From positions 13,591 through 63,288 of the forward strand of contig NZ_ML762444.1 in the NCBI RefSeq assembly GCF_009498735.1: a stretch of 49,698 nt of DNA. Direction: 5' to 3'. Position 1 is the first letter of the stretch, and each line of letters opens with the position of its first letter. This DNA is from Gracilibacillus oryzae. GTDB taxonomy: Bacteria > Bacillota > Bacilli > Bacillales > Amphibacillaceae. Under the pieces are notes generated by a model. The model was not told the origin of the DNA, made no database searches, and was given only the letters and a program-made list of their open reading frames with translations. Below, piece by piece: positions 1 to 49,698 of this stretch. The position numbers and the translations under genes were made by a program.

Positions 1-1377
1 GATAGGAAGTGCTCTGATAAACTCCCCATTACTTCCTGATAAAAAGGTTAACGGGAAGAAACTGAAAACAATTAACAAAGTAGAAGATATAATAGAAGCC
101 CTGACTTCTTTTACTCCCTGTTTTGTCCCATCCAAAGCATTATCGCCAAGCTGATAACGTCTCGTAATATTATCATTTACAACAATCGCATCATCAACTA
201 GAATACCAATCGCGACAATAATACCGATGATCGATATCTGGTTTAAATCGACACCAGTGTAAGGAAGCGGGATTAATCCAATGATGATGGAAACAGGAAT
301 GGCAAGACCTACTACAATTGCTGATGAGATCGGCAGCCCAAGTACCATAATCACAATAACGGCAAAGAATGAAATCGCAAGTGAAACCAATAAACTATTA
401 TAGACTTCACTAATAACCGTGCTTTGCGAGTAAAATTGGTCAACAGATACATCTGCTGGCAAGTCTTCAGCTAATGTCTCGACCTCTTGATCAATCTTGT
501 TTTGTAAGCTTGTTATATTACTGGCATCCTCTGCAAAAACCGTGATCGAAACAGCTGCTTTGTTTTCATATGTAATCATATCTGTCAGTGCTTCTGTTTC
601 CAGGTTTATTGTTGCAATATCAGACAGATACACTTGCTCATTGTTCTGATTTGATGCAATGAACAGGTTGTTTATTTTCTCCATATCCTCTGGTTCAGCA
701 AGATTTAGTAAATAGTTCCGTTCATCTGTTGACTCTGTGCCGAGAGCGGCAGGGCTGAATTCTGCAGAAATGGCGTTTATCACCTGATCTGGTTGAATTC
801 CTGCATCAACTAATAGATTCTGATCAAGGGAAATCAATACTTTTTGGTCAGGAATCCCTTTAATTTCCACACTGTCAACACCATTTATTTCTGTTAAAGA
901 TTCTTCCCATTCTTTGATTTGGTCCCGTAATGCAAGAAGGTTAGATCTGTCTTCACTTAATAAATGATAGGTAGCAACACTTGAAGTTACCAGATCTGTT
1001 TTGACAGTTGGTGACATGACTTCATCAGGAAAAGATTCCTGCACACTTTGAACAGTCTGTCTTATAGCAGAATAGACAGAATCTGAGTCTTTTGAGTCCT
1101 CTAGTGTAACCGTTATGGTTGAGAAGCCATTTGTTGAAGCGGAAGTTACCTGGTCTATTCCTTCCACATTCATAAGCTCATCTTCTATTGGACTTGTTAC
1201 CATTTGTTCCACAATTTCAGGATTGGCACCAGGATAAACAGTGGAAACAGATGCGATATTTTGACTGATCTCCGGAATGTCCCGTTTTGGAATTTGTATG
1301 TACGTAAATATTCCGACAGTAATAAGTAATAAAAGTAAGATCCAGATGATTTTTTTATATCTCAGCAAAACTTCCAT
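1..1377 (-). CDS. RND-family efflux transporter permease, N-terminal part (cut by window edge)
   Basis: Reading from 1377 down to the window edge gives 459 uninterrupted codons. The protein opens with a membrane segment (about residues 8-27) followed by the typical RND periplasmic-type start (IPKRDIPEIS, then VYPGANPEIVEQ). Around residues 395-405 it has LVDDAIVVNDN, the signature of the fourth transmembrane segment of AcrB/SwrC-type proton-driven pumps. Family members are about 1000 residues, so roughly half is missing. In Gram-positive bacteria such pumps (for example SwrC) export surfactants and drugs; the substrate here cannot be told. The start is set by ATG 1377, with AGGTG just upstream on the minus strand. 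It is divergent from the aminopeptidase gene. Confidence 0.9.
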   Translation of the reverse strand, partial: MEVLLRYKKIIWILLLLLITVGIFTYIQIPKRDIPEISQNIASVSTVYPGANPEIVEQMVTSPIEDELMNVEGIDQVTSASTNGFSTITVTLEDSKDSDSVYSAIRQTVQSVQESFPDEVMSPTVKTDLVTSSVATYHLLSEDRSNLLALRDQIKEWEESLTEINGVDSVEIKGIPDQKVLISLDQNLLVDAGIQPDQVINAISAEFSPAALGTESTDERNYLLNLAEPEDMEKINNLFIASNQNNEQVYLSDIATINLETEALTDMITYENKAAVSITVFAEDASNITSLQNKIDQEVETLAEDLPADVSVDQFYSQSTVISEVYNSLLVSLAISFFAVIVIMVLGLPISSAIVVGLAIPVSIIIGLIPLPYTGVDLNQISIIGIIVAIGILVDDAIVVNDNITRRYQLGDNALDGTKQGVKEVRASIISSTLLIVFSFFPLTFLSGSNGEFIRALPI

Positions 1378-1396
1378 TCATACACCTCATTTCAAT

Positions 1397-1455
1397 CGAT
1401 ATAGAGGATGTTCAAAAAGTCACGCAGACTTCCTGAACACGCACTTCTAATATTA
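1397..1455 (+). repeat. Dispersed intergenic element R1, short form
   Basis: Left end TATAGAGGATGTTCAAAAAG and right end TGAACACGCACTTCTAAT match the ends of the longer copy at 21604-21768 and the remnants at 26248-26297 and 30063-30091. The middle is reduced to a few bases. It lies between two divergent genes and encodes nothing. Confidence 0.7.
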
Positions 1456-1538
1456 TTATGTTCTTCCATACCCTCTTAAGCAATAAATATGCAGAGAAAA
1501 TAGCCAGTTTAACAAAAATAATGAAGAAAGCATTCGGC

Positions 1539-1566
1539 TTGACTTCTTCGGCAGAAATACTATCCT
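1539..1566 (+). promoter_or_regulatory. Probable sigma-A promoter of the aminopeptidase gene
   Basis: TTGACT at 1539-1544, 16-bp spacer, TATCCT at 1561-1566, 24 bp before the start codon. The leader would be very short, so this is only a candidate. Confidence 0.4.
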
Positions 1567-1589
1567 GTTAACAGAAGGAGGAATAGATA

Positions 1590-2822
1590 ATGAACAATCA
1601 ATTAGAAAAGTATGCAGACTTAGCATTGCAGACAGGTGTGAATTTGCAAAAAGGCCAAGGGTTACTGCTGCAAGCACCAATTGAAGCAATCGAACTTGTT
1701 CGTATTGTTGTAAGAAAGGCATATGAAATGGGTGCGAAAAATGTTCATGTTGAATGGAAAGATGATGAACTTACATATTTAAAGATGAAGCATGCACCGA
1801 TGAGTGTGCTGGAGACTTTTCCAGAGTGGCGCAAAGAAGCAATGACAAGCATGGTGAAAGAAGGATATGCTGTATTAAACATATATGGAGAAAATCCCGA
1901 TCTATTACAGGATATTGATGGAAAAAGAATGGCTGCAGTAATGAAAGTAAGTTCTGAAGCATTGAAAGAATACCGGGATTATATGATGAATGATCGTGCG
2001 CGCTGGTCCATTGTCGGTTATCCGGCAAAAGACTGGGCAGTAAAAATTTATCCAGAGCTTGAACTGGATGAAGCACAACAGAAGCTGTGGCAGGAAATAT
2101 TCCGCATTGCGCGTGTCGATCAGGAAGATCCAATAAAAGCATGGGAAGACCATAATCAGACATTAAGAAATGCGAGAGAATATTTAAATGAAAAGAAATA
2201 CAAAGAGCTGCATTTTACTGCTGAAGGAACGGATCTGACTATTGGATTGACAGAAGGGCACATTTGGCATGGCGGGGCAGCGAAGGCAACAGATGGTGTG
2301 TCATTTAATCCAAACATCCCGACAGAGGAAGTATTTACAATGCCGCACAAATATAAGGTAAATGGAACGGTAGCAAGTACGAAGCCATTAAGTTTCCAAG
2401 GCCAATTAATCGAGAACTTCACATTAACTTTCAAAGATGGAAGAGTAGTCGATTATACTTGTGAAAAAGGGGAGGAAGCTCTGAAAAATCTGTTAGAAGC
2501 AGACAGTGACGGTGCTGCCCGTTTAGGTGAAGTCGCTCTTGTGCCGCATGAATCACCTGTATCACAATCAGGACTGATTTTCTTCAATACCTTATTTGAT
2601 GAAAATGCTTCCTGTCATATTGCGCTTGGAAAAGCATATCCGACGAATATCGAAGGCGGTTCAGACATGGATGAAGCAGCGATGGATGCTAATGGTGTTA
2701 ATGACAGTATTGTTCACGAAGACTTTATGATCGGTTCAGAGAAAATGAATATTGACGGAATTACAGAAACTGGTGAACGTGAAGCAATCTTCCGTAATGG
2801 AACATGGGCATTTAAACTGTAA
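1590..2822 (+). CDS. ampS: M29 family metallo-aminopeptidase (AmpS/AmpT type)
   Basis: A 410-residue cytoplasmic aminopeptidase of family M29, which removes N-terminal residues from peptides using two metal ions. The length is normal for the family. The expected ligands line up with those known for Thermus AmpT: Glu246/247 in NIPTEEVFT, Glu314 in LGEVALVP, His343 in CHIALG, and His376 with Asp378 in HEDFMIG. The start ATG at 1590 has a strong ribosome binding site (AGAAGGAGG) 8 bp upstream. It stands alone, with the R1 repeat upstream and a separate promoter before the next gene. The family is clear; the physiological peptides are not known. Confidence 0.95.
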   Translation: MNNQLEKYADLALQTGVNLQKGQGLLLQAPIEAIELVRIVVRKAYEMGAKNVHVEWKDDELTYLKMKHAPMSVLETFPEWRKEAMTSMVKEGYAVLNIYGENPDLLQDIDGKRMAAVMKVSSEALKEYRDYMMNDRARWSIVGYPAKDWAVKIYPELELDEAQQKLWQEIFRIARVDQEDPIKAWEDHNQTLRNAREYLNEKKYKELHFTAEGTDLTIGLTEGHIWHGGAAKATDGVSFNPNIPTEEVFTMPHKYKVNGTVASTKPLSFQGQLIENFTLTFKDGRVVDYTCEKGEEALKNLLEADSDGAARLGEVALVPHESPVSQSGLIFFNTLFDENASCHIALGKAYPTNIEGGSDMDEAAMDANGVNDSIVHEDFMIGSEKMNIDGITETGEREAIFRNGTWAFKL

Positions 2823-2942
2823 AAAGGTGGATGACCAATAATGACTGGAAAATGAAAAGCAGCGAGTTGTAACAGCAAAGAAACAATATTTCTTCTGCAT
2901 TACGACCAACTTACATTCCAATAACAATAGGGCAAATGCAGT

Positions 2943-2970
2943 TTTGATGGATATGCTCCCGGGGTATGAT
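2943..2970 (+). promoter_or_regulatory. Probable sigma-A promoter of the acyltransferase gene
   Basis: TTTGAT at 2943-2948, 16-bp spacer and TATGAT at 2965-2970, about 35 bp before the start at 3005. This position argues against starting translation at the in-frame ATG at 2966, which lies inside the -10 box. Confidence 0.45.
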
Positions 2971-3004
2971 AAAGGAAAGTGCAAAAAAAGGGAGAGCGAA
3001 AATT

Positions 3005-4027
3005 ATGCAGCGAGAAGCCTATTTTGATAATGCTAAGCTCCTTTTCATTTTTCTAGTCGTGTTTGGACATTTAATCCAGCCATTAAAGCATGATATTGCG
3101 GTGGTGGATGCATTGTATCAGACCATTTATTTGGTGCATATGCCTGTGTTCATTCTGATAAGCGGCTTTTTTGCCAAAGGAGCAAGTGACAAAGGTTATC
3201 TAGTGAAATTAATGAAACGAATCTTATTGCCTTATTTCTTATTTCATATCTTTTATTCGGTTTACTTCTATGTAATCGGTAAAAGTAACTGGGATTCAAC
3301 GATTTATGATCCTCATTGGGGATTATGGTTTTTGCTGAGTTTATTCAGCTGGCATTTATTGTTGATTGTTTATAAAAAAATCCCGCCATTTATCGGGATC
3401 ACGCTGGCTTTTGCTATTGGGATATTGGCTGGCTATATTCCTTATATCGGGGAAGCATTCAGTCTTTCACGGACATTTGTCTTTTTTCCGTTTTTTCTTA
3501 TTGGTTACTGGTTAACGAAAGAAAGAATTTTCAGGTGGAAAACTCGTCTAACCCAATCGGTTTCGGCCATTTTTCTGGCGGCAGTCTTTCTGGTAAGCTA
3601 TGTAACTCCGAAAATACCTGCCCACTGGTTATTTGGATCAGTTTCGTATCAAGGATTGGATATGCCTGTATACGGAGGTTTGGCTCGTATTGCTTTATAT
3701 GGTGCGGCAATAATGATGGTCTTTGCATTGTTAATGATTGTGCCAAGGAAAACGTATTCCTTCACAACTCTCGGCAAACAGACAATGTACGTTTATTTAC
3801 TTCACGGTGTAATTATTCAATATGCCCGCCAGGCCAATCTGCTCCAGCTTGATCACAATCTCGATACAATTGGTTTGGCAGTTATTTCCGTAGCCATAGT
3901 CTGGTCCTTATCATCCAAATGGGTCATGACATTTACACAGCCTATTGTGGAAGGGAAAACAGAGCTGTTTAATGGCTGGACAGAGGGAAGAAACAAAAGT
4001 TATCGATATGAAGAAAAGTCATCTTAA
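3005..4027 (+). CDS. Acyltransferase family 3 integral membrane protein
   Basis: A 340-residue protein with about ten hydrophobic segments along its whole length, beginning YFDNAKLLFIFLVVFGHLIQ. This pattern, with a His at the end of the first membrane helix, is the hallmark of the OafA/NolL acyltransferase 3 family, which transfers acetyl or similar groups to extracytoplasmic sugars or cell-envelope polymers. A second family-like segment is VHMPVFILISGFFAKG. B. subtilis YkrP is a likely relative. I chose ATG 3005 because AGGGAGAG lies just upstream and the upstream in-frame ATG falls in the promoter. The stop codon lies inside the terminator hairpin. The acceptor is unknown. Confidence 0.85.
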   Translation: MQREAYFDNAKLLFIFLVVFGHLIQPLKHDIAVVDALYQTIYLVHMPVFILISGFFAKGASDKGYLVKLMKRILLPYFLFHIFYSVYFYVIGKSNWDSTIYDPHWGLWFLLSLFSWHLLLIVYKKIPPFIGITLAFAIGILAGYIPYIGEAFSLSRTFVFFPFFLIGYWLTKERIFRWKTRLTQSVSAIFLAAVFLVSYVTPKIPAHWLFGSVSYQGLDMPVYGGLARIALYGAAIMMVFALLMIVPRKTYSFTTLGKQTMYVYLLHGVIIQYARQANLLQLDHNLDTIGLAVISVAIVWSLSSKWVMTFTQPIVEGKTELFNGWTEGRNKSYRYEEKSS

Positions 4028-4040
4028 GATGGCTTTTTTT
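4015..4040 (+). terminator. Intrinsic terminator overlapping the acyltransferase stop codon
   Basis: Arms AGTCATCT (4017-4024) and AGATGGCT (4027-4034), one wobble pair, then seven T. The TAA stop of the gene is in the hairpin. Confidence 0.85.
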
Positions 4041-4221
4041 CTGTGTCAAAATAAGTTTATCCTGCGTGTTTTGATACGTTGACTAGTGTTGAGGGAAATT
4101 TAAAATATTCCGGGAGATGAAAAACTGAAGAAAGTAGCAGTGAGTGTAAATTTATCCGGTATATTAGCATTTTCGGTTTGGACAGGAATAAATCTGACAG
4201 TTGAATACGGAGCCGTGCCAT

Positions 4222-4340
4222 GAGATTTGTTTGTAAAGCCAATATAATCGACAAATCTTGGGCGCTGACATATGAGATTTGTTCCTGGTCACCTATCAAC
4301 AAATAAATCTCAACTGCTGATCCCAAGATTTGTTCTTATC
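4222..4340. repeat. 52-bp-period repeat array A, about 2.3 units
   Basis: The word AGATTTGTT starts at 4223, 4275 and 4326, spacings of 52 and 51 bp. The first unit has a perfect inverted repeat AGATTTGT / ACAAATCT. The motif recurs in array E at 36.4 kb. The array fills the end of the 332-bp gap between two convergent genes; 4041-4221 holds nothing I can name. Confidence 0.6.
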
Positions 4341-4359
4341 CCCTCAAGAAACACCTCAT

Positions 4360-5217
4360 TCACACATATCTTCCAACAATCCGATCAACTGAACCGCCGT
4401 ATCCTTCGCCAAACAGGTTCAGGTGCACGAGTAAGTAGAATAATTGATAGAGCGGTTTCACTTCTTCATAATAGTCTGCTAATGGGAAGGAGTCCTGATA
4501 GCTTTGGTAAAAATCTGCCGGAAATCCGCCGAACAATTCGGTAAAGGCTATTTCAAACAAATGGTCACCATAAACTACAGAAGGATCGATTAAATAAGGT
4601 TCGCCGCCAGGTCCAGTGATCCAGTTTCCGCCCCACAAGTCACCATGAAGTAATGAAACTCGCGGGTTTTTCGGTATATAATTTTCGAGCTTCATCAATA
4701 GTTTTTCCAATTGCTTCCGACGTTCCCCTCGAATGGTTCCATTTCTTGTCCCCAATTCCAGCTGAGCTCCTAACCGCTTCTCACGATAATAATAAAGCCA
4801 GTCATCATCCCAGTCATTCTCCTGGGTGATTTCACCAACAAAAGTAGTACCACTCATTCCATATAATCCATCCGTTTCGCTTAAATGAAGCTCTGCCAGT
4901 TTCTCGCCTAATATTTTACCTGTCGCAGTGCTTTTTTCGCCTCCCACCCATTCCATGATTAAATAAATCTCTTCATTTCCTGAAGCAATATCAACATGAT
5001 AAACTTCTGGAACGCGAATGGTTTCTGTTGCCCGTAACCGCTCTAATCCGTCCGCTTCTATTTTGAAAAAATCTGCTGGTACATTAATATTTTTTTTTAC
5101 AAAATATTCTCTTATTTCTGTCTTCACATAAAAAGCCTTGTTAATATCACCACCGGAAATGGAGGTGATCTCCTTAATATCTGTATTGTCACCAATTTGC
5201 TTAAGCCTTGCTTGCAT
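4360..5217 (-). CDS. Fructosamine-3-kinase family protein
   Basis: A 285-residue soluble protein of the fructosamine kinase family, which phosphorylates sugar adducts on lysines or free amines so that they decompose, a form of deglycation. The kinase-like fold is visible: SISGGDIN near residues 19-25 in the nucleotide loop region, the catalytic loop HGDLWGGN at 191-198, and the metal-binding DPSVVYGD at 211-218. Length matches the usual 285-290. Start ATG at 5217 is preceded by GGAAGGAGG on the minus strand. It converges on the acyltransferase gene, separated by array A. Bacterial members may act on ribulosamines or erythrulosamines; the real substrate is not shown by the sequence. Confidence 0.9.
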   Translation of the reverse strand: MQARLKQIGDNTDIKEITSISGGDINKAFYVKTEIREYFVKKNINVPADFFKIEADGLERLRATETIRVPEVYHVDIASGNEEIYLIMEWVGGEKSTATGKILGEKLAELHLSETDGLYGMSGTTFVGEITQENDWDDDWLYYYREKRLGAQLELGTRNGTIRGERRKQLEKLLMKLENYIPKNPRVSLLHGDLWGGNWITGPGGEPYLIDPSVVYGDHLFEIAFTELFGGFPADFYQSYQDSFPLADYYEEVKPLYQLFYLLVHLNLFGEGYGGSVDRIVGRYV

Positions 5218-5306
5218 TGTTTTTCCTCCTTCCGCACAAAGTATAGCATGACTTCTATCAAGTTTTCATGTAAAATAGGTAACGTTTGAAAGAAAGAGGT
5301 GTAAAA

Positions 5307-6644
5307 ATGCAAAGAGAAAATTGGGCTTCTCGACTTGGTTTTATGTTGGCTGCGATGGGATCAGCTGTTGGCTTAGGAAACATCTGGCGCTTTTCTTATG
5401 TGGCTGGTGAAAGTGGCGGGGGAGCATTCCTTATTTTATATATAATTAGTGTGCTCGTCATTGGTATCCCTCTATTATTAGTAGAGGTAAGTATTGGAAG
5501 AAAGGCTCAGCAGGATGTTGTTGGTTCTTATAAGAAACTTGTGCCAAACAAACCCTGGTTTATGGTTGGTTACTTAGGTGTTTTAGGTACAATGTTAATT
5601 TTGAGCTTTTACAGTGTGGTGGCAGGCTGGTCACTTTATTATTTGTGGGGGTATATAACAGGTGCGATGGTGCCGATGCCGGAAAATGGGTATGGTGCAG
5701 CATTTGATTCTTTTATCACACAAGACTATGCGCCGATTTTTTGGCATGGACTGTTCTTAGCGTTAACCATGCTGATTGTTTTGGTCGGTATTAAAAATGG
5801 AATTGAACTTGCTAACAAAATATTAATGCCTGTTTTAGCATTATTAATGATTGGATTAGCTGTATACTCTGTCACGCTTCCTGGAGCTGGTGAAGGGCTC
5901 GCCTTCTTATTTCAGCCGGATTGGTCTGTGTTAAAGGATCCATCTGTCTATTTTTCAGCAATGGGACAGGCATTTTTCTCCTTAAGTCTTGGAATCGGGA
6001 CAATGCTGACATATGGCAGCTATTTATCAAAATCACAAAAGCTTCCAGGTCCAGTAGTGGGGATTGGGGTACTGGATACACTATTTGCGATAATTTCAGG
6101 GGTAGTTATTTTCCCGGCGGTTTTTGCTTTTAATATTGATCCAAGCTCTGGTCCGACATTAGTGTTTATTACATTACCGGAAATATTCCATCAGATGAGC
6201 TTTGGACATGTAATTGCCATTATCTTTTTTACAGCATTAAGTTTCGCAACTATCTCTTCTTCTATCTCTTTACTGGAAGTTCCGGTGGCTTATCTTATGC
6301 GTGCAGCGAAATTATCCCGTCCGCTTGCTTCCTTTCTTGTCAGTATTGTGATCTTTATTCTTGGTGTGACCGTATCGCTAGGAATGGGGAAATGGAGTGG
6401 CATAACGCCAATTGGCGATCGTAATATTCTAGATTCGATGGATTATATCGCATCTAACATTTTTATGCCTGTCGGGGGCTTGACAATGGCACTGTTAATG
6501 GGCTGGTACTGGAACAAAAGTGAGGCACTTTCTTCTACCGATTTATCCGAGAAGAAGATTGGAGATGTGTGGTATCTGCTGATAAAATTCAGTGCTCCAA
6601 TTCTTATCCTAATTATTTTCTTAAATCAGATTGGAAATGTATAA
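5307..6644 (+). CDS. Sodium-dependent transporter of the neurotransmitter:sodium symporter (NSS) family
   Basis: A 445-residue protein with about eleven membrane helices. The N-terminus carries the NSS signature in helix 1 (GSAVGLGNIWRFSYV, about residues 18-32), whose unwound part binds the substrate and sodium, followed by SGGGAF. Such proteins (LeuT, and YocR/YhdH in B. subtilis) import amino acids with sodium; the exact amino acid cannot be read off. An in-frame TTG at 5286 exists, but ATG 5307 has AGAGGTG at the right distance and gives the standard start. It is divergent from the fructosamine kinase gene. YwdI follows after 28 bp. Confidence 0.9.
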   Translation: MQRENWASRLGFMLAAMGSAVGLGNIWRFSYVAGESGGGAFLILYIISVLVIGIPLLLVEVSIGRKAQQDVVGSYKKLVPNKPWFMVGYLGVLGTMLILSFYSVVAGWSLYYLWGYITGAMVPMPENGYGAAFDSFITQDYAPIFWHGLFLALTMLIVLVGIKNGIELANKILMPVLALLMIGLAVYSVTLPGAGEGLAFLFQPDWSVLKDPSVYFSAMGQAFFSLSLGIGTMLTYGSYLSKSQKLPGPVVGIGVLDTLFAIISGVVIFPAVFAFNIDPSSGPTLVFITLPEIFHQMSFGHVIAIIFFTALSFATISSSISLLEVPVAYLMRAAKLSRPLASFLVSIVIFILGVTVSLGMGKWSGITPIGDRNILDSMDYIASNIFMPVGGLTMALLMGWYWNKSEALSSTDLSEKKIGDVWYLLIKFSAPILILIIFLNQIGNV

Positions 6645-6672
6645 TGATAGTAAATGATCGGGAGGAATAAGA

Positions 6673-6942
6673 ATGGCCATTACAGATAAACAGATTTTAA
6701 CAAAAATCATCCGTGAATGTGAACAGGCATTGCAAAATGGTAAAACGCGGGAGCATGCGAAAGCTGTCCAATCATTGGCTGATCTGCTGCTTGACAGCAC
6801 TGAACAGCAAATAGAAACAACCAGTGTAAATGAGCAAATCTCAGCAAGCGAATGGCGGAAGATGGTAGGGGACAAACCATTAAAACGCACATCAAATGTG
6901 GAGCTCGATGAAGAGAATAGTGATTCTTTACTTGATTTTTAG
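6673..6942 (+). CDS. ywdI: YwdI family protein (DUF5327)
   Basis: An 89-residue soluble protein, mostly helical in the first half (heptad-like LxxIIxxxxxAL pattern) and acidic at the C-terminus. It resembles B. subtilis YwdI, a conserved Bacillaceae protein of unknown function. The start has GGGAGG at 6660-6665. It is followed 15 bp later by ywdK, so the two are probably one operon, as in B. subtilis. No catalytic motif is visible. Confidence 0.75.
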   Translation: MAITDKQILTKIIRECEQALQNGKTREHAKAVQSLADLLLDSTEQQIETTSVNEQISASEWRKMVGDKPLKRTSNVELDEENSDSLLDF

Positions 6943-6957
6943 AGAGGAGAGAGTAGG

Positions 6958-7326
6958 TTGAAAATTTTTCTATTATTAGGGATTATTAATGGATTTCTTG
7001 CCGTAGCTTTAGGTGCATTCGGGGCACACGGTCTTGAAGGTAGATTATCAGAGAAACAACTGGCAACATATGAAAAAGCGGTGCAGTACCAGATGTTCCA
7101 TACAGTGGCGCTGCTTGCTGCAGGTTTTCTTATGCAAAAAATTTCAGCAGCAAGCATCTCCTCTGCCGGTTGGTTCTTTTTTGCCGGAATTGTATTGTTC
7201 TCAGGCAGTCTCTATATTTACTCAACAACCGGAATAAAAACGTTTGCCATGATTACACCCGTCGGCGGTCTGGCATTCTTAATCGGCTGGGTTCTATTAG
7301 GCTATGCTGTAGTAAAATTTATCTGA
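6958..7326 (+). CDS. ywdK: DUF423 family membrane protein YwdK
   Basis: A 122-residue protein with four predicted membrane helices. The N-terminal segment GAFGAHGLEG followed by YEKAVQYQMFHTVALL is the DUF423 signature. The start is TTG 6958, chosen because AGAGAGGAGAG lies just before it and the family begins with this short hydrophobic helix. The gene forms an operon with ywdI. Its 3' end overlaps the converging small gene on the minus strand by 8 bp. The function of DUF423 proteins is unknown. Confidence 0.88.
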   Translation: MKIFLLLGIINGFLAVALGAFGAHGLEGRLSEKQLATYEKAVQYQMFHTVALLAAGFLMQKISAASISSAGWFFFAGIVLFSGSLYIYSTTGIKTFAMITPVGGLAFLIGWVLLGYAVVKFI

Positions 7327-7564
7327 ACATAAAAAAGCATGTAATAAGGATAATGCCAATTCCGCGTAACAATTGCTGAGAGAAGGCATATTTATCGTTT
7401 TTAAGGTATGCTTGTACTGCTTCCAATACGAGAATAGCAGCGATCATCAGAAAAGAACAGAATAAGAGTATGCTGGATTGCAATTGCCATCCAACGAAAA
7501 GAAAAGGTATTGTCAATATGATGAAAGAAGTTGCAATATCGTTTATATTCGCTTTTTGCTTCAA
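7319..7564 (-). CDS. Small hydrophobic membrane protein of unknown function
   Basis: An 81-residue protein with two or three membrane helices (about residues 10-24, 28-48 and 67-81). The best start is TTG 7564, which has GGAGG nine bases upstream; the longer in-frame reading to 7597 lacks a ribosome binding site. The stop overlaps the end of ywdK by 8 bp on the other strand. I do not recognise the family. The good ribosome binding site and tight packing support it as a real gene. Confidence 0.55.
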   Translation of the reverse strand: MKQKANINDIATSFIILTIPFLFVGWQLQSSILLFCSFLMIAAILVLEAVQAYLKNDKYAFSQQLLRGIGIILITCFFMFR

Positions 7565-7584
7565 TGCAGATCGCCTCCAAAATA

Positions 7585-7620
7585 CAGAAAAGCACAAGTG
7601 TGAGCGCTTGTGCTTTTTCT
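7585..7620 (-). terminator. Hairpin terminator downstream of gerQ
   Basis: Perfect 9-bp arms AAGCACAAG (7590-7598) and CTTGTGCTT (7607-7615), followed by T runs on both sides, so it may work in both directions. On the minus strand it ends gerQ and lies just before the ribosome binding site of the small membrane protein gene. Confidence 0.7.
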
Positions 7621-7643
7621 CATAATGATGTATAAGGAAATGT

Positions 7644-8111
7644 CTATCTAGGAGAATAGTTTACCATTGGCTGATTATATGGATATTCATACTCAATTTC
7701 TTCATCAAACGTAATGTAATCTAAGTATACCATTAATAAAATATATCGCTTGCCTGTCTCAGGATCACTTAAAATAATATGGTCACGCCCAGCCGCTTCA
7801 ATAATTCCTTTAAAAATTTTTGCATTCCAGCGTTCGTTGTTTTCAAATGTCATATAAACTGTGGCACGCTTTCCTCTGTTTAACCGTAAAATATTCTCAA
7901 TATAAGATTGTTCGACAGGCAGCATTCCTGGTACATCGGATACATTTGGCTGCTGGCCTTGCATCTGCATCTGTCCCTGCATCGGGATCTGAGCTGGTGT
8001 TTGATAATAAGACTGCTGGGGATACCCGCTTTGCATGCCATAATAATTTTGTGGATTATATGTCATCCCGGCTCCTTGTTGTTGTCTCACCTGACTTTGC
8101 TCTTGATTCAT
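7644..8111 (-). CDS. gerQ: Spore coat protein GerQ
   Basis: A 155-residue protein. The first 60 residues are rich in Gln, Tyr, Pro and Met (QSGYPQQSYYQ and MQGQMQMQGQQ), and the C-terminal half (VEQSYIENILRLNRGKRATV onward) is the conserved GerQ domain. In B. subtilis GerQ (YwdL) sits in the inner spore coat, is needed to localise the cortex hydrolase CwlJ during germination, and is cross-linked by the transglutaminase Tgl. The glutamine-rich N-terminus fits that cross-linking. The start has AGAGAGGAG upstream. It stands next to hemQ, as ywdL does near ywfI in B. subtilis. A mother-cell promoter is expected but I could not fix one. Confidence 0.93.
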   Translation of the reverse strand: MNQEQSQVRQQQGAGMTYNPQNYYGMQSGYPQQSYYQTPAQIPMQGQMQMQGQQPNVSDVPGMLPVEQSYIENILRLNRGKRATVYMTFENNERWNAKIFKGIIEAAGRDHIILSDPETGKRYILLMVYLDYITFDEEIEYEYPYNQPMVNYSPR

Positions 8112-8290
8112 TTCATCGAACTCCTCTCTAGTTCAGAAAATTTATCGTGCTTTTCCATTTTCCTACTAGCCATATGTATGCACAGGATGAAACAATCATG
8201 CATGAAAAAAAGAAAAACTCGGCATAGCGAGTATCGAACTTTTTCCTATACATTATACTTTCTGAGTGAATTCCCGCTTCCCTTAAAGAA

Positions 8291-8323
8291 TAAAAAAAGC
8301 ACACGAAAAAGACGTGTGCTTAT
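8291..8323 (-). terminator. Intrinsic terminator of hemQ
   Basis: Perfect 9-bp arms at 8297-8305 and 8313-8321 (AAGCACACG and complement) with seven T on the minus strand. It overlaps the hemQ stop codon at 8320-8322. Confidence 0.88.
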
Positions 8324-9066
8324 ACATGTAAATATGCTGGAATTTTTTCAATTGGCAAAATGTTGCCGACATAGAATTTACCGAATTCGCCATAGCGGGC
8401 GCTGACTACATCAAAGCGCATTTCATAAACGATTTTCTTTAATTGGAGAACATCTTTGGCGAATAAGGTAACACTCCATTCCCAATCATCGAAGCCCATG
8501 CTACCTGTAATAATCTGTTTTACCTGGCCGGCATATTTACGGCCTGTGAAGCTGTGTTCATACATTAACTGACGTCGCTCATCGAATGGGAGCATATACC
8601 AGTTGTCATTACCTTCCCGGCGCTTGTCCATTGGATAAAAACAGATATGTTCCCAGTCAGGCAATTTCGGCTTCAGACGTGCACGAACGCCAGGATTTTC
8701 TTCCGGAACTTCGCCTTCTTTTGTCATATATTTGGATAACTCTACGACAGATACGTAAGAATAGCTTGGTTTCGTAAACTCAGCAAATTTTGATTTATTA
8801 AACGTAAGTTCAATCTCACCAAGTTCCTGCATTGTAGGTCTTAAGATCATCAGAAGGATATCTGCTTTCTGTCCCATTATCGAATAAAAGGCATGGCTTC
8901 CTTCGCGGGCTTCCGCAACTTCTTCCCATGATTCAAGCATGGACTGCAGCTCTTTTGTCGCCTGTTCACGTTCTTGTTCTGTTGCCTGTTTCCATTTTGC
9001 CCAGTCAATTGTTCTAAGGTCATGCAAACAATACCAGCCATCCATTGTTTCTACTGCTTCTGGCAT
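8320..9066 (-). CDS. hemQ: Coproheme decarboxylase HemQ
   Basis: A 248-residue chlorite-dismutase-fold enzyme that makes heme b from coproheme in the last step of the Gram-positive coproporphyrin pathway. The catalytic Tyr144 in CFYPMDKRR and the proximal heme ligand His171 in [10 protein letters not shown] are present, at positions nearly identical to those known for Staphylococcus aureus (145 and 172). Length is normal. The start ATG 9066 has AAAAGGAGAG upstream. It is divergent from pta, the usual arrangement of ywfI and pta in B. subtilis. Confidence 0.96.
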
Positions 9067-9250
9067 GATTCATCTCTCCTTTTCCATCCAACTCTAGTTT
9101 TAATATAACATATTTAGGGAAAAATAAGCACAAGATAGAGCAGTGATACTGATTTGAATTTGTCAGAAATATGAACAAATAAAAATTTTAAAGCTTTAAA
9201 ACGCATTCATATAAGCTTTTGCTTTTATTATTACACAAAATGGCGTAGTA

Positions 9251-9256
9251 TATAAT
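9251..9256 (+). promoter_or_regulatory. Candidate -10 box of pta
   Basis: TATAAT 28 bp before the pta start codon. No good -35 hexamer lies 16-18 bp upstream (TTATTA is closest), so an activator may help, or this is not the promoter. Confidence 0.4.
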
Positions 9257-9283
9257 ACAGATGAAAAATTGGAGGGTTTATTA

Positions 9284-10255
9284 ATGAGCGATTTATTTAC
9301 AGATGTGAAAAACAAATTAGCTGGAACTTCAAGAAAGATCGTATTTCCTGAAGGTTTAGATGAACGGATTCTGGAAGCTGCAAGCCAATTGGCGACGGAA
9401 GGAATAGTGGAACCTGTACTAATCGGAAATGATGAAAAAATAGAACAGAAGGCGAAAGAATTAAAGCTTGATATTTCTAATGCTACCATTATCGACCCAA
9501 ATAATTATGGAGAATTCGAGCAGATGGTCACAGCATTTGTTGAACGCCGTAAAGGGAAAGCAACAGATGAAGAAGCACGCAAGTTTTTAGTTGATGAAAA
9601 CTATTTTGGCACAATGCTTGTTTATATGGACAAAGCAGACGGCTTAGTAAGTGGTGCAGCACACTCTACTGCAGACACGGTAAGACCTGCTTTACAGATC
9701 ATTAAAACAAAAGAAGGTGTGAAAAAGACATCTGGTGTTTTCATTATGGTGCGTGAAGAGGAGAAGTATGTTTTTGCTGATTGTGCAATCAATATCTCGC
9801 CAGACAGCCAGGATCTGGCAGAAATCGCGGTAGCAAGTGCAGAAACAGCACAATTATTCAACATCGACCCACGTGTAGCGATGCTGAGTTTCTCAACAAA
9901 AGGTTCGGCAAAATCACCGGAAACAGAAAAAGTAGCAGAAGCAGTTACTGCTGCAAAAACGTTCGCACCAGATTTAGTAGTAGATGGCGAATTCCAATTT
10001 GATGCCGCATTTGTTCCCTCAGTAGCAGCGAAGAAAGCACCAGACTCTGTGATCAAAGGTGACGCAAATGTATTTGTATTCCCAAGTTTGGAAGCAGGAA
10101 ATATCGGCTACAAAATCGCTCAGCGCCTAGGCGGATTTGATGCAGTAGGCCCGATCCTACAAGGATTAAACAAACCAGTTAACGATTTATCCCGCGGCTG
10201 CAGTGCAGACGATGCTTACAAATTAGCGCTTATTACAGCAGCACAAGCACAGTGA
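9284..10255 (+). CDS. pta: Phosphate acetyltransferase
   Basis: A 323-residue phosphotransacetylase, the same length as B. subtilis Pta. It interconverts acetyl-CoA and acetyl phosphate in the overflow pathway to acetate. The N-terminal RKIVFPEGLDERIL and the later SFSTKGSAKSPETEKV with DGEFQFDAAF are typical of the short, catalytic-domain-only class. ATG 9284 is preceded by GGAGGG at the correct distance; the in-frame TTG at 9269 overlaps that site and is not likely used. The stop codon lies inside the terminator. No acetate kinase gene is in this window. Confidence 0.96.
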   Translation: MSDLFTDVKNKLAGTSRKIVFPEGLDERILEAASQLATEGIVEPVLIGNDEKIEQKAKELKLDISNATIIDPNNYGEFEQMVTAFVERRKGKATDEEARKFLVDENYFGTMLVYMDKADGLVSGAAHSTADTVRPALQIIKTKEGVKKTSGVFIMVREEEKYVFADCAINISPDSQDLAEIAVASAETAQLFNIDPRVAMLSFSTKGSAKSPETEKVAEAVTAAKTFAPDLVVDGEFQFDAAFVPSVAAKKAPDSVIKGDANVFVFPSLEAGNIGYKIAQRLGGFDAVGPILQGLNKPVNDLSRGCSADDAYKLALITAAQAQ

Positions 10256-10279
10256 GTTTTTACTCGCTGTGTTTTTTTC
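10248..10279 (+). terminator. Intrinsic terminator of pta
   Basis: Arms CACAGTGAGT (10248-10257) and ACTCGCTGTG (10262-10271) with one wobble pair and a TTTT loop, then seven T. It contains the pta TGA stop. Confidence 0.9.
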
Positions 10280-10299
10280 TGTGCAGTGATTGAGAGTGT

Positions 10300-11060
10300 T
10301 GGAGGGATGGAGAGGGATTCTGAATGCCGTGAGTGGGGATCTTTTGAGGAGTGAAGGAATTGAGAAGGAGTCTGAATGCCATGAGTGTTGACTTTGTGCA
10401 GAGTGAAGGAATTGAGAGGACAGCTGAATGCCAAGAGTGTGGGATTTTTGAGGAGTGAAGGAATTGAGAGTGGGGCTGAATGCCATGAGTGTTGACTTTG
10501 TGTAGAGTGAAGGAATTGAGAGGGCAGCTGAATGCCAAGAGTGTGTGATTTTTGAGGAGTGAAGGAATTGAGAGGGAGTCTGAATGCTAAGAGTGTCGGA
10601 TTTTTGAGGAATGAAGGCATTGAGAGGGAGTCTGAATGCCATGAGTATTGATTTTGTGCAGAGTGAAGGAATTGAGAGGGGCAGCTGAATGCCAAGAGTG
10701 TGGGATTTTTGAGGAGTGAAGGAATTGAGAGTGGGGCTGAATGCCAAGAGTGTGGGATTTTTGAGAAGTGAAGGCATTCAGAAGGAGTCTGAATGCCATG
10801 AGTGTTGACTTTGTGCAGAGTGAAGGAATTGAGAGGGCAGTTGAATGCCGTGAGTGTTGACTTTGTACTGAGTGAAGGAATTGAGAGGGAGTCTGAATGC
10901 CGTGAGTGTTGACTTTGTACAGAGTGAAGGAATTGAGAGGGAGTCTGAATGCCGTGAGTGATGACTTTGTGCAGAGTGAAGGAATTGAAAGGGCAGCTGA
11001 ATGCCGTGAGTCCAGCTTTTTTCCAGACTCAAAGCATTGAGAGCTAGTTTAAAATGCCAA
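10300..11060. repeat. 52-bp-period repeat array B, 15 units
   Basis: The hexamer AATGCC (once AATGCT) begins at 10323, 10375, 10427, 10479, 10531, 10583, 10635, 10688, 10740, 10792, 10844, 10896, 10948, 11000 and 11053: twelve spacings of 52 and two of 53. Each unit has a core starting GAAGGAATTGA and ending TCTGAATGCC, then a 20-bp linker of two alternating types (TGAGTGTTGACTTTGTGCA or AGAGTGTGGGATTTTTGAG). Core ends are partly complementary; at 10774-10797 they form a perfect 10-bp inverted repeat. Long minus-strand reading frames here are by-products of the repetition. Confidence 0.9.
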
Positions 11061-11153
11061 ATGTGACGCAAGATCACCACACCAAGTTTAACAGTTAAAA
11101 TCACTTATGCTACTATAACAATAACACTCTGAAAAAATCAGGAGGAACCAACT

Positions 11154-12269
11154 ATGATCCAAGTCCAGCAGCTTATCCTGCATCGGCTAAAGATGCCGCT
11201 TCTCCAGCCATTTGCGAACAGCAGACATACCGTAACAAGCAAAGACTTTTATATAATCGAACTGATCGATCAAGATGGCTATCGAGGGTACGGTGAAACA
11301 GTTGCATTTGATTCCCCGTGGTATACGGAAGAAACAACCAGCACAGCCAGGGAAACTATCGAGCGGGAACTGGCACCACTGTTAAAAGAACCAATCGATC
11401 ACCCGAGCACATTTACCACCACAAGAACAAATAAAATCAGACGTCACCATATGGCGAAATATTCAATAGAAGGTGCATTATGGGATCTATATGCAAAAAG
11501 ACAGAATAAACCATTATATAAAGCAATCGGCAGTAACAGAAATCAGATTGAAGTCGGTGCTGCAATTGGCCGAAAAAAAGATATCCCGACATTGCTTGAT
11601 GCCATCCGAACAGCCGCTCACAATGGTTACAAAAGAATCAAACTGAAAATAGGCAGAGAAAATGATATACATATCCTGGATGCCGTCCGCTCACATTTTC
11701 CAAAACTTCCATTAATGGTTGATGCCAACTCAGCTTATTCGCTAAATGACATCGATCATCTCAAGCAATTTGATCAATTTCAGCTTATGATGATCGAACA
11801 GCCTTTTGCCCATGACGATTTTGTCGATCATGCTAAACTTGCGCAAACAATCGAAACACCGATTTGCCTTGATGAAAGTATTCACACACTAGCAGATGCC
11901 AGGACGGCGATTGCACTGAACAGCTGCCAAATAATCAGTATCAAGCTGGGGCGAGTTGGCGGCTTCCACAACGCACTTGCCATCAACAGCCTATGCCAAG
12001 AACATCATATCCCAACATGGAGTGGCGGCATGCTCGAAGCTGGAGTAGGGCGGGCCCAGAGCCTTGCCATGGCAACAATGCCGAATTTCATTTTCCCTGC
12101 AGACCAGGCAGCATCCGACAGATATTGGCAGAATGATATCATCACACCAGCAATCACAGCACAGAGCGGCACCATCACATTACCAGACAAACCAGGCATC
12201 GGCTATGAAATCGACCAGGAAGCGCTCGAATTTTTCCGGACAGAACGAAAAAGCATTCCAATTACTTGA
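11154..12269 (+). CDS. menC: o-Succinylbenzoate synthase / N-succinylamino acid racemase family enzyme (enolase superfamily)
   Basis: A 371-residue member of the muconate-lactonizing subgroup of the enolase superfamily. The catalytic lysines Lys163/Lys165 (RIKLKIG) and Lys264 (SIKLGRVGG) and the magnesium ligands Asp190 (MVDANSAY), Glu215 (MIEQPF) and Asp240 (CLDESIH) are all present, nearly at the numbering known for NSAR/OSBS proteins. OSBS makes the menaquinone precursor o-succinylbenzoate; close relatives racemise N-succinylamino acids. The gene is not next to other men genes, so either role or both is possible. The start has AGGAGG upstream. It follows array B directly and converges on lipL with an 8-bp overlap. 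Confidence 0.87.
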   Translation: MIQVQQLILHRLKMPLLQPFANSRHTVTSKDFYIIELIDQDGYRGYGETVAFDSPWYTEETTSTARETIERELAPLLKEPIDHPSTFTTTRTNKIRRHHMAKYSIEGALWDLYAKRQNKPLYKAIGSNRNQIEVGAAIGRKKDIPTLLDAIRTAAHNGYKRIKLKIGRENDIHILDAVRSHFPKLPLMVDANSAYSLNDIDHLKQFDQFQLMMIEQPFAHDDFVDHAKLAQTIETPICLDESIHTLADARTAIALNSCQIISIKLGRVGGFHNALAINSLCQEHHIPTWSGGMLEAGVGRAQSLAMATMPNFIFPADQAASDRYWQNDIITPAITAQSGTITLPDKPGIGYEIDQEALEFFRTERKSIPIT

Positions 12270-12284
12270 ATGCTTTTTCGTTTC
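12246..12284. terminator. Bidirectional terminator shared by menC and lipL
   Basis: A perfect 12-bp inverted repeat with arms GAAAAAGCATTC and GAATGCTTTTTC. It overlaps the last codons of both convergent genes, whose coding regions themselves overlap by 8 bp, and has A and T tracts on both sides. Confidence 0.85.
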
Positions 12285-13083
12285 GATCCACCATTTGCTT
12301 CATTCTTTTTTCAAAAACAGGCAGCTCTGCTGCTGTAATGTCCTGTTCATACCAGTCGCCCAGCAGATCAAGAACACGCCGCTTCCCATCCTCAACAGTT
12401 AACGGAACACCAACAAGATCAGCCAAAGACCGCATCGTATCAGGTTCCACCACAGGATAATCAAACCGCTCATCAAATGCAGCCTGACCCCGCACATAAA
12501 ATTCCCGCACCAAATCCGCACGAGCCTGTCCGCTTCCTTCGATGCACAGATAAATTTGCACCGCAATCCCGTTTTTCACCCTGCGCTGCGAAATTCCGGC
12601 AAACTTTTTCCCGCCAATACTCAAATCATAATCACCAGGACAATACGAACCAGTCACCTCAAACGCCTCAATCTGATCCGTCACATCCCGATACATCTCC
12701 TGCACGAACGCCGTCATCAGCTCATACCCAGAATGAATCCCCATCTCCTTCGAATCAGGCAGAATCAGCGAGAAGTTCAGCACACCACGATCAAGCACAA
12801 CCGCAAGCCCGCCGGAATTCCGGACAACCGCCTTAAACCCTTCTTTTTGTAAAAACGCAACAGCCTCCGCCAGATGCGGCAATCGACTGTCAATAATCCC
12901 GAGTACAACCGTATTGTCATGCACCCAGAACCTGCACGCCACCGAATCAGATGTTCGGCCGACACTCTCGCACAACGTATCATCCACCGCAAAAGAAGCG
13001 ATCGCTGTCCCGAGTGAGGCAGGATCACTATGATCAATCATTCGGATTTTTTTGTCATTAAAAAAATTTTGCCAATCCTTCAT
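12262..13083 (-). CDS. lipL: Octanoyl-[GcvH]:protein N-octanoyltransferase LipL
   Basis: A 273-residue enzyme of the biotin/lipoate ligase fold. It moves the octanoyl group from the glycine-cleavage H protein to the E2 subunits of dehydrogenase complexes, the relay step of Bacillus lipoate synthesis. The active-site Cys148 in GSYCPGDYDL and the lysine in SIGGKKFAGISQRR match LipL (B. subtilis YwfL, Cys150). RNSGGLAVVLDRG near 88-100 is the substrate loop. The ATG at 13083 has a weak but acceptable GGAGG upstream (ACGGAGGAACAAAATG). It lies between pta and ywfO, as in B. subtilis. Confidence 0.93.
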   Translation of the reverse strand: MKDWQNFFNDKKIRMIDHSDPASLGTAIASFAVDDTLCESVGRTSDSVACRFWVHDNTVVLGIIDSRLPHLAEAVAFLQKEGFKAVVRNSGGLAVVLDRGVLNFSLILPDSKEMGIHSGYELMTAFVQEMYRDVTDQIEAFEVTGSYCPGDYDLSIGGKKFAGISQRRVKNGIAVQIYLCIEGSGQARADLVREFYVRGQAAFDERFDYPVVEPDTMRSLADLVGVPLTVEDGKRRVLDLLGDWYEQDITAAELPVFEKRMKQMVDRNEKAFK

Positions 13084-13160
13084 TTTGTTCCTCCGTCCAT
13101 TTTGCTTTCACTTAGATTTATATTATACTAATACTAAGAAAAAAGAGGAAGGTTTTTGTG

Positions 13161-14456
13161 ATGGCTTATAGAGATGAAAAGTTGCATGAGGAGAAAGTAT
13201 TTAAAGATCCTGTCCATCGTTATGTACACGTCAGAGACCGCGTGATATGGGACTTGGTCGGGACAAAGGAATTCCAGCGATTACGACGGATAAAGCAACT
13301 TGGGACAAGCAATCTTACTTTCCATGGCGCTGAGCACAGCCGGTTCAATCATTCATTAGGTGTTTATGAAATCGTCAGGCGGATTCTGATCAATTTTGCT
13401 GACAGACCAAACTGGAATAAGGAAGAGCGGCTCTTGTGCATGTGTGCAGCATTGTTGCATGATTTAGGTCATGGTCCTTTTTCCCATTCGTTTGAAAAAG
13501 TTTTTAAATTAGATCATGAAGATTATACTAAACAAATTATTTTAGGGAATACAGAAGTAAACCAGGTATTATTGCGAGTAGGTCCGGATTTCCCGCAAAA
13601 AGTAGCAGATGTGATTAACAAAACTTACAAGGACAAGCTTGTTGTCAGCCTGATTTCCAGTCAAATTGATGCTGACAGAATGGATTACCTGCAGCGTGAC
13701 GCTTATTTTACCGGAGTAAGTTACGGTCATTTTGATATGGAACGGATTCTGCGTGTGATGCGGCCATATGAAGACCAGGTTGTTGTGAAAGAATCAGGCA
13801 TGCATGCGGTGGAAGATTATATTATGAGCCGCTACCAGATGTATTGGCAAGTCTATTTTCATCCAGTGACAAGAAGTGCAGAAGTGATTCTGACCAAGAT
13901 TCTTCATCGTGTGAAAGCATTGTATGAGGAAGGATATCAATTCAAAATGGAGCCGACCCATTTTATCTCATTTTTTGAAGAAAAAGTTTCTTTAGAAGAT
14001 TATATACGATTGGACGAAGCAGTGGTATACTATTATTTTCAAATGTGGGCGGACGAAGAGGATTCCGTCTTAAAGGATCTGGCGTACCGTTTTATTAACC
14101 GGAAATTATTTAAATACGTTGAATTTAATCCAAACCTGCAAATGAAGGAATGGATGGAGTTATATCAATTATTTCATAAGATTGGCTTAGATCCTGATTA
14201 CTATTTAGTAGTAGATTCCTCATCTGATTTACCTTATGACTTTTACAGACCGGGAGAAGAGGAAGAGCGGCTGCCGATTCATTTATTAATGCCAAATCGG
14301 GAATTAAAGGAGCTCTCCCGTCAGTCAGATATTGTGGAAGCAATTTCAGGAAAAAGACGAACTGATCATAAATTATATTATCCACGAGACACGATCCTGA
14401 AGTTAAGTGATGATCGTCCAGAGAAAAAGAGAATATTTGAATTATTATATCAATAA
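13161..14456 (+). CDS. ywfO: HD-domain phosphohydrolase YwfO
   Basis: A 431-residue HD-superfamily protein. Metal-binding residues are visible: the His in EHSRFNHSLGVYEI, the HD pair in LLHDLGHGPFSHSF, and the Asp in SQIDADRMDYLQRDAYFTG. Relatives hydrolyse dNTPs or other nucleotides; B. subtilis YwfO is 433 residues. A GTG at 13158 is directly in front of ATG 13161, and the ribosome binding site AGAGGAAGG suits the latter. The next gene, ywgA, follows after only 14 bp, so the two form an operon. The in vivo substrate is not certain. Confidence 0.9.
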   Translation: MAYRDEKLHEEKVFKDPVHRYVHVRDRVIWDLVGTKEFQRLRRIKQLGTSNLTFHGAEHSRFNHSLGVYEIVRRILINFADRPNWNKEERLLCMCAALLHDLGHGPFSHSFEKVFKLDHEDYTKQIILGNTEVNQVLLRVGPDFPQKVADVINKTYKDKLVVSLISSQIDADRMDYLQRDAYFTGVSYGHFDMERILRVMRPYEDQVVVKESGMHAVEDYIMSRYQMYWQVYFHPVTRSAEVILTKILHRVKALYEEGYQFKMEPTHFISFFEEKVSLEDYIRLDEAVVYYYFQMWADEEDSVLKDLAYRFINRKLFKYVEFNPNLQMKEWMELYQLFHKIGLDPDYYLVVDSSSDLPYDFYRPGEEEERLPIHLLMPNRELKELSRQSDIVEAISGKRRTDHKLYYPRDTILKLSDDRPEKKRIFELLYQ

Positions 14457-14470
14457 TAGGGGTGTTATCA

Positions 14471-14965
14471 TTGTTAGACAATCATGCAAAGTTGGTTAAG
14501 GTGATTGCTTCATCTGCGGGAATCGTTGGCCGGAAAAAGCTGCAGAAGATCATTTATATAATGAAAAAGCTAGGCTATCCTTTTGAAGAGAAGTATACCT
14601 TTCATTTCTATGGTCCATATTCTGAAGAATTAAGCTTGCGGATGGAAGAACTGACAAATCTGGGGTTTGTATCAGAAGTGAAAGAAAAGAAAAGCAATTA
14701 TTATCAATACCGTTATCAAGTAACAGAGCAGGGGGAAGATTTCTTAACACACTCCCCTGTCAAAATACCAGAAGTGGACGAAATCGTGAGCAATATGAAA
14801 GAAAGAAGCTCCCGATTCCTCGAACTAGTCGCAACAATGCTATATTTCGATGACTTATCAAAAGAAGAAGTCGAAGCAAAAGTGCAGGAAGTAAAGAAAA
14901 AATCAAACTATACAATAGAAGATATGCAGGAAGCCTGGCGTTTTATTCATGAATTGAAGCATTAA
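14471..14965 (+). CDS. ywgA: YwgA family protein
   Basis: A 164-residue soluble protein. LVGRKKLQKIIYIMKKLG-type N-terminal sequence, FHFYGPYSEEL and the charged helical C-terminus match the YwgA family, which is related to the winged-helix-like SocA/GepA group. Function is unknown. TTG 14471 is preferred over GTG 14462 because AGGGGTG lies six bases before the TTG and the B. subtilis protein begins at the same point. It is co-transcribed with ywfO and ends in a long hairpin terminator. Confidence 0.82.
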   Translation: MLDNHAKLVKVIASSAGIVGRKKLQKIIYIMKKLGYPFEEKYTFHFYGPYSEELSLRMEELTNLGFVSEVKEKKSNYYQYRYQVTEQGEDFLTHSPVKIPEVDEIVSNMKERSSRFLELVATMLYFDDLSKEEVEAKVQEVKKKSNYTIEDMQEAWRFIHELKH

Positions 14966-15014
14966 TGTAATGATGGTGCTCGGTTTTTGTTTTAAGGCAC
15001 AATCTTGTTAAAGG

Positions 15015-15089
15015 TTCACCAGGGACAGATTGGCAGTTTTATTAGTAAACTTTCTAATAGACGCAATCTGTCTGATGGTGAATTTTTTT
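15015..15089 (+). terminator. Long-stem terminator downstream of ywgA
   Basis: Nested perfect arms: TTCACCA (15015-15021) with TGGTGAA (15076-15082), GACAGATTG (15024-15032) with CAATCTGTC (15064-15072), and TATTAG (15040-15045) with CTAATA (15054-15059). Seven T follow at 15083-15089. The stem is far longer than a usual terminator, so it may also be a mobile palindrome reused as a terminator. Array C starts 20 bp later. Confidence 0.75.
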
Positions 15090-15107
15090 GTCTGCAACCT
15101 GGACTGA

Positions 15108-15540
15108 ATATAAAGTGGAAAACAAGAGAGTAGCGAGAGTCGATTTCCCGTTAATCGGGATATAAAGTGGAAAACAAGAGAGTAGGCAGTCGAGATTTCC
15201 TGTTAATCGCAATATAAAGCGGAAATCAGGAGAGTAGCGAGAGTCGATTTCCCGTTAATCGGAAAATAAAGCGGAAATCAAGCGGATGGCCAGAGTCGAT
15301 TTCCCGTTAATATGGATATAAAACGAAAATCAGGAGAGTAGCGAGAGTCGATTTCCCGTTAATCGGGATATAAAGTGGAAAACAAGAGAGTAGGCAGAGG
15401 CAATTTCCCGTTAATGTGGATATAAAGCGGAAAACAGGAGAGTAGGCAGAGGCAATTTCCCGTTAATGGGGATATAAAGCGGAAAACAGGAAAGTAGCCA
15501 GATTCGATTTCCCGTTAATCGCAAAATACAGCGAAATCTG
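15108..15540. repeat. 52-bp-period repeat array C, 8 units
   Basis: TTAAT begins at 15151, 15203, 15255, 15307, 15359, 15411, 15463 and 15515, every spacing exactly 52 bp. A typical unit has TATAAAGCGGAAATC, then AGGAGAGTAGCGAGAGTC, then GATTTCCCGTTAATCGGGA. GGAAATC and GATTTCC are complementary, and CCCG-TTAAT-CGGG is a second small hairpin. It fills the gap between two convergent genes and encodes nothing. Confidence 0.9.
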
Positions 15541-15576
15541 GTGTATGACCAGACAAGAATTCACCTATATCACTGT

Positions 15577-15623
15577 AAAAAAAGACGACAGCCTCCGATT
15601 CTTCCAAGCAAGGCTATCGTCCT
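15577..15623 (-). terminator. Terminator of the DUF4083-like gene
   Basis: Eleven-base arms at 15584-15594 and 15611-15621, one wobble or mismatch, with a run of seven T on the minus strand. It overlaps the end of the gene. Confidence 0.8.
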
Positions 15624-15814
15624 TTTTCTTTTAATACCTGATCAAGTTTGTTCTCGATCCGTTCCAATTGCTCTCTTTTACTCTTTCTCCGGAATGTAAT
15701 AATCAATTCAGTTATACTGAGAATAAAAGCCAGAAATATAAAAAACGCAAAAAGCATATCCCCAATCCGAAAACCGCTGATTGATGCAAAAAGGGTTTGA
15801 AACATTTCATTCAC
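15614..15814 (-). CDS. Small membrane protein, DUF4083-like
   Basis: A 66-residue protein with one strong membrane helix (FAFFIFLAFILSITELIITF, about residues 22-41) and a charged C-terminal tail (RRKSKREQLERIENKLDQVL) that looks like a short coiled coil. This layout resembles small DUF4083 proteins of Bacillaceae. The start at 15814 has AAAAGGATG upstream. The terminator overlapping its end supports a real gene. Function is unknown. Confidence 0.65.
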   Translation of the reverse strand: MNEMFQTLFASISGFRIGDMLFAFFIFLAFILSITELIITFRRKSKREQLERIENKLDQVLKEKGR

Positions 15815-15852
15815 ATCCTTTTACCAGAATTATACCACGAATGGAATAATGA

Positions 15853-15892
15853 AGAAATGGCCAGACAATAACTGTTCTGACCATTTTTCATT
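15853..15892 (-). terminator. Probable terminator of the tautomerase gene
   Basis: On the minus strand an 11-bp stem (AAATGGTCAGA with TCTGGCCATTT, one wobble pair) follows the stop codon; the T tract after it is short. Confidence 0.5.
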
Positions 15893-16073
15893 AATCAACT
15901 AATCTTTTTCCGCCAACACCATAATTACGTTTGTCGATATCTTCTACAAAAACAACAACTTTCTCGCGTGTAGCACCTGTTGTTTCAACAACAGCGTCTG
16001 TCACTTTTTCAATTAGTGCTTTTCTTTGTTCATCTGTTCGTCCTTCAAGCATTTGAACTGTAACATAAGGCAT
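15891..16073 (-). CDS. ywhB: 4-Oxalocrotonate tautomerase family enzyme
   Basis: A 60-residue tautomerase subunit. After removal of Met, Pro1 is the N-terminal catalytic base (MPYVTVQMLEGRT), and Arg12 in EGRTDEQ fits the usual active-site arginine. Proteins of this size assemble as hexamers. B. subtilis YwhB is the positional match. The start is fixed by the catalytic proline and by AAAGGAGAG upstream; the longer in-frame reading to 16181 is not real. The natural substrate of such Bacillus tautomerases is unknown. Confidence 0.92.
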   Translation of the reverse strand: MPYVTVQMLEGRTDEQRKALIEKVTDAVVETTGATREKVVVFVEDIDKRNYGVGGKRLVD

Positions 16074-16233
16074 ATGTATCTCTCCTTTGTGGAAATATAA
16101 TTTTAACCCTTCATTATCGAACGTAAGACCCCTGAAAATGGAAGTCTCACTTAATTGTACCTGCAAAAATGAAATTAGCAAAACAAAATGCTACAATATG
16201 GTTACACCGTAAAGGAAGTAGGAGGTTTTTCCA

Positions 16234-16746
16234 ATGAGTGAAGAAAAAAAACAAAAGAAATCTAATCCTTTTACCATAATGAAAGATGATTCAACAGATG
16301 GTCACGGCGGTTATGGAGTAGGTTCGATCAGTTTAGAAAATATCTCTCCTGTCATAATTGACCCAAATGAAGATCGTGCGTTTGTTGATATGGGTGCGAT
16401 GCATGCCAGAAGTGAAGTAGAAAGACGCGTGAAATTTCTTCCCCACAAAGAAGAAGTGCCAAACGGAAAGTTATACTGGATTGTCTGGGTAACCGTGGAG
16501 CGCGGGGAAAATGGACCGTATTATTATGGAGTTGCAGGAAGTGAAATCCGTGTGGACCGTTCCATCAAGCGTGCTTATAAATAAATGCCGGAACATGTCA
16601 ATCACATGGATAAGTCGATGAAAGGCCACTTTATTGTAGAACATATGGATGAAAAATCGCAGAAATTGCTGGGTGATTTTCTGAAACAATACAAGCCGGA
16701 ATTATGGGAAAACTCATCTGATGAATTAAAGAAAATTTTCCCATAA
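16234..16746 (+). pseudogene. ywhD: ywhD, split by an in-frame TAA stop
   Basis: Codons from ATG 16234 (AGGAGG upstream) to 16581 give 116 residues matching the first two thirds of YwhD (HGGYGVGSISLEN, AMHARSEVE, VPNGKLYWIVWVTVE). TAA at 16582-16584 stops the frame, but the same frame continues at once with ATG 16585 for 53 more residues (MPEHVNHMDKSMKGHF to the second TAA at 16744), which match the YwhD C-terminus. Together they make 170 codons, close to the 172 of B. subtilis YwhD. No ribosome binding site precedes the second part. The gene may be a recent nonsense mutant, a sequencing error, or be expressed by read-through or re-initiation. YwhD function is unknown. Confidence 0.8.
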
Positions 16747-16856
16747 TGATGAATATTCTGTGAACATTTTCTGACAATTATTGTTTTAACTTGTACAAAA
16801 AGCGCTTTATTATTAAAATAAAACTCACATGGTAACTCTTATGTTGCTAGGACTGG

Positions 16857-16888
16857 AAAAAGGCCGGGCGAATGTCCGGCTTTTTTTC
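16857..16888 (+). terminator. Intrinsic terminator after ywhD
   Basis: GCCGG (16863-16867) and CCGGC (16876-16880), extended by flanking A and T pairs, then seven T. It lies 110 bp beyond the second ywhD stop and just before the 21-bp array. Confidence 0.75.
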
Positions 16889-16937
16889 ATGGATAAAAAA
16901 TTCCGTCTGGTCAAAGCAGTTTTTTCGGAAGAGAGCG

Positions 16938-17300
16938 GAAACTCGCAAGAAGCGCGCCCAAAGTCGCAAGAAGCACGCCCAAACTCGCAAGAAGCACACG
17001 CAAACTCGCAAGAAGCGCACCCAAAGTCGCAAGAAGCACACGCAAACTCGCAAGAAGCACCCCCAAAGTCGCAAGAAGCACCCGCAAAGTCGCAAGAAGC
17101 ACGCCCAAAGTCGCAAGAAGCACCCGCAAAGTCGCAAGAAGCCCCCGCCAAGTCGCAAGAAGCACCCGCAAAGTCGCAAGAAGCGCCCGCAAGCTCGCAA
17201 GAAGATCGCCAAACTCGCAAGAAGCACCCGCAAACTCGCAAGAAGCCCCCGCAAGCTCGCAAGAAGATCGCCAAAGTCGCAAGAAGCACCCGCAAACTCA
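16938..17300. repeat. 21-bp tandem repeat array, about 17 copies
   Basis: TCGCAAGAAG recurs 17 times, mostly every 21 bp, with a linker such as CACCCGCAAAG. The period is a multiple of three and the unit lacks stops, so several frames on both strands stay open and give false proteins of 7-residue repeats. None has a ribosome binding site. The array is unusually GC-rich for this genome. It lies between convergent ywhD and pbpG; the rest of this 600-bp gap holds only the terminator at 16857. Confidence 0.9.
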
Positions 17301-17347
17301 CAAAAAAAGCAGGAAACCGAAAAATACGCCTTCCCGCTCAAAAACAA

Positions 17348-19492
17348 CTATTGCTCTTCCACACCCTCAGGCGCTTCTTCTCCAAGCCACAGCCATTGCC
17401 ACCATTTTTCAATAAATGGGTCATCTGTATTCACTTCTTCTACATCAATAATCTCTTCCGAATTTTCTAAGTCGCCTGTACATTGTTTTTCCGGCTCTGT
17501 GCCTTTCACAAAAAGCATGGGATAAGATTTTCCGCAGCTGTCTGATGCAAGCAGTCCTGTACTTAAATCAATATTTGCTTCGACAATATTATCTGGCCTG
17601 ACCATATGGGTGACAGGTACGTTTTCATGCGCTTTTTCCATAAAACTTGCCCATATGTTCTTGGCAAATTCATGTTCGGCCGTTTTGACCATTTCCCTGT
17701 TATCATCATAACCAATCCATACCCCTGCTGTAACGGAAGGGGAAAAGCCGACCATCCAGCTGTCCGAATTCGTTGTTCCGGACTTGCCGGCATATTCGTG
17801 TGTTAACTGATTGGAAATGGAAGCACCTGTTACACTCATATAGCCGTTTAATTCCTGTTGGAACATCCCTTTCATCATATCTGCCAGGATATAGGTAAGG
17901 TCTGCTCGCAATACTTGATTATCATCTTTCTGCCGGGAGAAAAACAGGAATCCGCTGTTTTCTTCTTCTTCCTTTTCTGCTTCTTTTTCTCTGTCATAAA
18001 GGACATTGCCTTGTGAATCTGTCACTTTATTAATGGTATACTCATCGACTTCCTTGCCGCCGTTCGCGATCATGCTGTAAGATGACACCATTTCTTTCAT
18101 ACTGACAACTTCTGTCCCTAAGGCAAGTGATGCGACTGGTTTCAGTTTGCTTTCAATATGAAACTTCTCTTTTGCAATTCTGACAAAACGTTCTGGTGTT
18201 ACATATAAGTTGGTTTTTACTGCAAAAATATTATCAGACAGTGCCATTGCCTGTGTCATGGTAATTGGTTCGTTCGCATAATAATTGTTAAAATTACTTG
18301 GCTGATAACTTTGTCCATCTTCCAGTGCAAAGGTTGTCGGTTTACTCATTAAGGCAGTGGCCGATGTCATGCCATTTTCCAGTGCCGCATAATAGAGAAA
18401 CGGCTTAAACGATGAGCCTGGCATCCGCTTTGCCTGCACCGCACGGTTATACGAAGATTCCTCATAGTTTTGGCCGCCGATTAATGCCGTGATGGCGCCA
18501 GAGTCTGGTTCCATTGCCATTGCGCTGACTTGAATCTCACTATTGGTAATCGTAGACTCTGTCGATGTCTGCAATGCAAGCTGCTGTTGCTCATTTAATG
18601 TTGTGTAGACCTGATAGCCGCCAGATCTTATTGTTTCCAAGTCTATTTCTAGTAAATCTTGCAACTCTGTTTCGACAACATCGAGAAAATAGGGCGCAAT
18701 ACTGTTTTTGACAATCATTCTGTCATCAGAGAAATTAAGCTCCTCATTTACTGCTGCAAGATATGTCTGTTCATCAATGACCTCTTTATCGCGTAAATTA
18801 GCTAAAATAATGCTTTGCCTTTCTTTAGCATTTTCCAGATTATGAAATGGGGAATAGATCGACGGTCCTTTTGGGATTCCTGCAAGGATACTAGCTTCCG
18901 CCCATGATAGATCGGAAGCGGATTTATTAAAATAATATTTGCTTGCTGCTTCAATACCGTACGCACCATGACCGTAATAAATGGTGTTTAAATATCCTTC
19001 CAGCAAATCGTCTTTATCATAAAACATTTCCAGCCTGATCGTGTAAAATGCTTCATAGATTTTCCGCTTCCATGTTTTTTCATGGGAAAGAAAGAGATTT
19101 CGGGCATATTGCTGTGTGATCGTACTTGCACCCTCTTTTAATGACATTGTCTGAATATCTTTGAGAATAGCGCCAGCCATCCGTTTGAAATCAAATCCGA
19201 GATGCTCATAGAATTTCTGATCTTCTGTCCAAATCGTTGCATCTATTAATTTTTCATCTATGTCCTCAAGTGGCACCCAATATCTTTTCTCTTTGCCGTA
19301 TTCTTCACCGATGACATTGCCGCCCGCACTGTAATATATCGTATTTTGTTCCCGCTCTAATGAAGGAGGACCCAGTACAAAACTGGCACCTAATAAGAAA
19401 ACGACAAATGATCCACTTAAAAAAATCAGAAAAAGAGTGAATTTGATCAGTCGTCTTATCTTCTTCCTTTTTCTTTGTCTCCTTCTTTGCAT
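17348..19492 (-). CDS. pbpG: Class A penicillin-binding protein (PbpG-type, PBP2d)
   Basis: A 714-residue bifunctional peptidoglycan synthase. A basic N-terminus and one membrane anchor (about residues 17-40) precede the glycosyltransferase domain, with catalytic Glu90 in TEDQKFYEH, then GASTITQQ, the RKIYE motif and EGYLNTIYYGHGAYGIE. The transpeptidase domain has the active serine Ser360 in SSFK, SDN in LSDNIFAV, and KSGT at 570-573. The acidic C-terminal tail lacks extra domains. In B. subtilis pbpG (ywhE) sits next to ywhD and acts in spore peptidoglycan synthesis under forespore sigma factors. The start ATG 19492 has GGGAGG upstream. Confidence 0.93.
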   Translation of the reverse strand: MQRRRQRKRKKIRRLIKFTLFLIFLSGSFVVFLLGASFVLGPPSLEREQNTIYYSAGGNVIGEEYGKEKRYWVPLEDIDEKLIDATIWTEDQKFYEHLGFDFKRMAGAILKDIQTMSLKEGASTITQQYARNLFLSHEKTWKRKIYEAFYTIRLEMFYDKDDLLEGYLNTIYYGHGAYGIEAASKYYFNKSASDLSWAEASILAGIPKGPSIYSPFHNLENAKERQSIILANLRDKEVIDEQTYLAAVNEELNFSDDRMIVKNSIAPYFLDVVETELQDLLEIDLETIRSGGYQVYTTLNEQQQLALQTSTESTITNSEIQVSAMAMEPDSGAITALIGGQNYEESSYNRAVQAKRMPGSSFKPFLYYAALENGMTSATALMSKPTTFALEDGQSYQPSNFNNYYANEPITMTQAMALSDNIFAVKTNLYVTPERFVRIAKEKFHIESKLKPVASLALGTEVVSMKEMVSSYSMIANGGKEVDEYTINKVTDSQGNVLYDREKEAEKEEEENSGFLFFSRQKDDNQVLRADLTYILADMMKGMFQQELNGYMSVTGASISNQLTHEYAGKSGTTNSDSWMVGFSPSVTAGVWIGYDDNREMVKTAEHEFAKNIWASFMEKAHENVPVTHMVRPDNIVEANIDLSTGLLASDSCGKSYPMLFVKGTEPEKQCTGDLENSEEIIDVEEVNTDDPFIEKWWQWLWLGEEAPEGVEEQ

Positions 19493-19527
19493 GCTGATTT
19501 CCTCCCGATTTTTTTGTTTCTATTTCG

Positions 19528-19557
19528 TATTATGGGGAAAAAATAAGTAGAATAAAC
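19528..19557 (-). promoter_or_regulatory. Candidate forespore-type promoter of pbpG
   Basis: On the minus strand GTTTA (19557-19553) and CATAATA (19534-19528) are 18 bp apart, resembling sigma-F/sigma-G elements, about 36 bp before the start codon. The -35 match is imperfect. Confidence 0.35.
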
Positions 19558-19668
19558 ATCCGTAAAAGAAATACTTGCTTTTTTACAAAAAATCTCTAGA
19601 ATAGTATTGTTTACTGTATATAAAATAAAATGGACAATGTTTAAATATAGATAGGAGAAGATGAAAAG

Positions 19669-20511
19669 ATGGGTTTATGGTTCACGGAAAAACAGACAGA
19701 TAATTTTGGGATAACAATGAAAATCAATCGTACATATCACTCAGAACAAACAGATTTCCAGAAGCTTGATATGGTGGAAACAGAAGAGTGGGGCAATATG
19801 CTCTTGTTAGACGATATGGTAATGACAACAGAGAAGGATGAGTTTGTTTACCATGAGATGGTGGCACATGTTCCATTGTTTACCCATCCTAATCCTAAAC
19901 ATGTTCTTGTCGTTGGCGGTGGCGATGGAGGGGTAATTCGTGAAATTTTGAAACATCCATCTGTTGAGAAAGCGGTCTTAGTGGATATTGATGGAAAAGT
20001 AATCGAGTTTTCAAAAAAATACTTGCCAACAATTGCAGGGAAATTAGAGGATCCAAGAGTAGATGTGCAGGTTGCCGACGGATTTCTGCATATTGCGGAA
20101 AGCGAGAAAGCATATGATGTGATTATGGTTGATTCCACAGAGCCTGTAGGACCTGCTGTTAACTTATTTACCAAAGGATTTTATTCAGGGATTGCTAATG
20201 CGTTAAAAGATGATGGCATTTTTGTCGCCCAAACAGACAATCCGTGGTTTAAAGCAGATTTAATCCAGCAGGTATTTCAGGATGTTGCTGAAATTTTTCC
20301 TGTGACAAGACTGTATACTGCCAATATTCCAACATATCCAAGTGGACTGTGGACATTTACATTAGGAAGCAAAATTCATGATCCATTAAAAGTGAAAGAA
20401 GAGCGTTTTACGGAAATGGAGACAAAGTATTATACAAAAGCACTCCATTTTGCTAGTTTTGTTTTACCTAAATTTGTAGAAGATTTGACGAAGAAACAGG
20501 GAGGAAAGTAA
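19669..20511 (+). CDS. speE: Spermidine synthase
   Basis: A 280-residue aminopropyltransferase that makes spermidine from putrescine and decarboxylated S-adenosylmethionine. The nucleotide-binding [16 protein letters not shown] (about residues 80-95), the acidic [25 protein letters not shown], and the active-site segment [11 protein letters not shown] are all present. The start has TAGGAGAAG upstream. SpeB begins one base after the speE stop, forming the classic speE-speB operon; the same pair is at this place in B. subtilis. Confidence 0.96.
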
Positions 20512-20512
20512 G

Positions 20513-21388
20513 ATGCGCTTTGATGAAGCTTATTCTGGTAAAGTGTTTATCATGTCCCGCGACACGCATGAAGATGCGGATGCAATCATCTACGGCATGC
20601 CAATGGACTGGACTGTCAGCTTCAGGCCGGGCTCGCGTTTTGGTCCGAACAGAATCCGTGAAGCATCGATTGGACTGGAGGAATACAGCCCATACCTTGA
20701 TCGTCATTTAGAAGAAGTGAAATATTTTGATGCAGGTGATATTCCGCTTCCGTTCGGTAATGCACAGCGCAGCTTAACAATGATCCGTGACTATGTCCGC
20801 GAGATTATTGCAAAAGATAAATTTCCGCTCGGACTTGGTGGTGAGCATCTTGTCAGCTGGCCGATTTTTCAAGCAATGTATGAGAAATATCCGGATATGG
20901 CTGTCATTCATATTGATGCCCATGCCGACTTACGACTGGAATATGAAGGGGAGGAGTTATCCCACTCGACGCCAATCCGTAAAGTTTGTGAGAATTATGG
21001 TGCAGAAAATGTCTATTCTTTTGGAATTCGCTCAGGTATGCGGGAAGAATTTCAATATGCGAAAGAAAGCGGCATGTATATGGCAAAATATGAAGTGGCT
21101 AAACCTTTGGCAGAAGTTTTGCCAAAATTAGCAGGGCGCCCTGTTTATGTGACAATTGATATTGATGTATTGGACCCTGCCTATGCACCAGGCACAGGAA
21201 CAGCGGAAGCAGGTGGCATTTCATCAAAAGAATTGCTTGAAGCGATCCACTTAATTGCAAACGCAGATGTGAAGGTAGTTGGAGCAGACCTTGTCGAGGT
21301 TGCGCCAGTTTATGATCCGACAGAGAAAACACCGATTGCTGCAAGTAAATTTGTGCGCGAAATCTTGTTAGGCTGGGTGAAGAAGTAA
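20513..21388 (+). CDS. speB: Agmatinase
   Basis: A 291-residue ureohydrolase that converts agmatine to putrescine and urea, feeding speE. The binuclear manganese ligands are visible in LGGEHLVS, HIDAHADLR and TIDIDVLDPAYAPGTGT. Length is normal. The ribosome binding site GGGAGG lies in the last codons of speE, so the two genes are translationally coupled. Downstream is a hairpin element (21430-21478) that may help end transcription. Confidence 0.96.
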   Translation: MRFDEAYSGKVFIMSRDTHEDADAIIYGMPMDWTVSFRPGSRFGPNRIREASIGLEEYSPYLDRHLEEVKYFDAGDIPLPFGNAQRSLTMIRDYVREIIAKDKFPLGLGGEHLVSWPIFQAMYEKYPDMAVIHIDAHADLRLEYEGEELSHSTPIRKVCENYGAENVYSFGIRSGMREEFQYAKESGMYMAKYEVAKPLAEVLPKLAGRPVYVTIDIDVLDPAYAPGTGTAEAGGISSKELLEAIHLIANADVKVVGADLVEVAPVYDPTEKTPIAASKFVREILLGWVKK

Positions 21389-21429
21389 GCAGCGGATCCC
21401 CTATTTTCCATTAGCAGATATGCCACTAA

Positions 21430-21478
21430 AGTGAAACTTTGATCAGTGGGGGATTCGGATCCCCACTGATCATTAGCG
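21430..21478. repeat. Dispersed palindromic element R2
   Basis: AGTGAAACTTTGATC leads into a perfect 12-bp inverted repeat (TGATCAGTGGGG and CCCCACTGATCA) and ends CATTAGCG. A second copy with changed stem lies at 40201-40252 behind prmC, and a possible remnant at 30049-30071. There is no T run, so it is not a standard terminator. It follows speB by 40 bp. Confidence 0.75.
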
Positions 21479-21603
21479 AAACGTATCAGGATGTGTAGTG
21501 TCTGTTTATCACCCAATTACTCCATTGCGTTACTTGAAGCTATGGGGTTATTGCAGACGGTTAGCACTGTGATAAATCATAAAATATGATAGAATATGAT
21601 AAA

Positions 21604-21768
21604 AGAGGTTATTCAAAAAGTCCGGTAAAAATGACATATCGTTTCTTCGTTGGCCTGGTTATCCGCAGCTCATGAATGAAAAAGTACGTTCCGCTGCTCA
21701 AACCTGCGCCGCCTTGAACTCCTCGGTCCTTTTTATCTTCCTTTTTGAACACGCACTAATAGAAAAAG
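21604..21768 (+). repeat. Dispersed intergenic element R1, long form
   Basis: Left end GGTTATTCAAAAAGTCCGGT and right end TTTTTGAACACGCACTAATA are complementary near the tips (TTCAAAAAG and CTTTTTGAA) and match the short forms elsewhere in the window. The inner 120 bp has no reading frame. I recall similar elements in intergenic regions of Oceanobacillus-type genomes. With R2 it fills most of the 400-bp gap between speB and the AimR-like gene. Confidence 0.75.
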
Positions 21769-21787
21769 AAAATAGGGGATAATATTG

Positions 21788-22837
21788 ATGAATCATGAAC
21801 AGGCATGCAATCATATTGTCGAGCAATTCCTGACTAGTGAGGAAGAATTGCCGCTTTATGTTGTCTACTATCAGTTAAAAGGAAGGCCGGACGAATTAGA
21901 ATCAATGCGTCTTCTTTCCATACATTGCAAAAGTGAAGCAAATCAGCGCGTGGCAATGGAATTTTTGTATAATAATGGATTTTTCAGTGACCTGCTTTCA
22001 TTAATTGAGAAAAACGAGCAATCTCTTAACATAAGGAATAAAAGCAGGGCAATTGCGTACAGAATTATGTATGACCGCAAAGCATTGCCAAAAAAACAGC
22101 TTAAACCGGACACTCCGGCAAACTATCTTAATCAAATTACTCAAGTAGAGTCGTCATCAGATGATGAGGCTTTTCTTATATTAAAAGACCTGATTCATAT
22201 TTATTGCTATTTTGATATGCACCAGTATGGCAAGATTGGTACATATAATGAAAGATTGAAGCAGCGTATCGATCAATTGCAGGATCCATTATTACAGCAG
22301 TTATTGGAAGCGAGATTAACGGAATCCCTGCTGATTTATCATTGGAAACGAAATGAAGTCATCTTAGCAAGAAAATATGGCTTTACATTGCTTTCGGCAA
22401 CAGAAAATAAAAGAAAAAAAGTAGATCTTCACAATATTCTGGCACAAACCTATTTATTTGAGAGTTATCAGCAGGCGATCCAGCATGCCTTTTTTGCTCT
22501 CGAACTTGCCCGCGAAATGGACGATGAGCGCGCAATATACGGGTTGAAAAACTACACGATTCCATTTATCTCATCCCACTTTTCAAAAACGGATGGAATT
22601 CATACAGAAGATAAGGCAGAACAAGCCCACCAGGCATTAGCAAAGGGTGAACGAAAGATCTGTATTGATATACTGGAGGAATTCCGCTCACTGACACCAT
22701 TCCAGCAATATTATCTAGGAGCAGCTAAAGAAGATAAGCAATTGCTTCAGACAGCTTACAGACGCTTTATTGTGGAACGTGATGACTACTTTTATGCAAG
22801 ACTTCCACTTAAAGTATTAAATGCACTCGATCAATAG
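21788..22837 (+). CDS. AimR-like (RRNPP-type) TPR protein without a helix-turn-helix
   Basis: A 349-residue, all-helical protein made of repeated helix pairs, such as EQFLTSEEELPLYVVYYQLK, ESMRLLSIHCKS near the start and QQAIQHAFFALELAREM later. The pattern resembles the AimR family, peptide-sensing regulators first found in phages of Bacillus, where AimR binds a short arbitrium peptide. Classic AimR proteins are about 380 residues and begin with a DNA-binding domain; none is visible here. No phage genes and no small peptide gene lie next to it. ATG 21788 is preferred over TTG 21785, with AGGGGAT upstream. The family call is from overall pattern only. Confidence 0.55.
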   Translation: MNHEQACNHIVEQFLTSEEELPLYVVYYQLKGRPDELESMRLLSIHCKSEANQRVAMEFLYNNGFFSDLLSLIEKNEQSLNIRNKSRAIAYRIMYDRKALPKKQLKPDTPANYLNQITQVESSSDDEAFLILKDLIHIYCYFDMHQYGKIGTYNERLKQRIDQLQDPLLQQLLEARLTESLLIYHWKRNEVILARKYGFTLLSATENKRKKVDLHNILAQTYLFESYQQAIQHAFFALELAREMDDERAIYGLKNYTIPFISSHFSKTDGIHTEDKAEQAHQALAKGERKICIDILEEFRSLTPFQQYYLGAAKEDKQLLQTAYRRFIVERDDYFYARLPLKVLNALDQ

Positions 22838-22879
22838 CTTCAGGATGTCTCCTGTCTGTGCAAAAAGGATGATGAATCA

Positions 22880-23311
22880 ATGACAATAAAAAGCCCGGTC
22901 TCATTAAAAATGACGATGGAAATAAATGATCGTGGTACAAAAGATGTAACAATTATTGAAGAAAAAGGACAGCTGCTGGAAAAAGACACAACAGCCATCC
23001 TTACATTCAGTGAATCGAATGAAAATGACGAGCAAATTCATTCATTTATTACAATTAAACCTGATAGTATCAGTGTCAAACGGTCCGGTGCGGTGAATAT
23101 GCATCAGAAGTTTATCAGAAAACAAATCACTGAAAATGTATATCGCCATGAATTCGGCACAATACATATGGAAACAACAACTGATCAAATTATCTATCAG
23201 CCTCCTGAAGGTCAGAAACAAGGCAAACTATTTATCAGTTACAGCACAAGTTTAAACGGAGATACCCCAAGAAGGCACAGACTTACAATAACATTGAACA
23301 AACAATCATAA
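22880..23311 (+). CDS. ywiB: YwiB family protein (DUF1934)
   Basis: A 143-residue protein, mostly beta strands, matching the DUF1934 family (YwiB of B. subtilis), which has a lipocalin-like barrel. Key stretches are [10 protein letters not shown] near the start, TITLNKQ at the end, and HRHEFGTI-like [13 protein letters not shown] in the middle. Function is unknown. AAAGGATGATG lies before the start. The stop codon overlaps the region just in front of argS, the order seen in B. subtilis, so the two are probably one transcript. Confidence 0.85.
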
Positions 23312-23325
23312 TGGAGGTAACTAAT

Positions 23326-24993
23326 ATGAATGTCATGCAAGAGATGCAGGAAAAATTAAAGCAGGCCATCAAGCAGGCCGTTCTGGATGCTGATTTGGCA
23401 AATCAGGACGAAATTCCTGACATTATTCTGGAGAAGCCAAAAGAAAAAGCGCATGGAGATTATGCAACAAATATCGCCATGCAGTTAGCTCGTGTAGCGA
23501 AAAAGGCACCACGCCAAATTGCGGATGATATTGTCGCGAAGCTTGACCATTCCAAGGCAGTAATCAAAAGTGTAGAAATCGCAGGCCCTGGGTTTATCAA
23601 CTTTTTCATGGATAATCAGTATTTAACCAATTTAATCCCGACAATCTTAAAACAGCAGGAAGCGTACGGTTCTTCTGATACAGGTAAAGGGGAAAAAATT
23701 CAGGTCGAGTTTGTGTCGGCAAATCCTACTGGTGATCTTCACTTAGGACATGCCCGCGGTGCGTCTGTTGGTGACAGTCTCTGTAATATTCTTGATAAAG
23801 CAGGCTACAATGTATCACGGGAATATTATATCAATGATGCGGGAAACCAGATCAATAATCTGGCAGCATCAGTGGAAGCTCGTTATAACCAGGCGTTAGG
23901 CAAAGATTTCCCAATGCCTGAAGATGGTTATCATGGGGCGGATATTAAAGAGATCGGCAAACAGTTAGCCGCAGAACATGGGGAAGAATTGTTAAACAAA
24001 GCACCAACAGAACAGCATGCATTTTTCCGTGAATACGGGTTGAAATATGAGCTGGACAAGTTAAAAACAGATCTAGAGCAATTCCGTGTTCGTTTTGATA
24101 ACTGGTTCTCTGAAACCTCGCTATATCAAGAAGAGAAGATCGTTCCAGCCATCGAAGTATTGCGCGAAAAAGGCTATATCTATGAAAAAGATGGCGCAAC
24201 ATGGTTCCGCTCAACAGACTTCGGTGACGATAAGGACCGTGTGTTGATTAAACAGGACGGCTCTTACACCTATTTATCACCAGATATTGCTTATCATAAA
24301 AACAAGCTCGATCGTGGTTTTAATACGTTAATTAATGTATGGGGAGCAGATCACCATGGTTATATCCCGCGTATGCGTGCAGCAATCCAGGGACTTGGCT
24401 ATGATGCCGACACATTGGAAGTGGAAGTTATTCAAATGGTCAACCTTTTTGAAAATGGCGAAAAGGTGAAAATGAGCAAACGGACAGGCAAAGCTGTAAC
24501 ATTACGCGAATTAATGGAGGAAGTGGGCATTGATGCCATGCGTTATTTCTTCATTATGCGTTCCGCTGACTCACATTTGGATTTTGACATGGATCTAGCC
24601 AAATCACAATCAAATGATAATCCTGTCTTTTATGTTCAATATGCACATGCCCGGATTTGTACAATGTTGAAGCAGGCAAAGGAAAAAGGAATTGATTTTA
24701 CTGATTATAATGCAAGTCTGCTGCAGTCAGAAAAAGCAGAAGAACTGCTGAAAAAGCTTGGTGACTTTACACAGGTAGTGGCAGATGCAGCCGTAAACCG
24801 CCTGCCACACCGGATTCCGCAATATCTTTTTGACCTTGCATCAAGTCTGCACAGCTTCTATAATGCAGAAAAAGTGATTAATGAAGACAATATAGAAGAA
24901 ACAAAAGCAAGACTGGCACTGATGGAAGCTGTTCGCATCACATTAGCGAATGGAACGAAATTAATCGGAGTAGAAGCACCAGAAAGTATGTAA
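23326..24993 (+). CDS. argS: Arginyl-tRNA synthetase
   Basis: A 555-residue class I synthetase charging tRNA-Arg; B. subtilis ArgS is 556. The HIGH-type motif is DLHLGHARG (about residue 133-141), after [10 protein letters not shown], and the KMSKS-type motif is KMSKRTGK (about 384-391). The N-terminal additional domain and the C-terminal DALR anticodon-binding domain (YVQYAHARI onward) are present. ATG 23326 is chosen since GGAGG at 23313-23317 is correctly spaced; the in-frame ATG at 23311 overlaps that site. Confidence 0.97.
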
Positions 24994-24997
24994 TAGG

Positions 24998-25031
24998 AAA
25001 AAGCCAGTGCAAAATTGCGCTGGCTTTTTTT
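24998..25031 (+). terminator. Intrinsic terminator of argS
   Basis: Strong hairpin with arms AAAGCCAGTGC and GCGCTGGCTTT, one wobble pair, followed by a T run. A T-rich flank on the other side could let it serve the converging cls gene too. Confidence 0.9.
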
Positions 25032-25033
25032 GG

Positions 25034-26191
25034 TTATAGAAACGGGCGGATGAAAGTGGTGACGAACGTGAGTGTTTTCATCCACAGCGGCTGTTTCTGT
25101 TTCCACTGCAAGGTGAATGGTTTACTTTCAGACAGATCATGATCATACAGTATGCGCATCTTTTTATATAACGGATGCTCCTGATGGACAACGAGATTCA
25201 CTTCCTGATTTAATAAGAAACTCCGCTGGTCAAAATTACTTGTCCCCATATCACAGATTTTTTGATCAATAAACAACACTTTGCCATGAAAAAAACCATC
25301 AAGGTACAAAAAGACTTGCACACCATGCTGATGAACAGTCTGAAGAAAAGGCATCGCACCAGCTTTTGTTAACAGATGATCCCCTTTTTCCGGGATTAAT
25401 ATGGTTACTTCTACACCACGTTTTCTAGCCTGAAGCAATGCATCAAGCACCTTTTTCGTTGGAATGAAATAAGGCGAACCAAGCTCAATGGAAACTTCTG
25501 CACTATCAAGCAATTGAACCATATGATCTTCTAACACCTCAGCCTCTGTTTTCACAATCTCGATCTGATCACCTTCGACAGGCTTTTTCTCCAATACCGT
25601 TCCACTGCCATTCCAATCTTTTAAAAAAATATGATCGAATATGTTTACGGCTGCTCCCGTTATTCGCACATGATAATCACGCCATTTCCCGAGCTTTATG
25701 TCATTGCCAAGATACTCATCGCCAAGATTGAAGCCGCCTGTATAGGCAATTTCCTGATCAATAATCATGATTTTGCGATGATTTCTTTTTTGCAGATGAT
25801 AGAAGAAAGGCGGTTTCGGCGGATTGATTTTCTTAAAGTCAAACTGATGTTTGACCCACTTTCGTTTATAACCAAAACTTCCGACCCAATCTGCGGAAAA
25901 CCGGACTTTCACGCCTTCTTGCTGTTTCTGTTCAAGTAATGTATAGAAATGATTGCTGATTTTATCATTGCGAATGATATAGAACTGCAGATCAATGGAT
26001 TTTTTAGCATCCCGGATATCTTTTTCCATTTGCTCGAAAAGCTGCTGACCATCACCAAATACTTCAATATCTTCCGTTGCTGAGATCCATTTCTTACTTT
26101 GTTTTTTATTCTTGGTTATTGTGCTGCCGAGCTGATAATCAAGTATAAGCAGCGCAATAATGATAATTGCCAGTCCGATAATATATATCAT
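25034..26191 (-). CDS. cls: Cardiolipin synthase / phospholipase D family membrane protein
   Basis: A 385-residue protein with one N-terminal membrane helix (MIYIIGLAIIIIALLILDY) and two phospholipase D domains. Both HKD motifs are intact: HRKIMIIDQEIAYTGGFN and HGKVLFIDQKICDMGTSNFD. It joins two phosphatidylglycerols to cardiolipin. B. subtilis has the relative YwiE near this region. ATG 26191 has AAGAGGAAT in front; the longer in-frame reading to 26266 runs into repeat R1 and is rejected. It converges on argS. Confidence 0.9.
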   Translation of the reverse strand: MIYIIGLAIIIIALLILDYQLGSTITKNKKQSKKWISATEDIEVFGDGQQLFEQMEKDIRDAKKSIDLQFYIIRNDKISNHFYTLLEQKQQEGVKVRFSADWVGSFGYKRKWVKHQFDFKKINPPKPPFFYHLQKRNHRKIMIIDQEIAYTGGFNLGDEYLGNDIKLGKWRDYHVRITGAAVNIFDHIFLKDWNGSGTVLEKKPVEGDQIEIVKTEAEVLEDHMVQLLDSAEVSIELGSPYFIPTKKVLDALLQARKRGVEVTILIPEKGDHLLTKAGAMPFLQTVHQHGVQVFLYLDGFFHGKVLFIDQKICDMGTSNFDQRSFLLNQEVNLVVHQEHPLYKKMRILYDHDLSESKPFTLQWKQKQPLWMKTLTFVTTFIRPFL

Positions 26192-26247
26192 AAAATTCCT
26201 CTTTTCTTTACGATTAATTTGCCCGAAAAGGGGTGGATCTATAAGTT

Positions 26248-26297
26248 TGTTTTCAAAAGTCGGCAAATCATTTGGTGACTTTGGACCATCCTCTATA
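26248..26297 (-). repeat. Remnant of dispersed element R1
   Basis: On the minus strand TATAGAGGATGGTCCAAAG corresponds to the R1 left end with two changes, and GACTTTTGAAAAC to its inner right arm. The copy lies between the divergent cls and kinase-like genes and creates a false upstream start for cls. Confidence 0.5.
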
Positions 26298-26379
26298 AAA
26301 AATATTTTTTTCGTGCGTTTTTATTGGGGATAGGTTAACATAAATAAAGAATACATAATAGTTAATTTGAGGTGGTAGA

Positions 26380-26967
26380 ATGCAAAAATTAGTATTTTAT
26401 GTCGGAGTAGCAGGTACAGGGAAAACAACTGTTGCCGAAAAAATTGCTGCAAAAATCCCGTGTGCTTTTCTTGACCGTGATACGGTAGGCGGTCGTTTTG
26501 TTGAGCGCTTTCTCGAAATGAATGATTTAGATCCAAATGATCGTGACTCTTCCTTCTATAAAGAAAACTTACGTGACTTAGAATATGATACAACAAAGGA
26601 TATATGTATTGAAAACTTGCGCGTTGGACAGAATGTATTCATGATATCTCCTTTCACAGCAGAGCTCAAGAATAAAGACTGGATCGAAGAAGTAATTACA
26701 GCGAGCGGCAAAACAAAAGCAGAGATTGATGTAAAAGTAGTTGTGGTGACATTACAGGATATTGAACAGCAGCGTAACAGAATAGAAGAGCGCGGAACAG
26801 TACGTGATACATGGAAACTCGATAACTGGGACCAGTACGAAACAAGAGTCGACTTTGTACCAACGATCAACTGGGATATCCCGCAAGATGATATTCTCGT
26901 TTTTGATAACTCAGGTGAACTGACAGAAGAAAAAGTGAACAGCCTGGTTTCATTTATTAATCAATAA
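26380..26967 (+). CDS. P-loop ATPase / kinase-like protein (AAA_33, zeta-toxin-like fold)
   Basis: A 195-residue soluble protein with a Walker A motif GVAGTGKTT at residues 8-16, then CAFLDRDTVGGRF, and a later R-rich lid-like segment QQRNRIEERGTVRDTWK. It resembles small ATP-binding kinases such as gluconate kinase or chloramphenicol phosphotransferase relatives. The substrate is unknown. The start has GAGGTGG upstream. No antitoxin gene is adjacent, so a toxin role is unlikely. Array D begins about 20 bp after its stop. Confidence 0.8.
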   Translation: MQKLVFYVGVAGTGKTTVAEKIAAKIPCAFLDRDTVGGRFVERFLEMNDLDPNDRDSSFYKENLRDLEYDTTKDICIENLRVGQNVFMISPFTAELKNKDWIEEVITASGKTKAEIDVKVVVVTLQDIEQQRNRIEERGTVRDTWKLDNWDQYETRVDFVPTINWDIPQDDILVFDNSGELTEEKVNSLVSFINQ

Positions 26968-26984
26968 TCGGAAACGGGAAGGAC

Positions 26985-27275
26985 TCCTGGTGGATATGAT
27001 AAGAAAAATGCTTTTACCTATCAAAAGTAGGACAAGCTTAGGTGGATTTGATAGGAAAAACGGTTCTACCTATCAAAAGTAGGACAAGCCGAGGGAGATT
27101 TGATAGGAAAAGTGGTTCTACCTATCAAAAGTAGGGAAAGTCAGTGGAGATATGATAGGAAAAGCGGTTCTACCTATCAAAAGTAGGGAAAGTCAGTGGA
27201 GATATGATAGGAAAAGCGGTTCTACCTATCAAAAGTCGGACAAGCCAATAGAGATATGATAGGAAAGCGACCTTG
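26985..27275. repeat. 52-bp-period repeat array D, 5.5 units
   Basis: CCTATC begins at 27017, 27069, 27121, 27173 and 27225, every spacing exactly 52 bp, and a half unit follows. Units contain TGATAGGAAAAGCGGTTCTA then CCTATCAAAAGTAGG; TGATAGG and CCTATCA form a perfect 7-bp inverted repeat. It lies between the kinase-like gene and element R4. Confidence 0.9.
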
Positions 27276-27339
27276 TGTAAGCAAATCGCTCCTGCGTCGC
27301 CGTGTCGCCTTTATCTCCTGCGCTTCAGTCCAAGGCTTA

Positions 27340-27495
27340 CGTTTCTAAACGGGTCCGCTTCGCTTTTCTTGTGATCCAGCTCAGCGGACCTGCCCCTCGA
27401 GGTCATAAGCCTAACCATTCTGTGTCAGAGACCGACACGACATGGTTTTGCTTATGCTTGTCGGGGCAAAACGGTCCGCTTCGCTTTTCTTGTTG
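27340..27495. repeat. Dispersed hairpin element R4, bounded by direct repeats
   Basis: GGTCCGCTTCGCTTTTCTTG occurs at both ends (27352 and 27472). Between them nested arms pair: GCCCC with GGGGC, CATAAGC with GCTTATG, AACCAT with ATGGTT, and GTGTC with GACAC. Phrases such as TGATCCAGCTC and CTTGTCGGGGC are familiar from dispersed repeats in many Bacillaceae genomes. It is GC-rich compared with its surroundings and ends next to the rpoE promoter. Confidence 0.75.
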
Positions 27496-27521
27496 CATTT
27501 CGTGTTGTGAAACCATATAAT
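27493..27521 (+). promoter_or_regulatory. Probable sigma-A promoter of rpoE
   Basis: TTGCAT at 27493-27498, 17-bp spacer, TATAAT at 27516-27521. The -35 box directly abuts repeat R4. Confidence 0.65.
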
Positions 27522-27589
27522 GTTATGGTAGTACGGAGGCTTACATATGTTTAGTTGACATAGATTTTACGATAAAGGAGTGCTAAGTC

Positions 27590-28153
27590 GTGAGAGTAAA
27601 GGATTTATCCCAGGAACAATTAGAAGAAATGGCGATGATCGATATTGCTGCAATGATACTGGTAGATGAAAATAAACCAATGGATTTTCGCGAAGTTTTT
27701 GATCGTGTTACAGCATTAAAAGGAATTAATGAGGATCAAAAAGATGCCATGCTTGTTCAGTTCTATACTGACTTGAATATTGACGGACGTTTTATGACAA
27801 AAGGTTCCAACCTTTGGGGATTAAAACGCTGGTATCCTGTTGAGGAAATTGATGAAGATATTACAACAGCTCCGAAGAAGAAGAAAAAGAAAAAAGCAAC
27901 GAAGAAAGCAGCTGTTGAGGAAGATCTTGAGATAGATGATACATTGGATGAAGACGATGACTTAGTAGATGAAGACATCGAAGATTTTGATGATGAAGAT
28001 CTGGATATTGAAGAAGTTGATGATGACGAGGAAGATTTCGACTTTGATGACGATGATACGGATGATGATTTAGCGGATTCGGATGATGATGATGATGAAT
28101 TTGAAGACGAAGAGTTCGAAGACGAGGATTTAGAAGAAGACGAAGAAAAATAA
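27590..28153 (+). CDS. rpoE: RNA polymerase delta subunit
   Basis: A 187-residue protein. Residues 1-90 form the folded HARE-HTH domain (LSQEQLEEMAMIDIAAMILV to GSNLWGLKRWYPVEEID), followed by a lysine-rich patch (KKKKKKKATKKA) and then about 75 residues almost entirely Asp and Glu. This polarity is the hallmark of Gram-positive RpoE, which binds core polymerase and speeds its recycling and release from nucleic acid. The start is GTG 27590 with AAAGGAG upstream. It precedes pyrG, as in B. subtilis. Confidence 0.96.
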   Translation: MRVKDLSQEQLEEMAMIDIAAMILVDENKPMDFREVFDRVTALKGINEDQKDAMLVQFYTDLNIDGRFMTKGSNLWGLKRWYPVEEIDEDITTAPKKKKKKKATKKAAVEEDLEIDDTLDEDDDLVDEDIEDFDDEDLDIEEVDDDEEDFDFDDDDTDDDLADSDDDDDEFEDEEFEDEDLEEDEEK

Positions 28154-28166
28154 CGGGAAATCATAC

Positions 28167-29990
<1,824 letters not shown>

Positions 29991-29991
29991 A

Positions 29992-30033
29992 AAAAGCAAT
30001 CAGCGGTGTGAATAATTCCCCGCTGCTTTTTTT
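29992..30033 (+). terminator. Intrinsic terminator of pyrG
   Basis: CAGCGG and CCGCTG arms (30001-30006, 30020-30025), extended by AGCA-type pairs, followed by seven T. Confidence 0.8.
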
Positions 30034-30062
30034 ATGAATAAAGAGCCTTTAATCAGTGGATT

Positions 30063-30091
30063 TATTAGTGCGTTGAACATCCTCTATAATA
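30063..30091 (-). repeat. Minimal remnant of dispersed element R1
   Basis: On the minus strand TATAGAGGATGTTCAA joins directly to CGCACTAATA, the left and right ends of R1 without its middle. It looks like an internal deletion product upstream of spo0F. Confidence 0.6.
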
Positions 30092-30164
30092 GATATTTAC
30101 CACTCTGAGGAAAGATGTATTGGAAATACATGTAACATTTCCCGTTTTCTTTTCCTATTGTTGC

Positions 30165-30192
30165 AGGATTTTTTCTAAATATACCGAACTAT
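30165..30192 (+). promoter_or_regulatory. Candidate sigma-H promoter of spo0F
   Basis: AGGATTT (30165-30171), a 14-bp spacer and GAACTAT (30186-30192) resemble the sigma-H consensus (AGGAWWT and GAAT). B. subtilis spo0F has a sigma-H promoter. The -10 match is imperfect. Confidence 0.4.
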
Positions 30193-30241
30193 TTTAATAC
30201 AGGATTCTATTTTTTTTACATAGCGAAAGTGAGGGTTTCAT

Positions 30242-30622
30242 ATGTCGAAAACAGTGCTAGTTGTTGATGATCAAATAGGAATTCGACTATTATTGCAAGA
30301 AGTGATTTCCCAGGAAGGATATACGGTAGAATTAGCAATGAACGGTCAGGAGGCATTAGACAAAATTAAAATATCTCTGCCAGATCTTATTATGTTAGAT
30401 TACAAACTGCCAATTATTGATGGGCATGCATTGGTGAAACTTTTAGTAGAAGATGGAGTACAAGTACCTATTGTGGTAATGAGCGGCTTGCCAGATCAGG
30501 CTGAAGAGAAAATGAAACAATATCCAATTGTGGAAACAGTAATAGGCAAACCATTTCAGTTAAATGATATCCGACTATTGCTAAAAAGTATTATAGATGG
30601 AAAAAATGAACAGGCCAATTAA
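30242..30622 (+). CDS. spo0F: Sporulation phosphorelay response regulator Spo0F
   Basis: A 126-residue single receiver domain with no output domain. The acidic pair Asp9/Asp10 (VVDDQ), the phosphoacceptor Asp53 (LIMLDYKLP), the switch Ser81 (VVMSGL; Thr in B. subtilis) and Lys103 (IGKPF) are in place. Spo0F receives phosphate from sporulation kinases and passes it to Spo0B. DDQIGIRLLLQEV matches the Spo0F-specific helix 1 that contacts Spo0B. It lies between pyrG and fbaA, as in B. subtilis. The start has a GAGGG site. Confidence 0.94.
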   Translation: MSKTVLVVDDQIGIRLLLQEVISQEGYTVELAMNGQEALDKIKISLPDLIMLDYKLPIIDGHALVKLLVEDGVQVPIVVMSGLPDQAEEKMKQYPIVETVIGKPFQLNDIRLLLKSIIDGKNEQAN

Positions 30623-30734
30623 ATATATTGCAGGAATTTTGCGAAGCAACCGCTTTCTTGGTGTTGCGGTGTTGCACCTTTCGTAAGGAATTGGTATTCT
30701 ATAAAAGGATACAATCAATCAAAGAAAAGATCGG

Positions 30735-30777
30735 TTGTTATACAAAGTATTTTCTATACTATCATGGCAGATAGTAT
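30735..30777 (+). promoter_or_regulatory. fbaA promoter with overlapping palindromic operator
   Basis: TTGTTA (30735-30740), 16-bp spacer, TACTAT (30757-30762). A perfect inverted repeat, ATACTATC (30756-30763) and GATAGTAT (30770-30777) with a 6-bp centre, covers the -10 box and the expected start point. This is the geometry of a repressor site. The regulator is unknown. Confidence 0.6.
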
Positions 30778-30840
30778 AAATGAAACTGGGCTTTTTTTAG
30801 TCAGGTTTTGTAATACATACCTTAAAGGAGGAAGTAAGCA

Positions 30841-31695
30841 ATGGCATTAGAATCAATGAAAGACATGCTGATTAAAGCTAACAAAAATAGCTATGCTGTA
30901 GGTCAATTTAACATTAACAACCTGGAATATGTACAAGCAATTCTTCAGGCTGCAGAAGAAGAAAAATCTCCGGTAATCCTTGGTGTATCTGAAGGTGCAG
31001 GAAAATACATGGGTGGTTTCAATGTTGTCGTAGCAATGGTGAAAGCAACTATGGAAGCACAAGGTACAACTGTTCCTGTAGCAATCCACTTAGATCATGG
31101 TTCAAGCTTCGAAGCTTGTGCAAAAGCCATTCATGCAGGTTTCACTTCTGTCATGATCGATGCTTCTCACGATCCATTCGAAGAAAATATTGCAGTAACT
31201 TCTAAAGTAGTAGAACTTGCTCATTTCCATGGTGTATCAGTTGAAGCTGAGCTTGGTACTGTAGGTGGCGAGGAAGACGGCGTTACAGGTGGTATTATGT
31301 ATGCTGACACGAACGAATGTAAAGAGCTTGTGGAACGTACTGGAATTGACTGTCTAGCTCCAGCATTAGGTTCTGTACACGGTACTTACCAAGGTGAGCC
31401 TAACTTAGGTTTCAAAGAAATGGAAGAAATCAATACAGTTGCAGGTGTGCCATTAGTACTTCACGGTGGAACTGGTATCCCTGTTAAAGATATCCAAAAA
31501 GCAATTTCTTATGGTACTTCTAAAATCAATGTAAACACTGAAAACCAAATCCAGCAAACAAAAGTAGTTCGCGAAGTATTAGCTGCGAACCCTAAAATGA
31601 TCGATCCACGTAAATACTTAGGACCAAGCCGCGACGCGATTAAAGATACAGTAATCGGCAAAATGCGCGAATTCGGTTCTTCAGGTAAAGCGTAA
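30841..31695 (+). CDS. fbaA: Class II fructose-1,6-bisphosphate aldolase
   Basis: A 284-residue zinc-dependent aldolase of glycolysis and gluconeogenesis, the usual size of the Bacillus enzyme. Zinc and catalytic residues are seen in [41 protein letters not shown] and [10 protein letters not shown]. Codon use is highly biased (many GGT, GTA and CTT codons), as expected of an abundant enzyme. The start has AAAGGAGGAAG. Unlike B. subtilis, no transaldolase gene follows it. The palindrome at its promoter suggests a dedicated repressor. Confidence 0.97.
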
Positions 31696-31709
31696 GAATA
31701 GAAATATGG

Positions 31710-31746
31710 AAAAACTGCTCTTATTAAACAAGAGCAGTTTTTTTGT
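31710..31746 (+). terminator. Intrinsic terminator of fbaA
   Basis: Perfect 12-bp stem (AAAACTGCTCTT and AAGAGCAGTTTT), followed by more T. The remaining 400 bp to murA2 has only a weak candidate promoter (TATAAT at 32010-32015) and no gene. Confidence 0.9.
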
Positions 31747-32143
31747 TATGGTGGAAGAATCTTTGACAGTCTTGCTATAACTAATCCAATAAAACATCTA
31801 TTACGATCTTCCTGTAATTTCAGATGCCTGCTAGTACATATCCACCATTTTTCTTTTTTCAGCTGTATCCTGCTATAATTCCCGCTAATCCCTATGTATA
31901 ATAAGGATGGAATACTTCACATTGAGCCTTCAAATAAAGAAAGGTAAGTGATCTGCTCCTTTCCTTCACACAAAAATAACTAGTGGTGTCATTCAGGTCG
32001 TATATAAGTTATAATGAAATAGATTGCTTTTTATTTAAAGTAATTATTGCATGAATTTGGAAAAATAGTACAAACTATAGATGGAAAAAATAACGAACGA
32101 ACAGGTCGTTGGAAAATACCTTTGAAAAAGAGAGGGATTATAG

Positions 32144-33430
32144 ATGCAAAAGTTGCTTGTTGAAGGTGGACACTTATTAAATGGTAAAGTAAGAATAAGT
32201 GGTGCAAAAAACAGTGCAGTTGCTTTATTGCCAGCATCAATTTTGGCTGACTCCAAAGTTATCATTGAAGGGTTGCCAGATATTTCGGATGTAGACACAT
32301 TAAGTCATTTATTAGAAGAGATCGGCGGAACAGTGGAAAAGCGTGGGCAAACCTTACATATTGATCCGGAGAATATGACAGCAATGCCATTACCGAACGG
32401 AAGAGTAAAGAAATTGCGTGCCTCCTATTATTTTATGGGAGCAATGCTCGGTCGTTTTAAAGAGGCTGTCCTTGGCTTGCCTGGAGGCTGCTATTTAGGG
32501 CCACGCCCGATTGACCAGCATATCAAAGGGTTCGAAGCACTTGGTGCAAAGGTGACAAATGAGCAGGGTGCTATCTACTTACGCGCAGATGAGTTAAAGG
32601 GTGCGCGCATTTATTTAGATGTTGTCAGTGTCGGTGCGACGATTAATATTATGTTGGCAGCAGTGAAAGCAAAAGGAAAAACAATTATTGAAAATGCTGC
32701 AAGAGAGCCGGAAATAATTGATGTTGCAACACTACTAACAAGTATGGGTGCGAAAATTAAAGGGGCAGGTACTGATGTGATCCGAATTGAAGGTGTGCAG
32801 GAATTGACCGGATGTATGCATACCATCATCCCAGACCGGATTGAAGCAGGTACTTACACGATTATGGCTGCAGCTCAAGGGGAAAAAGTTCTGATTGATA
32901 ATGTCATCCCACAGCATTTGGAACCATTATTAGCCAAGTTAAGAGAAATGGGTGTACAGATTGAAGAAGGGGAAGAGCAACTGCTCATTCACAGGGGTGG
33001 ACGATTAAAACCTGTTGATATCAAAACACTTGTTCACCCGGGATTTCCTACCGATCTTCAACAGCCATTTACCGCTCTTTTGACAAAGGCAGTTGGTACA
33101 AGTGTTGTCACAGATACCATCTACCAGGCCCGATTTAAGCATATTGATGAATTAAGAAGAATGAATGCACAGATTAAGGTAGAGGGCGGGTCTGCGATTG
33201 TTTCAGGTCCAGTCCAGTTAGAAGGGGCAAAAGTCAAAGCTAGTGACTTAAGAGCAGGTGCTTCTTTAATCGTTGCAGGATTAATGGCGAATGGAGTTAC
33301 AGAAATAACTGGTTTAGAACATATCGATCGAGGGTATTCTCAAATAGCTGAGAAATTATCCAATCTAGGTGCAAACATTTGGCGCGAAGACATGACAGAG
33401 CAGGAAATCATCCAATTCCAAAATCTGTAA
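32144..33430 (+). CDS. murZ: UDP-N-acetylglucosamine 1-carboxyvinyltransferase (second paralog, MurZ type)
   Basis: A 428-residue enzyme catalysing the first committed step of peptidoglycan synthesis, transfer of enolpyruvate from PEP to UDP-GlcNAc. The substrate-binding [11 protein letters not shown] near the N-terminus (SGAKN) and the catalytic Cys116 in [12 protein letters not shown], the residue hit by fosfomycin, are present. The position upstream of rho matches the second B. subtilis paralog (murAB, also called murZ), not the atp-operon copy. GAGAGGGATT precedes the start. Confidence 0.95.
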
Positions 33431-33434
33431 TGCT

Positions 33435-33471
33435 AAAAATCACCTTCATTTCACAGTGAAGGTGATTTTTT
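33435..33471 (+). terminator. Intrinsic terminator of murZ
   Basis: Perfect 14-bp stem (33435-33448 and 33457-33470), ending in a T run. Confidence 0.93.
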
Positions 33472-33599
33472 AAAAATTTTTCTAAAAGTGTGTGTTTAGA
33501 AATTTTATCAAGAATCTACTAAAATCATAGCAAAAATCTCCTAAAAAAGATTATCCGAATGAGTTTTTCTAAAATATTTGTTGAATATCTACTACGAAC

Positions 33600-33884
33600 A
33601 ATGTACTATATAGTAAGGATAGATATCTACTATACAAATTGCTTCATTGCTTTCCTTTGAATGAAGATAAATCCAGCTTCCATCTCATACTCTTCTTGAG
33701 ATTAATTCAATAATCTCGGTACTCCTTTTTTGAGTTTCCAAGCATTGTTTGTCCATATATCAAGTTCTTAATAGTTTGAATTTATTTAGTGAGTTATCCA
33801 TCATTTACTGTAAATTCAAGTAAAAGTTGAGGATGGAACCGTTTCATACAAAAAAATATAAATAAACATAGGTGTGGTGATTTT
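33600..33884 (+). promoter_or_regulatory. Long leader upstream of rho, possibly autoregulatory
   Basis: About 410 bp without a gene separates murZ and rho. It has a pyrimidine-rich stretch (33640-33690) and a perfect inverted repeat GAGATTA / TAATCTC at 33697-33718 followed within 20 bp by a T run. B. subtilis rho is known to be autoregulated by early termination in its leader, so this may be the same. No clear promoter could be chosen. Confidence 0.4.
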
Positions 33885-35168
33885 GTGAGTGAAGTAACGA
33901 TCTCAGAACTAGAACAAATGACTTTAAAGGACCTTTATGCAAAGGCAAGAGGTTTTAAAGTATCATATTATGCGAAATTAACAAAAAAAGAACTGATCTT
34001 TGCCATTTTAAAAGCACAGGCAGAGAAAAGCGGCTATTTATTTATGGATGGAATTTTGGAAATTATTCCGACAGAAGGTTTCGGCTTCCTGCGTCCCATC
34101 AATTATTCGCCAAGTGCGGAAGATATTTATATTTCTGCTTCACAAATCCGTCGTTTTGATTTGCGTAATGGGGACAAGGTATCAGGGAAAGTACGTCCAC
34201 CAAAAGAAAACGAACGATATTACGGCTTATTGCATGTAGACGCAGTAAATGGAGAAGATCCGGAGGCTGCAAAAGAAAGAGTGCATTTTCCTGCTTTAAC
34301 GCCATTGTATCCAGATCGTCTGATGAACCTGGAGACAGAAACAAAGCAGATTTCAACAAGAATTATGGACTTGCTGACACCAGTAGGTTACGGTCAGCGT
34401 GGATTGATTGTGGCACCGCCAAAGGCTGGTAAAACAATGTTATTGAAACAGATTGCCAACAGTATTGCAACAAATCATCCGAACACAAAACTGATTATTT
34501 TATTAGTTGATGAAAGACCGGAGGAAGTAACAGATATTGAGCGCTCGGTAGCTGAAAATGTCGATGTTGTCAGCTCCACTTTTGATGAGGTGCCTGAAAA
34601 CCATATTAAAGTAGCTGAATTAGTGCTGGAGCGGGCAATGCGTCTTGTTGAGCACAAAAAAGATGTTGTCGTATTAATGGATAGTATTACAAGACTTGCG
34701 CGTGCCTATAACTTGGTTATCCCGCCAAGTGGACGAACACTTTCCGGCGGTATCGACCCTGCGGCATTCCACCGTCCGAAACGTTTCTTCGGTGCAGCCC
34801 GTAACATTGAAGATGGCGGAAGTTTTACGATTTTAGCAACAGCTTTAGTGGAAACAGGTTCACGTATGGATGATGTAATTTATGAAGAATTTAAAGGAAC
34901 AGGGAATATGGAGCTTCACCTTGATCGTAATTTAGCGCAACGCCGTATTTTCCCTGCGATCGATATCCTGCGTTCAAGCACAAGAAAAGAAGAACTGTTA
35001 TTATCTAAACCTCATTTGGATAAAATGTGGGCAATCCGCAAAAGCATGCAGGACTCGCCAGATTTCTTAGAACGCTTCTTACGCAAGCTCCGTTCAACGA
35101 AAAATAATGAAGAGTTCCTTGAAGTATTAGAGAGTGAAATGAAACGAAAAGGAACGGCGAAGAAATAG
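33885..35168 (+). CDS. rho: Transcription termination factor Rho
   Basis: A 427-residue hexameric RNA-dependent ATPase, the same length as B. subtilis Rho. The N-terminal Rho domain (LKDLYAKARGFKV), the RNA-binding cold-shock-like motif EGFGFLRP, Walker A PPKAGKTMLLKQ (about 180-191) and Walker B VVVLMDSITRLARAYN are all present, as are the catalytic Glu in DERPEEV and the R-loop region. The start is GTG 33885 with GGTGTGGTGA upstream. Unlike B. subtilis, glpX is missing between murZ and rho. Confidence 0.97.
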   Translation: MSEVTISELEQMTLKDLYAKARGFKVSYYAKLTKKELIFAILKAQAEKSGYLFMDGILEIIPTEGFGFLRPINYSPSAEDIYISASQIRRFDLRNGDKVSGKVRPPKENERYYGLLHVDAVNGEDPEAAKERVHFPALTPLYPDRLMNLETETKQISTRIMDLLTPVGYGQRGLIVAPPKAGKTMLLKQIANSIATNHPNTKLIILLVDERPEEVTDIERSVAENVDVVSSTFDEVPENHIKVAELVLERAMRLVEHKKDVVVLMDSITRLARAYNLVIPPSGRTLSGGIDPAAFHRPKRFFGAARNIEDGGSFTILATALVETGSRMDDVIYEEFKGTGNMELHLDRNLAQRRIFPAIDILRSSTRKEELLLSKPHLDKMWAIRKSMQDSPDFLERFLRKLRSTKNNEEFLEVLESEMKRKGTAKK

Positions 35169-35196
35169 GAAAACATTAATATAATATAATATTCTC

Positions 35197-35225
35197 TTGC
35201 ATTCCTATTGTGAGATTGGTATAAT
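35197..35225 (+). promoter_or_regulatory. Probable sigma-A promoter of rpmE2
   Basis: TTGCAT (35197-35202), 17-bp spacer, TATAAT (35220-35225), 80 bp before the start codon. Confidence 0.7.
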
Positions 35226-35304
35226 TCATCTGTATGAAAAAATGCGTTTATCGCATAATTAAACTCTGTTTCTTAAGGATTCAGGGCAAAAGGAGTGGAC
35301 AGAC

Positions 35305-35550
35305 ATGAAACAAGGCATTCATCCAGAATACCGTAAAGTTGTATTTCTTGATACAAGCTCTGACTACAAATTTCTAGGCGGATCAACAAAGACTTCTGAT
35401 GAAACAATTGAGTGGGAAGATGGAAATTCTTACCCATTAATCCGTGTAGAGATCAGCTCAGCTTCACACCCGTTCTATACTGGTAAGCAAAAAGCTGATA
35501 AAGTCGGTGGACGTGTGGACCGTTTCAAGAAAAAATACAACCTTGGTTAA
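35305..35550 (+). CDS. rpmE2: Ribosomal protein L31, type B (zinc-free)
   Basis: An 81-residue L31 protein ([19 protein letters not shown] at the start, HPFYTGKQK and [11 protein letters not shown] near the end). It has no cysteines, so it is the type B form that does not bind zinc. In B. subtilis the copy next to rho is the zinc-binding type A and the type B copy (ytiA) is elsewhere under Zur control; here the type B gene takes the rho-linked place and has its own constitutive-looking promoter. AAAGGAGTGG precedes the start. Confidence 0.95.
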
Positions 35551-35598
35551 GGTATATTTTTCTCGAACAAACACTAACAGGATACAAAATCCGTTTAA

Positions 35599-35633
35599 GA
35601 CAGGCAAATCTAATAATGGTTTGCCTGTTTTTT
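35599..35633 (+). terminator. Intrinsic terminator of rpmE2
   Basis: Perfect 9-bp arms ACAGGCAAA (35600-35608) and TTTGCCTGT (35620-35628), then T residues. Confidence 0.88.
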
Positions 35634-35703
35634 ATATTTTATTTGAGAGATGATGAGCAATACTACTGTATAGGGAATTGAAAAAAGAAGGGAAAGAAAG
35701 TGA

Positions 35704-36276
35704 GTGGCACAATTATTTTTTAAATATGGAGCAATGAACAGTGGAAAATCAATCGAAATATTAAAGGTCGCCCATAACTATGAGGAACAAAATAAACCAG
35801 TATTGATTTTCACTTCAGGATTAGATGACAGGGATGAAATTGGCTATGTGTCCAGTCGGATCGGGCTACGGCAAAAGGCCTTACCAATTTTTGAGGAAAC
35901 CAACCTTTTTGAAGTAGTCCAGACTGTTGATCAGAAGCCATATTGTATCCTTGTCGATGAAGTGCAATTTTTACATAAACACCATGTATTACAATTGACG
36001 AAAATCGTTGATGAGTTAAATATTCCCGTAATGGGATTTGGGCTGAAGAATGACTTCCGTAATGAGTTGTTCGAAGGCAGCAAATATTTCCTCCTATATG
36101 CTGATAAGATAGAGGAAATGAAAACAATCTGCTGGTTTTGCCATCGAAAAGCAATTATGAACTTACGGGTAAATGAAGACGGTCAACCAGTCTATACAGG
36201 AGAACAAATTCATATCGGCGGGAACGATGCCTATTATCCAGTGTGTCGCAAATGTCATGCTAATCCGCCGCTTTAG
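35704..36276 (+). CDS. tdk: Thymidine kinase (type II)
   Basis: A 190-residue salvage enzyme phosphorylating thymidine. It has the P-loop GAMNSGKS at residues 8-15, the DEVQFL motif (ILVDEVQFL), and four zinc-binding cysteines in CWFCHRK and CRKCHA near the C-terminus, characteristic of the tetrameric TK1-like class. The start is GTG 35704 with GAAGGGAAAG upstream, as ATG is absent in the right place. Order rho-rpmE-tdk is as in B. subtilis. Confidence 0.95.
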
Positions 36277-36293
36277 TAGCTGATATGATTATA

Positions 36294-36337
36294 AAAGAAG
36301 AGATTTCCTTAACTAGTGAGGAGCTCTTCTTTTTTTT
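36294..36337 (+). terminator. Intrinsic terminator of tdk
   Basis: AGAAGAG (36296-36302) and CTCTTCT (36324-36330), with inner CCT/AGG pairs, then eight T. Array E starts 18 bp later. Confidence 0.82.
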
Positions 36338-36354
36338 CATTCGCTTCAAGTGAG

Positions 36355-36550
36355 GGAGGGGCAGATTTGTTCATGAAAGGGAAATATCAAACAAATCTAA
36401 GGCAGGAGAGGGGTAGATTTGTTGATAAAAGTAGATAATCAACAAATGTGAGGCAAGGGAGGGAAAGATTTGTCGATAAAATGGATAATCAACAAATGTA
36501 AATCAAAGAGAAGCAGATTTGTTCATAAAAACTGACTTATCACCAATTCC
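36355..36550. repeat. Repeat array E, period 50-52 bp, about 3.5 units
   Basis: ACAAAT begins at 36391, 36442 and 36492 and AGATTTGT recurs in step, spacings about 52, 51 and 50 bp. In the second unit TTTGTTGAT and ATCAACAAA form a perfect 9-bp inverted repeat. The motif is that of array A. The other 210 bp before the SDR gene shows no supported gene. Confidence 0.75.
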
Positions 36551-36761
36551 AGATTACAAAGCAGTACATTATCCCCGGCCAGTTCCAACCATTCAGTTTG
36601 ATGTAGTTTCAAATTCCCTCTAATTCTGTCCTCATCGCCCGCTTTATTATAAAAAGATACCAGCATAATTTTGTGAAAATAAGGAATCTTAAATAATGGT
36701 ATGGCAATAGCTATCATTCAGCATTTATTTTTCTATAAAATCACAGAGTGGGAGAGATACG

Positions 36762-37871
36762 ATGGTACAAGATCAGACTGAGCCGAACCGCAACAACTTT
36801 CCACAGGTAAAACAGACGAATACAGCAGAGCTGGAAAAAACACTCATAAACTTGAATATGATGAAAGATATCAATCTGAAGAATCTAGAAGATCAAGTCA
36901 TCGTTATCACGGGAGCATCGAGCGGCATTGGATTGGTTACGGCAAGGATGGCTGCAGCAAAAGGAGCCAAATTAGTGCTTGCCGCAAGAAATGAAGAAGC
37001 ATTACATCAATTAGTGGAAGAATTAAGAGCAAAAGGGCATGACGCTATTTATGTGATAGCAGATGTAGGCAAAGAAGCAGATGTCAATAAAATAGCAGAA
37101 TCCGCATTAGAAGTTTATGGACGGTTTGATACATGGGTGAATAATGCTGGCGTATCGATCTTTGGTCATGCAATGGATGTTAGCATTGAAGATATGAAGC
37201 GCATGTTTGATACAGTTTTCTGGGGTGTGGTCTATGGGTCAAAAGTGGCTGTAAAACATTTTAAGGAAAGAGGGGGATCTGGCGCCCTTATTAATGTTGG
37301 CAGTCTCTTTGGTGATAAAGGAACAGTCCTGCAATCCACATATGCCGCAGCTAAATACGCTGTACATGGTTGGACAGACAGTTTAAGAATGGAACTGGAA
37401 AAGGAACAAACCCCGATTTCTGTTACCCTGATCCATCCAGGCAGAATTGACACACCATATAACGAACATGCAAAAAGTTATTTAGACAAACAGCCAACAC
37501 ACAGAGGAATGATCTATCCACCTGAAGCCGCTGCAGAAGGCATTCTTTACGCTGCTGAAAACCCGAAGCGAGACATGTATATCGGATCACACGCCAAACT
37601 ATTCGCACTTCTTGGAACGTTATTACCAAGATTGACAGATAAGATAACGGAATGGGATCTCTACCCTACAGCCCATGATAACAGGCCATCGAAGCCACCA
37701 GCAGAAAGTGCTCTGTACCATCATGGATTTGGCCTGCATGAAAGAGGAACAAGCCATGGCTGGATCCGCTCCAACAGTATGTATGTAAAAGCAAGCAAAC
37801 GTCCCATGCTCACACTCGCAATTGCCGGAGGGGCAGCACTTGCCATTAAAGCACTGAGAAAAAACAGATAG
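36762..37871 (+). CDS. SDR family NAD(P)-dependent oxidoreductase with C-terminal extension
   Basis: A 369-residue short-chain dehydrogenase. After about 45 linker-like residues comes the Rossmann motif TGASSGIG, then NNAGVSIFG, and the catalytic Ser (NVGSLFG) with YAAAK (Tyr and Lys). ARNEEAL after strand 2 carries an arginine that often favours NADPH. Ordinary members are about 250 residues; here about 100 more follow, ending in a hydrophobic stretch (MLTLAIAGGAALAIKALRKN) that could anchor it in the membrane. The substrate is unknown. The start has GGGAGAG upstream. Confidence 0.85.
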   Translation: MVQDQTEPNRNNFPQVKQTNTAELEKTLINLNMMKDINLKNLEDQVIVITGASSGIGLVTARMAAAKGAKLVLAARNEEALHQLVEELRAKGHDAIYVIADVGKEADVNKIAESALEVYGRFDTWVNNAGVSIFGHAMDVSIEDMKRMFDTVFWGVVYGSKVAVKHFKERGGSGALINVGSLFGDKGTVLQSTYAAAKYAVHGWTDSLRMELEKEQTPISVTLIHPGRIDTPYNEHAKSYLDKQPTHRGMIYPPEAAAEGILYAAENPKRDMYIGSHAKLFALLGTLLPRLTDKITEWDLYPTAHDNRPSKPPAESALYHHGFGLHERGTSHGWIRSNSMYVKASKRPMLTLAIAGGAALAIKALRKNR

Positions 37872-37879
37872 CTCAGAAT

Positions 37880-37920
37880 AAACGAATTCGAATTAACATA
37901 GACGAATTCGTTTGTTCTTT
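37880..37920 (+). terminator. Terminator of the SDR gene
   Basis: Perfect 11-bp inverted repeat, AAACGAATTCG (37880-37890) and CGAATTCGTTT (37903-37913), followed by a T-rich tract. Confidence 0.7.
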
Positions 37921-37991
37921 TGTTGTTTTAAGATAGTGTGAAGTGAGTCATGATAATTATTTCATAATCTATTAGGTGGTTATTATTACTA

Positions 37992-38150
37992 TTTCGGAGA
38001 ACTGTAAACAGCGAAGGAAAGGTACGGAGACTCCTATGTAAACAGCGCGAGCTGAAAATCCACTTGGCAAAGCGGTTTTCATTACCAAGTTAGTTGAAGC
38101 CGTGCTCATGGAAAGCGTAGTATCTTTCCGTAGCGATGCCATACACTCAT
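37992..38150. repeat. Dispersed intergenic element R3
   Basis: Contains GCGAAGGAAAGGTACGGAGA, CTCCTATGTAAACAGCGCGA, an inner ACTTGG / CCAAGT hairpin and the end GTAGTATCTTTCCGTAGC, whose CTTTCC pairs with GGAAAG at the start. Phrases like GACTCC, GCACGAGCTGA-type and GGAAAGCG are familiar from a repeat common between genes in Bacillus and Oceanobacillus genomes. It is non-coding and takes up most of the gap before prfA. Confidence 0.7.
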
Positions 38151-38193
38151 TTTAAAGAGACTGTTAGAAAATTAACATAAATCAAAGAGTTCT

Positions 38194-38223
38194 TTGACTC
38201 CATTCCCATTCCTATAATATAAT
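38194..38223 (+). promoter_or_regulatory. Probable sigma-A promoter of prfA
   Basis: TTGACT (38194-38199), 18-bp spacer, TATAAT (38218-38223), 36 bp before the start codon. Confidence 0.65.
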
Positions 38224-38259
38224 GTACTTACTGTCTTAGATGAGAAAGAGGTGGAGAAC

Positions 38260-39330
38260 GTGTTAGATCGATTAGAATCGTTAGAAGCGCGTTATGATAA
38301 GTTAAATGAACTTTTGAGTGATCCAGAGGTTATTAATGATAGCAAAAAGTTACGTGAATATTCCAAAGAACAATCCGATTTGCAAGATGTGATCACTGCA
38401 TATCGTGAATATAAAGATGTTACAGCACAACTGGACGATGCCAAAGAAATGCTTGAGGATGATCTAGATGATGAAATGCGTGAAATGACCAAAATGGAAA
38501 TCACGGAACTTTCAGAACAAAAAGAAGAACTGGAAGCAAAATTAAAAGTATTATTGTTACCAAAAGACCCGAATGATGACAAAAACGTTATCATGGAAGT
38601 ACGTGGAGCAGCAGGCGGAGATGAAGCAGCAGTGTTCGCCGGCGACCTTTTCCGCATGTATTCCCGTTATGCTGAATCAGAAGGCTGGAAGATCGATATT
38701 ATGGATTCCAACTCAACAGGTGTAGGCGGCTATAAAGAGATTGTCTTTATGATTAACGGAAATGGCGCTTACTCTAAGCTCAAATTCGAAAACGGAGCCC
38801 ACCGCGTGCAGCGTGTACCAGAAACAGAATCAGGCGGCAGAATCCATACATCCACTGCAACGGTTGTCGTTATGCCAGAAGCAGAGGAAGTAGAAGTAGA
38901 TATCCATGAAAAAGATATCCGTGTCGATACATTCGCATCAAGCGGACCAGGTGGACAAAGTGTTAACACAACAATGTCTGCAGTAAGATTAACACACATG
39001 CCAACAGGAACTGTTGTATCGATTCAAGATGAAAAATCACAAATCAAGAACAAAGAAAAAGCAATGAAAGTACTTCGTGCCAGAATTTATGACAAGTTCC
39101 AGCAAGAAGCACAGGCGGAATATGACCAGACAAGAAAGTCAGCGGTAGGGACAGGAGACCGCTCCGAGCGTATCCGTACTTACAACTTCCCGCAAAACCG
39201 TGTCACAGATCACCGCATCGGCCTGACAATCCAGAAGCTTGATCAGATTCTGGAAGGAAAACTAGCCGAAGTAATCGACGCACTGATTATCGAAGAACAA
39301 GCACACAAAATGGAACAAATCGGTGAATAA
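38260..39330 (+). CDS. prfA: Peptide chain release factor 1
   Basis: A 356-residue class I release factor reading UAA and UAG. The GGQ motif that reaches the peptidyl-transferase centre is in [12 protein letters not shown], and the N-terminal coiled coil ([14 protein letters not shown]) is as in B. subtilis. The GTG at 38260 is preferred over GTG 38251 because AGAGGTGGAG is at the right distance and homologs start MLDRL. PrmC, which methylates the Gln of GGQ, starts one base after the stop: a functional pair in one operon. Confidence 0.96.
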
Positions 39331-39331
39331 G

Positions 39332-40213
39332 ATGACAGCAACGACAATTTACGAAGCTCTGAAATGGGCTTCTTCTTTTTTGGAAAACGCATCCCGCGAA
39401 CCCAAAGTTGCAGAGATCCTCATCAAGCATGAGCTCAGCATGACTCAGGCTCAACTAATCAGTAGCTTACGCGAGAACATGGCTTCACACACGTTCCGCT
39501 CCTATAAAGCTAAAATCGAACTACATGCACAAACCGGAATTCCCGTTCAGCACTTAACTGGTGAAGAAACATTCTTCGATCGAACTTTCCAGGTAAATGC
39601 CGATGTGCTGATCCCAAGACCGGAAACAGAGGAACTTGTCGACCATGCGATCCAAACAGTGAAGAAAAAAGACTGGACAGACCTCACTTGTGTAGATGTT
39701 GGAACAGGCAGCGGCATTATTGCGATAACATTAGCACTGGAGCTTGGTGATACTGTGGAGAAAATGTATGCAACAGATATTTCCGATAGCGCGCTGATGA
39801 TAGCGAAAAAAAATGCCGGCATTCTGAATGCACCTGTCGACTTCTTTCAAGGAAATTTCCTTAGCCCACTGATTGATCAGGGAATAAAGGCAGATATCCT
39901 TGTTTCCAATCCGCCCTATATTGACAGGGGAGAGATCGGGCAAATGGCTGACACGGTAAAAAACTTCGATCCTGAGTTAGCCTTGTTTGCCGAAAATAAA
40001 GGATTGCTCGCATATGAAACGATCCTGGAACAGGCAAAAGCAATATTGACCGAAGAGGCAGTCATTCTGTTCGAAATCGGTTATCAACAAGGCGAAGCAG
40101 TCACTGACATTATCCACAGCACTTTTTCCAAAAGTAATGTGCAGGTGTTGAAAGACATTAATGGCAAAGATCGTGTGGTACTTGCCGAAGTGGAAAATAC
40201 AGTGAGACTTTGA
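39332..40213 (+). CDS. prmC: Release factor glutamine methyltransferase PrmC
   Basis: A 293-residue SAM-dependent methyltransferase for the GGQ glutamine of release factors. It shows an N-terminal helical domain, the SAM loop DVGTGSGIIAITLALE, and the catalytic NPPY in VSNPPYIDRGE. The start ATG 39332 directly follows prfA and is probably coupled to it. The last three codons and the stop TGA (40202-40213) lie in dispersed element R2, so the C-terminus has been rewritten by an inserted or exchanged repeat. Confidence 0.95.
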   Translation: MTATTIYEALKWASSFLENASREPKVAEILIKHELSMTQAQLISSLRENMASHTFRSYKAKIELHAQTGIPVQHLTGEETFFDRTFQVNADVLIPRPETEELVDHAIQTVKKKDWTDLTCVDVGTGSGIIAITLALELGDTVEKMYATDISDSALMIAKKNAGILNAPVDFFQGNFLSPLIDQGIKADILVSNPPYIDRGEIGQMADTVKNFDPELALFAENKGLLAYETILEQAKAILTEEAVILFEIGYQQGEAVTDIIHSTFSKSNVQVLKDINGKDRVVLAEVENTVRL

Positions 40214-40252
40214 TCTGAGGGGTTGACCCCAATGATCATTAGCGCTGTGATA
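40201..40252. repeat. Dispersed palindromic element R2, copy overlapping prmC
   Basis: AGTGAGACTTTGATC, a stem built on GGGGT / ACCCC and TGATC / GATCA, and the end CATTAGCGCTGTGATAAA match the element at 21430-21478 (the last part also matches 21563-21577). Its sixth to thirteenth bases include the prmC stop codon. Confidence 0.75.
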
Positions 40253-40336
40253 AAAAATAATAGATTGATTGTTTAAAAGTTTTCGTATTTGTCCACACTG
40301 TGACTAACAAAGATTAGTTACAGGGGGAAATCAAAA

Positions 40337-40951
40337 ATGCGAAAACTATTTTTATTAGCTGTCCTTATATTTATCATTATCGGTTTTTTTCCACAAAAAA
40401 TAGCGAGTACGGAAACGGCGTCTTCGTTTCAGGTTATTCCGGATGATGCGATTCGTCTGAGGATTCTGGCCAACAGTGATTCGGAACAGGATCAGGCCTT
40501 GAAGCATAAGGTGCGGGATGAAATCAATAAAGAAGTAACCAAATGGGTCGAGAAGATGGATGATATTAACGAAGCGCGCGCGCTGATTGCTTCGCGCATC
40601 ACTGAATTAGAGGCGATTGTGGATAAAGTGTTAGCAAGCGAGAATTCCAATTACACCTATAATGTGGAGTACAGTAAAAGCGTCACTTTTCCAACGAAAT
40701 TGTATGGTGATTATTTATATCCTGAGGGCGAATATGAAGCAATTTTAGTGACACTGGGTGAAGGAGAAGGCTCTAACTGGTGGTGTGTCGTGTTCCCGCC
40801 ATTATGTTTCCTTGATTTCTCGTTCGGGACAACAGTGGAAGCAGCAGAAACGGAAGAGCCAGCAGAAGAAGTAGAAGAAGAACCTGAGGAAGAGGAAGAA
40901 GTAAAATATACTTTCTTCTTTGTGGAATGGTTTCAATCATTTTTTGCATAA
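40337..40951 (+). CDS. spoIIR: Stage II sporulation protein R
   Basis: A 204-residue secreted signalling protein made in the forespore, which triggers SpoIIGA to process pro-sigma-E in the mother cell. A signal/anchor helix (residues 4-22) precedes the conserved IPDDAIRLRILANSDSE and the signature GEGSNWWCVVFPPLCFLDF. A run of about 20 acidic residues (EEPEEEEE) sits in the C-terminal part. The gene follows prmC as in B. subtilis, where a sigma-F promoter is used; CGTATT near 40285 may be part of one, but the match is poor. AGGGGG lies before the start. Confidence 0.95.
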   Translation: MRKLFLLAVLIFIIIGFFPQKIASTETASSFQVIPDDAIRLRILANSDSEQDQALKHKVRDEINKEVTKWVEKMDDINEARALIASRITELEAIVDKVLASENSNYTYNVEYSKSVTFPTKLYGDYLYPEGEYEAILVTLGEGEGSNWWCVVFPPLCFLDFSFGTTVEAAETEEPAEEVEEEPEEEEEVKYTFFFVEWFQSFFA

Positions 40952-41007
40952 ATCTATCATTTGTTTCATAGAATATAATAAAAGACAAATTGATAGAGGT
41001 GATAGAT

Positions 41008-41427
41008 TTGAATTTGCAGGCAACGAATTCGTTATCAGAGCAGGCATTTGCCGACTTTTTCGGTCAGGAAACATCGATAATCAAAGAAGCAGAGATGAAG
41101 CAGTATGGATATTTTCTTTATCAAAATAAGCGGGTGATTGCATTCTTCGCACTCTTCCCTGTTGATAAGATGAGTTATTGGTTAAGAGCCTTCGTCATGA
41201 AACAGAGCGCACCGATTACTTTGCCGATGACCATCATCCAATCAGCGGAACAATTAACAACAAACTATGGTGCAGATCAATTATATATTCACAGTAAGTC
41301 AGAAGCTGTGGATGATTTATTAACACAATTAGGTTATCAACAGGCAAAAAAAGGACCTGGCAACATTTCTGAAGGAACATGGTGGATAAACAACACCCTA
41401 ATCGTGGATAAATGCAGCACTTATTAA
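41008..41427 (+). CDS. GNAT-like protein
   Basis: A 139-residue protein with strand-helix alternation like a GNAT acetyltransferase: GYFLYQNKRVIAFFALFPV would be the central strands, and the C-terminal LGYQQAKKG is typical of the family's last helix-strand step. The acetyl-CoA loop (Q/RxxGxG/A) is not clear, so it may be inactive or a distant member. It lies where B. subtilis has ywlA/ywlB, and YwlB is a GNAT. TTG 41008 is chosen because AGAGGTGA is five bases before it. DnaA-box-like sites begin inside its 3' end. Confidence 0.55.
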   Translation: MNLQATNSLSEQAFADFFGQETSIIKEAEMKQYGYFLYQNKRVIAFFALFPVDKMSYWLRAFVMKQSAPITLPMTIIQSAEQLTTNYGADQLYIHSKSEAVDDLLTQLGYQQAKKGPGNISEGTWWINNTLIVDKCSTY

Positions 41428-41490
41428 CAATTCACCACCCAAATGTGGATAAAATAAGCGAAAACTGTGGATAATGGAATTTTATCCACA
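41381..41490. promoter_or_regulatory. DnaA-box cluster upstream of ywlC
   Basis: Three perfect DnaA boxes (TTATCCACA or complement) at 41444-41452, 41466-41474 and 41482-41490, plus two 8-of-9 matches at 41381-41389 and 41403-41411. Four point one way, the last the other. I recall a DnaA-bound cluster at ywlC in B. subtilis, outside the origin. The last two boxes also form the hairpin at 41461-41497. Confidence 0.65.
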
Positions 41491-41497
41491 GTTTTTA
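41461..41497 (+). terminator. Terminator-like hairpin built from two DnaA boxes
   Basis: Perfect 14-bp inverted repeat with a 7-base loop (arms AAAACTGTGGATAA and TTATCCACAGTTTT), followed by T. It would end transcription of the GNAT-like gene. Confidence 0.7.
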
Positions 41498-41539
41498 ATT
41501 GCGTGAGCGGGGAAATTTTATATTATCCTGAAGTCAGGG

Positions 41540-42150
41540 GGCTCAAGGAATTGAGAGTGAGTCTGAATGCCAAGACGCTCGGGGAGAGAGTAGCTGAAGG
41601 AATTGAAAGTGAGTCTGAATGCCAAGACGCTCGGGGAGAGAGTAGCTGAAGGAATTGAGAGCGAGTCTGAATGCCATGACGCTCGATGAAAGGGTAGCTG
41701 AAGGAATTGAGATCGAGTCTGAATGCCGTTACGCTCGGAGACAGAGTAGCTGAAGGAATTGAAAGCGAGTCTGAATGCCAAGACGCCCGATGAAAGAGTA
41801 GCTGAAGGAATTGAGATCAAGTCTGAATGCCAAGACGCCCGGGGAGAGAGTAGCTGAAGGAATTGAAAGTGAGTCTGAATGCCAAGACGCTCGGGGAGAG
41901 AGTAGCTGAAGGAATTGAGAGTGTGTCCGAATGCCAAGACGCTCGGGGAGAGAGTAGCTGAAGGAATTGAAAGTGAGTCTGAATGCCAAGACGCTCGGGG
42001 AGAGAGTAGCTGAAGGAATTGAAAGTGAGTCTGAATGCCAAGACGCCCGATGAAAGGGTAGCTGAAGGAATTAAGATCGAGTCTGAATGCCAAGACGCCA
42101 AGAAAAAGAGCAGAACAAGGCATTCAGAGTAGCTCTGAATGCCAGAACAA
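41540..42150. repeat. 52-bp-period repeat array F, 12 units
   Basis: AATGCC begins at 41566, 41618, 41670, 41722, 41774, 41826, 41878, 41930, 41982, 42034, 42086 and 42138: eleven spacings, all exactly 52 bp. Units have the core GAAGGAATTGA...TCTGAATGCC seen in array B, but a different linker (AAGACGCTCGGGGAGAGAGT). The last unit carries a perfect 11-bp hairpin, GGCATTCAGAG at 42119-42129 with its complement at 42133-42143. The remaining 130 bp before ywlC contains no recognisable feature. Confidence 0.92.
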
Positions 42151-42283
42151 GTGAAAAACCTCCCCGCAGGATCAAGAGTTTTCGCCAAGCTTCCTTACAC
42201 TAATTTACGATAAGAGAAACTTGCACATTCAAAGAATTCCATCCATAATAATGACAAGAACATCAAACAATTGAGGGATACTA

Positions 42284-43294
42284 ATGGAAACAAAAATCTA
42301 CAGCACAGATCAGCAAGCATTACAGGAAGCTGCAGACCAGATAAAAAAGGGAGAGCTTATTGCTTTTCCGACTGAAACGGTTTATGGTCTTGGAGCAGAT
42401 GCGACCAATGAAGAAGCCATACAGAAAATTTATCAGGCGAAAGGCCGGCCTTCAGATAATCCGCTGATCGTTCATCTGGCAGATAAAAATCAAATCAGCG
42501 AATTTGTTAAAGAAATTCCGCCACTTGCAGCAAAATTAATCGATGAATTTATGCCAGGCCCTTTTACGATTATCCTGGAAAGCAATGGAAAAATCGCGCC
42601 TGCAGTCACGGCAGGGCTTGATACGATTGCGATAAGAATCCCGAATCACTCGATCGGCCGGGCGTTTATTCGTGAGACGAAACTTCCGATTGCCGCACCA
42701 AGTGCCAATATTTCCGGAAAACCAAGCCCGACAAAGGCGGAGCACGTGGCAGATGACTTAACAGGCAGAATTGCAGGGATTATCTATGGCGGGGCAACAG
42801 GAGTTGGAGTGGAGTCGACGGTTGTTGACGGAACTGGCGAGATTCCTGTCATCCTGAGACCTGGTGGCATCACATTAGAAAAAATTGAAGCAATCGCCGG
42901 CATTGTGGACAGTCCTGCCATAAAGGAAACGGAAAAACCGAAAGCGCCAGGGATGAAGTATAATCATTATGAACCAGATGCCCCCATGTTTTTAATTGAT
43001 GGGGACGATGCCTTTTTCCAGGAACAGCTCAATCATTTCAGCAATCAGGGTAAAAAAGTGGCGGTCATTGCGAGTGATGAACTGGCAAGCGAGCTTGACG
43101 CAAACCATCTCTATAAATGTGGATCGCGGAACAATTTGAGTGAAATTGCTGTTCATTTATATGAAGCATTACGTTATTTTAAAAAGTCGGATGTTGATAT
43201 GATTCTGATGGAAACTTTCCCTGACAGAGGCATCGGCCAGGCGATTATGAACAGACTGAGTAAAGCTGCTGCAGATCGAATCGAGCAGGAATAA
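42284..43294 (+). CDS. ywlC: L-threonylcarbamoyladenylate synthase (Sua5/YwlC, long form)
   Basis: A 336-residue enzyme that makes threonylcarbamoyl-AMP from threonine, bicarbonate and ATP, the first step of the t6A modification of tRNAs reading ANN codons. The YrdC domain (FPTETVYGLGADA, KGRPSDNPLIVH, APSANISGKPSPT, about residues 10-205) is joined by the linker PGMKYNHYEP to the C-terminal Sua5 domain. GAGGGATA precedes the ATG. The order prfA-prmC-spoIIR-ywlC is that of B. subtilis. Confidence 0.95.
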   Translation: METKIYSTDQQALQEAADQIKKGELIAFPTETVYGLGADATNEEAIQKIYQAKGRPSDNPLIVHLADKNQISEFVKEIPPLAAKLIDEFMPGPFTIILESNGKIAPAVTAGLDTIAIRIPNHSIGRAFIRETKLPIAAPSANISGKPSPTKAEHVADDLTGRIAGIIYGGATGVGVESTVVDGTGEIPVILRPGGITLEKIEAIAGIVDSPAIKETEKPKAPGMKYNHYEPDAPMFLIDGDDAFFQEQLNHFSNQGKKVAVIASDELASELDANHLYKCGSRNNLSEIAVHLYEALRYFKKSDVDMILMETFPDRGIGQAIMNRLSKAAADRIEQE

Positions 43295-43304
43295 GTTAAC
43301 ATAA

Positions 43305-43356
43305 CCCCCTTTGAGGCTGCATATGCATAGAAAGAATGCATGTCCAGCGAAGGGGG
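43305..43356 (+). promoter_or_regulatory. Hairpin leader that covers the mntP ribosome binding site
   Basis: Nested arms pair CCCCCTT (43305-43311) with AAGGGGG (43350-43356), GCTG (43316-43319) with CAGC (43345-43348), and ATGCAT (43323-43328) with ATGCAT (43336-43341). The outer 3' arm is the ribosome binding site of the TTG start at 43366, so the folded form should block translation. It could alternatively act as a ywlC terminator, but no T run follows. It does not look like the yybP-ykoY manganese riboswitch. Confidence 0.6.
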
Positions 43357-43365
43357 CTATTTAAT

Positions 43366-43905
43366 TTGGCACTAGGCGATTTTATTTCCATTGTGTTTAT
43401 GGCATTTGCGTTAGGGATGGATGCCTTTTCGGTAGGATTGGGGATCGGGATGCAGGCCATTCGTTTAAAACGGATTTTTATAATCGGGCTGACTGTCGGT
43501 ATTTTTCATATCGTGATGCCCTTTATTGGATTAATCCTTGGAACCTATATTTCCCATAATATAGAAGGGATCGCGATATTGGCAGCAGGTCTTTTATTGT
43601 GCGGAATTGGACTGCAAATGATTATCCACACTTTTTTAAAAAAAGACAGTCCATTAGCGCCCGTAGGTTTCGGTTTGTTTGTGTTTGCATTTACTGTCAG
43701 TCTTGATAGTTTCTCTGTTGGATTGTCATTAGGGTTATCAGGTGTTGAGACAGTATTAGCAATCATTCTGTTCGGACTTTTCAGTACAATCTTAACATGG
43801 ACAGCCCTGTTGATCGGCCGCAGAACACATCATTTACTTGGCACATACAGTGAGATACTTGGTGGCTGTATTTTGTTTGGTTTCGGCTTGAATATATTAT
43901 TCTGA
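43366..43905 (+). CDS. mntP: Manganese efflux pump MntP (YwlD)
   Basis: A 179-residue protein with six membrane helices in two repeated halves, each with an acidic-start motif: ALGMDAFSVGLGIGM and TVSLDSFSVGLSLGL. These Asp residues form the metal site of MntP proteins, which export Mn(II). TTG 43366 is the likely start, nine bases after GGGGG; an in-frame ATG at 43336 falls in the leader hairpin. It follows ywlC as ywlD does in B. subtilis, but here a hairpin leader separates them. Confidence 0.9.
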   Translation: MALGDFISIVFMAFALGMDAFSVGLGIGMQAIRLKRIFIIGLTVGIFHIVMPFIGLILGTYISHNIEGIAILAAGLLLCGIGLQMIIHTFLKKDSPLAPVGFGLFVFAFTVSLDSFSVGLSLGLSGVETVLAIILFGLFSTILTWTALLIGRRTHHLLGTYSEILGGCILFGFGLNILF

Positions 43906-43960
43906 TCAATATATGATATGCTTAAGTGAGAATTTTAGATAATGGGGGCATCAATTAGCG

Positions 43961-44524
43961 ATGAGAATATTATTTGTATGTACAGGCAATACATGCAGAA
44001 GCCCGATGGCGGAAGCAATGTTAAAGGAAAAAACGAATCATGAGGTGATCTCAGCCGGAATCATGGCAGCAGACGGATTCCCGGCATCTCAGGCAACAGT
44101 AGAAGTATTGCGCAATAAAGGAATCAGGCTTGATCATCAGTCAAGACAACTGAACCACGAGCTGATCCAATGGGCTGATCTGATTTTAACAATGACAGCA
44201 GGCCACAGGGACAGCATTAAGCACCAGTTTCCTGAAGTAAGAGAGCGGACTTTTACATTAAAAGAGTACACCATTCCTGAATATGAGACGGCATGGCAGA
44301 AACTGAAACAAGCTTATGCCAAACTGGAAGAAGCAAAGGTAACAGCCAGTCCGGTAAAACAACGGGAAATGGCCGAAGAAATTACAAAATTAGAAGCAAT
44401 GGTACGAGATACAGATATATCCGATCCTTTTGGGTCTAACGTCTCAATATACGAAAAAACTTATGACGAATTGGAAAAACATCTTGCTATATTAGTAAAA
44501 AAGTTGGAGAATATAGATAGATAA
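43961..44524 (+). CDS. ywlE: Low-molecular-weight protein arginine phosphatase YwlE
   Basis: A 187-residue phosphatase removing phosphate from arginine residues marked by the kinase McsB. The P-loop FVCTGNTCRSPM has Cys7, and Thr11 is the residue reported to favour phosphoarginine over phosphotyrosine. The general-acid region is SDPFGSN. B. subtilis YwlE is about 150 residues; this one has about 35 extra residues (ETAWQKLKQAYAKLEEAK and the following helix) inserted before the catalytic Asp. GGGGGC is the ribosome binding site, rather distant from the ATG. Confidence 0.9.
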   Translation: MRILFVCTGNTCRSPMAEAMLKEKTNHEVISAGIMAADGFPASQATVEVLRNKGIRLDHQSRQLNHELIQWADLILTMTAGHRDSIKHQFPEVRERTFTLKEYTIPEYETAWQKLKQAYAKLEEAKVTASPVKQREMAEEITKLEAMVRDTDISDPFGSNVSIYEKTYDELEKHLAILVKKLENIDR

Positions 44525-44548
44525 TTTGTCATATTTAGGAGGCGTCAT

Positions 44549-45847
44549 ATGGGGGAAAAAAGGAAGGGATTAAGTTTGCGGTTAAAGCTGGTTATCTTTA
44601 CAACAACACTGGCTATTGTTACTTATTCCACAAGTGCTGTCTTTATTTATTTTTTACAAGAATTAATCACACCGTTCGTGCCAATTTCAGAAGTATGGTA
44701 TGTGCTGGCGGTCTTACTGCTCGGGATATTCTGGTCAGGAGTGCTGGCATTTGTTGCGTCAGGCTTTATCACAAAACCACTCGTTGTATTGAAAAATGTA
44801 GCTAAAAAGGTGGCTGAAGGTGATTTAAATCAAACAATCGAAGCACCGAAAACAACAGAAGATGAAATCGGAGCATTGACAATCTCTTTTCAGCAGATGG
44901 TAGATCATTTAAAGACAGTCATGACAGATATTGAGAAGCATGCATCTGAAACAACCGATTCTGTACATAAAATGAAAGAAGCAGCATCCCGTTCCAAACA
45001 ACAGACAGAAGCACTGGAAGAAACGATTGGGCAAATTTCCCAGGGTGCGGAAGAATCAGCAGAAGCAATTCAGCAAACGGCAGAGTCTGTCGGCAATTCA
45101 ACTGATCTTGCTTCACAAGTGGATGGAAAAGCAGAAGAGTCTCAGACAAAGTCGAACGAAATGGTCAACCAGCTTACACAGTCCAACCAGGTTATCCAGG
45201 AACTGGTCCAGGGAATCATGCAAATTGCGGAGAACCAGGAAAATGCGCTAGGCGATGTGAACAGGCTTTCCCAAAAAGCGAAAGAAGTGGAAAATGTTAT
45301 CTCCCTTGTTGGTGATATCAGTGAACAAACGAATTTACTGGCATTGAATGCTTCGATTGAGGCTTCCAGAGCAGGAGAGGAAGGCAGAGGATTTGCCGTT
45401 GTTGCGGAAGAAGTGCGAAAATTGGCGGATCAGAGTTCACAGGCAGTCCATAGTATTACCGATCTGATCAAAGGAATGCAAAAAGATGTCGAACTCGTTG
45501 TTGGTAATATTCAGGAGCAAGTGAATCAGACAAGAGGAGAAATGTCAAAAGGTGAGCAGACGACAAAAGTCCTGGAAAGCATGACAGGCTCTGTACACAG
45601 TGTCGCTGAAGCAATTAAAGAAATTTCCGGTCTTGTAGCAACACAGGTAAAAGAAATCGAGTCAGCACAGTCCCAGTCACAAAATGTTGCGGCAATAGCC
45701 GAAGAAACATCTGCAGGTGCAGAGGAAATCCGGGCAACTATTGAGGAACAGGCGGATTTTGCCGAAAATTTAGAAAATTTAGCGATTGGGCTCGAAAAAC
45801 AAGCACAAAACTTGAAAATTCAAATGGAGCAATTTAAGCTGAATTAA
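44549..45847 (+). CDS. Methyl-accepting chemotaxis protein with a minimal sensor region
   Basis: A 432-residue chemoreceptor. Two membrane helices (about residues 11-32 and 47-72) are separated by only about 15 residues, so there is no extracellular ligand domain. HAMP follows ([21 protein letters not shown]), then a long coiled coil whose tip has the signature [20 protein letters not shown], binding CheA and CheW. It may sense membrane state or interact with another sensor. AGGAGGCG precedes the start. It sits between ywlE and rpiB, an insertion relative to the B. subtilis order. Confidence 0.9.
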
Positions 45848-45876
45848 ACAATACTTTTTCAAAGGAGATCATCTTC

Positions 45877-46317
45877 ATGAAAGTCATTTTAGCGTCAGAC
45901 CATGGTGGTATTAATTTATCGAAAGAGATTGCTTCATTATTAGAAGAATTACATATCGAGTTTGAAGATACTGGCTGTAACTGTGAGGATTCTGTTGATT
46001 ATCCGGACTACGGCATCCCGGCAGCAGAACGTGTGGCGAACGGCGAATTTGACCGCGGCATTTTAATTTGCGGTACAGGAATCGGCATGAGCATTGCTGC
46101 CAACAAAGTAAAAGGTATCCGCGCCGCATTAGTGCATGATGTATTCAGTGCCAAAGCGACACGTGAACATAATGATTCCAATATGCTGGCAATGGGTGAG
46201 CGAGTAATTGGTCCAGGGCTTGCACGAGAAATTGTGCAGACATGGTTAGGCACCGATTTTCAAGGAGGTCGCCATGCCAATCGTATCGGCAAAATGGCAG
46301 ATTATGAAAACAAATAA
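45877..46317 (+). CDS. rpiB: Ribose-5-phosphate isomerase B (YwlF)
   Basis: A 146-residue RpiB/LacAB family isomerase interconverting ribose 5-phosphate and ribulose 5-phosphate. Catalytic Cys65 lies in ILICGTGIGMSIAANK, with Asp8-His9 in ASDHGG and the later HDVFSA and REHNDSN. AAAGGAGAT is the ribosome binding site. YwlG follows after 24 bp, so they share a transcript. Related family members act on other sugars, so the substrate is inferred from position and motif. Confidence 0.92.
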   Translation: MKVILASDHGGINLSKEIASLLEELHIEFEDTGCNCEDSVDYPDYGIPAAERVANGEFDRGILICGTGIGMSIAANKVKGIRAALVHDVFSAKATREHNDSNMLAMGERVIGPGLAREIVQTWLGTDFQGGRHANRIGKMADYENK

Positions 46318-46341
46318 GTGACGAAGGGAGGACATTGAGCG

Positions 46342-46884
46342 ATGCAGCTGGAGCAATGGGCAAAAGAATTAAGAGAGATTGTAGATGAATGGCTAACGCT
46401 TGATCTCCTTTCTGAAGGTGACTTGTTTGTAGTTGGCTGTTCCACAAGTGAAGTTGCAGGTGAACATATTGGAACAGCAGGCAGTGAAGAGATTGCCGAA
46501 ATGATTTATCAAGAGCTTTCCCGCCTGGAGGAAAAAACAGGTGTGGCTCTAGCATTTCAATGCTGTGAACATTTAAACAGAGCAATCGTCATGGAAAAAG
46601 CAGTAATGCGTGAACGGAGACTGGACGAAGTGACGGTCATCCCTGTTCGGAAAGCAGGTGGCTCAATGGCAGCACATGCCTACAAACAATTCCAGGAACC
46701 TGTCGTTGTTGAGGCAATTGAGGCAGATGCCGGTATGGATATCGGGGAAACGATGATTGGAATGCATTTAAAAAGAGTGGCGATTCCGCTTCGTTTAAAG
46801 CAGCGTTATGTTGGCCATGCACGTGTAAGCAATGCAAAAACTAGACCAAAATTGATCGGCGGACCTCGTTCCGTTTACTGCTAA
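46342..46884 (+). CDS. ywlG: YwlG family protein (UPF0340/DUF436)
   Basis: A 180-residue soluble protein matching the TIGR01440/DUF436 family: VVGCSTSEVAGEHIGTAGS near the start, FQCCEHLNRAI, and VRKAGGSMAAHAY in the middle. Function is unknown. GAAGGGAGGA precedes the ATG. It stands between rpiB and glyA, as in B. subtilis and many relatives, and ends with a strong terminator. Confidence 0.9.
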   Translation: MQLEQWAKELREIVDEWLTLDLLSEGDLFVVGCSTSEVAGEHIGTAGSEEIAEMIYQELSRLEEKTGVALAFQCCEHLNRAIVMEKAVMRERRLDEVTVIPVRKAGGSMAAHAYKQFQEPVVVEAIEADAGMDIGETMIGMHLKRVAIPLRLKQRYVGHARVSNAKTRPKLIGGPRSVYC

Positions 46885-46895
46885 CAGTTATGGAA

Positions 46896-46942
46896 ATATG
46901 CACCTTTATTTTGCTAATCACGAATAAAGGTGCATGTTTTTT
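46896..46942 (+). terminator. Intrinsic terminator of ywlG
   Basis: Perfect 13-bp arms ATGCACCTTTATT (46898-46910) and its complement (46923-46935), then six T after one G. Confidence 0.92.
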
Positions 46943-47065
46943 ACTTTTTATTCGTAAAAACTCTAGAATTTTTTCCAAGTTAATGTTATTTTAGATATAC
47001 ATATTGGAAATAACGAATATTAAAGGAAAGTAATACACCAAAAATGGTTGAGGGGGAAGCAAATA

Positions 47066-48304
47066 ATGAAGCATTTGCAAGAATTTGATCCAGAACTTTT
47101 TCAATCGATGGAAGATGAAAGAAAACGTCAAAATGACAAAATCGAATTGATCGCATCAGAAAACTTTGTCTCAGAGGCAGTAATGGAAGCCCAAGGATCT
47201 GTATTAACAAACAAATATGCAGAAGGATACCCAGGCAAACGTTACTATGGCGGCTGTGAGTATGTCGATATTGCGGAAGATTTAGCTCGTGACCGTGCCA
47301 AAGAATTATTCGGTGCAGAGTATGCGAACGTGCAGCCACACTCAGGTGCACAGGCAAATATGGCTGTTTACTTTACTATACTTGAGCCAGGTGACACTGT
47401 GCTTGGTATGAACTTAAGCCATGGTGGACACTTAACACACGGAAGCCCGGTTAACTTCAGCGGAAAACTTTTCAATTTTGTGGACTATGGCGTAAACGAA
47501 GAGTCAGAACAAATTGATTATGATGCTGTGTTAGCGAAGGCGAAAGAAGTAAAACCGAAATTGATCGTAGCTGGTGCGAGTGCTTACCCTCGTCAAATCG
47601 ATTTTGCTAAATTCCGTGAAATCGCCGATGAAGTTGGCGCATACCTAATGGTCGACATGGCGCACATCGCGGGACTTGTTGCAACAGGTTTGCATCCAGC
47701 CCCAGTGCCGCATGCACATTTTGTTACAACAACAACACATAAAACATTACGCGGACCTCGCGGTGGGATGATTTTATGTAAAGAAGAATTCGGTAAACAA
47801 ATTGACAAAACAGTATTCCCGGGAATGCAAGGTGGCCCGCTAATGCACGTAATCGCTGCAAAAGCTGTTGCCTTAAAAGAAGCATTACAGCCATCTTTCA
47901 AAGAATATGGCGAGAACATCATCAAAAATGCCAAACGTTTCGGCGAAGTGCTTCAATCAGAAGGAATCCGCATCGTTTCGGGTGGAACGGAAAACCACTT
48001 GTTACTTCTTGATGTTCGCGGTCTGAACCTTACTGGAAAAGACGCAGAAGCAGCATTAGATGAAGTTGGCATCACAACAAACAAAAACACGATTCCATTC
48101 GATCCGGAAAGCCCATTTGTCACAAGCGGTGTACGTGTTGGTACAGCTGCCGTTACAACTCGCGGCTTTGGTGAGGAAGAGATGGAAGAAGTGGCGAAAA
48201 TCATCGCTTTCACATTGAAAAATCATGAAGATGAAGCAGCACTGGAAGAAGCACGTCAACGAGTTTCTGCATTAACAGCTAAATTCCCATTATATCAAAG
48301 ATAA
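47066..48304 (+). CDS. glyA: Serine hydroxymethyltransferase
   Basis: A 412-residue PLP enzyme converting serine and tetrahydrofolate to glycine and methylene-THF, the main source of one-carbon units. The PLP-binding Lys226 is in [13 protein letters not shown], and the folate/substrate region LIASENFVS and [15 protein letters not shown] are present. ATG 47066 is preceded by GAGGGGGAAG; the in-frame TTG at 47048 overlaps that site. The gene is separated from ywlG by a terminator, so it has its own promoter within 46943-47040, which I could not fix. Confidence 0.97.
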
Positions 48305-48315
48305 CTATAGGCTTA

Positions 48316-48351
48316 TGAATCCTCTTGCCACTATGGTGAGAGGATTTTTTC
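48316..48351 (+). terminator. Intrinsic terminator of glyA
   Basis: AATCCTCT (48318-48325) and AGAGGATT (48339-48346), with inner GCCAC/GGTG pairs and a T run. Confidence 0.88.
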
Positions 48352-48353
48352 TG

Positions 48354-48382
48354 TTGACGAGCTGTGGTTTGTGGCATAAAAT
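48354..48382 (+). promoter_or_regulatory. Probable sigma-A promoter of the NERD gene
   Basis: TTGACG (48354-48359), 17-bp spacer, TAAAAT (48377-48382), immediately after the glyA terminator and 22 bp before the TTG start. Confidence 0.6.
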
Positions 48383-48404
48383 GGTAGAGAAAGGAAGTGA
48401 TCAA

Positions 48405-49331
48405 TTGATAGTAAAAGCAAGACAAAAATCGGAAGAGCATTTGATGTTGGAATCATTACATGCGCGAAATGGCCTCACTGAGAAAGACAAGCAGTATTAC
48501 TATGGATTAGAAAAAGGCTATCAAGGCGAACTGTTATTTGATTCATGGATGGAGGAACTGAAAGTAGATTGTCTGATTTTGAATGATGTACGCTTAAAAC
48601 AGCGAAATAATCATTTTCAGAACGATTCACTGATGCTTCTTGCAGGAAAACTGTTTTTGTTTGAAGTGAAAAATTTCGAAGGAGATTATTATTACGAAGC
48701 AGGACGCTTCCTTCAGAAAGATAAGGAAGAAAGAAATAATCCCCTGATTCAACTCGAAAAAAATGAATCACTGCTGCGCCAATTGCTGCATACCCACAAC
48801 ATTCAAGCCCCTGTTTTCGCCTATGTCGTTTTTGTTAACCCCGCATTCACCTTGTACCAAGCTCCAATGGACAAACCCATCATTTACCCAAGCCAGATCA
48901 GAAGATATCTCCAACAATTCAACCAGCTGTCAACACCTGTATCAATGAGAGAACGCCAACTGTCAGAAAAACTGACCGCGCTTCATAATGAAAAATCACC
49001 CTATTCTCAGGTGCCGGATTATGAGTTTGGACAGTTGAAGAAAGGAATGTATTGTGCGGGGTGTCGAAAGTTTACTCTTTTGGAAAGAAGAGAAAAACTA
49101 TTTTGCCCCAAATGTAATTGGGCCGAATCAGTTGAAAGTGCCGTAATACGGAATGTTAAAGAACAACAACTTCTCTTCCCAAACAGAAAAATAAGAACGA
49201 TTGAAACCTATGAATGGTGTGGGAAAATGATAGACAAACAGAGGATTTACCGAATTTTGTGTAAGCATTTGAATAAAAGGTATCATGGAAAAATGACCTA
49301 TTACGAATTCGAGAATCCAGAAGATATTTGA
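48405..49331 (+). CDS. NERD domain protein with zinc ribbon
   Basis: A 308-residue protein. Residues about 35-150 form a NERD (nuclease-related) domain: EKGYQGELLFDSWM, the Asp in NDSLMLLAGKLFLFEVKNFEG, where D...EVK fits a PD-(D/E)xK nuclease core. After a helical part comes a zinc ribbon (CAGC about 30 residues before CPKC-type FCPKCNW) and a C-terminal helix-rich piece (DKQRIYRILCKHLNKRY). This suggests a DNA-processing enzyme with a nucleic-acid-binding tail; the exact role is unknown. TTG 48405 has AAGGAAGTGA upstream; the in-frame ATG at 48381 overlaps the -10 box. Confidence 0.8.
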   Translation: MIVKARQKSEEHLMLESLHARNGLTEKDKQYYYGLEKGYQGELLFDSWMEELKVDCLILNDVRLKQRNNHFQNDSLMLLAGKLFLFEVKNFEGDYYYEAGRFLQKDKEERNNPLIQLEKNESLLRQLLHTHNIQAPVFAYVVFVNPAFTLYQAPMDKPIIYPSQIRRYLQQFNQLSTPVSMRERQLSEKLTALHNEKSPYSQVPDYEFGQLKKGMYCAGCRKFTLLERREKLFCPKCNWAESVESAVIRNVKEQQLLFPNRKIRTIETYEWCGKMIDKQRIYRILCKHLNKRYHGKMTYYEFENPEDI

Positions 49332-49362
49332 GTAACATACAGTTAAAAAGGAATATTTAGAT

Positions 49363-49698
49363 TTCCTAAACATCAAAGTGAGGATTGGAGTCCCAAGCAA
49401 TAAGAATAAGAGGAGTTAAAACATCAAGCGAATGCGGGGAGTAGGACGCAATGAAGAATAATAGGAGTTTAAACATCAGGCGAATGCGTGGAGTAGCACG
49501 CAATGAAGAATAAGAGTAGTTTAAACATCAAGCGAATATGTGGAGTAGCACGCAATGAAGAAAAAAATGAGTTTAAACATCAGCGGAGTGCGAGGAGTCC
49601 CGCGCACTGAAGAATAAGAGGAGTTTAAACATCAAGAGAATGCGAGGAGTCCCGGGCAATGAAGAATAAAAGTAGTTTAAACATCACCGGAATGCATG
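49363..49698. repeat. 52-bp-period repeat array G, at least 6-7 units, cut by window edge
   Basis: GTTTAAACATCA (first full unit GTTAAAACATCA) begins at 49415, 49467, 49519, 49571, 49623 and 49675, every spacing exactly 52 bp; a decayed unit precedes them at about 49364. Units contain the palindrome GTTTAAAC and a small hairpin TGCGTG-GAGTAG-CACGCA (varied in other units). It starts 30 bp after the NERD gene stop and continues beyond the window. Confidence 0.9.

What the first reader, a model, noticed from the sequence alone, without database searches (positions are those of the whole stretch)
4222..49698. A family of at least seven intergenic tandem arrays with different sequences but one fixed 52-bp period
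Seven arrays (A 4.2, B 10.3, C 15.1, D 27.0, E 36.4, F 41.5, G 49.4 kb) were found by counting marker words by hand. C, D, F and G give exactly 52 bp at every step (7, 4, 11 and 5 spacings); B gives twelve of 52 and two of 53; A and E are shorter and slightly looser (50-52). Except for A/E and B/F, the sequences are unrelated. Independent slippage would not be expected to fix the same length many times. The period equals about five turns of B-DNA, so repeated protein sites on one face of the helix, or a machinery that copies a fixed length, are both possible. I know of no described system of this kind; this is the strongest candidate for something new here.
Basis: partly seen in the sequence, partly recalled or inferred. 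Interest (0 to 1): 0.93.

Follow-up and report, generated by a model that had tools for sequence, protein, structure and literature searches.

The report
Five-helical-turn tandem DNA repeat arrays

Summary
The host is Gracilibacillus-like. What I add: (1) the units carry a 10.4-bp AT/GC alternation, five cycles per unit, in three unit sets, one of them the consensus units printed in that paper; 20-21-bp arrays show two cycles per unit. The window genome's largest family lacks it. (2) 20-21-, 41- and 51-52-bp arrays replace one another in the same orthologous gaps. (3) Most arrays lie behind genes (35 of 38 flanked ones). (4) Inverted-repeat arms vary less than half as much as other columns, without a clear RNA-type wobble bias. 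Best reading: helically phased DNA sites for an unknown architectural protein. No function is shown.

The parts
4220..4333 (.). Array A: degenerate remnant with GATTTGTT arms in both orientations, about two units, word spacing 52; between convergent genes (4027 + and 4360 -)
   Evidence: 12-bp word at 4220 and 4272; inverted copies; not called by TRF
10303..11011 (+). Array B: about 13.6 units of 52 bp, core GGAATTGAGA-N5-TCTGAATGCC; follows pta (9269-10255) and a terminator-like site
   Evidence: terminator-like site 13 bp after the stop codon
15108..15521 (+). Array C: 8 units of 52 bp with ATTTCCCG-TTAAT-CGGGATAT arms; strong 10.4-bp AT/GC alternation
   Evidence: its inverted repeat alone does not beat shuffles, p 0.148; the orthologous gap holds 51-bp arrays of other sequence in G016 and G012
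16939..17303 (.). 21-bp array, 17.5 copies (two helical turns), not listed by the finding; noncoding by my ORF calls, just after a terminator-like hairpin and convergent to the PBP gene
   Evidence: the orthologous gap holds a 52-bp array in G003 and a 41-bp array in G005
26993..27266 (+). Array D: 5.3 units of 52 bp, core TTTGATAGG-N13-CCTATCAAA, starts 26 bp after a stop codon
36353..36530 (+). Array E: 3.5 looser units (steps 52, 50, 50), core ATTTGTTSAT-N11-ATCAACAAAT; follows thymidine kinase and a terminator-like site
41541..42153 (+). Array F: 10.7 units of 52 bp with the array-B core, plus one diverged edge unit (to about 42153) that keeps a perfect palindrome GGCATTCAGA...TCTGAATGCC and the 52-bp step
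   Evidence: core sites in step to C21:55724-55733
49397..49686 (+). Array G: 5.6 units of 52 bp, contains GTTTAAAC; may run past the window end (not checked)

Best explanation
The arrays are satellite-like DNA elements of a kind already known from Bacillus. Shown here: their length is fixed at five helical turns; in most families an AT/GC pattern repeats at every turn inside the unit; most lie behind genes; their inverted-repeat arms are held more constant than the rest of the unit. Inferred: an abundant architectural (nucleoid) protein binds or wraps this DNA, makes one contact per unit on one face of the helix, and polymerises along the array, so the step (5 turns, or 2 turns in the 20-21/41-bp class) is selected while the sequence is free to drift and be replaced. 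The likely task is topological or insulating: a bent or bound block placed behind terminators between transcription units.
For: Periods: 40 of 71 strong noncoding arrays in 3.17 Mb are 51-53 bp, 12 are 20-21, 8 are 40-42 and one is 82; 12 of 12 strong arrays that I count as noncoding in a second sample are 51-52. AT/GC power at five cycles per unit: 2.84 for 30 non-B arrays against 1.24 for 2011 control 52-mers, 0 of 20,000 bootstraps; with family B kept in, 31 units, 0 of 200 shuffles; second sample, 12 units, 1.86 against 1.21, 818 of 20,000; 24 published consensus units 2.93, 0 of 2000 shuffles, highest of 12 frequencies (all 27 before dropping three near-duplicates: 2.96). 49 arrays of 20-21 bp: 1.76 at two cycles against 1.18, 5 of 20,000. 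Arms vary 4.0% against 9.0% elsewhere (the 24 arrays with a clear inverted repeat) and 3.0% against 8.9%. Worn edge units: searched from 30 to 75 bp out, the best arm match lies at 49-53 bp in 14 of the 14 edges that have one (34 of 48 edges have none). Where the sense strand is known, arm pairs went to G-U 7 times and to A-C 9 times. Array classes swap in the same gaps.
Against: No protein is identified and no binding is shown. Family B, the largest seen in the window's own genome, has no helical AT/GC signal (0.38) and below-control predicted bend, so the signal is not universal; I set it apart after seeing this. The window genome's nine non-B arrays alone show power at five cycles (2.05) and at six (2.01). 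Inverted repeats beat shuffles in only 23 of 40 units. In the second sample 3 of 8 flanked arrays sit in divergent gaps, against 0 of 30 before. G-U changes do exceed A-C overall (34 against 22), all of the excess coming from arrays in convergent or unclear gaps that I oriented by their purine-rich strand (27 against 13), and 12 against 6 in edge units; this leans towards RNA. B. coagulans 52-nt arrays are transcribed (PMC8625621, passages seen). The bend test used wedge values from memory.
Confidence: 0.43

Rival explanations
1. A length-setting amplification process with no selected function: something in these cells (DNA wrapped five turns round a protein, or a repair or replication step) makes tandem copies of 52 bp or 20-21 bp; arrays gather where they do no harm.
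For: Unrelated units share one length; sequences are species-specific (TCTGAATGCC: 101 sites in the window genome, 1-7 in each of 16 relatives); they lie mostly behind genes where little is disturbed.
Against: Duplications with under 2.5 copies are mostly not 52-bp (3 of 16 noncoding); worn edge units, where found, keep the 49-53-bp step; arms are constrained; a 10.4-bp pattern inside the unit is not expected of arbitrary copied DNA, though a wrapping-based copier could choose such DNA.
Confidence: 0.25
2. The arrays act as RNA: behind-gene transcripts with one hairpin per 52 nt that serve as small RNAs or as a sponge for an RNA-binding protein.
For: Inverted repeats in 23 of 40 units beat shuffles at p 0.05 or less; the sense strand is purine-rich in 17 of 19 tandem-gap arrays; G-U exceeds A-C in the arms overall (34 against 22) and in edge units (12 against 6); B. 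coagulans arrays are transcribed (PMC8625621).
Against: No G-U bias where the sense strand is known (7 G-U, 9 A-C); few compensatory changes (4 of 1329 cells); 28 of 47 gene ends facing an array have a terminator-like site first (not length-matched to its controls); 20.5/41/52-bp lengths and the 10.4-bp AT/GC pattern are DNA-helix numbers; no Rfam family reaches its gathering score over the arrays.
Confidence: 0.18
3. The arrays are decoy or operator clusters for several sequence-specific dimeric regulators, each family (TCTGAATGCC, TTTGATAGG, ATTTGTTGAT and others) with its own protein.
For: Arrays of one family in one genome share the core (arms plus loop) while the remaining 15-21 bp differ between arrays (read by eye); arms are more constant than spacers.
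Against: Arms differ between species; of all 6-letter words only GCCCGA (6 of 51 units) passes the multiple-word limit; distances between arms differ between families; most arrays are not in promoter gaps; it does not explain one step length for all.
Confidence: 0.12

Closest known systems
52-nt constant-length tandem repeats of Bacillus and other Firmicutes (Subirana and Messeguer 2021, PMC8161180; their 2020 J Bacteriol paper is cited there but not held here)
   Same: Unit length 51-53, variable species-specific sequence, several families per genome, noncoding, short signals and their reverse within a unit; the same authors' second class of 20-21 (and some 40-41) nt
   Different: Gracilibacillus is not named in its main text. 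I saw no 10.4-bp AT/GC pattern, gene-end placement, arm constraint or exchange of classes in one gap in its text; its supplements were not open to me and the 2020 paper could not be checked
REP/BIME elements of enterobacteria (recalled, no call)
   Same: Extragenic, mostly behind genes, inverted-repeat units in arrays
   Different: REP has one conserved sequence per species and a linked RAYT transposase (recalled); here several unrelated families in one genome share only the length. No RAYT search was made
CRISPR arrays
   Same: Regular direct repeats with an inverted repeat
   Different: The whole 52-bp unit, spacer included, is repeated; there are no unique spacers

Membership tests
52-nt Firmicutes satellites (PMC8161180) | Constant repeat length of 52 (51-53) | tested here: met
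   17 of 21 arrays (period >=25) of the own-genome sample are 52, the rest 50-53
52-nt Firmicutes satellites (PMC8161180) | Sequence varies between arrays and is species-specific | tested here: met
   core word TCTGAATGCC 101 times in own genome, 1-7 times in each of 16 genus relatives; other families of the genome were not counted in relatives
52-nt Firmicutes satellites (PMC8161180) | At least four repeats, not protein-coding | tested here: met
   B, C, D, F, G have 5 or more units; 52 is not a multiple of 3 and the arrays lie outside long ORFs; A and E fall short of four
52-nt Firmicutes satellites (PMC8161180) | Short signals and their reverse inside one unit | tested here: met
   inverted repeat p <= 0.05 in 23 of 40 units; in the window in D, E and G but not in B, C, F
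CRISPR | Constant repeats separated by unique spacers | tested here: not met
   the spacer part is shared by the units of an array
CRISPR | cas genes nearby or in the genome | not tested
   no cas search was made
REP/BIME with RAYT | Linked Y1 transposase of the RAYT type | not tested
   no family search for it was made
Known structured RNA (Rfam) | Match at gathering score over an array | tested here: not met
   the only match in the window is an L31 leader at 35264-35295

The most novel reading that the evidence does not exclude
The 20-21-, 41- and 52-bp satellites of Bacilli are one class: sequence-independent, helically phased blocks of bendable DNA placed behind transcription units and exchangeable in the same gap, read by a conserved architectural protein that steps two or five helical turns, in effect a bacterial counterpart of nucleosome-positioning satellites.
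Probability: 0.25. Interest if true: 0.87.

Novelty: new member of a known kind. Interest (0 to 1): 0.52.

Why it matters
PMC8161180 calls these repeats enigmatic and could give no reason for the constant length. A helical AT/GC code inside unrelated units, and the exchange of 2-turn, 4-turn and 5-turn arrays in the same gap, turn that open question into direct tests: shift the step by half a turn, or fish for a protein with array DNA against shuffled-unit DNA. If a protein is found, it would be a sequence-tolerant, period-reading organiser of bacterial chromosomes.

Tried and rejected
A universal sequence word in 51 non-redundant units (of 69): no 4- or 5-letter word passes; of 6-letter words GCCCGA (6 units) passes the 95% limit narrowly and TCATAA (6) just touches it; TGTCC/GGACA (9 units) does not pass. 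RNA wobble test in arms: no bias where the sense strand is known, a G-U lean elsewhere. Twist-sum test that 51-bp units should be more twisted than 52-bp units: no difference. Base and purine autocorrelation gave no clear 26-bp rule. Exclusion from divergent gaps: held in the first set (0 of 30) but not in the second (3 of 8; from their ORFs two of the three look clearly divergent and one probably); combined 3 of 38 against 271 of 1122, P 0.0098, so depletion, not exclusion. Dyad rule (GC-rich at the short-loop dyad): 12 of 14 units with loop 13 or less, counted by eye on the list, and only partly repeated. A further 38 class-level stretches gave three strong 52-bp arrays, all in one genome, G246; the two stretches that hold them were added to the second sample. 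Literature: nine searches; the 2020 paper is not held. When checking this report I lowered the best explanation from 0.45 to 0.43 and raised the RNA rival from 0.15 to 0.18, because the G-U lean had not been told.
Full report
WHAT IS THERE. TRF and a lag scan confirm the arrays of the finding (the scan stops before G). C, D, F and G run at 52 bp (one step of 51 in G); B has twelve steps of 52 and one of 53; E is looser (52, 50, 50); A is a remnant of about two units. A 21-bp array at 16939-17303, two helical turns per unit, lies in the same window and was not part of the finding. The window is G000:C21:13591-63288 of a 4.63-Mb draft in 53 contigs. Its pta protein is 89% identical to that of Gracilibacillus ureilyticus, the best of the loci returned (records very near the window's genome may be left out there).

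GENOME AND TAXON CENSUS. In the window and 20 stretches of its genome (422,634 bp) 21 of 21 arrays of period 25 or more are 50-53 bp. Seven of the 20 stretches had been picked for hits to array B; the 13 others gave four arrays, 50-52 bp. Over 159 stretches, mostly of Bacilli (3,166,626 bp; L041 and L042 left out as duplicates of genus genomes), 71 strong noncoding arrays (2.5 copies or more, score 100 or more) have periods 51-53 (40), 20-21 (12), 40-42 (8), 82 (1) and others (10); 11 strong arrays were called coding. Ten of the 40 belong to one family, B, of the window genome, so the 40 are not all independent. Gene calls are simple longest-ORF calls. A second sample of 440,000 bp (20 new stretches plus two, L219 and L220, already seen to hold arrays) gave 12 strong arrays of 51-52 bp by TRF. 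There I had moved the coding limit from 0.30 to 0.35 of the array; with the old limit one of the 12 (L219 487-947, 0.34) counts as coding, as. Three other strong arrays there (periods 9, 24, 40) were called coding.

LITERATURE. PMC8161180 (all five parts read) describes this kind: 4029 tandem repeats in 176 Bacillus genomes, 1886 of 51-53 nt and 781 of 20-21 nt, variable species-specific sequences, several families per genome, length conserved for unknown reasons; it suggests a polymerising nucleoid protein or small RNAs. PMC8625621 (passages) reports that B. coagulans arrays are transcribed. PMC6749651 (parts 1 and 2 of 5) is an earlier survey. The J Bacteriol 2020 paper was not held, so I cannot say what it reports on helical phase. 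PMC8161180 notes two turns for the 20-21-nt class; a term search of its main text found no 'terminat', 'convergent' or 'Gracilibacillus'.

HELICAL CODE. In the units, AT against GC alternates with five cycles per unit. For 30 arrays outside family B the normalised power is 2.84, against 1.24 in 2011 control 52-mers from gaps of the same loci, and no bootstrap of 20,000 reaches it. With family B included (31 units of exactly 52 bp) no shuffle of 200 reaches it. I set family B apart after seeing that it has no such signal; its mean over 10 units is 0.38. The second sample (12 units) gives 1.86 against 1.21 (818 of 20,000). The consensus units of Table 1 in PMC8161180, 24 left of 27 after I dropped three near-duplicates by eye, give 2.93, the highest of 12 frequencies, with no shuffle of 2000 reaching it; all 27 give 2.96. 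Forty-nine 20-21-bp arrays, some of them orthologues of one another, peak at two cycles per unit (1.76 against 1.18, 5 of 20,000). Nine 41-bp-class units show 2.59 at four cycles and 2.76 at two. A wedge model with recalled values gives 35.1 degrees of bend per unit against 28.3 for controls (52 of 5000), but family B is lower than controls, 16.9 against 25.8.

ANATOMY. The best inverted repeat of a unit beats shuffles at p 0.05 or less in 23 of 40 units; in the window this holds for D, E and G, not for B, C and F. Common layouts are arms of 10-12 bp with a 5-bp loop and a 25-27-bp spacer, or a loop near 13. Arrays of one family in the window genome share arms and loop while the remaining 15-21 bp are array-specific, and the sum stays 52 (read by eye). 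In the 24 arrays with a clear inverted repeat, arm columns vary 4.0% (121 of 2992) against 9.0% (405 of 4494) elsewhere; in the second sample 3.0% (26 of 858) against 8.9% (139 of 1554). At worn edges I searched 30-75 bp outward for the arms: 14 of 48 edges have a match of 60% or more, and in 14 of 14 it lies 49-53 bp out; 34 have none. Arm identity there is 0.71 against 0.49 for the rest, but the arms were used to choose the position, so only the distance is a fair test. Arm pairs changed to G-U 34 times and to A-C 22 times; where the sense strand is known from tandem genes, 7 and 9; in the others, oriented by purine content, 27 and 13; in edge units 12 and 6. So there is no bias where orientation is sure, and a lean to G-U where it is not.

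PLACE. Of 30 fully flanked 52-class arrays (of 40), 19 are in tandem gaps, 11 in convergent gaps, none in divergent gaps; 230 of 960 background gaps are divergent. The second sample contradicts strict exclusion: 3 of 8 are divergent. Together 3 of 38, still fewer than expected (P 0.0098). The sense strand is purine-rich in 17 of 19 tandem cases. A terminator-like site precedes the array at 28 of 47 gene ends facing a 52-class array, against 158 of 395 control gene ends and 85 of 1548 gene bodies; the stretches before arrays were of varying and often greater length than the 150-bp controls, so the excess over control gene ends is soft.

TURNOVER. TCTGAATGCC, the core of family B, occurs 101 times in the window genome (its reversed control 3 times), with many in 51-52-bp runs such as six sites at C5:155272-155541, but only 1-7 times in each of 16 genus relatives. 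The same gap carries different arrays in different species. Behind pta: 52 bp in the window genome, 52 bp of another sequence in G016 (taken to be G. ureilyticus, as its contig has the length of that named record), 51 in G015 (about two copies), 21 in G005 and G013, a shared 21-bp array in nine other relatives, none called in G003. Between 14965 and 16234: 52 here, 51 in G016 and G012, sequences different by eye. Between 16584 and 17348: 21 here, 52 in G003, 41 in G005. In 80 pta loci of other Bacilli the pta/lipL-like gap holds an array in 11 of 59 cases (nine of 20-21 bp, one 52, one 66), the 14462/16234 gap in 6 of 50 (three of 51-52, three of 20 bp), the 16234/PBP gap in 5 of 50 (four of 20-21 bp, one 126), the divergent gap before pta in 1 of 68 (56 bp), and the lipL-like/HD gap, divergent in the window but 1.2-2.1 kb wide in these cases, in 5 of 61. 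So the classes replace one another in the same places. I read this as a hint of shared function; permissive gaps could also explain it.

MECHANISM. Shown: fixed length, helical AT/GC pattern in most families, arm constraint, bias to gene ends, exchange of classes. Inferred: a protein that reads helical period and bend and polymerises along the array; an insulating or topological role behind terminators. Not shown: any protein, any phenotype. Among rivals, a length-setting copying process is the strongest; against it, noncoding duplications below 2.5 copies are only 3 of 16 at 51-53 bp while arrays with more copies are 40 of 56, and edge units, where found, keep the step.

VERDICT. A real and striking feature, a new member of a kind already in print, with new evidence that the constant length is about the DNA helix.

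Noticed in passing
window 16939-17303: A 21-bp, 17.5-copy noncoding array just behind a terminator-like hairpin, convergent to the PBP gene; the same gap holds a 52-bp or a 41-bp array in two relatives.
   Followed up: partly
L162 10271-10390 and the same gap in L156-L161, L163, L165: A 21-bp array (in L162 AAGTGGCCATAAAAC type, about 6 copies) sits between pta and the MLE gene in nine genus relatives; in L162 it runs from the C-terminal end of an ORF across its stop codon to the start of the next gene.
   Followed up: partly
G000 contigs C13, C14, C24, C28, C34, C35 (positions about 94-670): Family-B sites lie near the very start of several contigs, so arrays probably break the draft assembly.
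   Followed up: no
L058 12384-12686, L087 17045-17286, L091 18248-18509, L092 18522-18919, L151 1-238: A different, related-looking repeat of 122-126 bp with CTCGAG and CTTATG-like words, in two to three tandem copies, in several Bacillaceae.
   Followed up: no
L157 5448-5663: The unit contains TGTCCTTCAT...ATGAAGGACA arms nearly the same as a published B. coagulans family (8_52_18 of PMC8161180, Table 1), a case of shared arms between genera.
   Followed up: no
window 35264-35295: L31-Firmicutes ribosomal protein leader (Rfam RF03156).
   Followed up: no
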